In this document: piece after piece, positions 1 to 64,000 of the stretch
Numbering within the stretch: the stretch's first letter is position 1
Layout of the letters: every line of letters begins with the position of its first letter
Assembly: GCA_037043015.1 (NCBI GenBank)
Contig: CM073321.1
Location: 30,110,101 to 30,174,100, forward strand
Origin: Bryum argenteum
Lineage: Eukaryota > Streptophyta > Bryopsida > Bryales > Bryaceae
Direction: 5' to 3'
DNA length: 64,000 bases
Program-made: the position numbers and the translations under genes
Notes under the pieces: generated by a model
Told to the model about the DNA's origin: nothing
Databases searched by the model: none
The model's input: the letters and a program-made list of their open reading frames with translations, nothing else

Positions 1-1
1 T

Positions 2-2041
2 GAGTATGGTATGGTAAGTGAAGTCCAACTTTGGGGTTCAAGACTTAGAACTCCAAGTCCATCCACAAACGACTCTTCGGATTATACATATTACCCCGGG
101 CAATCGGAATTCCAAGTTTCAAATGACATGGATAAATTAGAAAAGATGGAATTGACCCCAAATTCGAAGAAGTGGTTTATAAACAACTCTAATGCATCAA
201 ATGAAATAGGTTCAGGATGCAATTTGACATTTACCGAATTTTCTAGTTTACCGGTAAATGAACGCTTTGCACCCGGTATGTGGAATTCACCTTGCACTCA
301 AATTCCCCCCGTTCATTGGTTAGGGGGCAAACAAGGTTTGGTTGAGCGTTTGACATTATGCCAAAATCCCCTTGACTTCTTTTTGTTGTTTTGGCCTAAT
401 GACATGTTGGTGAGAATTGTTAGAGTGTCTAATTTGTATGCCGCATCAAGCAATGAGGAAGGCAAGACACGTGGAGGAGCCCGTTGGGTCCCGTTGACAG
501 TAAAGGAGCTACTAACCTTTTTTGGTATACTTATGCTAATGGCTACTAAAAAGTTACCTAATGTTCGATTACATTGGTCAAAATGTTCTGATGAGTTATT
601 TCTAACCAATGCAATTACAAAATGCATGTCAAGAAATAGGTTTGAAGACATATTGAGATGTTTGCACTTAGTTGATAATAGGAATGTTACCACGGATAAA
701 TCTAGTCCTAATTACAATAAATTAGCAAAAACCGAGTGGTTAGTGAAAAAACATAATGATCTTTGTTCTTTGTATTATAACCCGGAACAAAATGTATGCG
801 TTGACGAAATGATGATAAAATACACGGGTAAGTATGCACCTATAAAACAATACATGAAAGCCATACCCACACAATATGATTTGAAAATTTGGTGTTTGGC
901 TAATTGTGAATCAAAGTACGTGCAAAGAATCGATATCTATTGCGGGGCAAGTGATTCCCAAGAGGAGGGGAACGTCGGGGGGAGAGTTGTGCTAAACCTC
1001 ATGTCCGGTTTGGAAGGTAAGGGGCACATTGTTACATGTGACAATTCTTTTACCTCACCCGGCATTATTTTGGTCTTTGTTGGAACGTGGTATTTTTGCG
1101 ACAGGCACTTGTAGGACAAACCGAATTGGGTGGCCTCAAGCGCTCACTAACTCACCCACGGGATCCCGGGGACAACTTTGGTACCGGGTGCACGCAAGCG
1201 AACGAATGTGCGCCATGACTTGGTACGATAATAAACCCGTCTCTTTGCTTTCTACGGCGTGTAGTCCGGTTGATACCTCACGGTCTTTGTTTATAACCCG
1301 ATGGCATGCCGGGGGTTATATTCAAATTCCGGCGTCCCCCCGTTTTGTTGCATTACCAACAACACATGAGAGGTGTTGATGTGCATGACCAATTGCGGGG
1401 TTATTACTCATTGCAAAGAAGAGATCACAAATGGTGGCATAAGATCTTTTATCATATTTTAGATCAATCTTTTTTGAATGCCTATATTTTATACAAAAAA
1501 CTCATGGTATTGAGGGGTACTACACCTATGTCTCATTTGCAATTCTATGTTGAAATAGCTAACATTTTGACCGAGGTGCCCGTAGACAAACCTACATGCA
1601 TGCCCGGGGCGGCGGTTCCAAAAAGAAGAAGAAAGAAGAACACCGGACCCGTAAGGGTTGGCGTGAATAAAGTGTCCGTTCGACCTACCCTTGATGATAT
1701 GCCCACAGGACCTAACAACAGTGGTATAGGACTACTAACCCCTCTCAGGGTGGACACTACATGAAAAAAGGACCCAGAACTAGTGAGCTGTTATGTTTGT
1801 ATAAAAGTAAAGGTTTGGTTTTGTTGGTCGTCACATTGTTGACATACCACGTTGTTTGGAAGAGACATGGATGTGTAGTAGCGGTGGTCCGGGTTCGATT
1901 CCCGTTTAACTCGTTTGAGCATCGTTTACAATCATCTGGCGCTATAGAGCTAGTGGGCAGGAAATTCCATCGGCTTGGGCCCCCTATATTGTGACAAGGT
2001 TGCTATTCTAATATATCACTTCTTCCTCCTCTCTTTCTTTC

Positions 2042-2075
<34 letters not shown>

Positions 2076-2428
2076 TTCTTTTTTATTAAACTATGGTGGT
2101 TGTATGTCTGCTGGTAATGTTTCTCCATTTTCTAGTTTTCTCTTGTGTAGTATTATAGACATGGCATGGTGTATGGCAATTGTGTTTATTTCTCTGAATG
2201 TATTTTTTATGAGTGTCTTTGGTATTTTGAGTTTGGTTTTGAGGATTTTCATAGAAGGCGGTTCCAAATTCTAACAAATTACACTATACTATGGTTTGGA
2301 GTGGTCATGAAAACCGTATCCGACGTCGTTGTGTGGTTTGCAAGAAAGTCCGGCAATGGTATTGTCCTACTTGCAATGTTTCTGTTTGTATGGGTGAGTG
2401 CTTTGTAATTCACCATAGCAACTCATGA
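2..2428 (+). pseudogene. piggyBac-type transposase, frameshifted (copy 1)
   Basis: The product belongs to the DDE_Tnp_1_7 (PGBD) family, which cuts and pastes at TTAA. The three catalytic aspartates are visible in VDEMMIKY (about 803-826), VTCDNSFTS (about 1036-1062) and RGVDVHDQL (about 1369-1395). A C-terminal cysteine-rich finger (RRRCVVCKK, WYCPTC, CMGEC, IHH) is encoded at about 2255-2428, in a separate exon after an ATTTTCATAG acceptor; a plausible donor is GTAAGG at 1651. Two breaks are seen. One extra base near 1058-1062 separates the second aspartate from the following GTCRTNR segment and is shared with the other copy. A sixth C in the run 1336-1341 is private to this copy (five C in the other). 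It is therefore probably non-functional. Confidence 0.85.
1868..2085 (+). other. Intron of the piggyBac gene with tRNA B-box-like sequence and T tract
   Basis: The stretch between the two transposase exons contains CCGGGTTCGATTCCCG (1888-1903), which resembles a tRNA T-arm or Pol III B box, and a run of about 25 T at 2040-2066. No matching acceptor stem or A box at correct spacing is obvious, so a tRNA gene is not supported. It may be a worn SINE head. The same sequence is present in the inverted copy. Confidence 0.35.
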
Positions 2429-2487
2429 CACATATATTATTTAGTTTTATTTTGCCAGCCCACGAATGCTTTGTAATTCACCATGCC

Positions 2488-2755
2488 ATTTATTCTAAGC
2501 ATGTTTTTTACAGTTCTCATCAATAAAGCATAATTTATACCCATGTGTAATTTATTGTGATTTTATCATGTATTATTTCTTTTGAATATGCCTAGTATAC
2601 ATTTGCCAAGTAAGAACTTGGGCACCCCAAGTAAGTACTTGGGCACCCCAAGTAAGCACCAAGTCTTTTATTCTAAGCATGTTTCATACATTTCTCATCA
2701 ATAAAGCATAATCTATACCCATGTGTAATTTATTGTCATATTATCACAAATTTCT
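2488..2755 (+). repeat. Direct repeats in the piggyBac 3' tail
   Basis: A block of about 80 bp beginning TATTCTAAGCATGTTT and containing CATCAATAAAGCATAAT occurs at about 2489-2570 and again at about 2668-2750. Between them, at about 2607-2660, three short units based on CCAAGTAAGTACTTGGGCAC are in tandem; each contains the small palindrome AAGTACTT. The inverted copy carries the same arrangement. Sub-terminal repeats are common in DNA transposons and may bind transposase, but that is inference. Confidence 0.7.
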
Positions 2756-2924
2756 TCATTGAATATGCCTAGCATTTCATGCATTTGCCCATATACAATG
2801 ACTCCAAGTGTTCTTATAAAGCCCTGGGCTGCTCTAACTGAGCGTCTGTGCCTCGTTCGTGGAGCCGACCCTGGGGAGGGGCCTTGGGGGGGGGAGTAAG
2901 AGAGGCACAGTTTGTTGGGCTGAC

Positions 2925-3075
2925 CTAGGGGGACGGGGAAGAGGGGGATCCATGAGGGGGGGGGGGGAAGAGGGAGATCCATGAGGGAGGGGGGAAGGTG
3001 GGGACCCATGAGGGGGGGGGGGAAGACGGGGATCGATGAGGGGGGCGAAAAGGGGGACTCATGAGGGGGGGTGGT
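2925..3075 (+). repeat. G-rich minisatellite near the piggyBac 3' end
   Basis: Five units of roughly 25-35 bp share the pattern GGG(G)ATCCATGAGGGGGG-AAG, with G runs of 6-13 bases. The inverted copy has the same units at about 19763-19905 but different G-run lengths, so the array changed after duplication. Runs of three or more G in close spacing could form G-quadruplex DNA. Long proline- or glycine-rich open frames over this array come from composition only. Confidence 0.8.
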
Positions 3076-3274
3076 TAGCAATTGGTGAGGTGGCCCGTGC
3101 GATGAACTGCCGGCACTGTTCCGGAACCTGCTGCGGCCAAAGACTGCACGGCTTCCTACACGATTGCCTGCGCGGTATGCTTGGGCCCGACCCTAGAGGC
3201 TTACTCTGCCCGATACCTCCAAGATGCGCCCCAGATGCTCCGGGCTGCCCAATAATTGAGCCCTGGGCGTTTAA

Positions 3275-4560
3275 GGCAGTCTTTGGTATTTTGAGTATTA
3301 CGAGAGTACAACGTAGGAGAGGACAATAGATTCGAGGCCCATTTTGCAAGTGTTGAAGTGTGGTCCCAATCTGTAATGAGTAGCCGGTGTAATCAGTTTG
3401 TGTTTATGCGAGTAGAGTGAGAGTTTATCAAATTGTATGTAATAGAGTTTTTGAATGAAGTAAAGTTGAGATTGTATGTTATGATATAATGAAGAACTGA
3501 TGTGTGAAGTTGTTTGCTTGAGAACTGATGTGTATGATCAAGTTGGACTGGAATGATTGTGAAGAATTCAAATCGAATGAGAATTGTGGGTGAATTTATA
3601 AATTGAGAGAAGTAATCTAGTGTTTGTAAGATTTGTCGAATAGGAATCGTTCCAACTAATAGTGACGAGGAAATTGTTGAGCTGAAAGGAAGAATTAATA
3701 GCAAGTAGTATAAGAGAACGAAATTGGAATAAAAGTTTGTTTTGAGTTTGTATAAATTAGCATTGAATTGTAAGATCTACAAAGTGGATAGAATGCCATG
3801 TAAGTCAGGAAAATACTAACTGAAGTGATGTCATTGTAGTATGATGGAGAAATAAAAATAGAATGAGTGAGTGATTTTTGAGTATGAAGACAAATTGTAG
3901 ATTTTGTGATAATGCGGGTTATAATGTACAAATTTGTAAGCAAAAGTGCCGAGTAGTCAAGTGTGAAACTGTGAGAGGAGAAGTGAAAGCAGAAGAGAAA
4001 ACAACTATCTGAGAAATTTCAAAAGAAGGTAAAATGAAGTTAATTGAAGAAAAAAACGAGTTATCAAAAATAAAGAAATAAAATACACAAATCGGATCAT
4101 TATAAAGATGAAGACCTTGAGGTGGAGTTGTAGCCGAGTTGGTGAAAGGAACCGAAGGACAAAGTTGGAGAAGAATAGAAATTCCAGTTGGACCACAAGA
4201 GAGAAAAGAATAAATTGTAAAATTACTGCAGAGATATTCAAATAAAAATTCCTTGTGAAATATTATCCTTGTAGGGAGTATTAAGAGTGAAGCATAAAGA
4301 AAAACATTGCTAAAGAAAAATGAGTTAATGCTTGGAAAAGGGGGATAATTTACTTTCAGAAATTACCTAGCTTGTAAAATGCATTGATAAATTCAAAGCA
4401 AATATCAAATTAAGACTTAAATAACCTATAGTAATCTCCTTGAACGAATCTAAATATACAAAGGATACATAAATAACTCGAAAAAATATTAAAATATCCC
4501 TACAGTCCCCTTTGACATTTGTCTCTCACTCCATTCAGGACTCTAACGGAAACACTCCTG
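3275..4560 (+). other. Intergenic, strongly C-poor on the + strand; possible zinc-knuckle relic
   Basis: From about 3360 to 4330 the + strand has many G and A but very few C. The only protein-like signal is near 3888-4010, where an open stretch reads NCRFCDNAGYNVQIC, resembling a zinc knuckle with His replaced by Tyr. No full gene is recognised. The strand bias would fit heavy one-sided C-to-T change in an old transposase copy, but this is speculative. Confidence 0.3.
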
Positions 4561-5640
4561 GAAACCGGTACTAGTATTCCCCAGGATTAGCTTGGAACGA
4601 GACTCTTTCCAATCCAATGTTGCAAGATGCTCAAGAGCATCCCACAATGCCCAATGTGCGGGAGTGGGCTTCCTTTCCATGCCTCACCTTTTAGAGCCAT
4701 TCCCGACCACTCCCGGGAACCGACACTACTTATCATGGAGACTAACTTGGAGAGGGACACTTCCCAACCCCATGTTTAGAGATGCTCCAAAGCAGTCTCC
4801 ATTTTCCACAAGGTGCGGGAGTGAGGCCCCATCCCAAGCATCACCCTTTGCAGCCACCCCAATTCTCCTGGGCACCATGTGCAAGTGAGGAGGGAGACCA
4901 CCCCTCCTCATAGTACCCTCTCTAGTCTTCGGCATGCCCCCTCTCTTGTGTTAAGGGGCCTTCCATGACACAATTTGTTTGGAAGACCACCCGTTTTTGC
5001 CTTAGTCACGAAGACGGGCCGTAACTTCCCCTCGGGCTAGCTCCTAAATCAGGCATCCAAATGGGACGTGCAAGCGCATTCTCGACATGAACTCTTACAG
5101 TAGATATTGATGGACTACCTACTTGCCCCAATCAGAGCTTTTCCAAGGGAGATATGCTCCTCTGAACATTCGGTGTCACGGGGAGCAACATTCCCAAGTC
5201 CCGAAGTCCCCACCACTTTGAGGAGCCATATCTCCTAGACCAATGCTTTGCCCATCTTGAACCTTTGCATTCTAAAAAGTCCTTGTCATAAGCTTTCCAT
5301 TGATATGCAACATGCCGCCTTCCACAAAGGTCGACACATTGAGTCCCGGGAGGCAAGACTCTTGAGTTCCTAAGTGTCCCGGAACGCGCTCCAACTTTGG
5401 GGAGCCATATCTCATGACTCACAACTCCAAATTGCGTGTTCTTTGGACCCTTGGGTGCATGCTCAAACAAGGTATTCAAAGTTGTAAAGCACGCTACCAA
5501 TTTCGTCCCGAGCACGACGCCATTGCGTGCTGTTTGTTCGGGACACCCCTTGGTCACTTCACCTTGTCTCTTGCCAAGTCCGAGACGTCATCCCCGGGGT
5601 CCTCTTTGCTCACCACGCTGTTTGGACATCCTTTGGAAAT
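4560..5640. repeat. Dispersed repeat related to 31.2-32.5 kb
   Basis: Several stretches match the non-coding leader inside the 6.78-kb insertion. Examples are a segment ending GGAAGACCACCC (about 4880-4990 versus about 31780-31890), and one with ATGCYCCTCTGAA followed by a CGGG-type run (about 5150-5190 versus about 32065-32100). The two are diverged but in the same order, so both belong to one repeat family, probably a leader or LTR-like part. No intact gene is seen here. Confidence 0.55.
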
Positions 5641-6420
5641 AGATTTGACATTGGCGGACCGGAAAGTATAGGCGGATCAGGTGCAACACATGACACTGCT
5701 GGCTCCAGCAGTGCGGGTGAGGCAGGCGGCTCAGTCGTTGCCACAGGCTCGACTGTGACAAGCAGCTCTTCGGCAGCCGACACGGCCACACTACGGCTGC
5801 TTCCTGGAGGACTACGTTTGGACCGCACTCCACGACCAGTTCGCCGCTTATCAGTGCATCGACAACTACGACATCGACCTATAGCGGCCCACTGTCACCG
5901 ATCCCAACACGACCGTATTTTCCACTCTCGCTCGAGTTTTCTCTTGAGTTCGATCCGAAGGACGAATACCTGATTGTCGAGGACTTACTTGAGTTACAAG
6001 AGTACTTTCCTTCATTCAAGATTACGACACTTCGACATGAAGAAATGCGTTCATTCTCGCCCGACATGATCGAGTTGTCTACGGTACCTCGAGTTCAGCT
6101 CCGACCCAAAAGCCTTGTCACGACCTTTCGTACACCATCCCCTTCTGCTCGTAACAGGATCACACCACTGTCTAATGACAAGGAGCCTTGACCGCGGGTG
6201 ACCAGGAGGGTGCTTCATCCGACACTAGTCGACTTTCCCTTGCAAGAGACGACCAACCGTCGGGACCCAAGGTTGCTGACACCTTCGACGGGGAAATTGA
6301 AGGCACCTCCGTCATCACCCTCAACAGATCCTCACCCAACCTGTTCCGACTCTCCCCCACCGGCTGTCGACTTCTCGGTTTACTCAAACCGACCATAAAA
6401 TTATCCAGTAGTTGCTAGAT
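5640..6420 (+). pseudogene. Degenerate coding remnant, possibly retroelement gag-like
   Basis: Coding-like + strand sequence follows the repeat leader. One frame runs through a Ser/Thr/Ala-rich segment (about 5648-5790). A second carries YVWTALHDQFAAYQC (about 5804-5850), interrupted by TAG near 5881 and TGA near 5944. A third continues from LEFDPKDEYLIVEDLLELQ (about 5945) to a stop near 6190. The mix of frames and stops shows decay. The family is not recognised; the gag-like label rests only on its position after a repeat leader shared with the element at 30-36 kb. Confidence 0.35.
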
Positions 6421-7251
6421 TCAAGCGCAAGGGTCCGTAGTACCAATCCACAGGGGTGTACTTAGCTTGAATGGAGGGCAATGTTTACCAAATATTTTAC
6501 GAATATTCCCTTAGGCTAAGTTTGGGTAGTCGACACCTTGTTGATAGTGGATTTGGTTGATAACCGGTTGATATTCGGGAGAGAGTTTGAGAGATAGGAG
6601 TGTCTATGCAAACCCAACCTAGGCATCCGACTAGTCAGCCGACCCTACAGGTCGACTGACTAGGTCGACCCGACCAGATCGGGCAGACCAGGTCTGACAC
6701 TGTGTAAGACCTGGACCTATATGTACTCCCCCTCTTGTTTGGAAGAGTGTTGTTCTTTATTTTGTTTTAGGTTTCTCTCCTCTCTCTCACGCAACCGCCT
6801 CTTGTTTTGTGTTTATGATTTGGTCGACTTTGTAGTATTTGTGACTACTAAGATCAATTCTAGTTCTTGCATTGATAAGTAGCTAGGAGTAAATACTATG
6901 TACTACAGTAGCAGCACTCGACCTGTCTTCTTTTCTAAGTTGACTAAGATTCTACTCTCTATGTGATTCTAGCGACTCTGAGATATGGTTCTAATCCCTG
7001 CAGTTCGGTCGAATCGACAGTGGACTCTACCTGCTACTACTTTCTAGTTGAGTCTACTAGTAAAAACTAGTTAAGGATCGTTCTTAGAAAACACCCCTTA
7101 ACATAGTTCACGAGAAGTAAATCTACTACAAGTTTGTACAATAAGCATCGAAAGACCTTACCTTCATTTTCATCTATGCAAATTTTTGAGAGAAATTTAT
7201 GAAAAAAGGTTGTGCCCTAGACGTATAGGGGCTCGTATTCCATGTTTTATA
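6421..7251. other. Intergenic, no gene seen
   Basis: No sustained coding frame, RNA gene or clear repeat was recognised. GTCGAC-type words are frequent between 6600 and 7060, with several GACTAGTC/CTAGTCGAC variants, but without a clear period. Confidence 0.5.
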
Positions 7252-8870
7252 CAGTGTGTGGCAAAACCGAGTCAAACTCTTGAAATTCGTAATTTGATTA
7301 GCAATATGGAAAATTTGGCAATAGATTTTTAGAATGTGTAAATTGTGCAATATATCAATTTGAATGGGCTACAATTTGATGGAGAAGAAGTTCCTTCTTA
7401 CATTGAAATGTACAAGAAAATTACATTTAAAGGAAACTATGTTCCTTGACTCACTTTTGCATCCACTATCAAAAAGCAACTCAATATTTTGTCCACTTGC
7501 CTTTAGCGGCTAAAACTCCTTGGATCCGCCTTGGCATGCTTTCATACAACCTCCTACACTCCTCTATTGCTAAAAAAGCCCAACACTCCTCAATACGCTC
7601 CCACAATTCTAAAATTCCTGTTGGAGCCCTTTCATACTGGTTAAGACGACGTTTCAGTCCAGCCCAAAGATGCTCAATTGGATTCAAGTCAGGAGATTGT
7701 GTAGGCCACCTAAGAACATCAAAATTTTGTGATCTCAACCATTGCCGAACACTTTTTGCTGTATGTTTGGGATCGTTGTCATGCTGAAAAATCAAATTTG
7801 AAGGATCAAGATCATATGCACAGATGGTATACAATAAATCTCTTTGCAAGATTTCTTTATATTGATGTTGATCCATTCTTCCTTCGATTCTACATAACAT
7901 ACCACGGCCATGGAATGTCATGCAACCCCATACCATCACTGAACCACCGCCAAACTTCACAGTCTCTTGCACTTGTCTTGAATCACAAGATTGTTCATTG
8001 CGAATCCAACACCAACTACGACCATCCGAGCAAAATCGATTTACCTTGGTCTCATCGAAAAAGATGACATGCTTCCAAATACCAACGGTCCAATGTTGAT
8101 GGCGCCTAGCAAATTCAAGTCGATCCTTAATGTGTTTCTGGTTCAATTTTGGTTTCTTCTGCTTCACTTTTGATCTCAAGCCTGCTGCACATAAAGTCCT
8201 TCGCACTGTATCAACACTCACAGTAACATGGCATTTCTTGCGTACATGTTGGGCAACTTGTGTAGCATTTTCAAAACCTCCTGATGTGACAGCACGAACA
8301 CATGCTCTCTTCTCTGCATCACTTAGCACTTGTGGTCTACCACCACTACTAGGCGACAAATCACATAATCTCTTCTTTCTAAGTCTTGCAACATGGCTCG
8401 AGACACCGCAACTCATGTGCTACATCTCTTGTAGTCCTACCAAACACAACATCACCAAAATGGAGTTATCAAGGTCTTTTCGAGCACTACCACAAAGCTC
8501 ATCTAAGTGCACCATGGTCTGGTCCTCACACTCGCTTACAATGTGCACTAAGTTGACATGGAGTATGTCAAGATAGACACTCCTTGTGCCCATGCCAATC
8601 TGGTCATAAAAGTCTTCCATCCATTTTTTACCACTTCATTGCATTTATTATGGCATGCCATGCAAAACTGAGTCAAGCCAAGTGTATGTGTTGGAAGACA
8701 TGTATCTCCTTATAACTTTTTTATATGTCACCATGGATGCTATGTCAACTAATACACTCCATATTATATGTCCTCCATGTTAAAAATAGTCATTTCATTT
8801 ATTGAGTTGTTAGGAATTGACGGCCAAATAATCTCTTTCAACAAGGTTGACTCAGTTTTGCCACACACTG
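7252..8870 (-). mobile_element. Tc1-like (DD34E) transposon, complete ends
   Basis: The ends are inverted repeats beginning CAGTGTGTGGCAAAACCGAG on the left; the right end reads the same inward with one mismatch (AACT for AACC). Each end is flanked by TA (7250-7251 and 8871-8872), the target duplication typical of Tc1/mariner. The element is 1,619 bp and contains one transposase gene on the minus strand. Ends, duplication and gene size all fit an ordinary full-length Tc1 element. It lies in intergenic DNA with no neighbouring host gene within 3 kb. Confidence 0.95.
7481..8620 (-). pseudogene. Tc1-like transposase with one in-frame amber codon
   Basis: The frame from ATG 8416 to the stop at 7481 encodes 311 residues with the Tc1 DDE catalytic set: IFFDETKVNRF, FQHDNDPKHTA and SPDLNPIEHLW. 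The second Asp and the Glu are separated by 34 residues, hence DD34E. The same frame continues upstream to ATG 8620 and is interrupted only by TAG at 8420-8422. That stop falls inside what reads as the first helix-turn-helix (ILVMLCLVGLQEM before it, SCGVSSHVARLRKK after it). The 311-residue version would lack half of its DNA-binding domain, so this copy is probably inactive, or active only with read-through. It is otherwise well preserved, suggesting fairly recent arrival. Confidence 0.88.
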
Positions 8871-8872
8871 TA

Positions 8873-9770
8873 TGTGCTGTCGCAACAAATACTCCTTTCC
8901 ATAAAATACAATGTTACTCACTCACACACAAAATTTGAACCACTTGCCTTAAATTATAGATGTTGTTGAATCTCGGAACTAGCTCTAGCAAGTAGTCTAG
9001 GACAAAATGTGGGTAAAACATTCGCTTTGTTGTAGTTAACAGTTCATCCGTTTCTTATGGTAATGTTGTCCCACCTTCTGTTATATTCAATTGAAGAATT
9101 AATTTTGTTGGAACGTGTTTGTGTCTAATGAATGCATCGATTACAACGTACGTTTGGAGCTTTAAAGAGTTATAACTTCGGTATATGCATTCTTTTCTCC
9201 AAACTCTATTTCCAATAATTGAAGTAATTTCAAAGATTCAACAGAATTTGAAATTTTACTAATTTTTCAAGTCTTGTTTTTCTATGTGTGAATAAGAGTA
9301 TAAATTATAATATCATTGTTTCAATTAGATATTATATTTGATTTAACTATTTTTCACATGCCAGTTTAGTATAAAAAACGAAGGCTTTGTATTTGAATTT
9401 CGGCATACCTATATGTAAAATCACGCACATCTATAGGATTCATAGGTCCAATCTGGTAAATATTGTGTAAACGTTTTCCTAACTCACTTAAGAACATGAA
9501 TTCAAAGATCGTTAAGGAAGATTAACATTTGAAATTGATATTCCTTGCTAATTGAACACTATAATATTAAATAAGTAAAAAGCTAAAACAAGTGGAATCT
9601 TCATTTTTTAAACTCTTCTACATAAATTTTTGAAGGTGAAAATATAGGTTTCCAAAATGGTGCCGCGAAGGGATACCTTACAATGTTTGAGGTGAGGTGC
9701 ATGGAGAAGCTATTATGTACCAATCTTGGCACTGAGCCATTATTGACCATTCCACTACAAGACCAATTTA
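8873..9770. other. Intergenic, AT-rich, no gene seen
   Basis: AT-rich sequence between the Tc1 element and the SINE candidate. No coding frame longer than background, no RNA gene and no tandem repeat was recognised. Confidence 0.5.
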
Positions 9771-9771
9771 T

Positions 9772-10165
9772 GGGGCCGGGGAAGGCACCACTAGCCTCGG
9801 CTTGGTGGTTAGGGCTTAGGCCTCCAATGAGGAGGTCGTGGGTTCTATTCCCCATGCCGGCGTGGTGCTCACCACCATAGTCCACCCAACTATCGTGGGT
9901 ATGCTTGGACCTTGTTGTATGGGGGTACCCCAAAGCCCTTTGGGGGATACTATGTCAAGATACTTTGTCACTTGTAACTAGCTAGAAACTAGTGTAGTTA
10001 TAGTGTCCACCCTCGAGCGGGGGAAGTAGTATTGTTTCAATTTCCCCTTGTTCGGTGGCCATCGGGATATTAGCATTACAAATGAACGCTTAATTCATGC
10101 CGGCCCCTTAGAAAGGGACCAGAGTTTCTATCTATCTTCTATCTATCTCGGGCCTAGGATAAGGA
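9772..10165 (+). mobile_element. tRNA-derived SINE candidate
   Basis: A Pol III-like internal promoter is visible: an A-box-like CTTGGTGGTTAGG at 9801-9813 and a B-box-like GGTTCTATTCC at 9841-9851, about 40 nt apart as in tRNA genes. Both sit in a tRNA-like head (GCCTCGGCTTGGTGG... TGGGTTCTATTCCCC). The head is followed by about 300 bp of unrelated body ending near a TCTATCTATCTTC simple repeat (10131-10148). No clean target duplication was found, so the ends are approximate. A decayed tRNA gene is the alternative, but anticodon and acceptor stems are not convincing. Confidence 0.55.
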
Positions 10166-10588
10166 GTATAAGAGCATTCCCACCCATCCTGAAAAACGGA
10201 TGAACTCAACTTATATTATATTGAGGTTGGCCTGCAAATTGGGGTTATTTTGAGGGGCGGAGCTCCAACCCCAAAACAAAAAAGGAGCTCACTAAAGGAC
10301 AAAGGACAAACTCCATATTCCTCTCCGATTTCCAAGGTGCCAATGAGATTCATCTTGCTTTTGTTCTTTCCTTGTTTTATCACCATGTGTACAAGTCATG
10401 GGTGGGGCACCCGGCTTGCAAACCAACTCAACTCAACTTATTGTGAGGATGATCCACCCTCCCTTTCCTGGAATGGGTGGTGATGGCCTAAGGGGTGCTC
10501 GGTAAAATACATGTTGGCCGTACGGTTCCACAAGCCTCATAATCACTGCCTCGCGTTGGAAGTTTCCACTTTCTCCGATCTCTCGGAG
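10166..10588. other. Intergenic; CGGAG target site at the right edge
   Basis: No gene recognised. The last five bases (CGGAG, 10584-10588) are the left copy of the target duplication of the adjacent TRIM element. Confidence 0.5.
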
Positions 10589-10793
10589 TGTTGTGGGCAA
10601 GGAGAAAGAGGAAGCAATATATAACTGGTATTGAAAAGATCTTTTGAACCTGTATATGGTTCACATATATATACCCCAGTTAGGGTAGTAACTTTAGATA
10701 CTTTTACTATATACTTTAACTTAACTTGAACTAACCGGAGAGTAAGATCTAAGTAAGAGGTTCTAGAAGGTTCCGAGGTTGCTTATCACAACA
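10589..10793 (-). repeat. LTR of TRIM element (downstream LTR in minus orientation)
   Basis: 205-bp terminal repeat with TGTTGTG/CACAACA ends, directly adjoining the polypurine-like GAGGAGGAG on the minus strand. Confidence 0.9.
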
Positions 10794-12090
10794 CTCCTCC
10801 TCGACTGAAGAACACTTCGCAATACTCCTCTTCGAACGATGATCTTCCTCGTTAAAAACACTTCACGATGTTTTGAAGTGAAAAGAGTAAAGTCATTGTT
10901 CGCTATTAATACACACTAACTTATAAGCTGCTATGCTTAATTTTGACTACCATCACAAATGTTCATAACACTGCTTCATAGAACGCGTTGTGAAACGCTA
11001 GAATTTCTCCTTCCACCAGCTTGTCTCTGTCTTCCTTGTCCTCTTCGCAAAGGCAATAGGGGTCCTCTCAATCTTGCTCCATCCAATCATGGATGCTGAA
11101 ATCGGGATGATGTTCGCCATGTTGAAATTCTTCTGTAATGTCCTCACGGACGACTCCTAGTTTGCTCTCATCTGCATAACAATTAATCTGTAATCCAAGA
11201 CACTAAAAGTTCCCCCAACACTTTCAATTCAAAGTGTATAGTTAATAGGTATTCAATAATATACTCCCAGGGTGCCACAACCAGTAATGCCCAAGGTTGG
11301 CTTTAGAGCCGGTGGCCATAAAAGAAGGCATGGGCTCCCCTTATAGGGACAGGCGTGGGAGAAATTCATGTCTTTATATCCCACCCTCTTCCACACTTTT
11401 GCAAAGTGGGGCTAGCTTGAATCATGCAACGCTTAGGTCTAGCTGCTGCTATGCGGTGGCAAGGCGTCACTGCCCTCTCCAATGCTCAAAAACCTCTTCA
11501 TCATTTTCCCCGCAGGTGAAAACATGGATCTCATTTGCTCGCAATTCCCGTAGGCGATCGAGGCTACGGGTGCGGCATGAAGATACATAGCTCGATCACA
11601 TTTAAGGGGGAATCCCCCGGGCAATATAACCAGTGCCCGGCCCTCTCGGAATTTAAAGTTCCGGCTTCCGGCAATTGTAAGGTTATCACAATTCAACCAG
11701 GATCCGCAGATGTAAGAAGACTCACTCATAACATACATTCTAGGTGGGTCCGGACCCCTCCGACTAAATAGACTGACTTAGACAGTAAAATACGCCTAAG
11801 TACAAAACGACACTAAGAATACGTGCCCAATCGCAAAACAAAAGTAAGCACACGACAATAACATAACTCTGGTGTTAGAAGATTGGCTTTTTCAACCACT
11901 CGGATCGACCGTTGGCTCCTTCCTTCCTAGAATCTTCAGAACTGTTGTCTCTTGGTTGATATCATTTTTGTACCTGAACACACATAGCAAGAAACTTCTT
12001 TACAAAATACTTTGTACCCTATGCAAGCTCTCTCCAAAAATTGTATAAAAGCAAAGAGAAAACTAAAATAAAACTCTCGTGCTGATAACA

Positions 12091-12300
12091 TGTTGTGGGC
12101 AAGGAGAAAGAGGAAGCAATATATAACTGGTATTGAAAAGATCTTTTGAACCTGTATATGGTTCACATATATATACCCCAGTTAGGGTAGTAACTTTAGA
12201 TACTTTTACTACATACTTTAACTTAACTTGAACTAACCGGAGAGTAAGATCTAAGTACAGTAAGAGGTTCTAGAAGGTTCCGAGGTCGCTTATCACAACA
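12091..12300 (-). repeat. LTR of TRIM element (upstream LTR in minus orientation)
   Basis: 210-bp terminal repeat matching 10589-10793, followed on the minus strand by the primer-site-like TGTTATCAGCACGAG. It ends only 5 bp before the GC-rich leader of the Crypton-BTB gene, so it could affect that promoter. Confidence 0.9.
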
Positions 12301-12305
12301 CGGAG

Positions 12306-14195
12306 CACTTCCTCTTGCCTTGCCGACTCTCCGCCAGTATGGCTCTTAGCCTTCGCACATGGCAGGGGGCTGGCGCCGGCAGCAGCGCCTGGCAGCCTAT
12401 TCTGGGCCAGGTGCCGACCGGCCAGCCAAGCGCCGCCCCTGGCCGCCGCGAGACGCGGGCAGCCAGCAGGGCTGACCCGCCTCGCCTTTTTTTTAAATTT
12501 TTAATTTCTTTTAAAAAAAAAATTAATTAGACGGGTCACTTTTGTTTTTTGTTTGTGGGTGGGGCAGGTGCTGCAGCGTTTGGGCAGGGTGCCGCAGAGA
12601 CCAGGCGCTGACGGGCGCTGGCTGGGCGCTGGCTGGCGCAAGGTTTTCCCGAAGCCTGCGGTGAGCCTCCACCGTCGGCGTTTCGGGCGTCAGCGTCGGC
12701 TCAACGCCTCATGTGCGAAGGCCTTCTTACGCGCAGTTCGGGTCGGTCGCTCTACCTCCGAACGTGCGTTTCATGCAGTTCATGGTTTTGCTTTAGTTAA
12801 TCTGTCTCGAATATGACTCATCTTCTGCTTGGAGTTTGCTCTCCTGCCTCTTTTTCCCGACTGATGTGCTTCCAGTTCGAATGCGCGCCAGGACATCTTT
12901 GTTTGGTCACGGTGTTGTTTTAGTCACTTCATTAGATCCGTTGTGAAATCAATTTTGGGCGTTCACATATTGTGTTCTCATTTCAATTCATCATAATGTC
13001 TGGAGCCCTAATAAATTCTGTTTTCATGAAAGGGACTGGCATCGGTCCTGACAGGAAGCGATTTTCTGCTCTCTTGTTTCGATTGATGTGCTTCGCGCGA
13101 TTACGATGCCGGTTTGGGCATGCTGTCGTCCTGCCGACTCCGTGTGTGATCGTTTTGTGTCACATATATTCAATGCTCGTGTTCTTTCTGGTTTCATTGC
13201 ATATGTTTTCTAGGTGCTACGACTTACATGTTATTATGCTAACATGTTTCATCCTCCATTGTGCCCAATGACATGTCTTTCTAGTGGTTGTGCTTGGGAC
13301 CTACGTCTTAGCTTCTTCTTGTTATGATTCTTTTATTGCTGTCTTTGGTAACTGGTGGTAGTAAACGCTGATGCTATTTTCTTACAAGCGGAACATGTCA
13401 AATCAAGATCCACAACAATCTGTTTCATTTATAATTTTGGCTGCTGACGATTTTGCGGCTTTGACGTGTCTACTTCTCGCAATGTGCTGCGTGGATAATA
13501 CCGTTGCAACTAACGACAACGATCGTTTATGCCTGCATTATTTTGAAGCGGGACTTAGTAGTTCTTTCTGCTGTAGGGAGTTGTTGTCACCCCTTGATTC
13601 TTTGAGTTGCGTGTGTCTGGTTGCACTTCTGTTTAGACGGCGTTGTTTAATTGCTTCCCAGTCACGAGCCTGCTTTTGAGGTGTGCAGTGTGGTTTACTG
13701 TTGCACGGAAAAGATTGTAAGACCTGGCGCCAGAGAGTCTTGTCGGATGGAGTAGTGATTATTGTTGCAACGAGGTTATGTCTATTCTTTCGCCTTGAAA
13801 ATGTAAGAATACCGTTTGAGACAAGGTCGACATTACTTTCTGCCTTGAAGAGCGCCGTTTCCTAAGTTCTGCCTGTTAGAGTGCCGTTTTGGTGAATTCG
13901 TAGGTTCTCAACTACCAAGTATGCAAGCGCACGTTCAAAGTGGCAGATATCACAACGATTCTTGCCAGGGGTTATGCTTTTGAAGAATTCACGCCGTATT
14001 GGTGTGGGTACGTCCAGGTAGTTCTTTGGTTTGCGTCGTGCTATGTATATCTGCAACGTTCGCTTCTTGCTCATTTATTAGATGTTATTATCTTCTATGC
14101 CTCCGGGATGATGCTCTGAAGAATTTTGTGTTGATTGCTATTTTACTAGATGCTCATGAGCTGGTAGAAACTTTGCAGATTGGAGGATCATTCAG
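12306..14195 (+). promoter_or_regulatory. Putative promoter and 5' leader of the Crypton-BTB gene
   Basis: A GC-rich section (12306-12830), followed by T-rich DNA with weak coding potential, leads to the start codon at 14196. The ATG directly follows AG-ended acceptor-like sequence (CTTTGCAG at 14171-14178, TTCAG at 14191-14195). This fits a 5' untranslated exon in the GC-rich part and a long first intron, which is common for plant regulatory genes. No TATA box or transcription start can be fixed by eye. Short open frames here show no recognisable domain. Confidence 0.4.
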
Positions 14196-17100
14196 ATGGC
14201 TGATTCTTTGAGGGAGCTTGTAATTCATGGTAGTACAGCTTTTTTACTTGCCAATTCTGATCCTCTACCATTAGACCAACAATCAAACCCTGTGCCTGTT
14301 GGCTCTTCTCCTTCCGATCCACTGGAGCAGCCCCAGTTTCTGAAGGTGGCGCATGCACTCGTGTCAACTGGTGATGAATCTGAGCAGAATGCGTTAGTTA
14401 TGGAGGGTGATTTCAACATCAATAATCAGGGTGAAAGTAACCAGGATGTAGATGATGTGCTCTCTGATGGCAATGACTCTGATGGCACTGACATGATTGT
14501 TAATAGTAAAGTTGAATCGTTTGAGACAATTGACTATGACGTCAATGGAAGAGATTCTCAGCATGCTCTTCAGGACGAGAAGAGAAGCAAACGTGCTGAG
14601 TCTTGGGCGCGCGCTAGATTCAATTCTTGGAGAGCTCAGAATAACGAAACCACTACGGACACCATAGAAGATCTTTGTGCTCGTGATATGAACGGGTTAG
14701 GAAAGCTCGTGGGGTTGTTTCTCACCCAAGTGCGTAAACAGAATGGCAAGGAGTATCCTCCTGAGACGTGAGTGATTCTGCAACCAATCTATTTTGTTCC
14801 TTAGTCGCCTTGCTGTACTCACAGGATGTCAAAGGTTCTTACTTGTATTATTGTCATGCAACAGTATCGGTAGTCTCCTCAGGGCCTTGGGCCGAGTCGT
14901 TCGTGCTCATCAGGAGGCTCGCATCGCGGAGACACAGGTGCCTGAAGTAGCATTCAATATCATGTCTGATGCTAGATTCAGGAAAGCTCGACAAGCTGTC
15001 AGCGACAATGTAGCGGCAGTTGGCAGGCTCGGCTCGAGTAAAAGAAGGAAGCGAATGGATGTCCCAACTTTGCATGATGAGGCGGCAATGCTTTCTCTCT
15101 CTACTCATACGTGTACTACCGCGAAAGGTTGCTCCATGCGATTTGCATACTTTTGCACCCGGAATTTCTTCATTCGTGGCCCAGCGGAGCTACACGAACT
15201 TACAGATTTGGACTTGACGCTTGGGAAAGACGAATATGGCGATTTTTTGCGGTATGACTTTTGGTTCGTAACTCTTCTCATGGTTATCTGCTTCAGTAAT
15301 ATTTCGCTCAATAATTTTTCTTCCAGCTACTTGAATGTTGAAAATCGACATGATCTCTGTCTATTATTTTCCAGCTATGAGAAACAGCCTGAAAGCTGGA
15401 GCACAGATAATCCGCAGAGCGTATCTGTGAACTGCTCTCGTCCTGTCACATGCTACATCGAAGACGTGGTTTCGACTTACAGAATTATGATGAACCATAA
15501 ACCGAAATGGGCGGAGGATGAACTTCCCCCACGGCCGTTTTTCCTTACTGACATAAAAAATCCCACTTCACGAACTGTGGTGAGCTGGAGTCTGTTGTTC
15601 TTGTATAAGAATAAAGCCACCGAACTCATAGTAAGAGTTCATAGTTACCGAATATAGTAAGAGTTCATAGTTACCGAATTCATACTACCTTATGGTCCAC
15701 TTTCATACTTTGAAGTCCCCTAAGGCAGATAGTTTATGTTTTTACGATCTCGGTCGCGGTCGGATTGGGCCGTCATGAGGTGAATTTGTGAATTGTCATG
15801 AGGTGAATTGGGTCAATGGATTGGGTGGGCTGATGGATCGGAAGATACTGAATTTTTAAGTTTTGGGATTCTAAAGTTTTGGACCCATGAATATTGGAAT
15901 AAATATTGGAAATCATCTGTATGAGCGTACTAGTTTAATAACATGCAGGAAATTTGCAGACATGTATACATTCATCATGCACCGTTGCCTCAAACTTAAG
16001 TTCATCGATCCTCAGCTTGTTTAGCTTGTACTGAATCAGCTCCAGATACTTCGATGTCGATCAAGCCTTTTAGCCTTTTTTATTTCTTTTCGTACCGCTT
16101 TACCTCAATTATGTCCCTGCAGTGGTACACACGGTCACCTGTGGGAGTCAGAACACTAGCGAGCTGGTTGAGGATGATGACTAAAGCAACTGGGGTTGGA
16201 GGAGAATACTACACCAATAAGACGGGGCGGACCACTGGTTTTGGAAGGTATCTTCTTAGAAGTGTTGGGTGCCTTGTACGGTTTAATGCTTCCGGTGTTT
16301 GCTGCATACTGTAAGATCATGTTTTGGCTGAACTTAGATCAACTTATATCGGTTTGTGGTATATGCGAGATAAGAGGAAGGATTTTAATGTACAGAGAGG
16401 TCTTAATTGAGCTGATGCAGAATATGTATGGTGCAGGTTACAATACGCAGGAGTTCCTATCGATCAAGACATGATTGCCATCGGTCCTAGAGTCGCTGGA
16501 ACATATGCTAGGTAGATTTGACTGCTGTTTTCTCCGTGTTGTACCCTATGATGCCGTACACATTGCCTTCTTCTACCCTCAACAATCATGATGACAAGGT
16601 CCTGATGATCGTGTTTCATAGAGACGATCCTGAATTTGAGGGCATTCGAGAAAGAGCAATGCAGCGGATTGTGTCAGGGGAGGTTGATAAGTCAACAGGA
16701 CGTTTGATTGATTGGTCGAAAGCATTAGCGCTTGAAATGGAAATGCCCAAGAAGTCACAGGTAACCTCAACTTGTTTCTCTAGAGCTTCTACGGTAGTAC
16801 TCCTAAGCCAAATGTGACTCTGTTATTTGACATTTAGCTGATGGCGGATCGTTTAAAAGGGGAAGCAAGAGTTACAGCTGTGATGTACATGATAATATGC
16901 TGTTACTCTTGCTTACTTGGCACTTCCAAGTAATTTTGCAAATTATAAAATGACAAAAGTTCTGACATGGAAGCAAATTCATTTGTCCAATTCATTCTAC
17001 TGTGAATGCGTCCAGTTCGCAGGTACAAGGATTCAGATTGTGGAAAATCAGTCTTTTAATCGGGATGTCTGCACGAACCTCTGTTGCCAAGATCCTGGTT

Positions 17101-17963
17101 CCGAATGCTCAGAGGCACTCATGTGTAGAGAATCAAGCGGCTGTGATACATGTAAGCAGGATCCTCATTCCAAGGACACTTGTAACCTGCACCGTGATTT
17201 GGTTGATGAACTAGAAAAGACGAAGGAGAGACTAGTTCAGCTTGAACGGAGGTTGCAGGGCAAGGAGTTCGACATTGCACCAACTCCATACCATCTTCCT
17301 CCACCGTATTCAGATATTGTATTTCAGACCCCGGAAGGTCGTAAGGTTTACGGGCATAAAGTTGTTTTGGTGAGCTACTTGCTTGCAGAAGTCATGGAGT
17401 ATATATTTGAGTTAAGTCTCATGATTGTTGCGCTATATTACTTACAAAGTAACTTGTTTTTTCTCTGTCAACAGGCCAGTCAGTCGGAGGTATTCAAGGT
17501 CATGTTCAGCGTACCCATGGAAAAAGGAGCTCGGATACGATTGGAAATGGGTTATCCGGCCTTGGATGCTTTCATTTTGTTTTTCTATAGAGCCACTGTT
17601 CATCCGTCTGTTCTAAGGAGCAATTTGTTTGACCTTTTGCAAGCAGCAGACAAGTATGGTGTTCGAAAGCTGAAGTCACTTTGCGAAGAAGAAATTTTGC
17701 AGTCAATAAGTCCTACGAAAGTGCTCGTCACTTATGTTGTTGGATGGAGGAACAGTTCCGACGTTGTGAAAGAGGGAGTGATTGACTATGCAGCGGAGGA
17801 AGTAGATGACTTGTCTGCTCTGGAAGGGTACGACACCTTCTCTAAGATATGCCCCGAGGCAGTCATGGAGCTCTACGATGGTGTAGTGAAACGCTTGAAG
17901 CTCAAAATTTCCCCGCAAGAACCCTCGTCAGCAGGTCAAGGCCAACCAGATTTGTTGCTCTGA
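14196..17963 (+). CDS. Crypton-type tyrosine-recombinase (DUF3504-like) domain fused to BTB domain
   Basis: Nine exons give a continuous frame of 795 residues: 14196-14767, 14865-15251, 15375-15579, 16123-16247, 16437-16511, 16622-16760, 16838-16879, 17016-17369 and 17475-17963. All introns are GT-AG; the edges of the small seventh exon are least sure. Residues 1-130 are acidic. About 130-455 resemble the DUF3504/Crypton YR domain: QVRKQNGKEYPPETIGSLL, NFFIRGPAEL (first Arg), YTNKTGRTTG (second Arg, with Lys where His is usual) and a final GTYAR (Tyr). A Cys-rich part (about 533-572) and a coiled coil (about 577-600) precede a BTB fold (PPYSDIVFQTPEG, GHKVVLASQSEVFKVMF, about 612-715) and a BACK-like tail. 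The recombinase is probably domesticated as a DNA-binding module, with BTB giving dimerisation or cullin-3 contact. Function is inferred. The absence of stops argues for a real host gene. Confidence 0.8.
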
Positions 17964-19560
17964 TTTTTTGACATTGGAATACACGATTAATTCGTTATTT
18001 CAGGCCTGTCGCACATCATTTTCTTTCAGAAATTTGTTCCTGGATGTTCCTGGATGTCAGTAAATTCGTGTTCAAAAGCGGTTCCGGGTCTCAATTCCCT
18101 GATTTCCGGTTGGAAACTCTTCGTTGCCTGGAGATCGATCTCGATCTACAGTAACCTTCTACTCAAATCTTAATATGAAGGTGCTTGCTATATTCTCCCT
18201 TTTGAATTCTCTTTTTTCGCATTCAGTTCCTTCGTTTCGGCTTCAAACTTGGAAGCTCAAGCTTTCAAATCAACCCTTAAAGTCAACCAGGCCTCAAACT
18301 GCCAGAAAGTCCGAGAACTAGCAAGAACTACTCACTTTTAAATAACTGGCAAGAACTACTCACTTTTGAAGAACTGGCAAGAACTTCTCAGTTCAAATTT
18401 GGCAAAGTTCTAGGTCTTTAACTGGAAGATTTAGTAAATACCTTGTATGTATATAATTTTCAAAGTTGGAAGTTGAAAGTCGAATTTCTTGCCGAATGTT
18501 TTTTAGGTTTTTTCCTAATGAAAACCATTTTCGGTGGAGAATCTGATATGAGGCTCTTTACAACACATGAGGCTCTGTACAAATACCACTTAACCCTTAA
18601 AAGTCCCTTGGGGATAGCATGTACGTTGTCATATAATTAGGATTTAGTACCAACAAGAAACTGTAAACTGGAATCGTAATAGCTCACTAGAACTGCATCA
18701 AGCAAATGTCAACTTCTTCTTTGAACTCAAACCTATTAAAGGTGTCCTTTCGCTCCAAACACAACCAAAATACACCGTGTTCTACCGGTCGCCACGGCAC
18801 TCTCAGACCATTATGGGTTAAAGTAAGAGGAATTTCAAAGCTTTAGCACTTCTTGGAAAAGTATGAAAGAATTCTGTAACATCTTCAACTTCATGTGAAA
18901 TAAAAGGAGCGAATCAGAGGCGAAAGGCCTGTTCGCACTTGACTTAGAGAAGGTCTTAGGAGGGGGTCTTAACTCTATTAAACATTGTGTGTTTGCACTA
19001 CATTCATTAGTAATTACTAATCCTACATGGATGTCGACATGGCACACTTTAAAGAGTAGGATATTAGCAACCATTTAGGAGGACAAAAGAGCTTTGAGCA
19101 ATAGTAGGCAATACTTGAGAGAGCTCCAATATTGGAAAGTTTCTCAAATTTTCCTCACTTAAGAGTAATCTTATGTATTATCCCACTTGGGGGCCATTAC
19201 TTAATCCCCTTACTATTGATTACATCTTTACAAGCCTCATTGATGACACCTTTCCTCAAAAGAAGCTACTCCTCTCCAAATTGTGGGGGTGTTATATTTT
19301 TAGTCACGCTTTTTGATAAGGCCAAGTACGAACGGCCCTTAAGAGAACCCCAAACAACCAGAATGTGGCTTCAGCCAACTTTGGAGGTTAATGTAGAAGT
19401 TACATCGATCATGGACCTTGTAATTCTAACTATCATAATGATGTTGCTTATTCTTACTATTGCGGACTGCATCTAGGACCTATGGCATGACAAATTTCTC
19501 TTAAACAGTACCATGTTTACCTTCGTCGCAAGCAAATGCTGCGATGGATTTCATTAAGCC
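17964..19560. other. Intergenic; short tandem repeat at 18311-18393
   Basis: The 3' flank of the BTB gene. At about 18311-18393 three units of about 30 bp share AACTGGCAAGAACTACTCAC. No gene is recognised in the rest. The region ends at the TTAA border of piggyBac copy 2. Confidence 0.5.
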
Positions 19561-20753
19561 TTAAACGCCCAGGGCTCAATTATTGGGCAGCCCGGAGCAT
19601 CTGGGGCGCATCTTGGAGGTATCGGGCAGAGTAAGCCTCTAGGGTCGGGCCCAAGCATACCGCGCAGGCAATCGTGTAGGAAGCCGTGCAGTCTTTGGCC
19701 GCAGCAGGTTCCGGAACAGTGCCGGCAGTTCATCGCACGGGCCACCTCACCAATTGCTAACCACCCCCCCTCATGAGTCCCCCTTTTCGCCCCCCTCATC
19801 GATCCCCGTCTTCCCCCCCTCATGGGTCCCCACCTTCCCCCTCCCTCATGGATCTCCCTTTCCCCCCCTCATGGATCCCCCTCTTCCCCGTCCCCCTAGG
19901 TCAGCCCAACAAACTGTGCCTCTCTTACTCCCCCCCCCAAGGCCCCCTCCCCTAGGGTCAGCTCCACGAACGAGGCACAGACGCTCAGTTAGAGCAGCCC
20001 AGGGCTTTATAAGAACACTTGGAGTCATTGTATATGGGCAAATGCATGAAATGCTAGGCATATTCAATGAAGAAATTTGTGATAATATGACAATAAATTA
20101 CACATGGGTATAGATTATGCTTTATTGATGAGAAATGTATGAAACATGCTTAGAATAAAAGACTTGGTGCTTACTTGGGGTGCCCAAGTACTTACTTGGG
20201 GTGCCCAAGTTCTTACTTGGCAAATGTATACTAGGCATATTCAAAAGAAATAATACATGATAAAATCACAATAAATTACACATGGGTATAAATTATGCTT
20301 TATTGATGAGAATCAAAAAAACATGCTTAGAATAAATGGCATGGTGAATTACAAAGCATTCGTAAATTTGGCAAAATAAAACTAAATAATATATGTGTCA
20401 TGAGTTGCTATGGTGAATTACAAAGCACTCACCCATACAAACAGAAACATTGCAAGTAGGACAATACCATTGCCGGACTTTCTTGCAAACCACACAACGA
20501 CGTCGGATACGGTTTTCATGACCACTCCAAACCATAGTATAGTGTAATTTGTTAGAATTTGGAACCGCCTTCTATGAAAATCCTCAAAACCAAACTCAAA
20601 ATACCAAAGACACTCATAAAAAAACACATTCAGAGAAATAAACACAATTGCCATACACCATGCGCCATGTCTATAATACTACACAAGAGAAAACTAGAAA
20701 ATGGAGAAACATTACCAAAGGACATACAACCACCATAGTTTAATAAAAAGGAA

Positions 20754-20787
<34 letters not shown>

Positions 20788-22925
20788 GAAAGAAAGAGGA
20801 GGAAGAAGTGATATATTAGAATAGCAACCTTGTCACAATATAGGGGGCCCAAGCCGATGGAATTTCCTGCCCACTAGCTCTATAGCGCCAGATGATTGTA
20901 AACGATGCTCAAACGAGTTAAACGGGAATCGAACCCGGACCACCGCTACTACACATCCATGTCTCTTCCAAACAACGTGGTATGTCAACAATGTGACGAC
21001 CAACAAAACCAAACCTTTACTTTTATACAAACATAACAGCTCACTAGTTCTGGGTCCTTTTTTCATGTAGTGTCCACCCTGAGAGGGGTTAGTAGTCCTA
21101 TACCACTGTTGTTAGGTCCTCTGGGCATATCATCAAGGGTAGGTCGAACGGACACTTTATTCACGCCAACCCTTACGGGTCCGGTGTTCTTCTTTCTTCT
21201 TCTTTTTGGAACCGCCGCCCCGGGCATGCATGTAGGTTTGTCTACGGGCACCTCGGTCAAAATGTTAGCTATTTCAACATAGAATTGCAAATGAGACATA
21301 GGTGTAGTACCCCTCAATACCATGAGTTTTTTGTATAAAATATAGGCATTCAAAAAAGATTGATCTAAAATATGATAAAAGATCTTATGCCACCATTTGT
21401 GATCTCTTCTTTGCAATGAGTAATAACCCCGCAATTGGTCATGCACATCAACACCTCTCATGTGTTGTTGGTAATGCAACAAAACGGGGGACGCCGGAAT
21501 TTGAATATAACCCCCGGCATGCCATCGGGTTATAAACAAAGACCGTGAGGTATCAACCGGACTACACGCCGTAGAAAGCAAAGAGACGGGTTTATTATCG
21601 TACCAAGTCATGGCGCACATTCGTTCGCTTGCGTGCACCCGGTACCAAAGTTGTCCCCGGGATCCCGTGGGTGAGTTAGTGAGCGCTTGAGGCCACCCAA
21701 TTCGGTTTGTCCTACAAGTGCCTGTCGCAAAAATACCACGTTCCAACAAAGACCAAAATAATGCCGGGTGAGGTAAAAGAATTGTCACATGTAACAATGT
21801 GCCCCTTACCTTCCAAACCGGACATGAGGTTTAGCACAACTCTCCCCCCGACGTTCCCCTCCTCTTGGGAATCACTTGCCCCGCAATAGATATCGATTCT
21901 TTGCACGTACTTTGATTCACAATTAGCCAAACACCAAATTTTCAAATCATATTGTGTGGGTATGGCTTTCATGTATTGTTTTATAGGTGCATACTTACCC
22001 GTGTATTTTATCATCATTTCGTCAACGCATACATTTTGTTCCGGGTTATAATACAAAGAACAAAGATCATTATGTTTTTTCACTAACCACTCGGTTTTTG
22101 CTAATTTATTGTAATTAGGACTAGATTTATCCGTGGTAACATTCCTATTATCAACTAAGTGCAAACATCTCAATATGTCTTCAAACCTATTTCTTGACAT
22201 GCATTTTGTAATTGCATTGGTTAGAAATAACTCATCAGAACATTTTGACCAATGTAATCGAACATTAGGTAACTTTTTAGTAGCCATTAGCATAAGTATA
22301 CCAAAAAAGGTTAGTAGCTCCTTTACTGTCAACGGGACCCAACGGGCTCCTCCACGTGTCTTGCCTTCCTCATTGCTTGATGCGGCATACAAATTAGACA
22401 CTCTAACAATTCTCACCAACATGTCATTAGGCCAAAACAACAAAAAGAAGTCAAGGGGATTTTGGCATAATGTCAAACGCTCAACCAAACCTTGTTTGCC
22501 CCCTAACCAATGAACGGGGGGAATTTGAGTGCAAGGTGAATTCCACATACCGGGTGCAAAGCGTTCATTTACCGGTAAACTAGAAAATTCGGTAAATGTC
22601 AAATTGCATCCTGAACCTATTTCATTTGATGCATTAGAGTTGTTTATAAACCACTTCTTCGAATTTGGGGTCAATTCCATCTTTTCTAATTTATCCATGT
22701 CATTTGAAACTTGGAATTCCGATTGCCCGGGGTAATATGTATAATCCGAAGAGTCGTTTGTGGATGGACTTGGAGTTCTAAGTCTTGAACCCCAAAGTTG
22801 GACTTCACTTACCATACCATACTCACCATTTTTATCCACAAATTTTACTACGGCCTCCGGGACACTATATTTCCCCCATGGTCCAAACAATAAGACTTCT
22901 AGCATATCAATGATGCATTATTTAA
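19561..22925 (-). mobile_element. piggyBac-like DNA transposon, copy 2 (inverted)
   Basis: This is an inverted, near-identical copy of 1-3274. The 3' end is set by TTAA at 19561-19564, followed inward by ACGCCCAGGGCTC. The 5' limit is uncertain: TTAA occurs at 22922-22925 but the adjoining bases do not match the other terminus, so the copy may be 5'-truncated or its true end may lie further right. The window start hides the matching part of copy 1. The two copies form roughly 3.3-kb inverted arms around 16.3 kb that holds the Tc1, SINE and TRIM elements and the Crypton-BTB gene. Confidence 0.85.
20398..22905 (-). pseudogene. piggyBac-type transposase, one frameshift (copy 2)
   Basis: The layout matches copy 1 and includes 30 more N-terminal residues, starting at ATG 22905. 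Exon 1 runs to about 21177 (donor GTAAGG) and the cysteine-rich finger exon is 20398-20571. The three catalytic aspartates are present (VDEMMIKY, VTCDNSFTS, RGVDVHDQL). One extra base near 21763-21769, between the second and third aspartates, breaks the frame and is identical in copy 1. The C run that breaks copy 1 a second time has only five bases here (G run 21486-21490), so this copy keeps an open frame from the GTCRTNR region to the basic tail. It is less damaged but still should not give full-length protein. Confidence 0.85.
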
Positions 22926-23431
22926 GTATATATGGACTTTGACGTGATTTATGGACAGAGAATGGTGTGTAGGGATCGGGAGATAGCTCCATCATCAACA
23001 CAGAATATGATAAAAGAAGTAATTGCAGACGAAAAGTACATGAAAAATACAAAATACACGAAGAAAAACGGAATGTTATGGTCTACGTATTGATTTGTTT
23101 AGAGCATCCTCCGATGCTAATTTTGTGATAGTAGTATACAATCTAAAGCAATGATGATTGAATGAGATGAGCAAAGCCTGTGGAACAATAGAGAATCCGA
23201 GGGAATTCAACAAGAGTGATAACCTCAATAGACCGGGGCGAGTAATTATGAATTGGAATTTTGAAGGACTGTGTAAATTCCACCCAGCGTGGAATTGAAG
23301 GGCAATGATCTATACAAGTTCAGAACATTCTCGAATACATTCATGTAATCGAAGAAGTATCAATGGGGAGATCCACCGATGCAACTCTCGACGGCAATGT
23401 GGTCGCCAAAGGACTGCGAAGATCTTAACTT
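22926..23431. other. Intergenic; first palindrome copy of the window at 23362
   Basis: No gene recognised. At 23362-23381 AATGGGGAGATCCACCGATG is the leftmost copy of the 20-bp palindrome family that fills the right-hand part of the window. Confidence 0.5.
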
Positions 23432-24043
23432 CTATCTACTCTTGTACAGTACAGTTGCTGTCAAAGCTCGCAAAAGCCGGCGACGATACTTTCCATCCAT
23501 CTCAGAGTTGGCGAGAAACTTGCTAACACTTTGATAAGAAGAAAGAGGCAAAATGAAGGGCAACAACGCCGTGGAGATATTAGGGATGATGTTCCGAGAA
23601 TTATGAAAGTCCATCTCCCCCTTCCAAGACTTCGGGAAGTAACAGCACAAATCACCGTTCCGCCTATTCCTCCATTGGCAGTCATCAACCATTAGTATAC
23701 GATCGGGACGGCAAACTCTCCAAGTCGGGTGATCTTTCGTTAAGCGGAGCATAAGTTTTTGGCAGTAAGGGTACCAGTCTGGATTGTGGCACTTATTCCG
23801 TCCATAGACGAATAATAGCTTCGCTCGAATGTCATGGGGAAGCAAATAGTCAATAACAAGACGTAGTTGACCTATAGGCATAGAAGACCAGATGCCAACA
23901 TGAAAGTGCTTAAGGGGAATCCGAAGGAAAGAATGCAGCCCGGGCCGTCGACGGATTCTCTTTAAGTCGAACTGAGATGAGTGACTTCCTCCGTAATCTT
24001 CGAAGCAAAGGACACCGTTGACTGAGAACACAATCACGTTCTG
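23432..24043 (-). pseudogene. FCP1/NIF-like phosphatase domain with altered active site (exon or fragment)
   Basis: About 200 residues match the NIF (NLI-interacting factor, FCP1-homology) fold in order: NVIVFSVNGVLCF, RRRPGLHSFLR, VGIWSSMP, DRILMVDDCQWRN and CYFPKSW. An acceptor-like TATTTATGCAG precedes the first codon near 24043. In active family members the first motif is DxDx[TV]; here both aspartates are replaced (S and N), so phosphatase activity is unlikely. It lies downstream of and parallel to the larger FCP1-like gene, separated from its stop by 590 bp with no recognised 5' exons. It could be a duplicated last exon or the remnant of a neighbouring paralogue. Confidence 0.6.
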
Positions 24044-24634
24044 CATAAATACGACACATTCAGAAAATGTTAGCAAAAGAGATTAGGGTTACAAGTAGAA
24101 GAAGAATATCAGGGAATTCCCTCTCGTTGTAAGGACAGACAATCCCTTATAATCGATGGCAGTTAAAATGAACGCATAACAACGAATGAAAGACAATATA
24201 AGAGAATGGATTAGAAAAGGATGATGTCGAACAAAGTGAAACGTTTTGTATGATGTTTGAAGGTTCTAAGTAAACATACGTAGATATGGAAAACCAAGTG
24301 GCATACGAAATGAATGACCAAGTGTAATTAGAGAAAACTACTTTTAATGCCACTTACAAGCATTAGTGTCAAATGATATGGTCCAATCTACTCATCGGGG
24401 GATCACCCCATGTAAAAATGCGGATGTTGCTTATGGAGAATCGCTTCATAAAACAATTCCGGCTGCTAGTTTGAACTGACAATCAGCGTACTTGGGAACC
24501 AGAATGAAAGCAATGAAAGGTATGGGGCCGTCGACCCATGGATGTCCCAATACTGGTCATTTAGAAGTAGTATAGCACAAAATAGAATCTGTACAGGAGA
24601 CATATGCGAAGTTCGGAACGTAAAGAGTTATTTT
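24044..24634. other. Spacer between two FCP1-like units, with palindromes
   Basis: No coding signal. Two palindrome copies are present: CATCGGGGGATCACCCCATG at 24393-24412 and a diverged one at 24521-24540. Confidence 0.5.
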
Positions 24635-27600
24635 TTACGTAACATGTTGAGGACTTTCCTCTTCAGACGCTGGCGGTAGACCACCCTCAAGTGGGTTGTT
24701 CATGACAAATTCTGAAACTGTTAGACCCGAATGAAAAAGTCTTTGTAGCCAGGGCTTCAGGACGGAAAGTAAGAAGGTGTCCTGACTTCCTGCCCAAGAA
24801 CGAGGGTGTATCGCCGAGTGATTGGCATTCAAGATGCACTTCAGCGGAGTGTCGTCAATTAAGAGAATACGATCTGTGGAACTTAAAGAAAGACGACTCT
24901 GGACGACACGTAAATCCTTAAGCAAGAGGGGCTTATTAGGTGCCACCATGTAGGTCGAAGGCGTGCAGTCCTCTTGGGACAGCAGGAAAATCGCATCTGG
25001 TCGGAACGAGCAACCTTTTGTGATTCTGCTGACCATGTCTTTCACATTCTTCATGGTGGCGGAACTCCAAATGACCATAGATGCATTCGTATGAACAAAA
25101 TTCAGAAGCTCTGTACAGCCCGGTCTTGGAAATACAGGCCTCCCTCCCTTTTTAGAAAATTCGCCCCTCCAACAGAGCAACCCATTCAGGTCAAACACAA
25201 CTACGTATCGCGGTGGTAGTACCTTGGCTTTTTCTTCGACTGTCTTGGGCTTCTCGAGCGCCGTTGAGAGCCTCCCTGCAATGATTCATCTATTAAGTTA
25301 GAGGAAGAAATGTGGTTTGGCTTATACCGGAATTAACGAAGGAAGGACAGATTAGTATGTAGAGCATGTTGAGCGAAGAAAAATATATCTAACTAAAATG
25401 GAGGTAAGCAAAAATAACCTACGTACCCTTATTATCATGACACTCTTTATCTCGCTCCACAGGACTAACCACACTTGGTCCAGCGCATGATACCGGGCGA
25501 TCAAGCGATGGCACACTTACATGTGGACCTTGCTCGACCTGGTAACCAATATTAGTTAATTGCAGAAGCAGACGTTCAAATGCCTTAGGAAGTACAATAC
25601 ATTTAGAGACATCATGTTTAGAATAGAAATACAAAGAGGGACGCTACAAAAGGCTCTTGAAATCATTACCTCTTGAATAGCCTGTCTTGTAGACTTCCGC
25701 ATGACCTTTGAGGCCACCAATTCCGTAGATACGTTCTCCGAAGGACATCTCAGCTTCTCTCTAGCTTCACCTTCCATATCCAGTTCAGTCGGCATTCTCG
25801 TTGGTACATCCACAGTCGATTGTTTGATTGAACAGGCAACCATCGACAGAATCTGTAAAGGATCCTCACGAGGCCTGTCGTATGGATCCGGGGCACGTGG
25901 CACAATTGTAACTGAAGCATCGACCACAGGTACACCAACATCTGTACCCGAACATTCGAGAAGTACCGGAGACTCGTTATCGGTATCCGCATCAAGAACA
26001 AGAGGGGAAACCCGTGCTTCAGGTGGAGATTCTAAACATTGAACCTTTACCACTGAACTCATCGGGCGACCCCCCGATGATAGATGTGAACTCCCCGAGC
26101 CGAGTACGTCCGAGTAATCAGAAATGTTGCTGCGACCCACCTCCAGAAGACGGTCCGGCACGGTCGCCTCATCAGGGCCCACGGATTCCTGAAGTCTTCC
26201 TCCATCCGAATGCAAAGGAGACGGGTTGCGGAAGGGACTCATCTGAACGAGGTCAACTAAGGAGTCTTTCATGCATGGATCCAATGCCAGTTCACAGTCG
26301 ACCGTTGCATCTTTGTATGGTACTAGATGTTGACTTTCAGACTCCGGAGTTTCGATGGGGCGATCCACCGATGGGTCTTCTGACCTGGAAACTACAGAAT
26401 TCAGTGCACCTGATTCCACCCGCTCTGAATCGCGGAGGTCTGCATCGGGTTGAACATTCTCCGAGTCTATGTCCTCAGCAATTTCATTGTGGACGTGTGT
26501 AGTGTCTTCGAGTAGAGGCTGGCTGGGAGAACTTACTGATTCCATTAGGTCAGGAGTGTGGACACGAGCAACGACCGAACGAGGGGCAGAATTACCTCCG
26601 ACAATATCCACGGACTTCCTCTTCTTTGAAGGGACGTTGACCTGTATTGAAGCCGTATGAGTGAGCTCGTCACCGATTGATTGAAAACGGTGCAGATCAA
26701 AGGCAAGAAGGTTTTTTGGGATCCTTGAACATCGACTGTGGTCCGCATATTTAGTAGCTAAAGATACTGAATCCGAATACCCAGAGCCAGGCAAGTGAGC
26801 CCAGGAGATGGCATCAGTGAGATCAACATCATACTCAGGAAGATCCCCGACATACACATTCTCATACACGATCATTTTCTGCATGACAAGATTATTATCT
26901 TGAAATTTGGATGTCTATGAAATTATTGAGGAAGTATGTAATTAATTCGTTCTGATTGGGGTAACTATACATTTAATAGCAGCGCAGTATAGTTCATTGT
27001 CATACCGTGTTTGATTCCCTCTGAGAACCACCAACTTCGTCATGAGCAGTGGACCTAAATCCCAGAGACCGTGCAGCTGCCGGCTTGTTAGAAGTCGAAG
27101 CCTCGATCGGTGCAGACGCATCTTCAGCAACTTCGACGTCATCTACTTGTGTCGATACCTGACGGTCGCCATCATGTGCACGATCCTCGTCGGTATCGTC
27201 AGCGTCACCCGGAGCATCATCTTCGGCAGGGTCATCGTCATCGTTCTCACTGGAATCTGCAAGAAGTTGTGCCAGACGTCTGCTGGATCCTGCGCTTGCA
27301 TCTTTCATGATGACGTCCCACATTGATCTTGCAAGATGAGTGGAGGGAGCGATCGCATCGGCGTTGTTCACAAACTCCAATACAGTTGCAGTGTTCGTCT
27401 GAGGAAGATGAACATGGGGACAGCGGTCGGTCGCCCCATAGCATGATTAGTAGATGCAATGAAAAAATAACAGAGATACAAATCAGAGACATCGGTCGAT
27501 CGCCCCATAGTATGATTAGCAGAGGCAGGGGAGAAAAAACAGAAAAGCGAATTCAGTGTCGCGAGGGAAAAAATAGATTCTTACCAATCCAATATTCGTG

Positions 27601-30600
27601 ATGTTCGGTCCACCATGGACATTGATCAATAATACCCCGTCCCTAATGAAAGACTTGAGAATCTCCCTAGTAGTGCTGAGATTCAAGCACGGCTCGCCAA
27701 GACGTCGCCACTCTCGGTCCACAATATCCTTCATCCACACTCTCGCTCGATATACTCCTTCCAAAGAATTCCCAGTAGTATGTTTCTTCGTCAGCATCCA
27801 GTAGTCGAAGGCCTCTTGCCTACGCGATTCGGGGTTCTTCGCAAAGACAAAGACTATGTATGCAACATAGTCTCGTCCGATGCTGCTTCGGGGGAAATTG
27901 TCATCTGGGCAAGGAATGTAGTGAACGACGTGGTAGTCCCAGGCCTGCGAATTAAGTCTTGCGGACCGCGTATGAATCTCCTTCACAACTTCCACCATGC
28001 CGTCAAGGTCCGTCACAATGATAGCCGCTGCTACACAAGTGATGCGCTTCTTGTCGTCGAGCTCCTCGCAGGCATAAAAAATGCCAGTAAGTCTTCTGCC
28101 CTCCATAAGTCTAGCCTTAGTCTTGCCTTCAACAGTGGTAAAGCAGAAAACGAAAAACAGAACCTTGAGATGTCTATCAGCTAACCACTGTATGGTCACT
28201 TGCTCTTGGATAGCTAAATTGAGATCTCCCCTGAGCCAATCAAAACTCCGGCACTTGTATGATTTTCTGAAGAGTTCTTGAGGAGTCTGTTCGACAGGAG
28301 CCACTTTGACCGCTGCGTAAGACAGAAGGAGAGATTTGATGTTCGAAGGAAGGTCATTGTCTTTCGGATTCTTCACCAAGTTGTTGGTGCGTAGTTTGAG
28401 AAAATCCTCTCCCCCCGGTGAAGACTGTACTTTGTCAAGTAAAGACATCATGACACTGCGATCAATCTTCTTCTTGCGCTCGAACTTGTCCCAATCCGCA
28501 GCAGCGTAAGGAATGTACTCCAGCTTCTTGCTTGGAAGAGGTTTGCTCTCCACTAGGTACAGGAGTCCGTTCTTGAGGACTCGTAACCTCTTCTCCGTGT
28601 TGCAAAAGTCAACCATAGACATCAACGTCGCAGGTTCAGACTTGGAGTTCGTGCTCTTTACGCAAATTTTCTTCTTTTGAATGTATTGCGCCACTGTAGA
28701 GACATCTTCATTCCGCATCCCATGGAGAATTTTCAAGTCGTTCTCGACGAACGGCTTCCTCGGATTAACAGCGACTTCATGTGGAGCCGATTCCCTACCC
28801 CATTGATCAGGAAGACTCCCTGCCAACCACTCTTTCTCAATCTGAACCCAAACTTGGAAGTCGGGATCATCAAGATAAAGCAGTGGAACTCTTCCATCTC
28901 CTGCGTTCTTTCGTTGTGTACCATTACCAGCGAAGATGGCCTTCAGTTGAGGAAGGAATTCAGTCTGCAGGGAATGCCCAAATACATTTGGTAAACATGC
29001 GAAGTAATGGCAACATGACACTACGATAGTCATTAGAAAGCAGAACTAATACTAGAGAACTGCACACTTGAGTCTTATATGATCATCGCTAAGGCATCGG
29101 GGGATTGCCCGATGCTGGTATTATTGCAGAACTGCAAACTTGAGTCTTATATGATCATCGCTAAGGCATCGGGGGGCCGCCCTATGCTGCTAATAATGGA
29201 GAACTGCAAACTTAAGTCTTATATGATCATCGCTAAGGCATCGGGGGATCGCCCGATGCTGGACAAGAAATTATGAATCCTGTAAACATAGAATAATGAG
29301 TTATCTTGGCGGAGGAGAATGATCTGACCTTGAACTTGTCCGAGTGAACGCGCCCACACAGAGCTCGAGGAGGTTTTCCGCAATCCGTCCAAGCGACACG
29401 AGCATTAGAGAGTTGCTCAATATAAGTCTGTTCAGTCCTCTCACCAGCAACATCTTGATTCAGGACTCGCGAAAGATAGAGGAGCAACTTATGGTTCGAC
29501 AGATGGCACCACACAGGTATGATGGCAAAGTTCGATAGCAGATTCTTCTTCAGGTCCGAAATATGTTTCGGACCAAGCACGATTTTCTTGTGAGCTTCAA
29601 CAGTGTGCTGGCCAACAATGATGAAGAAGTGCGTATCTGCTGTGATCTCGCTCTCAACTGGTGCACGGTCGAAGTAAACTGGAGTACCTTTATTTCCGAA
29701 GGCCTTCAGCGGCAAGACAACCACCTGAGCACGGACGAGACTTATATCGAGGACAATGTCTATTGCCATCATTAAATGCTTAAGGCGATCCGGTACGAGC
29801 CTACAATAGACCATCTTCCCCGCTTCTGCAAGGTGTCTCAAACCTCATTTTTTTGTTTTTGTCTCCATTCGGTCCGGTTAGTGGCTAGTACTAGTTAAAT
29901 AGAGGAAATAAAAGCCCTTGTAACGGCCTACCCGGGTAATGACCGGGTAGGGTTAGCTTAACCAGAGACCTGCCTTCCCGGGAGCATCCTTAAGCTTAGT
30001 AGGCAGGATAGGGTAGGGGAACTTTTTTTTGAACTTTCTCTTGCTTTTTAGTTTCCGTTTTTAAACCAGGGCCCGGCCTCGCCGTGCTCAGTCCGGCCGC
30101 TGCATACCCGGGTAAGGCTTAGCTGACCCTTTGCGGGTTGACCTCAACCCGGGAAGGGGTGTCCTGATCGGACATGGCCTGATCGGGCATGGCCTGACCA
30201 GGCATGGCCCAGCCGGTTATGGTCCGGCCGGTTATAGCCCGGTCGGTTATGGATGGCCGGGGATGCCTGTCGGGTGGAAGGACGGGCGGGGCGGAGGAAC
30301 CACCGGCGGCGGCGCCGACAGTCTCGGGCTGACAAGCCCGTGATTAATACGGCGCCGCCAAAAGGTACAGCCACCTCCCCCACTCCCTTTTGTCGTTAGC
30401 GGCGCGGAGGGGGCCGTTACCCTCCTTTTTGCAACCCCCCCTTTCTTCCTCGTTTTGCGTGCGCTGTGCCGACTTTGCCGCTCCCCACATTCTCGCACGT
30501 TCCTGCTGTCGCAACCCTTGCTAGCTCACCTTAGCTTACACCAACTTTTTCCCAACTCTAGCAAGTGTCACGAGGGTGATGGTCTGGTTGGGGTACCCAA

Positions 30601-33600
30601 AAAGGTTGTCCCATGAACAATTGCACTCTATGCTGGTGTGACAAACATATCCATTTTTAAACTCTAATAGAATAAGACTTCATTAGATGTGGTTTTAGTT
30701 GTCTATACTTATAATGTATCAAGAAAAAAAATAAAAATTAAAAAAAATATTTTGAAGTAATTTTATTTGATTTTTTAGTTGAAAAAGTAAGTCATGTCCC
30801 AATAACCTAAAATCCATAGAATCAAGCAAATGGAATATCAACCAATTTTATTTTAATATGATTTTTGAATATGACCTACATCTTCTTGTATAGAATACAA
30901 AATAATTTATTTAATAATAAAAAAATTAATTCATTGTGCACTATAATGCCTGCAAATCCCCAAATTCAACACTTTTTCCCTCATCTATGAATGGATCCAA
31001 AAAAATTAAAAATCTAAAAGAAAATCAGAGGCATATATACTTTGATTTCAAAGAGGTGCATGATATTTTATTTTCTATTTTAGGGTCTTTTTACTTGATT
31101 AAAATGACTAAATTAGACAAACTTTGGAGGCTTTCAATAAAAATAACCTAATTAGTGTGTCCAAAAAGTGATACCCCAAGCTTACCATTGCCCACGAGCG
31201 CTAACTCTGCACATCCCCCACATGCACAAAGTTAGCTCTCCATACCAACCACCAAGCTCACCGCTTGGTTATCAATCCCTCCTACTCATGCAACCGGGAC
31301 TCAACCCCTTCGTAGGTAGCCAATGGTTAGGTGCGGACTTCCACTTATGTCCAAGGCCCAACTTGGTGGCACTCCCATACCACGCGGCCTAACCGCACTT
31401 GGTGGTGTCTCCTCACCACCGCCCATGACCACCATGGTGACCCCAAGGCCACCAAGTAATCACAACGCCGGCGGTGAGACACCACCCCACATCGGTAGCA
31501 CTCATGGTCCTCATTTTGCCTATATGAGTCCCCGTGGTGAAGCCCCAACACTAGCTCCCCCACCGGGACTCACCTTGTCCTATGAGCCACCGTGGTGAAG
31601 CCCCAACACTAGCTCCACCCACCGTGCCTCATTTTGCACTTTGAGTCCCCATGGTGGAGCCCCAACACTAGCTCCACCCATTGGGACTCACCTTGGCTTG
31701 GGAGTCCCCATGGTGAGGCCCCAACACTAGCCACACCACTGGGACTCCCACCTTGGTCACCACCAAGGCACCATGGGAGTGGGGAGGAGACCAGCCCTCC
31801 CCATAGTATACTCTGTGGGATTCGGCAGCCCCTGGTCCTAGGTGAAGGGCTGGACCCTCACACCTCTTAGTTTTGGAAGACCACCCAATCTCCCAATGCC
31901 TTAGCCGCTGGAAGGCCCCGGGAGACTTCCCGAACCTTCCAGGGCTCGTATCTACCTCGTCCCGCATCCAAACGCGACGAGCGACCACTCTATCGACATC
32001 TACTCGTCAAGTAGATGCCGATAGACACCTTACTTGCCTCATTCCGACAAGTATTGAGGGAGTTATGCCCCTCTGAAGATTCGGGAGTCCCGGGCCAGCT
32101 TCCCAGTCCAGCACTGTCCCTGGACAGCACTCCCTTTAGTCCCACAATCTTCCAACTCCCATAACTTTTAGCTCACACCTCCAAATGAGGTGCTCCTTAG
32201 CATCCCGGAATCGTGGCAACATGAGCTTCCATAATCTCATGTCCATTCCGTCGTGGCTCCTAGTCTCCGTGGGTGAGAGGCGTCTCCAACGCCCGGGGTC
32301 CTCTCCCACACTAGGCCCACTTAGGTTCCCTTCACCTTGGCACCCCAAGGCCCGGGCGTCACTCCGGTGTCCCCCTTGGGCCCTTGGTGTTGCGGGCACT
32401 CCTCAAGGAGAGGTGCGCGACACCTGCTCCACGTGGCCGCCCTGCACGCCGTAGCCCGGAGAATAGGAGTACGGAGACATGGCTGGAGAGCGGGCTTCAC
32501 GAATCCGGAGTAAAATTATCCAGGCTGGCATCCCAATGGCGGTGGATGCCCGAGCGCAGTTGGTGCAGGACCTGACGCGGATGGGGTGCGTGGGATTGTA
32601 CTGGGTACCCTGGAATGTGGAGGACGCAGGGATCATCGAGGAGGCCGTGTCCGGACAGGATCCACCGACTTTCGCCGACAACCCTGTCCGGGCCAAGCCG
32701 CATTTTTGGCAGGAGGCGTGCTGGAGAGCGACGTACGGCTTTCCGGATTCCTCCACCGGATACATCCAGGTGAGGAATGATCCCTCCCTCGGTGGGATGT
32801 TCCACAACCCCGCGCACGAGCACGACGGCTACCGAGTGTCAATGCTCGGGAGCGACGGCTGCTGAGGTTCACGGCCCCGATCCTCAACCCGGAGAAGCCA
32901 CAATTTGTTTCAAACCGACTCCTGAAGGCGATCGTGGAATCCTACCTGGGCCGGAAGCGCGTAGGATGGGGGCACATCCTCGAGGAGGTGATCGTCCAGG
33001 CTTCGAAGAAGACCGCCAGTGCGAAGGGTTGTCCCCTGGCACCATACGTGTACCATCTGTATGCGCATTACAAGTGCCTCAACCCGGGTGAGATCACCCT
33101 CCTCAGGATGCTTATGGAGGGCAGACGAGACATGTTTCCCGGGGAGCAGATTCCCGAGGTGGGAGTCCCTGCGGCGGCCAAGCTACTCCCCAGGATGCCT
33201 GCCCCCGGAGCAGGGGCACTTCCACCACCTCCACCTCCTGCACCACCAGGACCGCCGGGCCCAGGAGAGCAGAGGCCTCGGAGGACAGGGACGGTGGCAC
33301 CCCAACCAGGAGATGATGGAGCGCCAGGACCCGGTGCAGGAGGAGCGGCCATCCTTTGGCAAATGGAGGCAGCTCCGCAACCCCTCCCGGAGGGAGTCAC
33401 TCCACCCCGGCCAGCCGCCACACACCGGATGGCAACCCGGAGTGTAGCTGCAACCGGATCGAGCCACCAAGGCCCGACCCTGCCCGGATTGGAGGAGGGC
33501 TTTCCAGTAGCTATGACGACCCCTCCTGCCTCCGTAATTGCCTCCCCTCCGCCTCTCAGGCCAGTACAGGGGAACGACAGTGACGGAGAGGAGCTCCCCG

Positions 33601-36600
33601 TCCTACACCGGAGGAAATCCGGACGGGTCTTAAGGTTTGTGGAGGCTGAGTCTCCCTCTCTGCCAGGAGGACAGGAGGTAGAGACTGCAGTGCAGCCAGG
33701 AGAGGCTGAGGCGGGAGGAGCTCCCCCGCGAGGAAGTCCTACCCCGGAAGCGCAGACTCCAACTCGGGAAGTGCAGGCTGAGAGTATCCCTGCCGAAGTT
33801 CTTCTCCTGGCAGATAGTCCGGTAGGAGACCCCGTACCACCCCCAGCTGCGGAAGGAATCGAGTGGGGGGACCCAAAGTACGCAAAGATGAGGAGGGCGG
33901 ACCTCCCCTCCGAGAGTCCTCGACCCCAGATTCGGAGGAAGCTCACCAAACCCAGGGAGGGCACTTCCCCGACCCCCGCTGCTTCTCCTGTCGTCCGGGC
34001 CGAACCCCTCGAGCCGGTCGTCCGGGCAATCCCGGCAATCCAGCGAACCACTTCATCCGGAGAGGAAGACACCCGGAGGAAGGGAAAGAAGGTGATGGAG
34101 GAGTCCTCAGACTCGGAGGGAGAAGGGGCGACCGGACAGCACTCTCCTGTCCCCGCTACCCGGGTACAAAGGGAGACGGCACCGGCCAACGCCACCCGGT
34201 TACCCGGGTGGGATGACTTCACTCCTCGGAGGCCGGAGATTGATCCACGCCTTCCGGTGCCCCCATTCTGGATAACGGAGGAACACCCCCTGCAACCGAT
34301 TGCCCATGCCCTGCACGTATGCACGCAGGAGCATCTGCAGATGCATAAGGCCCTGCGCGGGATATCGGTAGCACTCCGGACCGGCCAGGTGGAGCGGTAC
34401 CCCGACATGGTGCGGGAGTTAGTCCAAGAAAATGCGGTAGCCCGGGCAAGCATTAACAAGGGGTCCCTCATCATCCTACGCCAAGCCCGGGAAATCCAGC
34501 AGTTGGAGGAGGAGCTGTCCAAGCAACAGGGGTACGCTCGGCAGCACCTTTTCGGGCTCAGGAGGTTTCTGTACGCACCTGGAGAGGCCCAACTGAAGGC
34601 TCAGCTGCTCGACGCCCAATTCCAGGCATCGAGATCGGACCTCCCAACCCGGATGGCCGCATACATAAAGAAGGCCGCGGAGAGGATGGAAGGAGCACTC
34701 CAGGAGATGAGAACCCTCATCGGGGAGATGGCTCGGGTTTTCCCCAAGGAAGCACCTCCACTTGAGGCATTGGAGGTTGCCCCTACCCGGGCCAACCCCG
34801 AGACAACCGAAACTGTCATGGGGGAGGAGGATGATTCGGCCGATCCTGTGGCAATGGAGGAGCCAGTTCCTCCAACCATCCTCAGCCCGGAGAAGGTCCA
34901 AACCGGTAGAGACACCCTGGCACCTCTCCATGAAGAAGGCCAAGGGAGGACGGAGCCGGCCAGGGGAGGAATACCCCCTGAGGAGAAGGCTCCCCGGGTA
35001 GAGGAGGTAGGCAGTGGGGTGAGGGCTACCTCACCCGCCCCACTGGACCGGATTGTGGCCCCCAGGGACGAGGGCCCTGCTCCCGCCCCGGAGGCCACGA
35101 TCCAACCAGGGGAAGAGGGAAGGACCGACCTCCGCCCACCCGGACAGGGACCGGAGGCATCACCATCCCTCCTAGGACCGGAGGCAGTTCCCCTATCCGG
35201 ATCCCCTGCTTGTGAGGCATCCCCGGGTTAACCCACACCTCGGAGACTACCCTCGTTCCCGAGGAGCTGGTGGAGGTCCCGGAGACCGGGGAGGTGATTC
35301 CGGATACCTCGGCCCCCACCCCTTCCTGAGATACGGAGATCGTGGAGGGTGGGGGATCCTTCCCGGTACGAAGAAGAGATCACCTCCCAACCCGGGCCGA
35401 AGGTGCAGGTAGACAGCACCTCCGCGACTGCCGAGGCGCTGTAATCGTCAGAATGGAGGAGGACGACTAAGGCTGAGGTAGTTGTTGGCGGATACCTCGG
35501 ACCAAGGTTAGGTTAGAATTAGTGCTTTTATTGCAGTTAGGAGAATGACGGCGCTAGACTGACAGTGGGACGGATTTAGAAAGGTTTCCTGGCGAGGGAT
35601 TTTTTGTCCTCTTCTGGGATGCCAGGGAGGATCTGCTACTTAGCCGAGGGAAGGATACTCCCTCGGGGTCTTTTTGTGCCTTTGCAATACCCTAATTCAT
35701 TGCAAGTACGCCTCTTTCTCATTTCCCTCGTGTGTGTGTGTGTGCGTGGTTGTTTCTCCTTCTCGTTTCCTGTCTTGCATGCGGGGTCAGGGTGTTTGCG
35801 GAGTTCAGAGGACCCTTGCTATCCGGGCAAGAGAGAACGGTTCCGTCTTTAAACGGAGAGTAGTAAAGAGGGTAGAGAAGCTGGCAGGGGAGGAGTGCGG
35901 CTAGCGAACGGCACCTGCCACTTAGGGTACCGCCCGGTCTCTCCGTGTAAGCGTCCGGGACTACAGCGGCTAGGAAGGGATTCTGGTCGCTCAACCGACT
36001 CCCGAGAACACCATCGGTTGAGTCCCCCTGGATTGCTGAAGTCCGGATAGGCAGGTTTGTCTGTAGGTGATAACGGTGAACTCCGGGTCAGTCGCACCCC
36101 CCCCAGTCCAGTAACCCGGGATCTACTAACCCGGGTAGTGAGTTGTGATAACTGGACCATAGGAGAACCGGATACCAACCTTTGTGACATGCGTGCGGGT
36201 CTAGAGCCCGGGCGTAGAGGGAGGTATAAGGGAAGTTCCTAACAGGGTAAGGAGAGAGAGAGAGAGTCGATGACCTTTCCGGTCACGTTAATCAACGGGA
36301 AAAGTGGTCTAATCCCCCACTTATCTAAATCCGGGAAGATCCCTCTGAGGTGAATACAGAGGCTAAGCTAAACCACAAAAACCACACCCCTTCCCTTCTC
36401 CTGTCCGGGTAGCTCTTCCAGGACATGATGCAGGGTACAGGGGTGATCTGAAAATACCCGGATAGCACAAATCCGGGTTGGCTCACTGGTCGAAATTGTT
36501 GTTCTTGTACTTCACAGGATCTCCGTGGACGAAAACTCGGGTTCTTGTTTGGGAAACCTCTTTTACCACGAAAAAGGGTTATCCGGACACGAATCAGGAA

Positions 36601-38672
36601 AGCACGTTACGACAAGGTGCAACTTCGAGTAATTGACAAGCAGGTCAGTACCTGGAGGCCTCTGAAATGCTCTAGTCCCCGCCCCAAGTGCCTGACGATG
36701 AATATACAGAGGGCTAAAAACCTTGTCGTAGAGCACCTTGATTTCCTCTCTTCGTTCAGCTGTGAGAAGTTTCTTGTCCTTATCAGTGTAAGTCACAGCC
36801 TCTTCAATCGTCAGTTCCTTCTTGGTGTCAGCTTTTGACTTCTTCACTGCTGGAGCCTTGCTTCTGTCCGTTCTCAGCTTCACTGGCGACTTTCGTTTCT
36901 TCGTAGGCGTCACATTATTCTGGGGAGGCTCCTCGGCAGCAACTGCGGATTTGTGCTGGGCCTCGAGCATTATACCCCAGCCTAAATTGAGGTTGGCATG
37001 AGTGATTCTCGGATCCTCGTCCACATCTAACCCCTTTCCTTTACAGTTGTCCGAAAGTGCGTAACTTAACTTTCGGACATCGAAGCGCAGTCCATATAGT
37101 CGGTCTGGAGGATGTCCTAGAAGTGCATCTTCGTGAACAACCAGGAAAACGAATGGCCATTTGTCATTCGCTACTTCTAAGTGCAATACCTCCATGCCGG
37201 TGCTCGGAGTTTGGTTTTTCCCATTTGCACTGGTAATTACTGGAACTATTTTAGCCCTGCCAGTTGGAAGCTTCTTCCAAAGGAATCCCCAGCCTCCAAT
37301 TGACGGTAGCACACTATATACTGCTAGGACTTTACTATTATCAGGCATCAACAAGTTCTCCTTATGAAGCCAGAATTCAACTAAGTGACCGAGTCGAATC
37401 GGACGCAAGTCCTCCGGGGCTTCTTCAAATGATGGAAGTCTGAAGAAAGCAAAGCCGAGAATTAGGATCTGAAAAGAGAGACATCCATATTTACATGGGG
37501 CGATCAACCGATACACCCGTGGTTAATTGCGATTCAGAATCCAAGTCATTTGTCCTCTCCATTCAAAACAGTCATCGGTCGACCGCCCGATGGACAGTGG
37601 GAACAGGATTTAATCAATTCATTAATTTAGTACTCAGAAACACAGGTTTTCCTGCATCGGGCAATCAACCGATGAATCAGGCTGGTCGTCATCCGGATTC
37701 TAGAGGATGCGTACTTTTGGATTAAAACCTGTTTCTGAATCTCAGTTCCATAATGTAAAAAATCATTTTGCATCGGTCGACCGCCCCATGCCCGCTGACA
37801 TTTACTAAAAAAGCACAACAGAATCACTGAATATAGATTGACTGGTTGTATGTCATCGGGCGGTCGACTGATGACATGGCTTGGTTCTCTGGCATCGGGC
37901 GATCGACCGATGCATAGGACTTGTTAGCTGTTCAGTGCATCGGTCGATCGCCCCATGTCCACTGAGATTTACTACAAGACAACAGCAGAATCACTGAATA
38001 TAGATTGACTGGTTGTCTGTCATCGGGCGGTCGACCGATAAATAGGCTTGGTTGTCTGGCATCAGGCGATCGACCGATGCATAGGACTGGTTACCTGTTC
38101 AGTGCATCGGTCGATCGCCCCATGTCCACTGAGAATATGTATATCAGATTAGCTGTATCAGGTATAGACATGGACTGCCTGTGTGGCATCGGGCGATCGA
38201 CCGATGTAAAGAACTGGAGGTCTGACATTGGGCGATCGACCGATGTATAAGACTGCTTAACTGTTCTGTGCATCGGTCAACCGCCCCATACGCTGACCGA
38301 AAAACTTAGGGAAGCAGAGACTGTACGTATCGTACACAGTTCATCGTACGGACAGATACTGCGCTAGAAAACACAGGAAACGCTGCATCGGTTGATCCGC
38401 AACTGAACCCCAGAATTCTAATGACATTCATTCTCAGATAGACACAACAGCACGAGGTGAACTTACTTCGGAGGTTCCGTACAGTCGGGATTTGCTTCTT
38501 CAGTCATTGCTTCTTCGCCGAGTAGTTCCTTTTGCTTCTCGAACACTTTCTGAACTAGATCAGGACCACGCCCACGAATCCGAGCATTTTGCTTTGTACG
38601 CGCCAGAACTTTAACAAATCTGAGGCCGAACTGTCTACACAATCTGCATTCGAGGGAGAAAAACCGCTTCAT
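24635..38672 (-). CDS. Large FCP1/NIF-domain protein gene, interrupted in exon 2 by a 6.78-kb insertion
   Basis: Seven exons on the minus strand join in one frame: 38672-38467, 37439-36613 continued at 29828-29329, 28964-27585, 27398-27006, 26878-25670, 25538-25427 and 25275-24635. Splice sites are GT-AG and phases agree. With the insertion and one 7-bp duplicate removed, the total is exactly 1,756 codons, with no internal stop. Exon 2 has a basic, nuclear-signal-like segment (PTKKRKSPVKLR) and exon 4 an acidic run. Exon 5 is Ser/Pro/Asp-rich and carries palindrome copies in frame. The C-terminal 190 residues are an FCP1/NIF fold: VVVFDLNGLLCW, RPGCTELLNF, MVIWSSAT, DRILLIDDTPLKC and HPRSW. 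The motif is DxN rather than DxD, so catalysis is doubtful. The N-terminal 1,500 residues are not recognised. As it stands the insertion should disrupt the product unless spliced out. Confidence 0.7.
29095..29258. repeat. 72-bp tandem repeat x3, each ending in the palindrome (intron 2)
   Basis: Three units start AACTGCAAACTTGAGTC and end with a palindrome copy at 29095, 29167 and 29239, exactly 72 bp apart. They lie in the intron between exons 2 and 3 of the large FCP1-like gene. The palindromes differ (GGGGATTGCC, GGGGGCCGCC, GGGGATCGCC), so they diverged after amplification. Confidence 0.9.
29929..30530. repeat. Left part of the insertion with CCCGGGTA and CCGGTTATGG repeats
   Basis: TACCCGGGTA-type words recur (29930, 30105 and later in the coding part). 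At about 30165-30260 a short tandem series alternates GGCCTGATCGGGCAT with CCGGCCGGTTATGG. No coding function is evident; the following 30540-31160 is AT-rich with no gene seen. Confidence 0.5.
31170..32460. repeat. Leader of the insertion with a ~60-bp tandem repeat; relative of 4.56-5.64 kb
   Basis: Between about 31527 and 31745 four units share CCCCAACACTAGCTCCACCCA with (C/G)TGGTG(A/G)AGC. The rest resembles the repeat at 4560-5640 in order and wording. It precedes the gag-like gene directly and may be an untranslated leader. Confidence 0.6.
32479..35231 (+). pseudogene. Gag-like/unknown protein gene of the insertion, one frameshift
   Basis: The frame opens at ATG 32479 and reads to near 32835, where a one-base change moves it to the frame that continues (LLRFTAPILNPEKPQF, then ESYLGRKRVGWGHIL) to TAA at 35229-35231. 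In all about 915 residues. Order: N-terminal globular part (to about residue 220, including PLAPYVYHLYAHYKC), a long Pro/Gly/Glu-rich disordered middle, a helical coiled-coil-like part (about 34420-34740: REIQQLEEELSKQQGYARQ), then an acidic-proline tail. No zinc knuckle, protease or polymerase was seen, so gag-like is inferred from its place in a mobile insertion and its architecture. High GC codon use differs from neighbouring host exons. Confidence 0.5.
35232..36612. other. 3' region of the insertion, no gene seen
   Basis: GC-rich, with a (TG)n/GTGTGTGTG stretch near 35730-35745 and an AGAGAGAGAG tract near 36252-36266. Two CCCGGG(A/T) pairs near 36115-36140 face each other. No conserved gene or terminal repeat was recognised. 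Confidence 0.4.
37495..38400. repeat. Dense cluster of 20-bp palindromes in intron 1 of the FCP1-like gene
   Basis: About 14 palindrome copies, including CATCGGGCGATCGACCGATG near 38185 and CATCGGTCGATCGCCCCATG near 37938 and 38104, occur at about 20-100-bp spacing. Part of the cluster (about 37817-38150) is a tandem duplication of roughly 168 bp beginning CAGAATCACTGAATATAG, each unit holding three palindromes. The cluster lies entirely in the intron between exons 1 and 2. Confidence 0.9.
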
Positions 38673-41265
38673 CAGTACTCTATTCTATTTCAAAATGAGT
38701 CTGAATACGCGAGATTTAGGGTTTGGCATTTAAAAATCAGAGTTCTTTAATCAACGAAGGAAGCAACGTAAAACAATTTGCAGGCAAGCTGTAGCACCGC
38801 TCGAACATTGAAATACAACCGGAAGCAGGTAACATATGTCTAAAACATGAATCGGAAGGCAATGGAGCATTTTGTTTGATGGAACACAAACCACATCATC
38901 CACAGATCAACTTCTTGAACCCATTCCAAAGAATAACCTAAAAAAGAACTCAATTCTGGAATCGCTAAGACTCTGAAAACGCAATTGCAATGCAAGTGAA
39001 GAATCCTAATACCCCTAAACACAACGAAGACAATGAAACATAAGTGAACAATGAGCAATCGGCAAAGCATTGGGAGATTCAAACCTCCGATGCGCAGCAG
39101 CTGCTTCGAAGCTTCACTTGACGGCGCTCTTCAATTCCGACGAGCACACGGGCAGGGGTTTAAGAACTCATGCGCAGTGGCACGCACGCAATCGCACTCA
39201 CGCAGCGGTTTCAGAATCGAAGCAAGAATCACGCAATGGCAAGCACGCAGCCGAAGCACAATCGAAGCGAAAAAAACAAATGAACGCAACGCGCGCTCAC
39301 AGCTCACAACACCAAGCGCGGGAAATGACTTTGTGACGTCAGCCGCCAAATCTACTCATTACGCCGCCACCTTCAGTCATGATGACCCTGCACAATCATA
39401 CTTTCACTGTCCTCTATCACTTCGTTGTCAGAAATTTATATGTACAAAATTCAATATATTCATACCCTTACCTTCGCTATCAATTATATATTCTGGCTAA
39501 TAATAATACCTTGGGTAATATTTATACCCTTACCTTGGCTTCAAGAAAATACTCATTCAATTTGAATGCATCAATGTGTAAATAAAATACTTGTTATTTG
39601 CACTCCGTCTTGGTAATAAAACGAAATTATTTTATAATCAACTCGGATACATATTGTTATTCTTGATTTTAGTATAAATTCATCTTCAAATTGAAAATGA
39701 AGTTAATAATGTTTTTATTCACAAACTATGAGGAATATCACGAATGCGCATTTGGCTCATCTTTATGATCTTTATAAAAGGGTATCATAGAAATCTAAAT
39801 TTTAGAAATATTTCACATGTAAATATGTAATTGTATCGTGGGATGATGAAGTAGAAATGAATCAATAATGGGGTGATTTTGATGTACCCCATTCTGACGT
39901 GTATTACCAAATAAAATTCTTACAAAACATATTAATACAACTTACAATTACTAGGTTCACTTGCCAATTTTGAGTTGATTTTTGAAACTATGAGTTCTCC
40001 AAAGTAAATTTATAAGTTGAAACTTACGAGGCTACGATTTTCTTTCCTTTAAAATTTAGATGTCACAAGCTACACACTAGTATGTTTGAAATCAATCTGA
40101 GGTTGATTCATTCAGATTATCTTCAAGATCTATTTGACGTAAATTTCTCCGTTTATTTTATTTGCAAAGCAATAATTAATTTCTTTAAAAAGAATTGGTT
40201 TCTAAAAAATTAATGTCTTCTATGCTAATTCAATTTATTTTCATGTTCTATTTATGATTATGAGTAGATATTAATGATCATATGAACCTAATGGGAAGCT
40301 CTACAAACTCACTGCAATTGCTTATTAAATGATTGGAAGTCTTTGTGAATTGCATCATGGCGACGTTCTAAAGACATGAAGAGGTTCGAAAGACATGAAC
40401 AGTCGCAAACACCTAAAGGCTTTAATTATTCAATATTTGTAAATTAACTATAATTTAATTTGTTTACGAAGTTGATCATCAATTACAATTTAAAAAGTGT
40501 TATTTGAAATCAAATCACACTTTTTTCCCTTGGGAACATGGGAACATGGGGGTACTACTCAATTGGCTCGGTCGACAAAAGTTGATTTCTTTTGGCAACC
40601 CAACACCGTCTATCAAAGCGTATACGTTTGTACAACCTGAAATTCTCCGCAAAAAGAATCAACGTCATGTTCTTTGCACACTGATTCTACGTCAAGGCTC
40701 GGCGTCTGATGAATGTGACCATGTCTGATTTTTCAATATGACCATATTTGCTACAATATCCCATGTATTTCTCGTACGCTACCGTATACAAGGAACTGGG
40801 TTCTTGGTCTCTTTTCACAATTTCAGTTTCATAAATGCTCGAAATGCAACGCTCATGGTGTTGTTGGATAGATCTTCAAACTCTCTACAATTATATTGAC
40901 CACATGTGTTTTGCCCAGTGAACTCTGGATATTCTGGTCTGTAATTCTAGTAAAAATCTTCGAGGTAATGTATACGCTATGTACTACACTTGACTCGGAA
41001 CATCATAATACTCTAGTTCATATGGTAGATCTGACCCATGTTTGGCCACTAGCATGTATATGAAGTTCTCTACACATTTATACGGTCGGATCTTAATTTT
41101 GACCCTTCATTTGTTCAATGCACTCCAAAATACATCCATAATATACGTAATTCATAATCTTAATATACGTAATCTTAATCTTAATCTTAATAAACGTATT
41201 TTTGAGATTACCAATACTTGTGCATGTATTAATATATGGCATAATAGTCTTATCAGTATACAACG
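38673..41265. other. Upstream region of the FCP1-like gene and AT-rich intergenic DNA
   Basis: 38.7-39.36 kb is moderately GC-rich with repeated CGCACGCAATCGCACTCACG-type words and may contain the minus-strand promoter and leader. From 39.4 kb onward the DNA is AT-rich with no gene and no palindrome copies. Confidence 0.4.
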
Positions 41266-42432
41266 TTATTCTTATATTTTCTTTGCCGATTCCAAGTGTT
41301 GTGGGCAAATTTTGTGAAAGGCAAGAACATGATCGTATGGTGCAAAAGATTTGCAACTTCTAAAATCCATTTTTAGCTACTAACTCATTAATATCAGGCA
41401 ATGTTACCTCAATGAATGATGACTTGAGGTCATGATTCCGGACATTATTATTATGTTTTCGATGCCGAGTCCAAGTTTTGTGAGCAGATTTTGTGAAGGC
41501 AACAACATGATCCTATGGTCCAAACGATTTGCAACTTCTAGAATCAATTTTTAGCTACTAACTCATTAACAAGCATTGTTACCTGAATGAATGATGACTT
41601 GAGGTCATGATTCCTGACGTTTTTCTTATATTTTGTAGGCCGATTCCATGTTTTGTGAGCGGATTTTATGAAAGACAACAACATGATCATATGGTCCAAA
41701 CAATTTGCAACTTCTAGAATCAATTTTTAGCTAGTAATTGATTATCAAGCATTGTTACATGAAGGAATGATGACTTGAGGTCATGGTTCCTGACGTTATT
41801 CTTATATTTTGTAGGCCGATTCCGTGTTTTGTGAGCGGATTTTATGAAAGACAACAACATGCTCATATGGTCCAAACGATTTGCAACTTCTAGAATCAAT
41901 TTTTAGCTAGTAATTGATTATCAAGCATTGTTACCTGAATGAATGATGACTTGAGGTCATGGTTCCTGACGTTATTCTTATATTTTGTAGGCCGATTCCG
42001 TGTTTTGTGAGCGGATTTTATGAAAGACAACAACATGCTCATATGGTCCAAACGATTTGCAACTTCTAGAATCAATTTTTAGCTAGTAATTGATTATCAA
42101 GCATTGTTACCTGAATGAATGATGACTTGAGGTCATGGTTCCTGACGTTATTCTTATATTTTGTAGGCCGATTCCGTGTTTTGTGAGCGGATTTTATGAA
42201 AGACAACAACATGATCATATGGTCCAAACGATTTGCAACTTCTAGAATCAATTTTTAGCTACTAACTCATTAACAAGCATTGTTACCTGAATGAATGATG
42301 ACTTGAGGTCATGATTCCTGACGTTATTCTTATATTTTGTAGGCCGATTCCATGTTTTGTGAGCGGATTTTATGAAAGACAACAACATGATCATATGGTC
42401 CAAACAATTTGCAACTTCTAGAATCAATTTTT
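41266..42432. repeat. ~176-bp satellite, about 6.6 tandem monomers
   Basis: The word GATTTGCAACTTCTAGAATC (and close variants) recurs at 41349, 41526, 41702, 41879, 42054, 42230 and 42406, giving spacings of 177, 176, 177, 175, 176 and 176 bp. Monomers are AT-rich and include CTTATATTTTGTAGGCCGAT and GATGACTTGAGGTCATG (with the palindrome TGACTTGAGGTCA). Central monomers are nearly identical and the first is the most diverged, as expected for unequal exchange. Confidence 0.95.
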
Positions 42433-44580
42433 AGTTTATTTAGTGACATGATCATAATTAGTTTTTGCATATTTATGACAAGGTTACCACCTTTAATAGT
42501 TGTTAGTATAAGTATTTTCATTCGATATATTGGAATTAAATAATATTCCTACATGATTACGATGAATGATATTAACCCTTAACGTCCTCAAGAGAATTAT
42601 GTGAAAGGAAGAATAGTATTTGGTGAAAAAAATTTACATGAACATCATGGTCTTTAGATGAACTGTAACAGATTTTTACTTCGAAGATTTGTGATCGAGA
42701 ATTCCAGATACTTTTGGTACTTAACTAAATATGGACTTTGGGCATATTTATGGACTTTAAAACATGGGGAGATCCCTCCATCCATGACCTTGAAATCTAC
42801 ATATTTGAAGAGTATCTTCATAGAACCTAGATTCTAGAAATCATTTTGCAACTATTGTTCGTAATTGTAGACCGTAGACTGTCCATATTTAGTTAAATAT
42901 GTCATACTATTTACATTTTGCAGTGATGTTTCCACAATAAGAAAAGTGAAAAAGTGGAAGATTTTCTAACAGGTATACCTTTTTCATCCACCGTTAGATT
43001 TCAACTTTATTTTTTTGGAAGGGATTCTAATTAGATGCTACTTTGAGTACATTGTAGTACAAATCTTGACAAAATCAAAGATGTTTCGTAGATAAGGCGT
43101 ACAGTTTACTAGTGCAAAGGGACTGGTTTTGGACTGTTTTCCCTTCGTAAATTTTTAGGTACTTATCTCCATTGCTAGGGTAATTTTTGAGCCAAGTAAT
43201 TATCTGATGATAACTTTTTACCAAGGGGTAGCATTAAGATGAAGATGGAACACTTTGTAATTCTTGATTTTTTCATTGGAGTAGCTTAATATATTCATTT
43301 TCATCTATCAATGACACTTTCTTGGAAATGTGACTGTTGAATAAAAATAGGCTGGAACGTTTAGTGGTTAAGAGATGCATAAATTATGTTTATTGTTTAT
43401 AAACTAGTCAGAACTTTACATGTTGAATCGTTTCATGCTTAATCCTACAAAATGTTAGAATGTGGAGTAAATTGAAAGTTAGACTAGCTGGGGTACAGCA
43501 CTATGCAATCACTAACGGTTCCAAGCGTAGAGGACAATCATAATGTAAACCGCGGTGCGGCTGACACCGACTCCCACGTCTCGTACAAATTCCTTTTTAT
43601 TGTATTTCATTGTTCTGGCGACTAACATCTCCCTCATCTCGGATCTCCCTCCATTTTCAAGAAACCGGTAATGAATATTTAATTCATGGTCATTCCCGCC
43701 ATTTCTCAGGCCAGGACCCATCATATAAATCTGTGTTCCACATTCTCTTCAGATTCCGTCTGACTTACAGTAGTAGCACTCGCCCATGCCATTCTCTGCA
43801 GAACATTACGTATTTTGATTTCATTGTGTCACGCAGTGTTTGTGTGAATGGAGTTGATGCTGGAGTTAGGGTTCTTCTAGTTGGGGGAGACAATCTTTTG
43901 TATCGGCAGCAAAGTGTCGGCGGTTCAATCTGGAGTTGTTGGCTACTTGCTACTCATCTTGAAATTTTAGTTCGACGTGTTTCCAAGAACTTGCGTTTTC
44001 GGCATCAGACATCTGCTGCACAAGACGACCTCGCCGTTGATTGAGGTACATTGCTCAATATCCAATACCAATCTTGAAGTTGTCATTAGAACAGCTAGTG
44101 GATTCTGTAATCGTGTCTTAGTACTAGATTGCATTATATGCCAGAGGAAGTCATCACAGTCCTCTTAGTCATTCTTTATGAAAAGATCTGGTTGAGTTGT
44201 AATTGTTCTGCATAATCAGTAAGCACTCTTAGGTCGACCGACGGAAGATCTTGTATAGAATTTGTGAGAAGGATGATCAGAGCAAGCTCAAGATTATAAT
44301 AGTTGTGGTGGAATTGTTGTGGTGTAATTCATATTACACCTTGATTGGATCAGAGTAAGCCTGTGAGTATCTGAATTGAGTGCCCATCATATGATAATGG
44401 CATTCACAGGTTTCAGAGCTTTCTTCATCTGCCCCAATCTCTTCTGTTATTACGGCCATTTCTGCATAGGTGATTTGGTTGTAGTAGCTCATGAATTCTC
44501 GGAAGTGGATCTTGAGTTTAAGTTTCTGCAGTACTACTATTTTCGTGTTATGACAGAGGGCTGTATGGATGATTGTTGAT
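42433..44580. other. Intergenic, no gene seen
   Basis: AT-rich to about 43.5 kb, then more balanced. Open frames around 43.6-44.05 kb show no recognisable domain or splice structure. No palindrome copies until 44582. Confidence 0.4.
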
Positions 44581-44581
44581 A

Positions 44582-45075
44582 GCATCGGGCAGTCCCTCGA
44601 TACACCCGACGAGGTTGTTGTTGATGCTATCATCGGGCGATCCCCTGATACACTGGCTAGAATGTTGTGATTGGAATTACCGAGGAAATCATCGACTGTG
44701 GTTCGACTGATCCTTTGACGACAGCATCGGGCGGTCCCCCGATAAGTAAAGGAGATTCTTCTGGGGGCCATCATCGGGCGATCTCCCGATAAGGTCCCAT
44801 TGAATGCGAGTAGTAACAGTTCTGTGTACACACCGGACGACGATCTAGTGAGAGCCCGCATCGGGCAATCCCCCGATACACGGAACAAGGATGTTGCGAT
44901 CGGACACATCGGGCGATCCACCGATACACCTCGGGGATATTCGGTGACCGCCAAGATCTGTCGAGACTACCATCATCGTGACGAGTGCAACATTGTTTTA
45001 TCAGCCTCGGTCGACCGTGACATTCCAGCGTTGATACTTTACCCCTACTGAGCTGCATCGGGCGAGCGCCCGATA
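44582..45075. repeat. Palindrome cluster upstream of DUF7869 gene 1
   Basis: Seven copies lie at about 44583, 44630, 44723, 44772, 44859, 44907 and 45056. Most have the right arm ending CCCCCGATA(C/A) rather than CCCGATG. The last, CATCGGGCGAGCGCCCGATA (45056-45075), ends 17 nt before the start codon at 45093. A long minus-strand frame over the cluster is repeat translation (recurring SGDRPM), not a gene. Confidence 0.85.
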
Positions 45076-45092
45076 TACGTTTGCTCTACATA

Positions 45093-48000
45093 ATGGCGTC
45101 GGGTAGCTTTTCTAATTCTGGTTGGGTTAGTGGAAGCATTTCACACGACAATTTGTACCGGAATGGGATGGATGTCACACTTCTTTCTCCTGGGATCGGC
45201 GAGGTTGGGTCTGGTTTCATTCTTGATGCCCATCCTGCTGGCGACTGGAGGGGTGTTGAGTTGCATGGCAACAGGAATGACTATGTCTTGCTACGGCCAT
45301 CCGAGATCATTCCACAATTTTCGGATTTGCCCATCGATCCACGCCAGGTTGGTGTTACTGTGCTCGGCCAGGCAGTTGATAAGTCTGTGCTTTGGAAAGT
45401 CCTGGACTTGATGATTCCACCGGAGGATTCCCACACTGATGATACTGATGAGGGTGTGGACTCCCCTTATATTGCAAGATCCCAGTGGATAGGACACGAG
45501 GTAATGCAAAAAGGGGATGGTGGTGATGTCATAGCGTCGGGGAGAATTAATTGTTGCGACTCCAGTGACCCCTACCAGGATGGTGTTCTTGGTGAGGACA
45601 GTGTGGGTGTCACTGTACTTCAGGTGATGACCGGTGATATTATGTCCATTATGACGCATCAGAAGTGGCCCCTCTCAGAATGCTTTTTCGCATTCAGTGG
45701 TCGATCCCTGACTGACACACTTCATCACTTTGCGTCCCTGCCCAAGGTCGTCGACCCTGACGCGTATATGGGGGGGATTCAGAAACCTCCCTATCGATTT
45801 GTCAGCAGGAAGCGCCGTGAGAGTCTAGTCATTTCCATGTACACGAAAATGACGGGAGATAGCGAGATTCGTCAAATTAGCGCGGAGAAGTGTTGTGACT
45901 TACGGTGTTGCCAACGATTTCCCTGGTCACATACTTGCTCCGTTAGACAGTTGTTCTATCTAAAAGAGTATCAGGACAGGCGTGAGTACTGCATCGCTGC
46001 TGGGGGACAATTGCACTCCAAACCGGGGGTCAGACTGAAGTTCATGACTCTAATGGGACTTGAGGTGTGCACTACGGCGTGGTATAAAATTCATGGTATC
46101 GCGAAATCGACGTTCCATGGATACATTCAAAACTTCAAGGAAAGTGTTCTTTCTGGTCAGCATGGAAACAATGGTATCAAGCGTCCCCGCATCGGGACGG
46201 TTCAAGCAATGGGCACCATCGCAGCCATTGTGTCTGAGAACGCTGATCAGATGCCTAATAAAATGCGCGGAACTGGAAAACCCCGCCGAATTGACACACT
46301 GAAGTATCTTTCGGCCCTTAACAACTGGACGAAAGTCCACTCCGACGTTAATGAGGTAAATTTCGACCTTCACATTGATATGTAGATTAGGTTGGGATGG
46401 GGCGATCGCCCCATGCCAGAGCGAGGTTTCATGGTCTACGTCAATGTAGTAATTTCTTTGCTTTGCTTGGATTTATAAATGAGTCGACTTTTATCTAAAT
46501 CGATTTATTTGAATTGTTACGCAGACGAACCTTTCCTACGGCCTGCCGCCAGTCAGTCAGTCTGCGATTAGCCGAATCAAGACTAGCATGTTCAATAATG
46601 TTGCTATCAAACCCGTTGGAAGTAGTTTCGCAAAATGTACCGAGTGCGACACCCTTCAGCAGTTTATTTCAAGGAGTCTGAATGGCAGTCCTGAGTATGT
46701 TTCATTCATGAAGCAGAAACTTTCTCATTTGCATCACCAGACATCCTGTCGTCGGCTATATGCATCTTGGCGTGAAGAGTCAAAGCGGAATCCTCAAGAA
46801 TATCTATGTGTGATTCATGACAAAATGGATACCGCGAAGACAGCTCTTCCACGGATGAGGACTACAACGAAGGCAACCTCTAGCTTGGGCCAGCTTCCAA
46901 TGAACGTGACGGGAATGGTTGCTCATGGCCACAGTGACGGCGCCTGTGCGCATTACTCACCGGACTGCTGGCCCTCCGATCCCAATGCCACGATTTCCTC
47001 TCTTGCAAAGCTGTTTAGGCAGCTTTTGGAGCCTCCACTTCGAGAATCGAGGGCACTGTTTCCTCACCCTCCAGCTAATTCTCTCTTTGAAGCGCTGTTA
47101 CGCGGAAAATCCCGGTGCATCGATGCCCTAACGGTCATGGATCCGAACAAGTTTACTGGCGCCTCTCCACTGCCTAGGAAACTGTATCTTCAGTTAGACA
47201 ATTCCGCGAAGGACAACAAGAACAAGTACCTGATGTCATTTCTATCACTGCTTACGGCCAAGGGGGTATTTGAGGAAATTCAGGCTGGGTTTCTTTTAGT
47301 CGGACATACCCATGAGGATATTGATGCGTACTTTAGCCATCTCTCGAAGGCTCTCAAGAGCAGGAATACCTTCGTGCTTGCAGACCTTATGAAAGCTTTC
47401 ATGCAGTCTCAGGAATTGTCGTTCATGCCGGAGTTTGTGGAGGAAGTTGTAGATTTCAAGTCTTACGTCAAGGGTTACCAATGTGACGGAGCAAATCGAT
47501 TGATTGGACTTGGGGAGATGCACCTTTTCAAATTCTATGTTGATTCGGACGGCTGGCCAGTAATGAGATGGAAGAAGTTAGCGGTGGATTCCCAGTGGCA
47601 ACCGCACAACAAACCACCAATTCGTCTTTGGAAAGAGGACATCAAGGGGCTACCTTTACTACCGTCCGGTGATCCGAACCCCGTTCCTTTTAAGCATATG
47701 TGGCGTTCCGAGGTTCCATCTGAAACGGGGAATCAAGCGAAGGCGCATGAGGCTGCAGCCAAAGCAACAGACCGACGGACTTTCATGATGCATGGAATTC
47801 GTAAGTACATTGAGTACTGGGAGAGTGGTCGGAGGAGGTGCTCAACGTTTGCTGCTGCATTCGAGCCATATGTCGAGTACTTGTCTCGGGTGCTGACAGA
47901 AATCCAGAAGCCTTTGCCCCCTACACCGTCTCGATTAGTTGAGGGCTTCTGGCCTCTTCACGATTGGCGAGGGCCCTTGTTCCCCGTTCCACGCCTGACT

Positions 48001-48453
48001 TTGCTTCCTGTGGATGTTACTCCGGAGGACGAGGATATTAAGGCATACTGCGGGCCTGCTAATGAGAGGCCTGAAGAACGATTTAACCCCTGGCGCCAGA
48101 TCGCTCCCCTTTGGTGGGTCCTCCTCCGACCTGAAGACCCAGCAGTTTGCCCTGTGTGGCTAGGTCGGGCAGTGTCCGCTGTTTGTAGAGACGAGGGTGT
48201 TCCTGAGTACGGGAAGTTTCTTATCCAGTATTGGGAGCCCCAGAACGCAGCGCGAGACATGGCAAAGAAGTACGAGAATTGTTGGTCTGCTAAGTGGGTT
48301 GTGGAGGATCATCGTCCTGAGTGGATCGACGTTGGCACCGTCTTGTATGCGTCATATTCGAAGATTAGTAACCCAAAGTCTCGTACTATTCCCAAGAAAG
48401 ACAAAGCCCGTGCCCTGGACAACTTAACAAGAGCTAACGTAGCTGACCCTTGA
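45093..48453 (+). CDS. DUF7869-family protein, putative DDE/RNase H-like element protein, intact
   Basis: Two exons, 45093-46355 and 46525-48453, with a 169-bp GT-AG intron in phase 0, encode 1,063 residues. The start is the ATG matching that of the paralogue at 59583. The layout follows DUF7869 proteins: a Cys-rich block (CCDLRCCQRFPW, residues about 270-285), KIHGIAKSTF, QHGN, FAKCTECD, then the core with LCVIHDKMDTAKTALP, LYLQLDNSAKDNKNK and GFLLVGHTHEDIDAYFS. The spaced acidic residues (DKMD, LDN, HEDID) resemble an RNase H-type DDE site, so a transposase-like role is plausible but unproven. Palindromes flank the gene, one 17 nt before the start and others from about 36 nt after the stop. 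No stops or shifts are seen, so it may be expressed. Confidence 0.8.
46356..46524 (+). other. Intron of DUF7869 gene 1, with one palindrome
   Basis: It contains a copy reading GGGGCGATCGCCCCATG at about 46400-46416, a perfect palindrome over the core GGGGCGATCGCCCC. The corresponding intron of the paralogue also holds one copy (about 60911). Confidence 0.85.
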
Positions 48454-49818
48454 CGATGGCATACCTTCGTGGGGCTCAGTAAAGTACGTCATCGGGCGAT
48501 CCCCCGATGTCAGATCTTCTTCTCAGAGCTATCCCACAATGCAGGCATTTCTTTGCGGGGTTGAGTGGCTTGTATCATCGGGCGTGGCAGAGTTACTTCT
48601 CGTTGCTGACTCATAATGGAGGCTTCTCTGTGTGGGGCTAACTGTAGTGCACCATCGGGCGATCCCCCGATGACATATACATTTCTTCTTGTTTCAATGC
48701 CTATTCCTACATCTTCTTTATATCCTGTTTTTCTGATCAGCTGACGACCTTCGGCTATAGTTTTATTTTCATATATATCAATCTGTCCTACAGATATTTT
48801 TCTGGACTTGTTTTTCCCAATCGACATTATCTAGATTATACGTCTTGTAATAGCTCAGTTCATGAGTCTTATCTGTATCAAATTCCTTTTTATAACGTTT
48901 TATTTTGAGAGTCTACCTAAATCACAATTTTATCTACACCATGACAGTTCACCCTGCTTCTTCGAATATTGTATTCACGTACTAGGTCTTACCCTTACCT
49001 CTTTCACTTTTAGAAGCCTATTGCTTAACCCTGTCTTTTTCTTTTCTACTTCTACGGTGGACAAGGTAATTTGCTTACCTCTCTTTGCTTTTTTGCCTTA
49101 ATTTCTATAATCACAAGGCTATCCGTCAGTACTTTTGGCTTGATTCATTCATGCGTGTCGATCTTTGTCAAAGTCTTTGAGGGCGTCAAATGGTCATATC
49201 ATACGAACGATATAATCTCGGGCAGGATTGGTTTATGTCCTTCTTATGATCACAAATGATAATTAGCTAAGCTACTGTTGTTTTCTGTCCCTAATGCATT
49301 GGTAGTGTTTTATTTATTACGTATTTCTCTCTTCAAGGTCCTCTCTTCTACTGTCCTTCGGGGCGTCCACCGATCACTTCTTATATTATGGAATTGCATT
49401 ATTTTAAGGCCCACTAACAATGGTTGCGCCTAATAATCCATTGTTTATGCCTTGTCCTCTTTAATTACATGAAGACTCATCATGAGCAGTCGTCTCCTTC
49501 AGTACTTCAGTCCTTATGATGGCTCCCATGATTACGCGTGCCGCCCGCCGCCGTCATCGATCCTGGAGTGGTCCTCATACTGCCTGATGTTGGAGTCGAC
49601 CTTTCTGTATATTTGGAGCTTCTCTTCCCAAATCCATGCTGCCATTTAGGATATGCTTCATTGTGTTTTTCCTCACTCCTCTGCAGTCCATCTAGAATTC
49701 TACTCTTGGTAGGCAGTTAACTTTCTAGTTCTCTTGTTCATTCCTTTCAGAAGAGGCGACAAAACTCGCACCAAAGAAGTTCCGACTTGAGTTCCTACAC
49801 TTCCTTATTTTTGAATCA
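48454..49818. other. Intergenic, palindromes at 48489 and 48653
   Basis: CATCGGGCGATCCCCCGATG occurs twice (48489-48508 and about 48653-48672), with a half copy at about 48575 and a diverged one near 49355. The rest is T-rich with no gene seen. Confidence 0.6.
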
Positions 49819-50339
49819 TGTCTTCTTCGTTTTCCACTCTTGCAAAGCGTGGCGAAAGTATAGAATCTCAGGTGATCTTCTTACTTCTGCTCTTGTTCTC
49901 TAGTTTCAAATTCTTTTTTCTGTATTCCTTGCACACTCACTCTCGCTGTCTTATATCAGATTGATGACCGTCAACTAAGCTGATTGATTTGTTTCGGTGT
50001 TTGTAGATGGATCCGTCGTTCGTCGCTACATTCGCAGATTTCATTCTGCAGTCTATCCATACAGACTGTGTGTGGGATCCGGAGTTTCAGTTCAACCTGG
50101 ACTTCGAGTCCTTGCAACTCATCGTCGACCTCACTAGAACATGCTCACTTTTCAGAACGTACCTTCACACCCGTGTCGAGTATTTTGCTCTGAAATTAGC
50201 CGTTTATTATGCAGCAATATCGCAAGTTCCATATTGGGTTTCTCCAGCTCAACAAGTCGTCTTCCACGTGCGGACGATATGGTCTGACTTCAAGAAGTTG
50301 CAGTGTGGTCCTCAAGCTGCCTTCTATCAAAGTGTCTAA
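49819..50339 (+). CDS. Small two-exon ORF of unknown function
   Basis: ATG near 49819 opens a short exon (MSSSFSTLAKRGESIESQ) ending at a CAG|GTGATC donor near 49871. An acceptor (TTTGTAG) precedes 50007, where the frame continues for 110 residues (MDPSFVATFADF ... YQSV) to TAA at 50337-50339. The protein is about 128 residues, without a recognised domain. It may be the first part of the low-complexity gene that starts near 51.9 kb, or an independent small gene. The 50007 ATG is also a possible start. Confidence 0.4.
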
Positions 50340-51827
50340 GTTCACAAGCCATTAGCTGAAATGAGCCCTAAAGAGCTCATGTCGCTCCATGAAGTATTAC
50401 AACGATCAGTATAATGAATTTCATTTCCGTTTGTATAGATAGCTTAAAAGTAGCTATCAAAGTTTGTCTTTTGTCCAGTGCCCAAACTGTTTCATGGATG
50501 TTGGTTTCTGTAATTTTCATATGCATACTTAGTACCGCTCAATCCATTCGTATTACGTATTCACCGTGAAATCCACCGTATTTTAGTACAATGAATGACG
50601 ATAACTTCATGCTCTGCAATCTCACTTATACATAGGGGGATCCACCCATATGTAATTGTGCACCAGTCTGTTTCGTTCTTGTGAATTTCTTATGTTTTCC
50701 TAACTCTATTATACTATACTGCATCGGTAGATCCCCCCATGTCAACTGTAGACTACGTTCGCTTTTGTGACCGCAATTGCTTTCTGTCAGATGATGCGAT
50801 TTGCTCAAGGCGATTGGATGGTTCCAATCCTTAAAGATTAAAATGACACTTGCCATGGGGCAATCGCCCGATGTCATGTACTCCAACTTTGTATTTTTTT
50901 TCCTTTCGTACTGCTTATCTTTTGTACTAGTTTTCTGTCGCCTAGAATATGGCCTTTTCTTTCTACCCCACTCATGCAGTTCATGTATTATAGCTAGCTG
51001 TGTTTGCCCCCCAGCTTTTGGTTTGTTCCCCCATTTTGTAAATATTACGTAATGATGCCAATTTCCTTATCTATGTCGGGGGATCGACCCATGTGTATCA
51101 GGTTTAATGGTCATTTCTTGTTTTCCTTCTCTAATTGCCTTTCTTTTCTTTTATTATGCACTTCATTTTGTGCAGAAGATCGGTGTTTCTTGCTTCGCGA
51201 AATAGGTACTCGTAGTTCTGTATCTTGTCGATGTTACGCTTATTCTTCTCAGAACCCACCGCTGCTATGGATTTGGTGCCTTACTCTTTCGTCTTCATAA
51301 TGTCGTAACTTTATTTCTCCCACTTTGCTATGTGCACAATACAAGTCTTAATTTTTCAAGTCTTCTTCTTAAGACTATCCACTACTGTAATTTACTCCTC
51401 CAACCACAATTACAGATCGGTGGATATCTCGATCTATCCCATCATTTTTTTCTTTCTCTTCTTAACCAATCCAATTCCTCACTGAATTACTTCCTAAATT
51501 TACGACCTCAGTGCCTCAGGCTTCCTCACTACCATTGCATCGGGTGATCCATCCATTCCTGCCAGTTTTGGTGCTACTTAAATATGGATTGGGGATAGTC
51601 CATATATACTTAAATAGTGCATAACAAGCATAATCTAATGAAATGTATCATGAGTTGCACCATTTTTAGTACTAAGTATTAAGTACTCTTTAGTACTTAG
51701 CAACATCGAGCGATCACCCCATCTACTTACAAGCATCGGGCGATCGCCCCATCCACTTACCAGCATCAGGCGATCGCCTCATGCTCCCATCTTCTTAGCA
51801 GCATCGGGCGATCGCCCCATCTAATAC
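50340..51827. repeat. Intergenic with about ten palindrome copies
   Basis: Diverged copies lie near 50632, 50722, 50855, 51077 and 51539, followed by four closely spaced copies at about 51704, 51733, 51763 and 51802 (CATCGGGCGATCGCCCCATC type), 29-39 bp apart, just before the next gene. No coding signal is seen between them. Confidence 0.75.
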
Positions 51828-51923
51828 GTGCTCTCTGCGGGTAAAAGGGAGAGGGTTGACTATAGGGACTTCCTCCACGATGACTGTCCCTACGACACGA
51901 AGAAGAACTCATCGTCTGATGAA

Positions 51924-53821
51924 ATGGATGACCTCAGCCTCGTAATAAGGGCTTCATTTGAGGGAAGCCAACCATCATCTTCTGCAGCTGAGCCGCAGTC
52001 CGACCTGGGAGCTGAAAGTACGCGATCGCCTCAAACTCAGGCCCCAGATAGTACTTCAAACTCCTCAGAGGAGAAAAAAAGTGATGAGCCTTCCACCGAC
52101 TCCGACGGTGACGATTCCGATGACTCGGACTATCGATCGGGTTATCAGGCGGGGGGCCAAGAGGTCATGCTATCCCCGCAAGCAACGCCCACAGCACCAT
52201 CAACACAGGCAACATCCGAAGCACCATCAGCGGAGCCATCTCCAACAGCACCATCAGCGGGGGCATCGCCAACAGCACCATCACCGGAGGCAATGGAGAC
52301 ATCTCCTCCTAGGTCCAATCCGATGGGTGATGAGCACCAGGTGCAGGGGCCAGATGCCGAGACCCGACGCCCTGGTAAGGAGCCTATGCCAGAGATCCCG
52401 TCGAGGCTCGTCGCGACAACGACAATGCCTGTGCAATCATCTGCGGATGTTGTCGTCGGATCATCGGGCAACCCCGAGTCCCGGAGGCCATTGAAACGTC
52501 GGCTCGATCTCGCAGCTGAGACCACAACTCCGAGTCAGCCATTGGATGGGGCATCTTGCGCCATGCCCTCTTCTACTGTTGCACCTGCGGAGGACACAAC
52601 TCCTCAGAGTAAAGTCGTTAACAGACGAGGGAGGCCGATCTATGCACTCGTGGCGCCCACTCACGTGTACATCGATCTGAGTGACGAGGAAGGCACCGAT
52701 CCGTCGGATGAATTCTATGTCGTCGATGTCCCAGCTCCCGAAGGCAAAACCATCGAGCTCCCATCGTCGACACCTTCGAGCTCCCGTCGTCGAAACCGGC
52801 CACTTGATGATGCCGAGCTGGCTGCTCTTGCTGCTGACACGGAGGTAAAGAAAGAGAAGGTTGTTGTGGTGTGCAACCCCTCTACTGACCCAATGGCGAA
52901 TGCAGAAGGAGTTGCGCCTCCTCCAGGTGCTCCGGGTTTGAAGGTTGAAGAGCACTACGGGGAGTACAGGAGGAGGTTAGCGGAGGAAGCGAGACTGGCA
53001 GAAGAGAAGGCCAAAAAGGAAGCTGAGGACGCAAGAAAGCTCGCTGAACATAACGTCGTCATGGGGTGGCTGAGGAGTGGGACGCCGATGCCAGCCCACG
53101 TTGCTGCAATAATTGCGGGCGAACATCCGGATCTTCCATCCACCTCGGACACCCCGAGTTCCGAGCCTGGTGCGCATTATCCCCGGGCCGGGGATACCTC
53201 TGCCACCACCACAGCTGCTGTACCTAGCAGCGAGGTGGGGCCCTTACCGCTGCCCTTGGGCACTGCCTCTCTAGATTATTCCCGGGCCGGGGATAATACT
53301 GCCACCACCACAGCTGCTGTACCTTGCAGCGAGGTGGAGTCCTTGACGCTGCCCTCGGGCACTGCCTCTCCAGATTATCCCCGGGCCGGAGATAATCTTG
53401 CAGCGATCGGCTCCGACTCCCAGTGTCAGCCATCTGCACCTAAGAGAGATCCTGAGCATGTCGCTTCTGGATCTCTCGCTGTTGCCGACCAGCGCGATGT
53501 CGTTGCTGCCTCTCAGGCTTCTGCTGACCAGCTCGATAAGTCTGGAGATTATCCCCGGCCCGGGGATAATCCAGACTCTTCTGTTGAGGTGTCCCCTCCC
53601 GATGACTATTCTTCGAGCCCGAAGGTCGCTAATCAACCGCCAGAGCCACATGATAACGTAAGTACTTTCAACCTCCCACCCACGACTGCAATAAGTCGTC
53701 ATCGTCACAACCGTCATTATTTTGTTTGTCTTGGTCTGAACCTAAACCGATTCGCTTGCCTCAACTTCGCTTATTCGTCTATTTTCTCCTGCAGGAGATC
53801 GACGACCCTTACTCGTTATGA
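51924..53821 (+). CDS. Low-complexity acidic Ser/Thr/Pro-rich protein
   Basis: The frame is open from before 51828; the first clear ATG is 51924 (MDDLSLVIRASF). Exon 1 runs to 53657 (donor GTAAGT) and a short exon 53795-53821 ends EIDDPYSL then TGA. The protein has about 586 residues. It contains PTAPS-type repeats (52180-52290), acidic clusters (DGDDSDDSDYRSG), a charged helix (about 52960-53050, EEARLAEEKAKKEAEDARKL) and, near its end, repeats carrying YPRAGD peptides from a second palindrome family. No enzyme domain is recognised. The FCP1-like unit starts about 200 bp downstream in the same direction, so the two may once have formed one gene. Disorder suggests a scaffold or regulator, but that is a guess. 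Confidence 0.5.
53178..53575. repeat. ~97-bp tandem repeat with second palindrome family
   Basis: Two full units and a partial third (about 53178, 53275, 53372) each begin ATTATCCCCGGGCCGGGGAT and continue with CCACCACCACAGCTGCTGTACC. A further copy of the palindrome, with CCGGCCCGGG order, is at about 53548-53570. In the coding frame each palindrome reads YPRAGD or YPRPGDN. Related copies outside the gene lie near 55268, 55424 and 56473. Confidence 0.85.
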
Positions 53822-54021
53822 TATTTCTGGAGTTGTCAACGTTTGCTGTGGCGCGTCATGTATTATAGACTTTTGGTAGTATTAGTTCCTAGCGTAGTGT
53901 TTCGGTCAAAATTGACAAACACATCCCTTGTACATGGTTGATGTAAATAAACTTATTTTTTATACCAATGTTTTTGCCTTCAAATTGGAGTGTGATTTGA
54001 TTTCCCTAATGTCTTTCTCAG

Positions 54022-56329
54022 TTCACCTCTGGGGATTCATTCTGCGCCCACGGGCCGTGAGATTGCTTCAGAATCCGATCGATCTGGCCCCAATGCCACG
54101 GATGCAATGCATGCCGTCATTGTGGATTTGCTCAGATCGCAGTGTCTCTGCTTTCAATCAGGTATCCTCAACATTATCGTTTCCTTTTATGCCAGGTAGA
54201 ATTGATTTCTCAATTTGAGTGTGTCCCGCGGCTGAGGTCTGCACTCGGGCAGACGGCGCCGCCTCGATGGTTGAATGTCGTCCTCGACATCAATGGGATC
54301 CTTTGTCACTGTGTGCATCTGCCATCGCTCGGGAGGAATTCTCCCATGTGCTCTCCTAGGGACCGGCTCTACGTGCCGGACATCCCAGCGAAGGTGCCCC
54401 CAAAGGCGGTCTTCTGACGCCCGGGAGTGAGAAATTTCTTGGAGACCATGTCCGCCCATGTTGCGAGGGTTGTGATATGGAGTTCGATCAAGAAGTCCAC
54501 TGTTGAGGCCGTCATCGACTACCTCTTCAGTGGACTTCCTAAGCCTTTTGAGATCTTCGGACAAGAGTCTTGTGGATTGGTTGAGGTTAGCAGAGGTGTC
54601 TATTTGTCGTACCCAACCAATGCTCAGAAGAGGATATTTTTGAAAACATTGTACTCTGCGGTGTTCCCGCTTAGTAACGGTGCTGTTGTGTTTGGGTTGG
54701 ATAACACTCTCCTCATTGACGATAGTTCTAGGAAGAATATTTGCAACCACACCGGAAATGCCATTTTCCTCCAGCCTTGGGCAAAATCTAGCCGGGAGGA
54801 CAATACTCTGTCCGCCGTGCTTACTCCATGGCTACTCGCTCTTCTCGCCACTTGCAGGCCTGGGAATCTTTGGTCCTATGTAGACAATCATAGGATTGGT
54901 ATTCCGCCTCTCAATAAGTATAGCAATTTAGGGAGGTTTATTTTAGATGGTACGGCGCAGTCGCATAGGAACTTAGGGCGTACTTACGAAACTCCTTCAT
55001 TTCCTAAGTCATTGTCTAGATGACGGTTAGGGCGCTCTGTATTCCTTTTTGAGGACCTAGTAGATAAATATGTAAATGGGTTGCTATTGTATGAATAACG
55101 TTGGTTTAAATAAAGAAGCCGATTATTTTATCATCCTTTATGTACCACATCGCAATGTGATCAATTTCTATTACGTCATTTGTGGATGCTTGTTCACTTA
55201 GGATTGATGCTGATGATTGTTTCTGCTGTATGACTCTTTCTTTGTTGTTAGTTAGGACGTCATTTTTGCCCGGCCCGGGGATAATCTTTGGAAGTATCAG
55301 CTTGTATGCATTCAGTCTTCTGTTCTCTTTATGTCGAATTTGATTTCACTGGTTGTTTTCTTCTTATGTACTTGTATGCTTTTTGCTTCTGAACATGACG
55401 TCAGTTCTCCCCGGCTTCAGTTATCCCCGCTTCGTGGATAACTCTTCCATGTTTCTTGCGTCCATCTTTCTTGACCGACTCCTTGCATTTCTGGGTTTGT
55501 TCTACAGGTCAAGGCGCCTTCCACCCTCGATGAGTCCAGTGAAGAGGATGATGTCTCCAACCAAACCTCCGTCCCAGAATGTTCTGTTTCACTCTCAGCA
55601 AGTGTTGCCGCCTCTCTCGCGTCGAGGCATTTTGATATGTTCACGGCTACGGACGCAGCATCCGCAACGATGGATTTTACAAGAGATAGTGTTGATGACA
55701 ATGTTGTTGACAGTCCGCCGAGTCGTGGTCCTGTTCGAACTCCGGTTTGCTCTCCGTCTCCCCTGAAGCGGCTTCGTACATCACCATCGCGGAGGCGCTC
55801 TATGTCGCCCGATGCTCTAAATTCGAAAACACCTCAGAGGCAGCTCTACTCCGGTGTGGGTGCTATGGACGTTCCTTTGTGAGATTCAATTGTTCCTCCT
55901 TCCACCATCAACGTGGGTGGGACATCCAATACATCACAACCCGCGATCCAAGTCAACAATTACAACAGTAGCAGGGCAACAAGATCCCTCGGCGATGCCC
56001 CGCGACAACTGCGTTCAAAGGGGGAATTCTTGCCTCTTGCAATGCCACTAACATCGCGCCTCCCACCATCAAGGCGAGCTTCTTGCACACCCCGGCCGTA
56101 TCCTGCGCATGGGGAATCGGCAGCTCCTTCATCCTCTCGTCCTTCGCGTTCTCTTGACTCCCTTCGTAGGCGTGATGGGGAATGTTTTGACACCTGGTTT
56201 GCCCGTCGGAGTGAGACTTTGGGTACAAATTGCCTGCCAAACTCTCGTCGCAATGATCTTATTCGCGCGCTTATGAAGCAGCACGAGGCCGAAGCCAAGC
56301 TGAATGGCTCTAAGTCTAAAGAGACCTAG
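54022..56329 (+). pseudogene. FCP1/NIF-like gene with two in-frame TGA codons
   Basis: A likely first exon is 54022-54161 (donor CAG|GTATCC). The FCP1 unit follows from about 54197 to TGA 55021-55023: NVVLDINGILCHC, RPGVRNFLE, ARVVIWSSIKK, NTLLIDDSSRKN and AIFLQPW. It is interrupted only by TGA at 54415-54417, just before RPGV. After an intron the tail (about 55508-56329) is Ser/Arg-rich and read through to TAG at 56327-56329 except for TGA at 55880-55882. Both stops could come from CGA (Arg) by C-to-T change. The active-site motif is DxN as in the gene at 24.6-38.7 kb. Either a recent pseudogene or a gene using only part of this frame. Confidence 0.6.
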
Positions 56330-57055
56330 CCTTTATGTTCCTCCTTTCTATTCTTCCTCCTCCAAAATGATATCCTTTATCAGCGGAATATATTTAACAT
56401 ATAGTGTTTCGCATTTTGGTGGAACCTAGTACATTTAAGATATCACCACTTACCTAGTTGTGCTTATTGAGGATTATCCCCTTCCTTGACTATGCATTTA
56501 TAGCTCTGATGTGATTAGTATATTCCTCGTATATTCCTCGTATACTCTACAAACATTCTTCTAATTACTCTTTCTTTAGTATTATTAATTAAAGGCACAA
56601 CATTTAATGCCTCTACATTCATTCTCTTATTTCATTCTTTCACGATATACCAATGTCAAAATATAGTGTACACTTGTACAATTGTACGTATTCTTCATAC
56701 TTCAATACAGCCTTTACCATGTCTTCCAACTATGATCTCACTTGAATCAATTGTGACTTCTCATGGGAATTAATGTGAACATGGTTCCTATTTGATTCTT
56801 TACTATGTATTGTTCAATGTCTATTTTTAGAAATACTAAGTTGCCGAATCGATCTCTAATTCCTTCTATTTATAATACGATCTCGTTTTCAAGCCTTTTG
56901 CTTTGTAATTGGACCCTTCAAATCATTCTTTTTGCTGTGAATTTAAATTTCTTCATTTGAAATACTTCAACAACTTTTTCCTTAGCCCCCTTGCGTGTGT
57001 GTTTTTCAACATCTCAATATGTCCATTTTGTCTCAAAATAACGAATATCCCCGTG
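56330..57055. other. Intergenic, AT-rich, no gene seen
   Basis: A partial second-family palindrome (GGATTATCCCC) lies near 56472. Otherwise nothing recognisable. Confidence 0.5.
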
Positions 57056-57735
57056 TACTAGTCGTGCAGTATTTATCTAGTAACTCCTATTAATCATGCA
57101 GTATATACCTGGTAACTCGTATATACCATGCAGTATTAACCTAGTAACTCGTACTAGTCATGCAGTATTTACCTAGTACCTCGTATTAATCATGCAGTAT
57201 ATACCTGGTAACTCGTATTAATCATGCAGTATATACCTAATAACTCGTATATACCATGCAGTATTGACCTAGTAACTCGTACTAGTCATGCAGTATTTAC
57301 CTAGTAACTCGTATTAATCATGCCGTATGCCACTATTTACCTAGTAACTCGTATTAATCATGCATTATGTGTCTGGTAACTCGTATATATCATGCAGTAT
57401 TTACCCAGTAACTCATATTGATCATGCAGTATTTACCTAGTAGTTCATATTAGTCATAATGTATAACCAATCGAAAACATTAGGCTAGGATTCATGACAA
57501 TACTCTGATATATTTTTGTACGGATTGCAAGCGTTGTGAGCAAATTGGTATTTGCAACTTGTAGATTCTATTTTTATTGTGTACCTCGTTTTAAATATGC
57601 AGGATTTACGTAATAACTCGTACTAGTTAGCAGTATTCACCTAGTAACTCGTATTAATCATGGAGTATTTACCTAGTAACTCGTATTAATCATGCAATAT
57701 TATCTTGTAACTCGTATTTGTTATGTTGTATAACG
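57056..57735. repeat. ~32-33-bp minisatellite with mixed unit types
   Basis: About 12 units up to 57460 and three or four more from about 57590 share CATGCAGTATTTACCTAGTAACTCGTA. They differ in the last bases (TTAAT, TATAC, CTAGT), and the order TATAC, CTAGT, TTAAT recurs, hinting at a three-unit higher-order repeat of about 97 bp. The gap at 57460-57590 contains unrelated AT-rich sequence, part of which recurs near 57720-57790. Confidence 0.9.
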
Positions 57736-58379
57736 AATTGGAAACATTATGCCATGATTCTTGACAATACTCTTATATATTTTTGTACGTAAATATTTGT
57801 TTTATTAAGTAACCATTGAATCCATAATTTTAGGTGGAATTTCGAAGCATAAATGGTATTTGCAAAAATTCATTTTTAAGTTCTCAACGTTTGATTTTCA
57901 TGCAATCTAATTGTGGTAAAGTACAGGCTGATCAATCATTTTTCTGCACACAACGAGATTGCTTAGAGAAAGTTCGATCGTTAGATTTGTTTCTTGACAT
58001 ACTTAGCTACATGAATTACTTCATAGAATGGACGTTAGAGCATTTCCCGCGGCCCATTTGAGAGTCTTCCTCCTCCTCAGAATTCCCCTTGGAGAGGAGG
58101 CTACTACCTAGCTGCAATGAATTTGAGGAGTTGACATATGAGTCATTGTACTAGACGTACTCGTGCATGACACTCATGAACTGAACCGAAGTGCATTTGA
58201 TTGCGACCGCCATGTTTTGTAATTATGGTTTTCTAATTTATCTCTCAATGTCCTAGCCAATAACAACGGCTCCCTCCTTTTCTAAAGACCTCCTCTCTCC
58301 CGCTAGAATTCGCATCACTCTTTCAAAACTTCAGCTTGTCTTCTTCATGCAATTCAGTTTCTGAATCAAGTTTCTAGTG
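57736..58379. other. Intergenic, no gene seen
   Basis: A short open frame at 57834-58061 (75 residues) has no recognisable domain. Confidence 0.4.
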
Positions 58380-58725
58380 ATAGTCGCTCTTACATTTTGC
58401 CGCCATCGAGGTGATAGTCGCAATCGTCGTCGTTTGCTCGTGCTGCTCGTGTTGGAGTTGCTCCTCCTGCTCGTCGTGGTGTTGCTCTTGCTGCTCGTGT
58501 TGGTGTTGCTCCTGCTACTTGTGTTGGCACTGCCGCTCTTGCTGCTATTGGTGCTCTTCCTACTGTTGTTGCGCTTTCTGCGCTTGCTACTCGTGTTATT
58601 GTTCTTCACGGTGCTACTCGTGCTCTTCTTCCTCACGGTGCTGCTGGACGTTAGTTCCTCTTCCTCCTCGCCTCCTGCTACTTCTGCAATCGTTGCTGGT
58701 CCTATTGTTGCCGCTGAGTTTTGAC
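58380..58725 (+). repeat. Degenerate GCTCGTGTTG-type repeat, possibly coding an Ala/Val-rich stretch
   Basis: Imperfect short repeats of GCTCGTGTTGGTGTTGCTCC type run from about 58430 to 58640. All three + frames are long: one Leu/Val-rich, one Cys/Ser-rich, one Ala-rich (FARAARVGVAPPARRG... to TAG near 58650). Without splice or homology evidence none can be called a gene. The Ala-rich frame has the most natural composition for a repeat-expanded protein segment. Confidence 0.4.
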
Positions 58726-59566
58726 ATTCTTATACAGGAAGGTAAGAATCACTCATTGATCCCATTAAATCGGTTTCAAATTCTTGAATAATGCAGTGAA
58801 ATCAACGGTGTTCTAGCCGCGCCGCTCAATGAATTTGATAGCTTCCTACCGTATTGCAGAGTTCTGGACTTTGAGCGCTAGTAGTAGTCCAATTGTATTC
58901 AACTGATTATAGGCCTCCTAATCCAACAGCCTCAACGATCATGGTAGGATTTATCGATTTATAATACATCCTCCTCAGTATGGAAATAGTCAATCAACAA
59001 CAAATTGTAATGCTCCTCCATGTTTTCATAGATAAAGTGTTCGCAACGTCAACACTAGAGAGGGGTGATGACGTGTACTTGTACGGATCCGTACTAGAGT
59101 ACACGTCATCGGGCGATCGCCCGATAGTAATTCTGTAAGTACTGAAGAAACAGAACATTATGAGAAAGCCTGTAAGGCATGGGGCGGTCGCCCCATGCAA
59201 TGTCCTCGTCTTTAGAAACTCTGAATTCGCATGGGGCGATCGCCTGATGAAGTAATCGAAGTGAAATAAACTTAAGATAATACCTTGCAGACTACTGAAA
59301 CAATGGAGGCTTATAATTGTGTATATTCAAACTAAGACATCGTGCGACCCGTCTATTTAATACGTGCAGGAAGAGAAGGTCGGAAAACTTGAACATCGCG
59401 CGACCCCCCAATGCTTGTATGAATTAAAGCTTGGGGCCTAGGATTGGGCGATCGCCCCATGAACGCCTCAGTTTACTGAGGCACCTGAAGTTCCGGGCGT
59501 TCCGACGGTTCTGACTTCTTCGTCGTGGTTCCGAGTTGCAATAGCACATCGAGCGATCGCCCGATA
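58726..59566. repeat. Intergenic with palindrome cluster before DUF7869 pseudogene
   Basis: Copies include CATCGGGCGATCGCCCGATA near 59108 (almost the perfect consensus), CATGGGGCGGTCGCCCCATG near 59178 (one central mismatch from perfect symmetry), then about 59231, 59339, 59395, 59442 and 59547-59566. The last ends 16 nt before the ATG at 59583, closely matching its place in the other DUF7869 gene. Confidence 0.85.
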
Positions 59567-59582
59567 AGTTGAGTCCCAAAAT

Positions 59583-62500
59583 ATGGCTTCTGGGAGTGGC
59601 TCGACCACAGACTCGGCTTTTGACATTCGTGCATATGAAGTCCAGCTCCGCATTGGTATGGAGGTCACACTTCTATATCCCGGTATCGGTGCGGTCGGTT
59701 TTGGCGTTCTCATCGACGCTCAGCTCGCTGGGATCTGGGAAGGAGTTTGTTTCCCGCACAATATCGAAGACTATGTTCTTCTTTGCCTATCACAGATTCT
59801 GCCGGGCTTTGAGGATCTGCCATTACAACCTCGGTTCCTTGGGATTACTGTGGTTGGCCATGACTTGAATAAGACCGTTCTTTGGAAAGCTGTCGACTTG
59901 GTAATATCATCGGGCGATCCCCCGATCGATGAGGATGTCCCGGACGAGGACTCTTGCTTCCGACCAAGATCAGAGTGGGTGGGGCATGAAATTCTGAAGA
60001 AGGGCGAGAATGGTCGGCTTGATGCGTCTGGAAGAATAATTTGTTGCTTTCCTGCCGATCATTTCCAAGACACTACTTTAGGCGAAGGCTTCATTGGGGT
60101 CACTGTTCTGCAAGTTATGCACGATGACGTAATGACGATTATGACGCATCAAAAGTGGCCCATTTTAGAATGTTTTTTTGCTTTCAGTGGACGGACTCTG
60201 GATGACACTCTTCTGCACTTTGCTTCAATTCCTGAAGTTGTCGACCCTGACGCATATCTAGAAGGAGTTCAGAAAGCTCCGTATCGATTCCTCAACAGAA
60301 AGCGGTGTGAAGATCCAAAGGTATCTCTATATACCAAAAAGACCGAAGACTCTGAGATTCGCTTGGTCAGTGCCGAGAAGTGTTGCAGTTTTCGATGCTG
60401 CCAGATGTTCCCCTGGACTGATACTCGGGCTGTCAGACAGTTGTTTTATCTGAAGAGTTATGAGGATCGTCGTGAGTATGCCATTGCGGTTGGAGGACAT
60501 ATGCATGCAATGGAGGGGAGCATGAGAGTGAAGTATATGACGCTTATGGGATGTGAGGTCTGTGCTACCGCTTGGTATAAAATTCATGGTATTGCCAAGT
60601 CTACATTCCATACGTACATGGAGAAGTACAATGAAGGCGTACTTTCAGGACAACACGGAAATAAAGGATGCGAGCTGCCCGGATCGGGACAATTCAAGCC
60701 ATGGGCACAATTGCTGCTATTGTGGCAGAGAACGCGGATCAAATGCCTAACCAGATGCATGGAACTGGAAAGCACGGGCGGATGGATACTTTGAAGTATC
60801 TTCCGTCTAGAAACAATTGGACCCGAGTGCATGCTGATGCAAATGAGGTACGATTTCCAGTGTACTTATTTATTGCAGTGTTTATTGTTGTGTCAGCTTC
60901 TGAATATGGGTATCGGGCGGTCTCCCGATGCTTGCATTGAAGTGCGTCCATTGCTTTCACTTCGTTCTTATGTAAGCTTACTTATGCACTTTGATTACTA
61001 GACAAACGCGTCTTACGGCCTTCCGCCTGTCAGCCAGTCTGCTATAAGCCGGATCAAGAAAGGCATGTTCAACAACGTTGCTATCAAACCAGTAGGAAGC
61101 AGTTTCGCCAAATGTACCGAATGCGACAAACTGCAGCAGTTTCTTCTCAGGTGTCTAAAGGGCAGCCCCGAGTATGTGTCATTCCTGAAGCAACGAACTT
61201 CGCATTTGAATCATCAAGCGTCATGCCGTCGACTCTACGCATCTTGGCGAGAAGAATCAAAGCAAAATCCGCAAGAATATCTTTGCGTTATTCACGACAA
61301 AATGGATACAGCAAAGACAGCTCTTCCAAGGATGCGGACTACAACAAAGGCGACCTCTGGTTTGGGACAGCTTCCCATGAATGTTATTGGGATGGTTGCT
61401 CATGGCCATTGCGATGGCGCGTTTGCGCATTACTCGCCGGATTGCTCGCCGTGCGATTCCAACGCCACCATTTCTTCTCTTGCGAGATTATTCACGCAGC
61501 TTTTGGAGCCACCGCTCCGAGAGTCACGGGAGCTTTTTCCCCATCCCCCAGCAAACTCCCTGTTCGAAGCTTTGCTACACGGAAAGTCCAGGTGCATTGA
61601 TGCTTTGACGGTGATGGATCCAAACAAATGTACTGGCCGTTCTCCGCTACCCCCCAACTTGTATCTTCAATTGGATAATTCCGCGAAGGACAACAAAAAC
61701 CAGTTCCTGATGGCCTTCCTATCTTTGCTTACGGCAAAGGGGGTGTTCAAGGAAATCCAGGTGGGATTTCTTCTTGTGGGACATACTCATGAGGATATCG
61801 ATGCGTATTTCAGCCATCTATCAAAGGCACTCAAAAACAGGAATACTTTCGTACTGGCGGACCTGATGAAGGCATTTATGCAATCCCAGGAATTGTCTTT
61901 CATGCCAGAGTTTGTGCAGGAGATTGCAGACTTCAAGTCCTACATCAAGGGCTACCAATGCGATGGGGAAACTCGATTAATTGGCCTTGGGGAAATGCAC
62001 CTCTTCAAATTCTTTGTTGACTCTGATGGTTGGCCGGTCATGAGATGGAAGAAATCAGCGGTGGATACGGAGTGGCAACCGCAAAACAAGCCAGCAATTT
62101 GACTTTGGAAAGAGGACGAATACGGGCGTCCATTACTACTGACTGGTCCGTTAAATCCAGTCCCTTTTAAGCATATGTGGGGCAGCGAAGTTCCATCCGC
62201 AACGGTGAATCAGGAGAAGGCAAGAGAGTCTGCAGCAAAAGCTACAGAAAGGCAGACTTTCATGGTACTCGGAATCCGTAAGTACATTGAGTACTGGGAG
62301 AGTGGTCGTAGAAGGTGCTCGACGTTTGGTGCTGCATTCGAACCGTATGTGGAATACTGGTCTTGAGTTCTCCATGAGCTTCAGATGCCTCTCCCTCCAA
62401 CACCGTCTCGTCTTGTGGAGGGCTTTTGGCCCCTACATGATTGGCGCGGGCCGTTGGTCACCATCCCACGCTTGACTCTATTACCATTCGACTCAACTCC

Positions 62501-62930
62501 TGAGGAAGAAGAACCCGAGGCATATTGCGGGCCAGCAAACGAACGGCCCGAAGAGCGATTTAATCCTTGGCGCCAGATTGCCCCTCTCTGGTGGGTCCTT
62601 CTGAGACCTGAAAACCCTATAGTATGTCCAGTATGGCTGGGAAGGGCTGTGTCTTCAGTGTGTAGGGATGAAGGGGATGAGAACTTTGGAAAGTTCCTTA
62701 TCCAGTATTGGGAGCCCCAGAATGCTGCACGAGACATGGCTAAGAAGTATGAGAATGGTTGGTCAGCTAAGTGGGTTGTCGAGAACCGCCGTCTCGAATG
62801 GATCGATGTTGGTGCTGTTTTGTACGCTTCTTTTTCAAGGATAGCTGATCCGAAGTCACGTACTAAACCCTTAAGGGATAAAGCGCGGCCGTTGGTCAAC
62901 TTGATGAGAGCGAATATTGCTGATTTGTAA
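59583..62930 (+). pseudogene. DUF7869-family protein, paralogue 2, disrupted
   Basis: Same two-exon plan as 45093-48453: exon 1 59583-60847, a 154-bp intron, exon 2 61002-62930. Core motifs are kept: FAKCTECD, LCVIHDKMDTAKTALP, LYLQLDNSAKDNKNQ and VGHTHEDIDAYFS. Three lesions: a missing base near 60667 (after GNKG), TGA at 62100-62102 where copy 1 has CGT (Arg), and TGA at 62364-62366 where copy 1 has CGG (Arg). After each TGA the frame resumes as a good match. Exon 1 has a palindrome copy at about 59908 read as SSGDPPID; copy 1 has an equally long, different sequence there. Differences between paralogues are largely synonymous, so both were under constraint before this one decayed. Confidence 0.85.
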
Positions 62931-63765
62931 AGCGGATTTTCATGACAGGGCAAGTGATTGGTGCATCATCGGGGGATCGCCCGATGGGCATTTTTCAATC
63001 TTAGTACGACTTGAGACGTCGAGATGTTGTGGACTTCGGTTCACTTTGGGAGGTTCCTAGTGGTTTTAGTTTGGATTTTGCTACTTTGCGTAAAGAAGAT
63101 GTTTGGGGTCCTCTACTTTTTCATCCTACCATATTACATTCTTTGGAGAATGTAAATTTATATGAGATATTATTTTATGGAATTTTATATGTTTCAGTTC
63201 AATGTTCTCTAGCTCGTACGTGCTGATGTGTGCATGTTTCGCTACAAGATGTTTTGTGACATGTTATAGACGAAATGAATTTTCTTTGAGGTGCTTCTAT
63301 TTCTAGGATAGCAAATCCAAAGTCACGTTCTATGTCCAAAAGCGATAAAGCTCGTTCGTTGATCAACTTGACGACTGCGATCATTGTTCATCCGTATATC
63401 GGATTTTTCATGACAGGGCAAGTGAGTGGTGCATCATCGGGGGATCGCCTGATGGGCATTTTTTATTCTTACATCGACTTCAGACCCTGAGATGTTGTGG
63501 ACTTCGGTTCATTCTGGGAGGTTCATATTGGTTTTAGTTTGGGTTTTTCCAATTTGCTTAAACAAGATGTTTGGTGTCCTCATCTTTTTTGGCGTACCAT
63601 ATTACATACTTTGGAGAATGTAAAGTTATCTGAACGATTTATTGATGAAATTTTATATTTTTCATTTCAATGTTCTCTAGCTTGTTCGAGCTCATGTGTA
63701 TTTGTTTTCGCCAGAAAATGTAATGTGAGATGTTTTAGACAAATGGAGTTTTCTTCGAGGTGTTG
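62836..63765 (+). repeat. Tandem duplication (~465 bp x2) of the 3' end and flank of the DUF7869 pseudogene
   Basis: The last part of exon 2 (from AGGATAGCTGATCCGAAGTCACG, about 62836), the stop region, the palindrome near 62966 and the next 300 bp recur from about 63303 in diverged form (AGGATAGCAAATCCAAAGTCACG). The second unit has its own palindrome near 63433 (CATCGGGGGATCGCCTGATG). The duplicated coding tail is not open and is not a gene. Confidence 0.85.
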
Positions 63766-64000
63766 CAGCCTGGACTGTGTGTCTGATATTGCACTATGCT
63801 CGGGTTTAAATTCGGCCATAGAATCAGGCGGTCGCCCGATATTGATTGACTGATGCAAGAATTTTATTTCTCTGCAGAGGCTTCGGAGCAGCGCTACTGG
63901 GTCTGTCAGTAGACCTAAAGTGCTCTTGGATCGGGCTATCGCCCGATATTTCTTCTTGGTGCTCGATATAATAATCTTGATAGTTTACTTACAATTGACA
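63766..64000. other. Window end, two more palindrome copies
   Basis: ATCAGGCGGTCGCCCGATAT near 63823 and ATCGGGCTATCGCCCGATAT near 63930. No gene seen. Confidence 0.6.

What the first reader, a model, noticed from the sequence alone, without database searches (positions are those of the whole stretch)
23362..63950. Dispersed 20-bp palindrome family, consensus CATCGGGCGATCGCCCGATG
More than 50 imperfect copies counted by eye lie in the right 41 kb, singly and in clusters, in intergenic DNA, introns and exons. None was seen in the first 23 kb or in the 6.78-kb insertion. Common forms pair arms that no longer match (CATCGGTCGA with TCGCCCCATG), so substitutions are not compensated, which argues for a DNA-level role or spread rather than a conserved RNA hairpin. 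It resembles mobile 'GC cluster' palindromes of fungal mitochondria in style, but I know of no such nuclear plant family.
Basis: partly seen in the sequence, partly recalled or inferred. Interest (0 to 1): 0.85.

Follow-up and report, generated by a model that had tools for sequence, protein, structure and literature searches.

The report
Giant moss transposon's own palindrome code
The scattered 20-letter palindromes are built-in parts of very large jumping genes in what is probably a moss, and related jumping genes carry their own different version of the palindrome, which suggests each uses it as a private docking site for its own protein.

Summary
The palindromes are real: 52 in the window match at least 15 of 20 bases, 0.15 expected; 1,121 genome-wide at up to 3 mismatches, control 0. 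They are internal parts of a giant DNA transposon, not a free mobile repeat. Element A fills window 22913-51622, with inverted ends ATGCA...TGCAT and 4-bp target duplications in 9 of 9 other A pairs fetched. It sits in a second such element, B (right junction only). All 57 sites in the window plus the next 10 kb lie in A or B, none in 37.6 kb of other or nested DNA. Sites outlast diverged surroundings and avoid ORFs. Relatives carry other palindromes: one locus at C1:24.29-24.31 Mb holds 24 of 25 genome matches to GATAGGAAGATCTTCCTATC (up to 3 mismatches, control 7), and a 50%-identical gene has 17-bp palindromes. Best reading: binding sites of an element-encoded, family-specific dimeric protein, working like the VANC/motif anti-silencing system of Arabidopsis VANDAL transposons. 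Protein and effect are inferred. The host is probably a moss (LEAFY type, recalled).

The parts
22913..51622 (.). Giant TIR DNA transposon, element A (28.7 kb here, 21.9 kb without the nested 6.78-kb insertion)
   Evidence: 26 of 40 other match rows start at 22912/22913; TIR pair; 9 of 9 other A pairs fetched have 4-bp target duplications, read by eye
22913..22937 (+). left terminal inverted repeat of A (ATGCATTATTTAAGTATATATGGAC)
51598..51622 (-). right terminal inverted repeat of A, 1 mismatch to the left one
51623..64000 (.). right part of element B, in which A sits; B ends at L046:2120 (window coordinate 66120) with a related TIR
   Evidence: B copies L020-L023; right TIR, 4 mismatches to that of A; B copy L023 runs on through the A insertion point; the left junction with B was not seen
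22974..22993 (.). weak (14/20) subterminal palindrome, 36 bp inside the left TIR
23362..24540 (.). palindromes at 23362, 24393, 24521 (the last 14/20)
25491..27509 (.). palindromes at 25491, 26060, 26354 (the latter two in an ORF), 27421, 27490
29056..29262 (.). 72-bp tandem array, one palindrome per unit (29095, 29167, 29239); 3 units here, 6 in copy L024
37494..38290 (.). palindrome array, 13 sites, mostly in 167-bp units (spacings about 83/39/45)
44583..45075 (.). 7 palindromes at the 5' side of the DUF7869 gene of A
46396..46415 (.). palindrome in the apparent intron of the DUF7869 gene; the same intron holds different palindromes in L043 and L074
48490..48672 (.). palindromes 3' of the DUF7869 gene (48490, 48653); 3-5 sites in several other copies
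50631..51557 (.). right subterminal palindromes 50722, 50854, 51074 and weak (14/20) 50631, 51538
51704..51821 (.). 4 palindromes in 30/38-bp tandem units (element B)
59107..59927 (.). 7 palindromes with >=15 matches around the 5' side of the B DUF7869 gene (59908 lies in its first ORF)
60911..60930 (.). palindrome in the apparent intron of the B DUF7869 gene
62967..63948 (.). palindromes 62967, 63435, 63822, 63929 3' of the B DUF7869 gene (five more in L046, up to 65.8 kb)
45021..46385 (+). first ORF of the A DUF7869 gene
46513..48453 (+). second ORF, DUF7869 (PF25273, E 2e-42); candidate acidic residues D103 or D106, D229, E268; putative transposase
23432..25285 (-). two NIF-type (PF03031) phosphatase-like ORFs, 23432-24082 and 24635-25285
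27516..37522 (-). ORFs of what may be one long minus-strand gene of unknown family, interrupted by the insertion 29836-36612
54418..55023 (+). NIF-type phosphatase-like ORF of element B

Best explanation
The palindromes are cis-acting sites built into a family of giant TIR DNA transposons (about 21-25 kb in the three shortest full-length pairs measured) in what is probably a moss. Related families have their own palindrome, spread over introns, intergenic DNA and subterminal regions. I infer that a protein encoded by the element binds it as a symmetric dimer, each arm being a half-site that may vary on its own. Coating many sites along the element, such a protein most likely keeps it unmethylated and transcribed, and marks it for its own transposase. 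Binding is thereby private to the family, in the way VANC proteins act on VANDAL motifs. New sites arise largely by local tandem duplication and travel with the whole element. SHOWN: element ends, 4-bp duplications, confinement, constraint in diverged copies, ORF avoidance, different palindromes in relatives, tandem-unit variation. INFERRED: binding by an element protein, the dimer, anti-silencing.
For: Confinement: 36 sites in A, 21 in B, 0 in 37.6 kb of other or nested DNA. Constraint: sites kept in diverged copies 16 of 16, 9 of 9, 13 of 13 and 15 of 17, against neutral means of 10.9, 3.6, 7.7 and 10.2 (L025, L012, L002, L023). Non-coding bias: 6 of 57 in the chosen ORFs, expected 25, P 5e-8; 12 of 57, expected 24, P 6e-4 with all 20 ORFs of 180 aa or more. 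Different dyads in relatives: L043 (DUF7869 61% identical) has four perfect GATAGGAAGATCTTCCTATC in the intron where A has its own type; 24 of 25 genome places at up to 3 mismatches lie within 24 kb of that one locus, control 7, which also has a NIF-type ORF. L074 (50%) has eight 17-bp palindromes of the RTCGGCTGCCGGCCGAY kind; this type has 898 forward and 871 reverse matches, controls 0 and 1; of the places listed, five groups lie at 50%-identity DUF7869 genes. Tandem units differ in number between copies. TIR ends carrying a related palindrome about 30 bp inside: 41 + 46 matches, control 0. VANC21 motifs lie in introns, intergenic and terminal non-coding regions, vary by tandem repeats and differ between families (PMC5735166, section 5 part 1 and sections 9, 10).
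Against: No methylation or expression data are available. In closely related copies the sites are no better conserved than their flanks (L024 94.5% against 95.6%, L022 93.5% against 96.7%). Sites were picked by their match in the window, and L025, L002 and L012 share the same array, so overstates independence. Many listed groups of the 17-bp type have no DUF7869 row, which however scored only 68 of 2,022 candidates. VANC motifs are short and not described as palindromes in the sections I read. The subterminal palindromes fit a transposition role as well.
Confidence: 0.66

Rival explanations
1. The palindromes are binding sites for transposition itself: the transposase or a TNPA-like accessory protein bound to subterminal repeats brings the ends together.
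For: Weak palindromes lie near both TIRs of A (22974, 51538). Ends of short or unexplored TIR elements carry a related palindrome (CATGGGGAGATCCCTCCATC, 13-14 of 20 to the A consensus) at a fixed distance inside the TIR. In En/Spm, TNPA recognises subterminal repeats that are cis-determinants of excision (PMC2613891, passages).
Against: Most sites of A and B lie far from the ends, in introns and gene-flanking DNA. The end-proximal palindromes of A are weak matches. Of five such ends or short elements read, L069 has no site with 13 or more matches, and cannot give the share of ends without one because its pattern demands the palindrome.
Confidence: 0.35
2. Host transcription-factor sites hijacked by the element.
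For: Sites cluster at the 5' side of genes and in introns.
Against: In the same genome related elements use different palindromes, one of them essentially private to a single locus. A shared host factor does not predict this.
Confidence: 0.12
3. A free-living mobile mini-palindrome, like mitochondrial GC clusters.
For: Many near-identical short copies in diverse contexts.
Against: Confinement to elements; 1,291 of 1,344 comparisons share the site and no clean isolated 20-bp insertion was seen; copies increase by tandem units.
Confidence: 0.03
4. RNA hairpins (terminators or processing signals).
For: Sites occur in introns and 3' of genes; the L043 intron palindromes are perfect.
Against: Arms vary independently within the family. 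Sites also occur at the 5' side of genes and in arrays between genes.
Confidence: 0.07
5. Neutral passengers: sequences merely duplicated within the element.
For: Many sites are in tandem units, and recent copies show no extra conservation.
Against: Retention in diverged copies, ORF avoidance, and different dyads in the same intron of relatives.
Confidence: 0.06

Closest known systems
VANDAL transposons with VANC anti-silencing proteins (Arabidopsis; PMC5735166 sections read, PMC10398659 abstract)
   Same: Short family-specific motifs in introns, intergenic and terminal non-coding DNA of a DNA transposon; motifs lie in tandem repeats that gain and lose units; related families use different motifs.
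   Different: Here the motif is a 17-20 bp dyad, the element is 21-25 kb with 4-bp duplications and encodes DUF7869 and NIF-type phosphatases; no DUF1985/DUF287 domain appeared in the Pfam scans of the ORFs tested; no methylation data.
CACTA/En-Spm elements with TNPA-bound subterminal repeats (PMC2613891, passages)
   Same: Large plant TIR transposon with many repeated motifs, divergent between families.
   Different: Ends are ATGCA...TGCAT, not CACTA; duplications of 4 bp, not 3 (PMC10741241, passages); sites throughout the element, not only subterminal.
Sola superfamily (4-bp duplications, some over 15 kb, reported in Physcomitrella; PMC10741241 and PMC9033089, passages)
   Same: 4-bp target duplications, TIRs, moss host, large size.
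   Different: Transposase homology to Sola could not be tested; no palindrome code of this kind appeared in the passages I read.
Mitochondrial GC clusters (recalled)
   Same: Short GC-rich palindromes in many copies.
   Different: No sign of independent mobility, and nuclear.
HIP1 GCGATCGC of cyanobacteria (recalled)
   Same: The consensus core happens to contain GCGATCGC.
   Different: The core is variable here (positions 8 and 13 pair in 26 of 57 sites), and the sites are confined to transposons.

Membership tests
TIR DNA transposon | terminal inverted repeats with precise ends | tested here: met
   26 of 40 other rows start at 22912/22913; TIR matches 100 + 96 at up to 3 mismatches, control 0
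TIR DNA transposon | target site duplication | tested here: met
   Perfect 4-bp duplication in 9 of 9 other A pairs fetched; none at the window's A copy, at the one B pair fetched, or at the short element L068
TIR DNA transposon | DDE/D transposase | tested here: inconclusive
   DUF7869 ORF with invariant D103, D106, D229, E268 in 7 aligned copies; no fold available, no convincing PDB match
Sola superfamily | 4-bp target duplication | tested here: met
   definition from PMC10741241 passages
Sola superfamily | homology to a Sola transposase | not testable with these tools
   no Sola reference sequence at hand; PMC2727372 is not held
CACTA/En-Spm | CACTA/CACTG termini and 3-bp duplications | tested here: not met
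   ATGCA...TGCAT and 4 bp; definition
VANDAL/VANC system | family-specific motifs in non-coding DNA varying by tandem repeats | tested here: met
VANDAL/VANC system | VANC protein (DUF1985/DUF287) | tested here: not met
   no such Pfam domain in the ORFs scanned; not every small ORF of the element was scanned
VANDAL/VANC system | hypomethylation caused by the protein | not testable with these tools
   no methylation data or bench
GC-cluster-like mobile palindrome | isolated insertion with empty site | tested here: not met
   none seen among 53 site absences in 1,344 comparisons

The most novel reading that the evidence does not exclude
An undescribed group of giant moss DNA transposons (DUF7869 plus NIF-type phosphatases) whose families each carry a private palindromic address code, rewritten in concert across some two dozen sites when a family splits, and read by a co-evolving element protein to escape silencing: an independently evolved counterpart of the Arabidopsis VANC system, based on dyad sites.
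Probability: 0.35. Interest if true: 0.82.

Novelty: new variant of a known kind. Interest (0 to 1): 0.64.

Why it matters
Sequence-specific anti-silencing by motif-binding transposon proteins is described for Arabidopsis VANDALs (PMC5735166, PMC10398659). A moss transposon group with the same logic, but larger elements, other genes and palindromic sites, would show that private self-recognition codes evolve repeatedly. It would also give natural pairs of protein and site for testing how such codes are rewritten. DUF7869, which no held paper names, would gain a likely role.

Tried and rejected
Chance or composition was rejected. Free mobility was rejected. A role as a conserved RNA hairpin was judged unlikely from the per-pair counts; no RNA family search or folding was run.

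DUF7869 as a known transposase could not be settled: only chance-level PDB matches for exon 2 (4, best E 0.28) and exon 1 (1, E 1.1), structure prediction switched off, no paper naming DUF7869 in one search. Paper searches for VANC, giant transposons with liverwort, bryophyte palindromic TIR transposons (0 papers), subterminal repeats, moss genomes, moss sex chromosomes with giant transposons, NLI factor with transposase, superfamilies with 4-bp duplications and Sola showed no description of this element; for most papers I saw the listing only.

Whether the long minus-strand gene (ORF 27516-29045) accompanies DUF7869 in other families did not complete: the request failed. The right end of the L043 element was not found in the 1.2 kb fetched. 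One search's second half failed for a file name and was redone.

Method notes: searches used window plus L046 joined. One search used 28 fetched loci (L002 and L004 overlap), nine loci, picked as diverged. The 62 places and the element markers were copied by hand, whose listings are cut or lower bounds. ORFs were chosen by me from stop-to-stop frames; left out were overlapping or opposite-strand frames, among them 44334-44966 (-), which covers six sites; one search counts them.

A first corrected version did not fit the form and is repeated here in the right shape.
Full report
THE OBSERVATION. The window holds 52 sites matching CATCGGGCGATCGCCCGATG in at least 15 of 20 positions, against 0.15 expected from 20 order-2 Markov replicates; at up to 3 mismatches 39, against none in 100 shuffles. 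The genome (258.8 Mb, 25 contigs; the window is C1:30110101-30174100) has 1,121 matches at up to 3 mismatches, control 0. So the window, with 39 of 1,121 in 64 kb, is about 140 times denser than the genome average. The host carries a LEAFY gene on C5 with aspartate in the 'KPKMRDYVHCYALHCLD' stretch. I recall that aspartate as the moss type, so I take the host to be a moss; the species is not known to me.

THE ELEMENT. Many genome matches recur with the same spacings, and fetched loci are colinear with the window for kilobases. A search with window 22800-24400 gave 41 rows (40 of 71 candidates scored, so a lower bound). Of the 40 rows other than the window itself, 26 start at 22912/22913, 4 more 4 to 9 bases before, and 10 elsewhere. 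At that point stands TGCATTATTTAAGTATATATGGAC; its inverse, with one change, stands at 51598-51621. The TIR pattern has 100 forward and 96 reverse matches genome-wide at up to 3 mismatches, control 0. I fetched both ends of ten pairs chosen from that list. Read by eye, all nine A-type pairs show ATGCA...TGCAT ends with perfect, all different 4-bp duplications (ATAC, GCTT, TTGT, TGTT, TTAA, TAGG, AAGG, TCTA, CAAG). The one B-type pair and the window's A copy do not. Two A copies of near-basic length measure about 21.4 kb (C1:8.20 Mb) and 21.9 kb (C3:23.7 Mb), a B pair 25.0 kb; other A pairs span 41 to 147 kb, presumably with insertions. So A is a giant TIR transposon. The window copy is 28.7 kb because a 6.78-kb insertion (29836-36612) interrupts it; copy L024 shows that site empty. 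Right of A the sequence belongs to a second, related element, B, which ends with a related TIR at window coordinate 66120. In B copy L023 the sequence runs on through the point where A sits, so A lies in B. Only this right junction was seen: the DNA left of A is piggyBac-type, and the missing duplication suggests a later rearrangement.

GENES. A encodes a two-ORF gene with DUF7869 (PF25273, E 2e-42), two NIF-type phosphatase-like ORFs and minus-strand ORFs, perhaps one long gene, without a convincing Pfam match. The DUF7869 ORF has 82 match rows in the genome, a lower bound since 68 of 2,022 candidates were scored; 62 are on C1, which is 17% of the genome. Seven aligned copies keep D103, D106, D229 and E268, which makes DUF7869 my candidate transposase. 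This is inference: no convincing PDB match, no fold available.

WHERE THE PALINDROMES ARE. In the window plus the next 10 kb there are 57 sites with >=15 matches: 36 in A (21.9 kb net), 21 in the B part (14.5 kb), and 0 in 22.9 kb left of A, 0 in the 6.8-kb insertion and 0 in 7.9 kb right of B. Of 62 listed genome places with 0-1 mismatch, 58 lie within 25 kb of an element marker, while 6.9% of C1 does. Of the four others, the two that were fetched (L013, L019) still match element DNA; the other two were not looked at. Sites avoid ORFs: 6 of 57 in 14 ORFs that I took as genes, 25 expected, P 5e-8; 12 of 57 in all 20 ORFs of 180 aa or more, 24 expected, P 6e-4. Several sites lie in tandem units that differ in number between copies: 72-bp units 3 times here and 6 times in L024, and 167-bp, 30-bp and 86-bp units elsewhere.

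CONSTRAINT AND MOBILITY. In diverged copies the sites persist while non-coding DNA changes: 16 of 16 (L025), 9 of 9 (L012), 13 of 13 (L002), 15 of 17 (L023), against neutral means 10.9, 3.6, 7.7, 10.2, the observed value being reached in 0, 0, 0 and 2 of 200 simulations. Five further loci keep all their 2-4 sites but are not informative alone (reached in 13, 17, 28, 37 and 176 of 200). Sites were chosen by their match in the window, which favours retention somewhat, and three loci share the same array. Over 28 loci the identity is 93.8% in sites and 89.0% in flanks; in close copies there is no difference or the reverse, which limits the claim to the older divergence. Of 1,344 comparisons of a site with another copy 1,291 share it. 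Among the 53 absences I see substitutions, central deletions, alignment edges and tandem-unit gaps, no clean isolated insertion.

THE DECISIVE COMPARISON. Relatives have other palindromes in the same places. L043 (DUF7869 61% identical) has four perfect GATAGGAAGATCTTCCTATC in the intron where A has GATGGGGCGATCGCCCCATG. Genome-wide that type has 25 places at up to 3 mismatches (control 7), of which 24 lie in C1:24290715-24314283, one locus that also carries a TIR-like end (6 mismatches to that of A) and a NIF-type ORF (E 1.7e-14). I did not find its right end. L074 (50% identical) has eight 17-bp palindromes of the RTCGGCTGCCGGCCGAY kind, in or beside its intron and 3' of the gene. That type has 898 forward and 871 reverse matches at up to 1 mismatch, controls 0 and 1. 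Of the places listed (the first on C1) five groups lie at 50%-identity DUF7869 rows; other groups have no such row in the partial list. Other TIR ends carry a related palindrome, CATGGGGAGATCCCTCCATC, about 30 bp inside: 41 + 46 matches, control 0, on C1-C11. Of five such ends or short elements read, four have a site with 13-14 matches to the A consensus and L069 has none. A dyad that is replaced by another dyad at many sites of one element, with symmetry kept, is what co-evolution with a cognate dimeric protein predicts. Within the A/B family single arms vary on their own (T7 or A14, G4 or C17), as half-sites of a dimer may.

MECHANISM. I judge it most likely that an element-encoded protein binds these sites all along the element and keeps it open for transcription and transposition. 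VANC21 of Arabidopsis binds YAGTATTAY motifs in introns, intergenic and terminal non-coding DNA, causes loss of methylation, and its targets vary by tandem repeats and differ between families (PMC5735166, section 5 part 1 and sections 9 and 10; PMC10398659, abstract). The anatomy here is alike. The alternative, transposition sites as in En/Spm TNPA (PMC2613891, passages), fits the end-proximal sites, and both may be true. No binder was identified and no methylation data exist here.

WHAT IT IS NOT. It is not a CACTA element (ends and duplication differ). Membership in Sola, which makes 4-bp duplications, can exceed 15 kb and is reported in Physcomitrella (passages), could not be tested. It does not behave as a mobile mini-palindrome.

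NOVELTY. In the paper searches I ran I saw no description of this element or of a palindromic code of this kind; that library holds open papers only, and I saw mostly listings. I call it a new variant of a known kind.

Noticed in passing
window 1-3277 and 19558-22825: Two stretches in inverted orientation, 98.9% identical, left of element A; ORF 21712-22917 there matches the piggyBac-type domain DDE_Tnp_1_7.
   Followed up: partly
window 7481-8419 (-): Open 312-aa Tc1/mariner-type frame (DDE_3, HTH_Tnp_Tc3_2).
   Followed up: no
window 29836-36612: 6.78-kb insertion with a GC-rich part in the minus-strand ORFs of A, flanked by a short duplication (CAAGGT), empty in copy L024; no terminal repeats found by self-comparison.
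   Followed up: partly
G000 C1 (44.1 Mb): The giant elements are crowded on one chromosome: 62 of 82 DUF7869 rows and 31 of 41 left-end rows on C1, which is 17% of the genome (both lists are lower bounds); C1 may be a low-recombination or sex chromosome (inference).
   Followed up: no
window about 42717-42904: Short element with its palindrome CATGGGGAGATCCCTCCATC and TIR-like ends, nested inside A.
   Followed up: partly
window 41263-42434 and 57055-57789: Satellite-like arrays (176-bp and 32-bp units) inside the giant elements; shared with other copies.
   Followed up: no
window 23432-25285, 54418-55023; L076:236-859: NIF-type (CTD-phosphatase-like) ORFs carried by a DNA transposon, also at the L043 locus.
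   Followed up: partly
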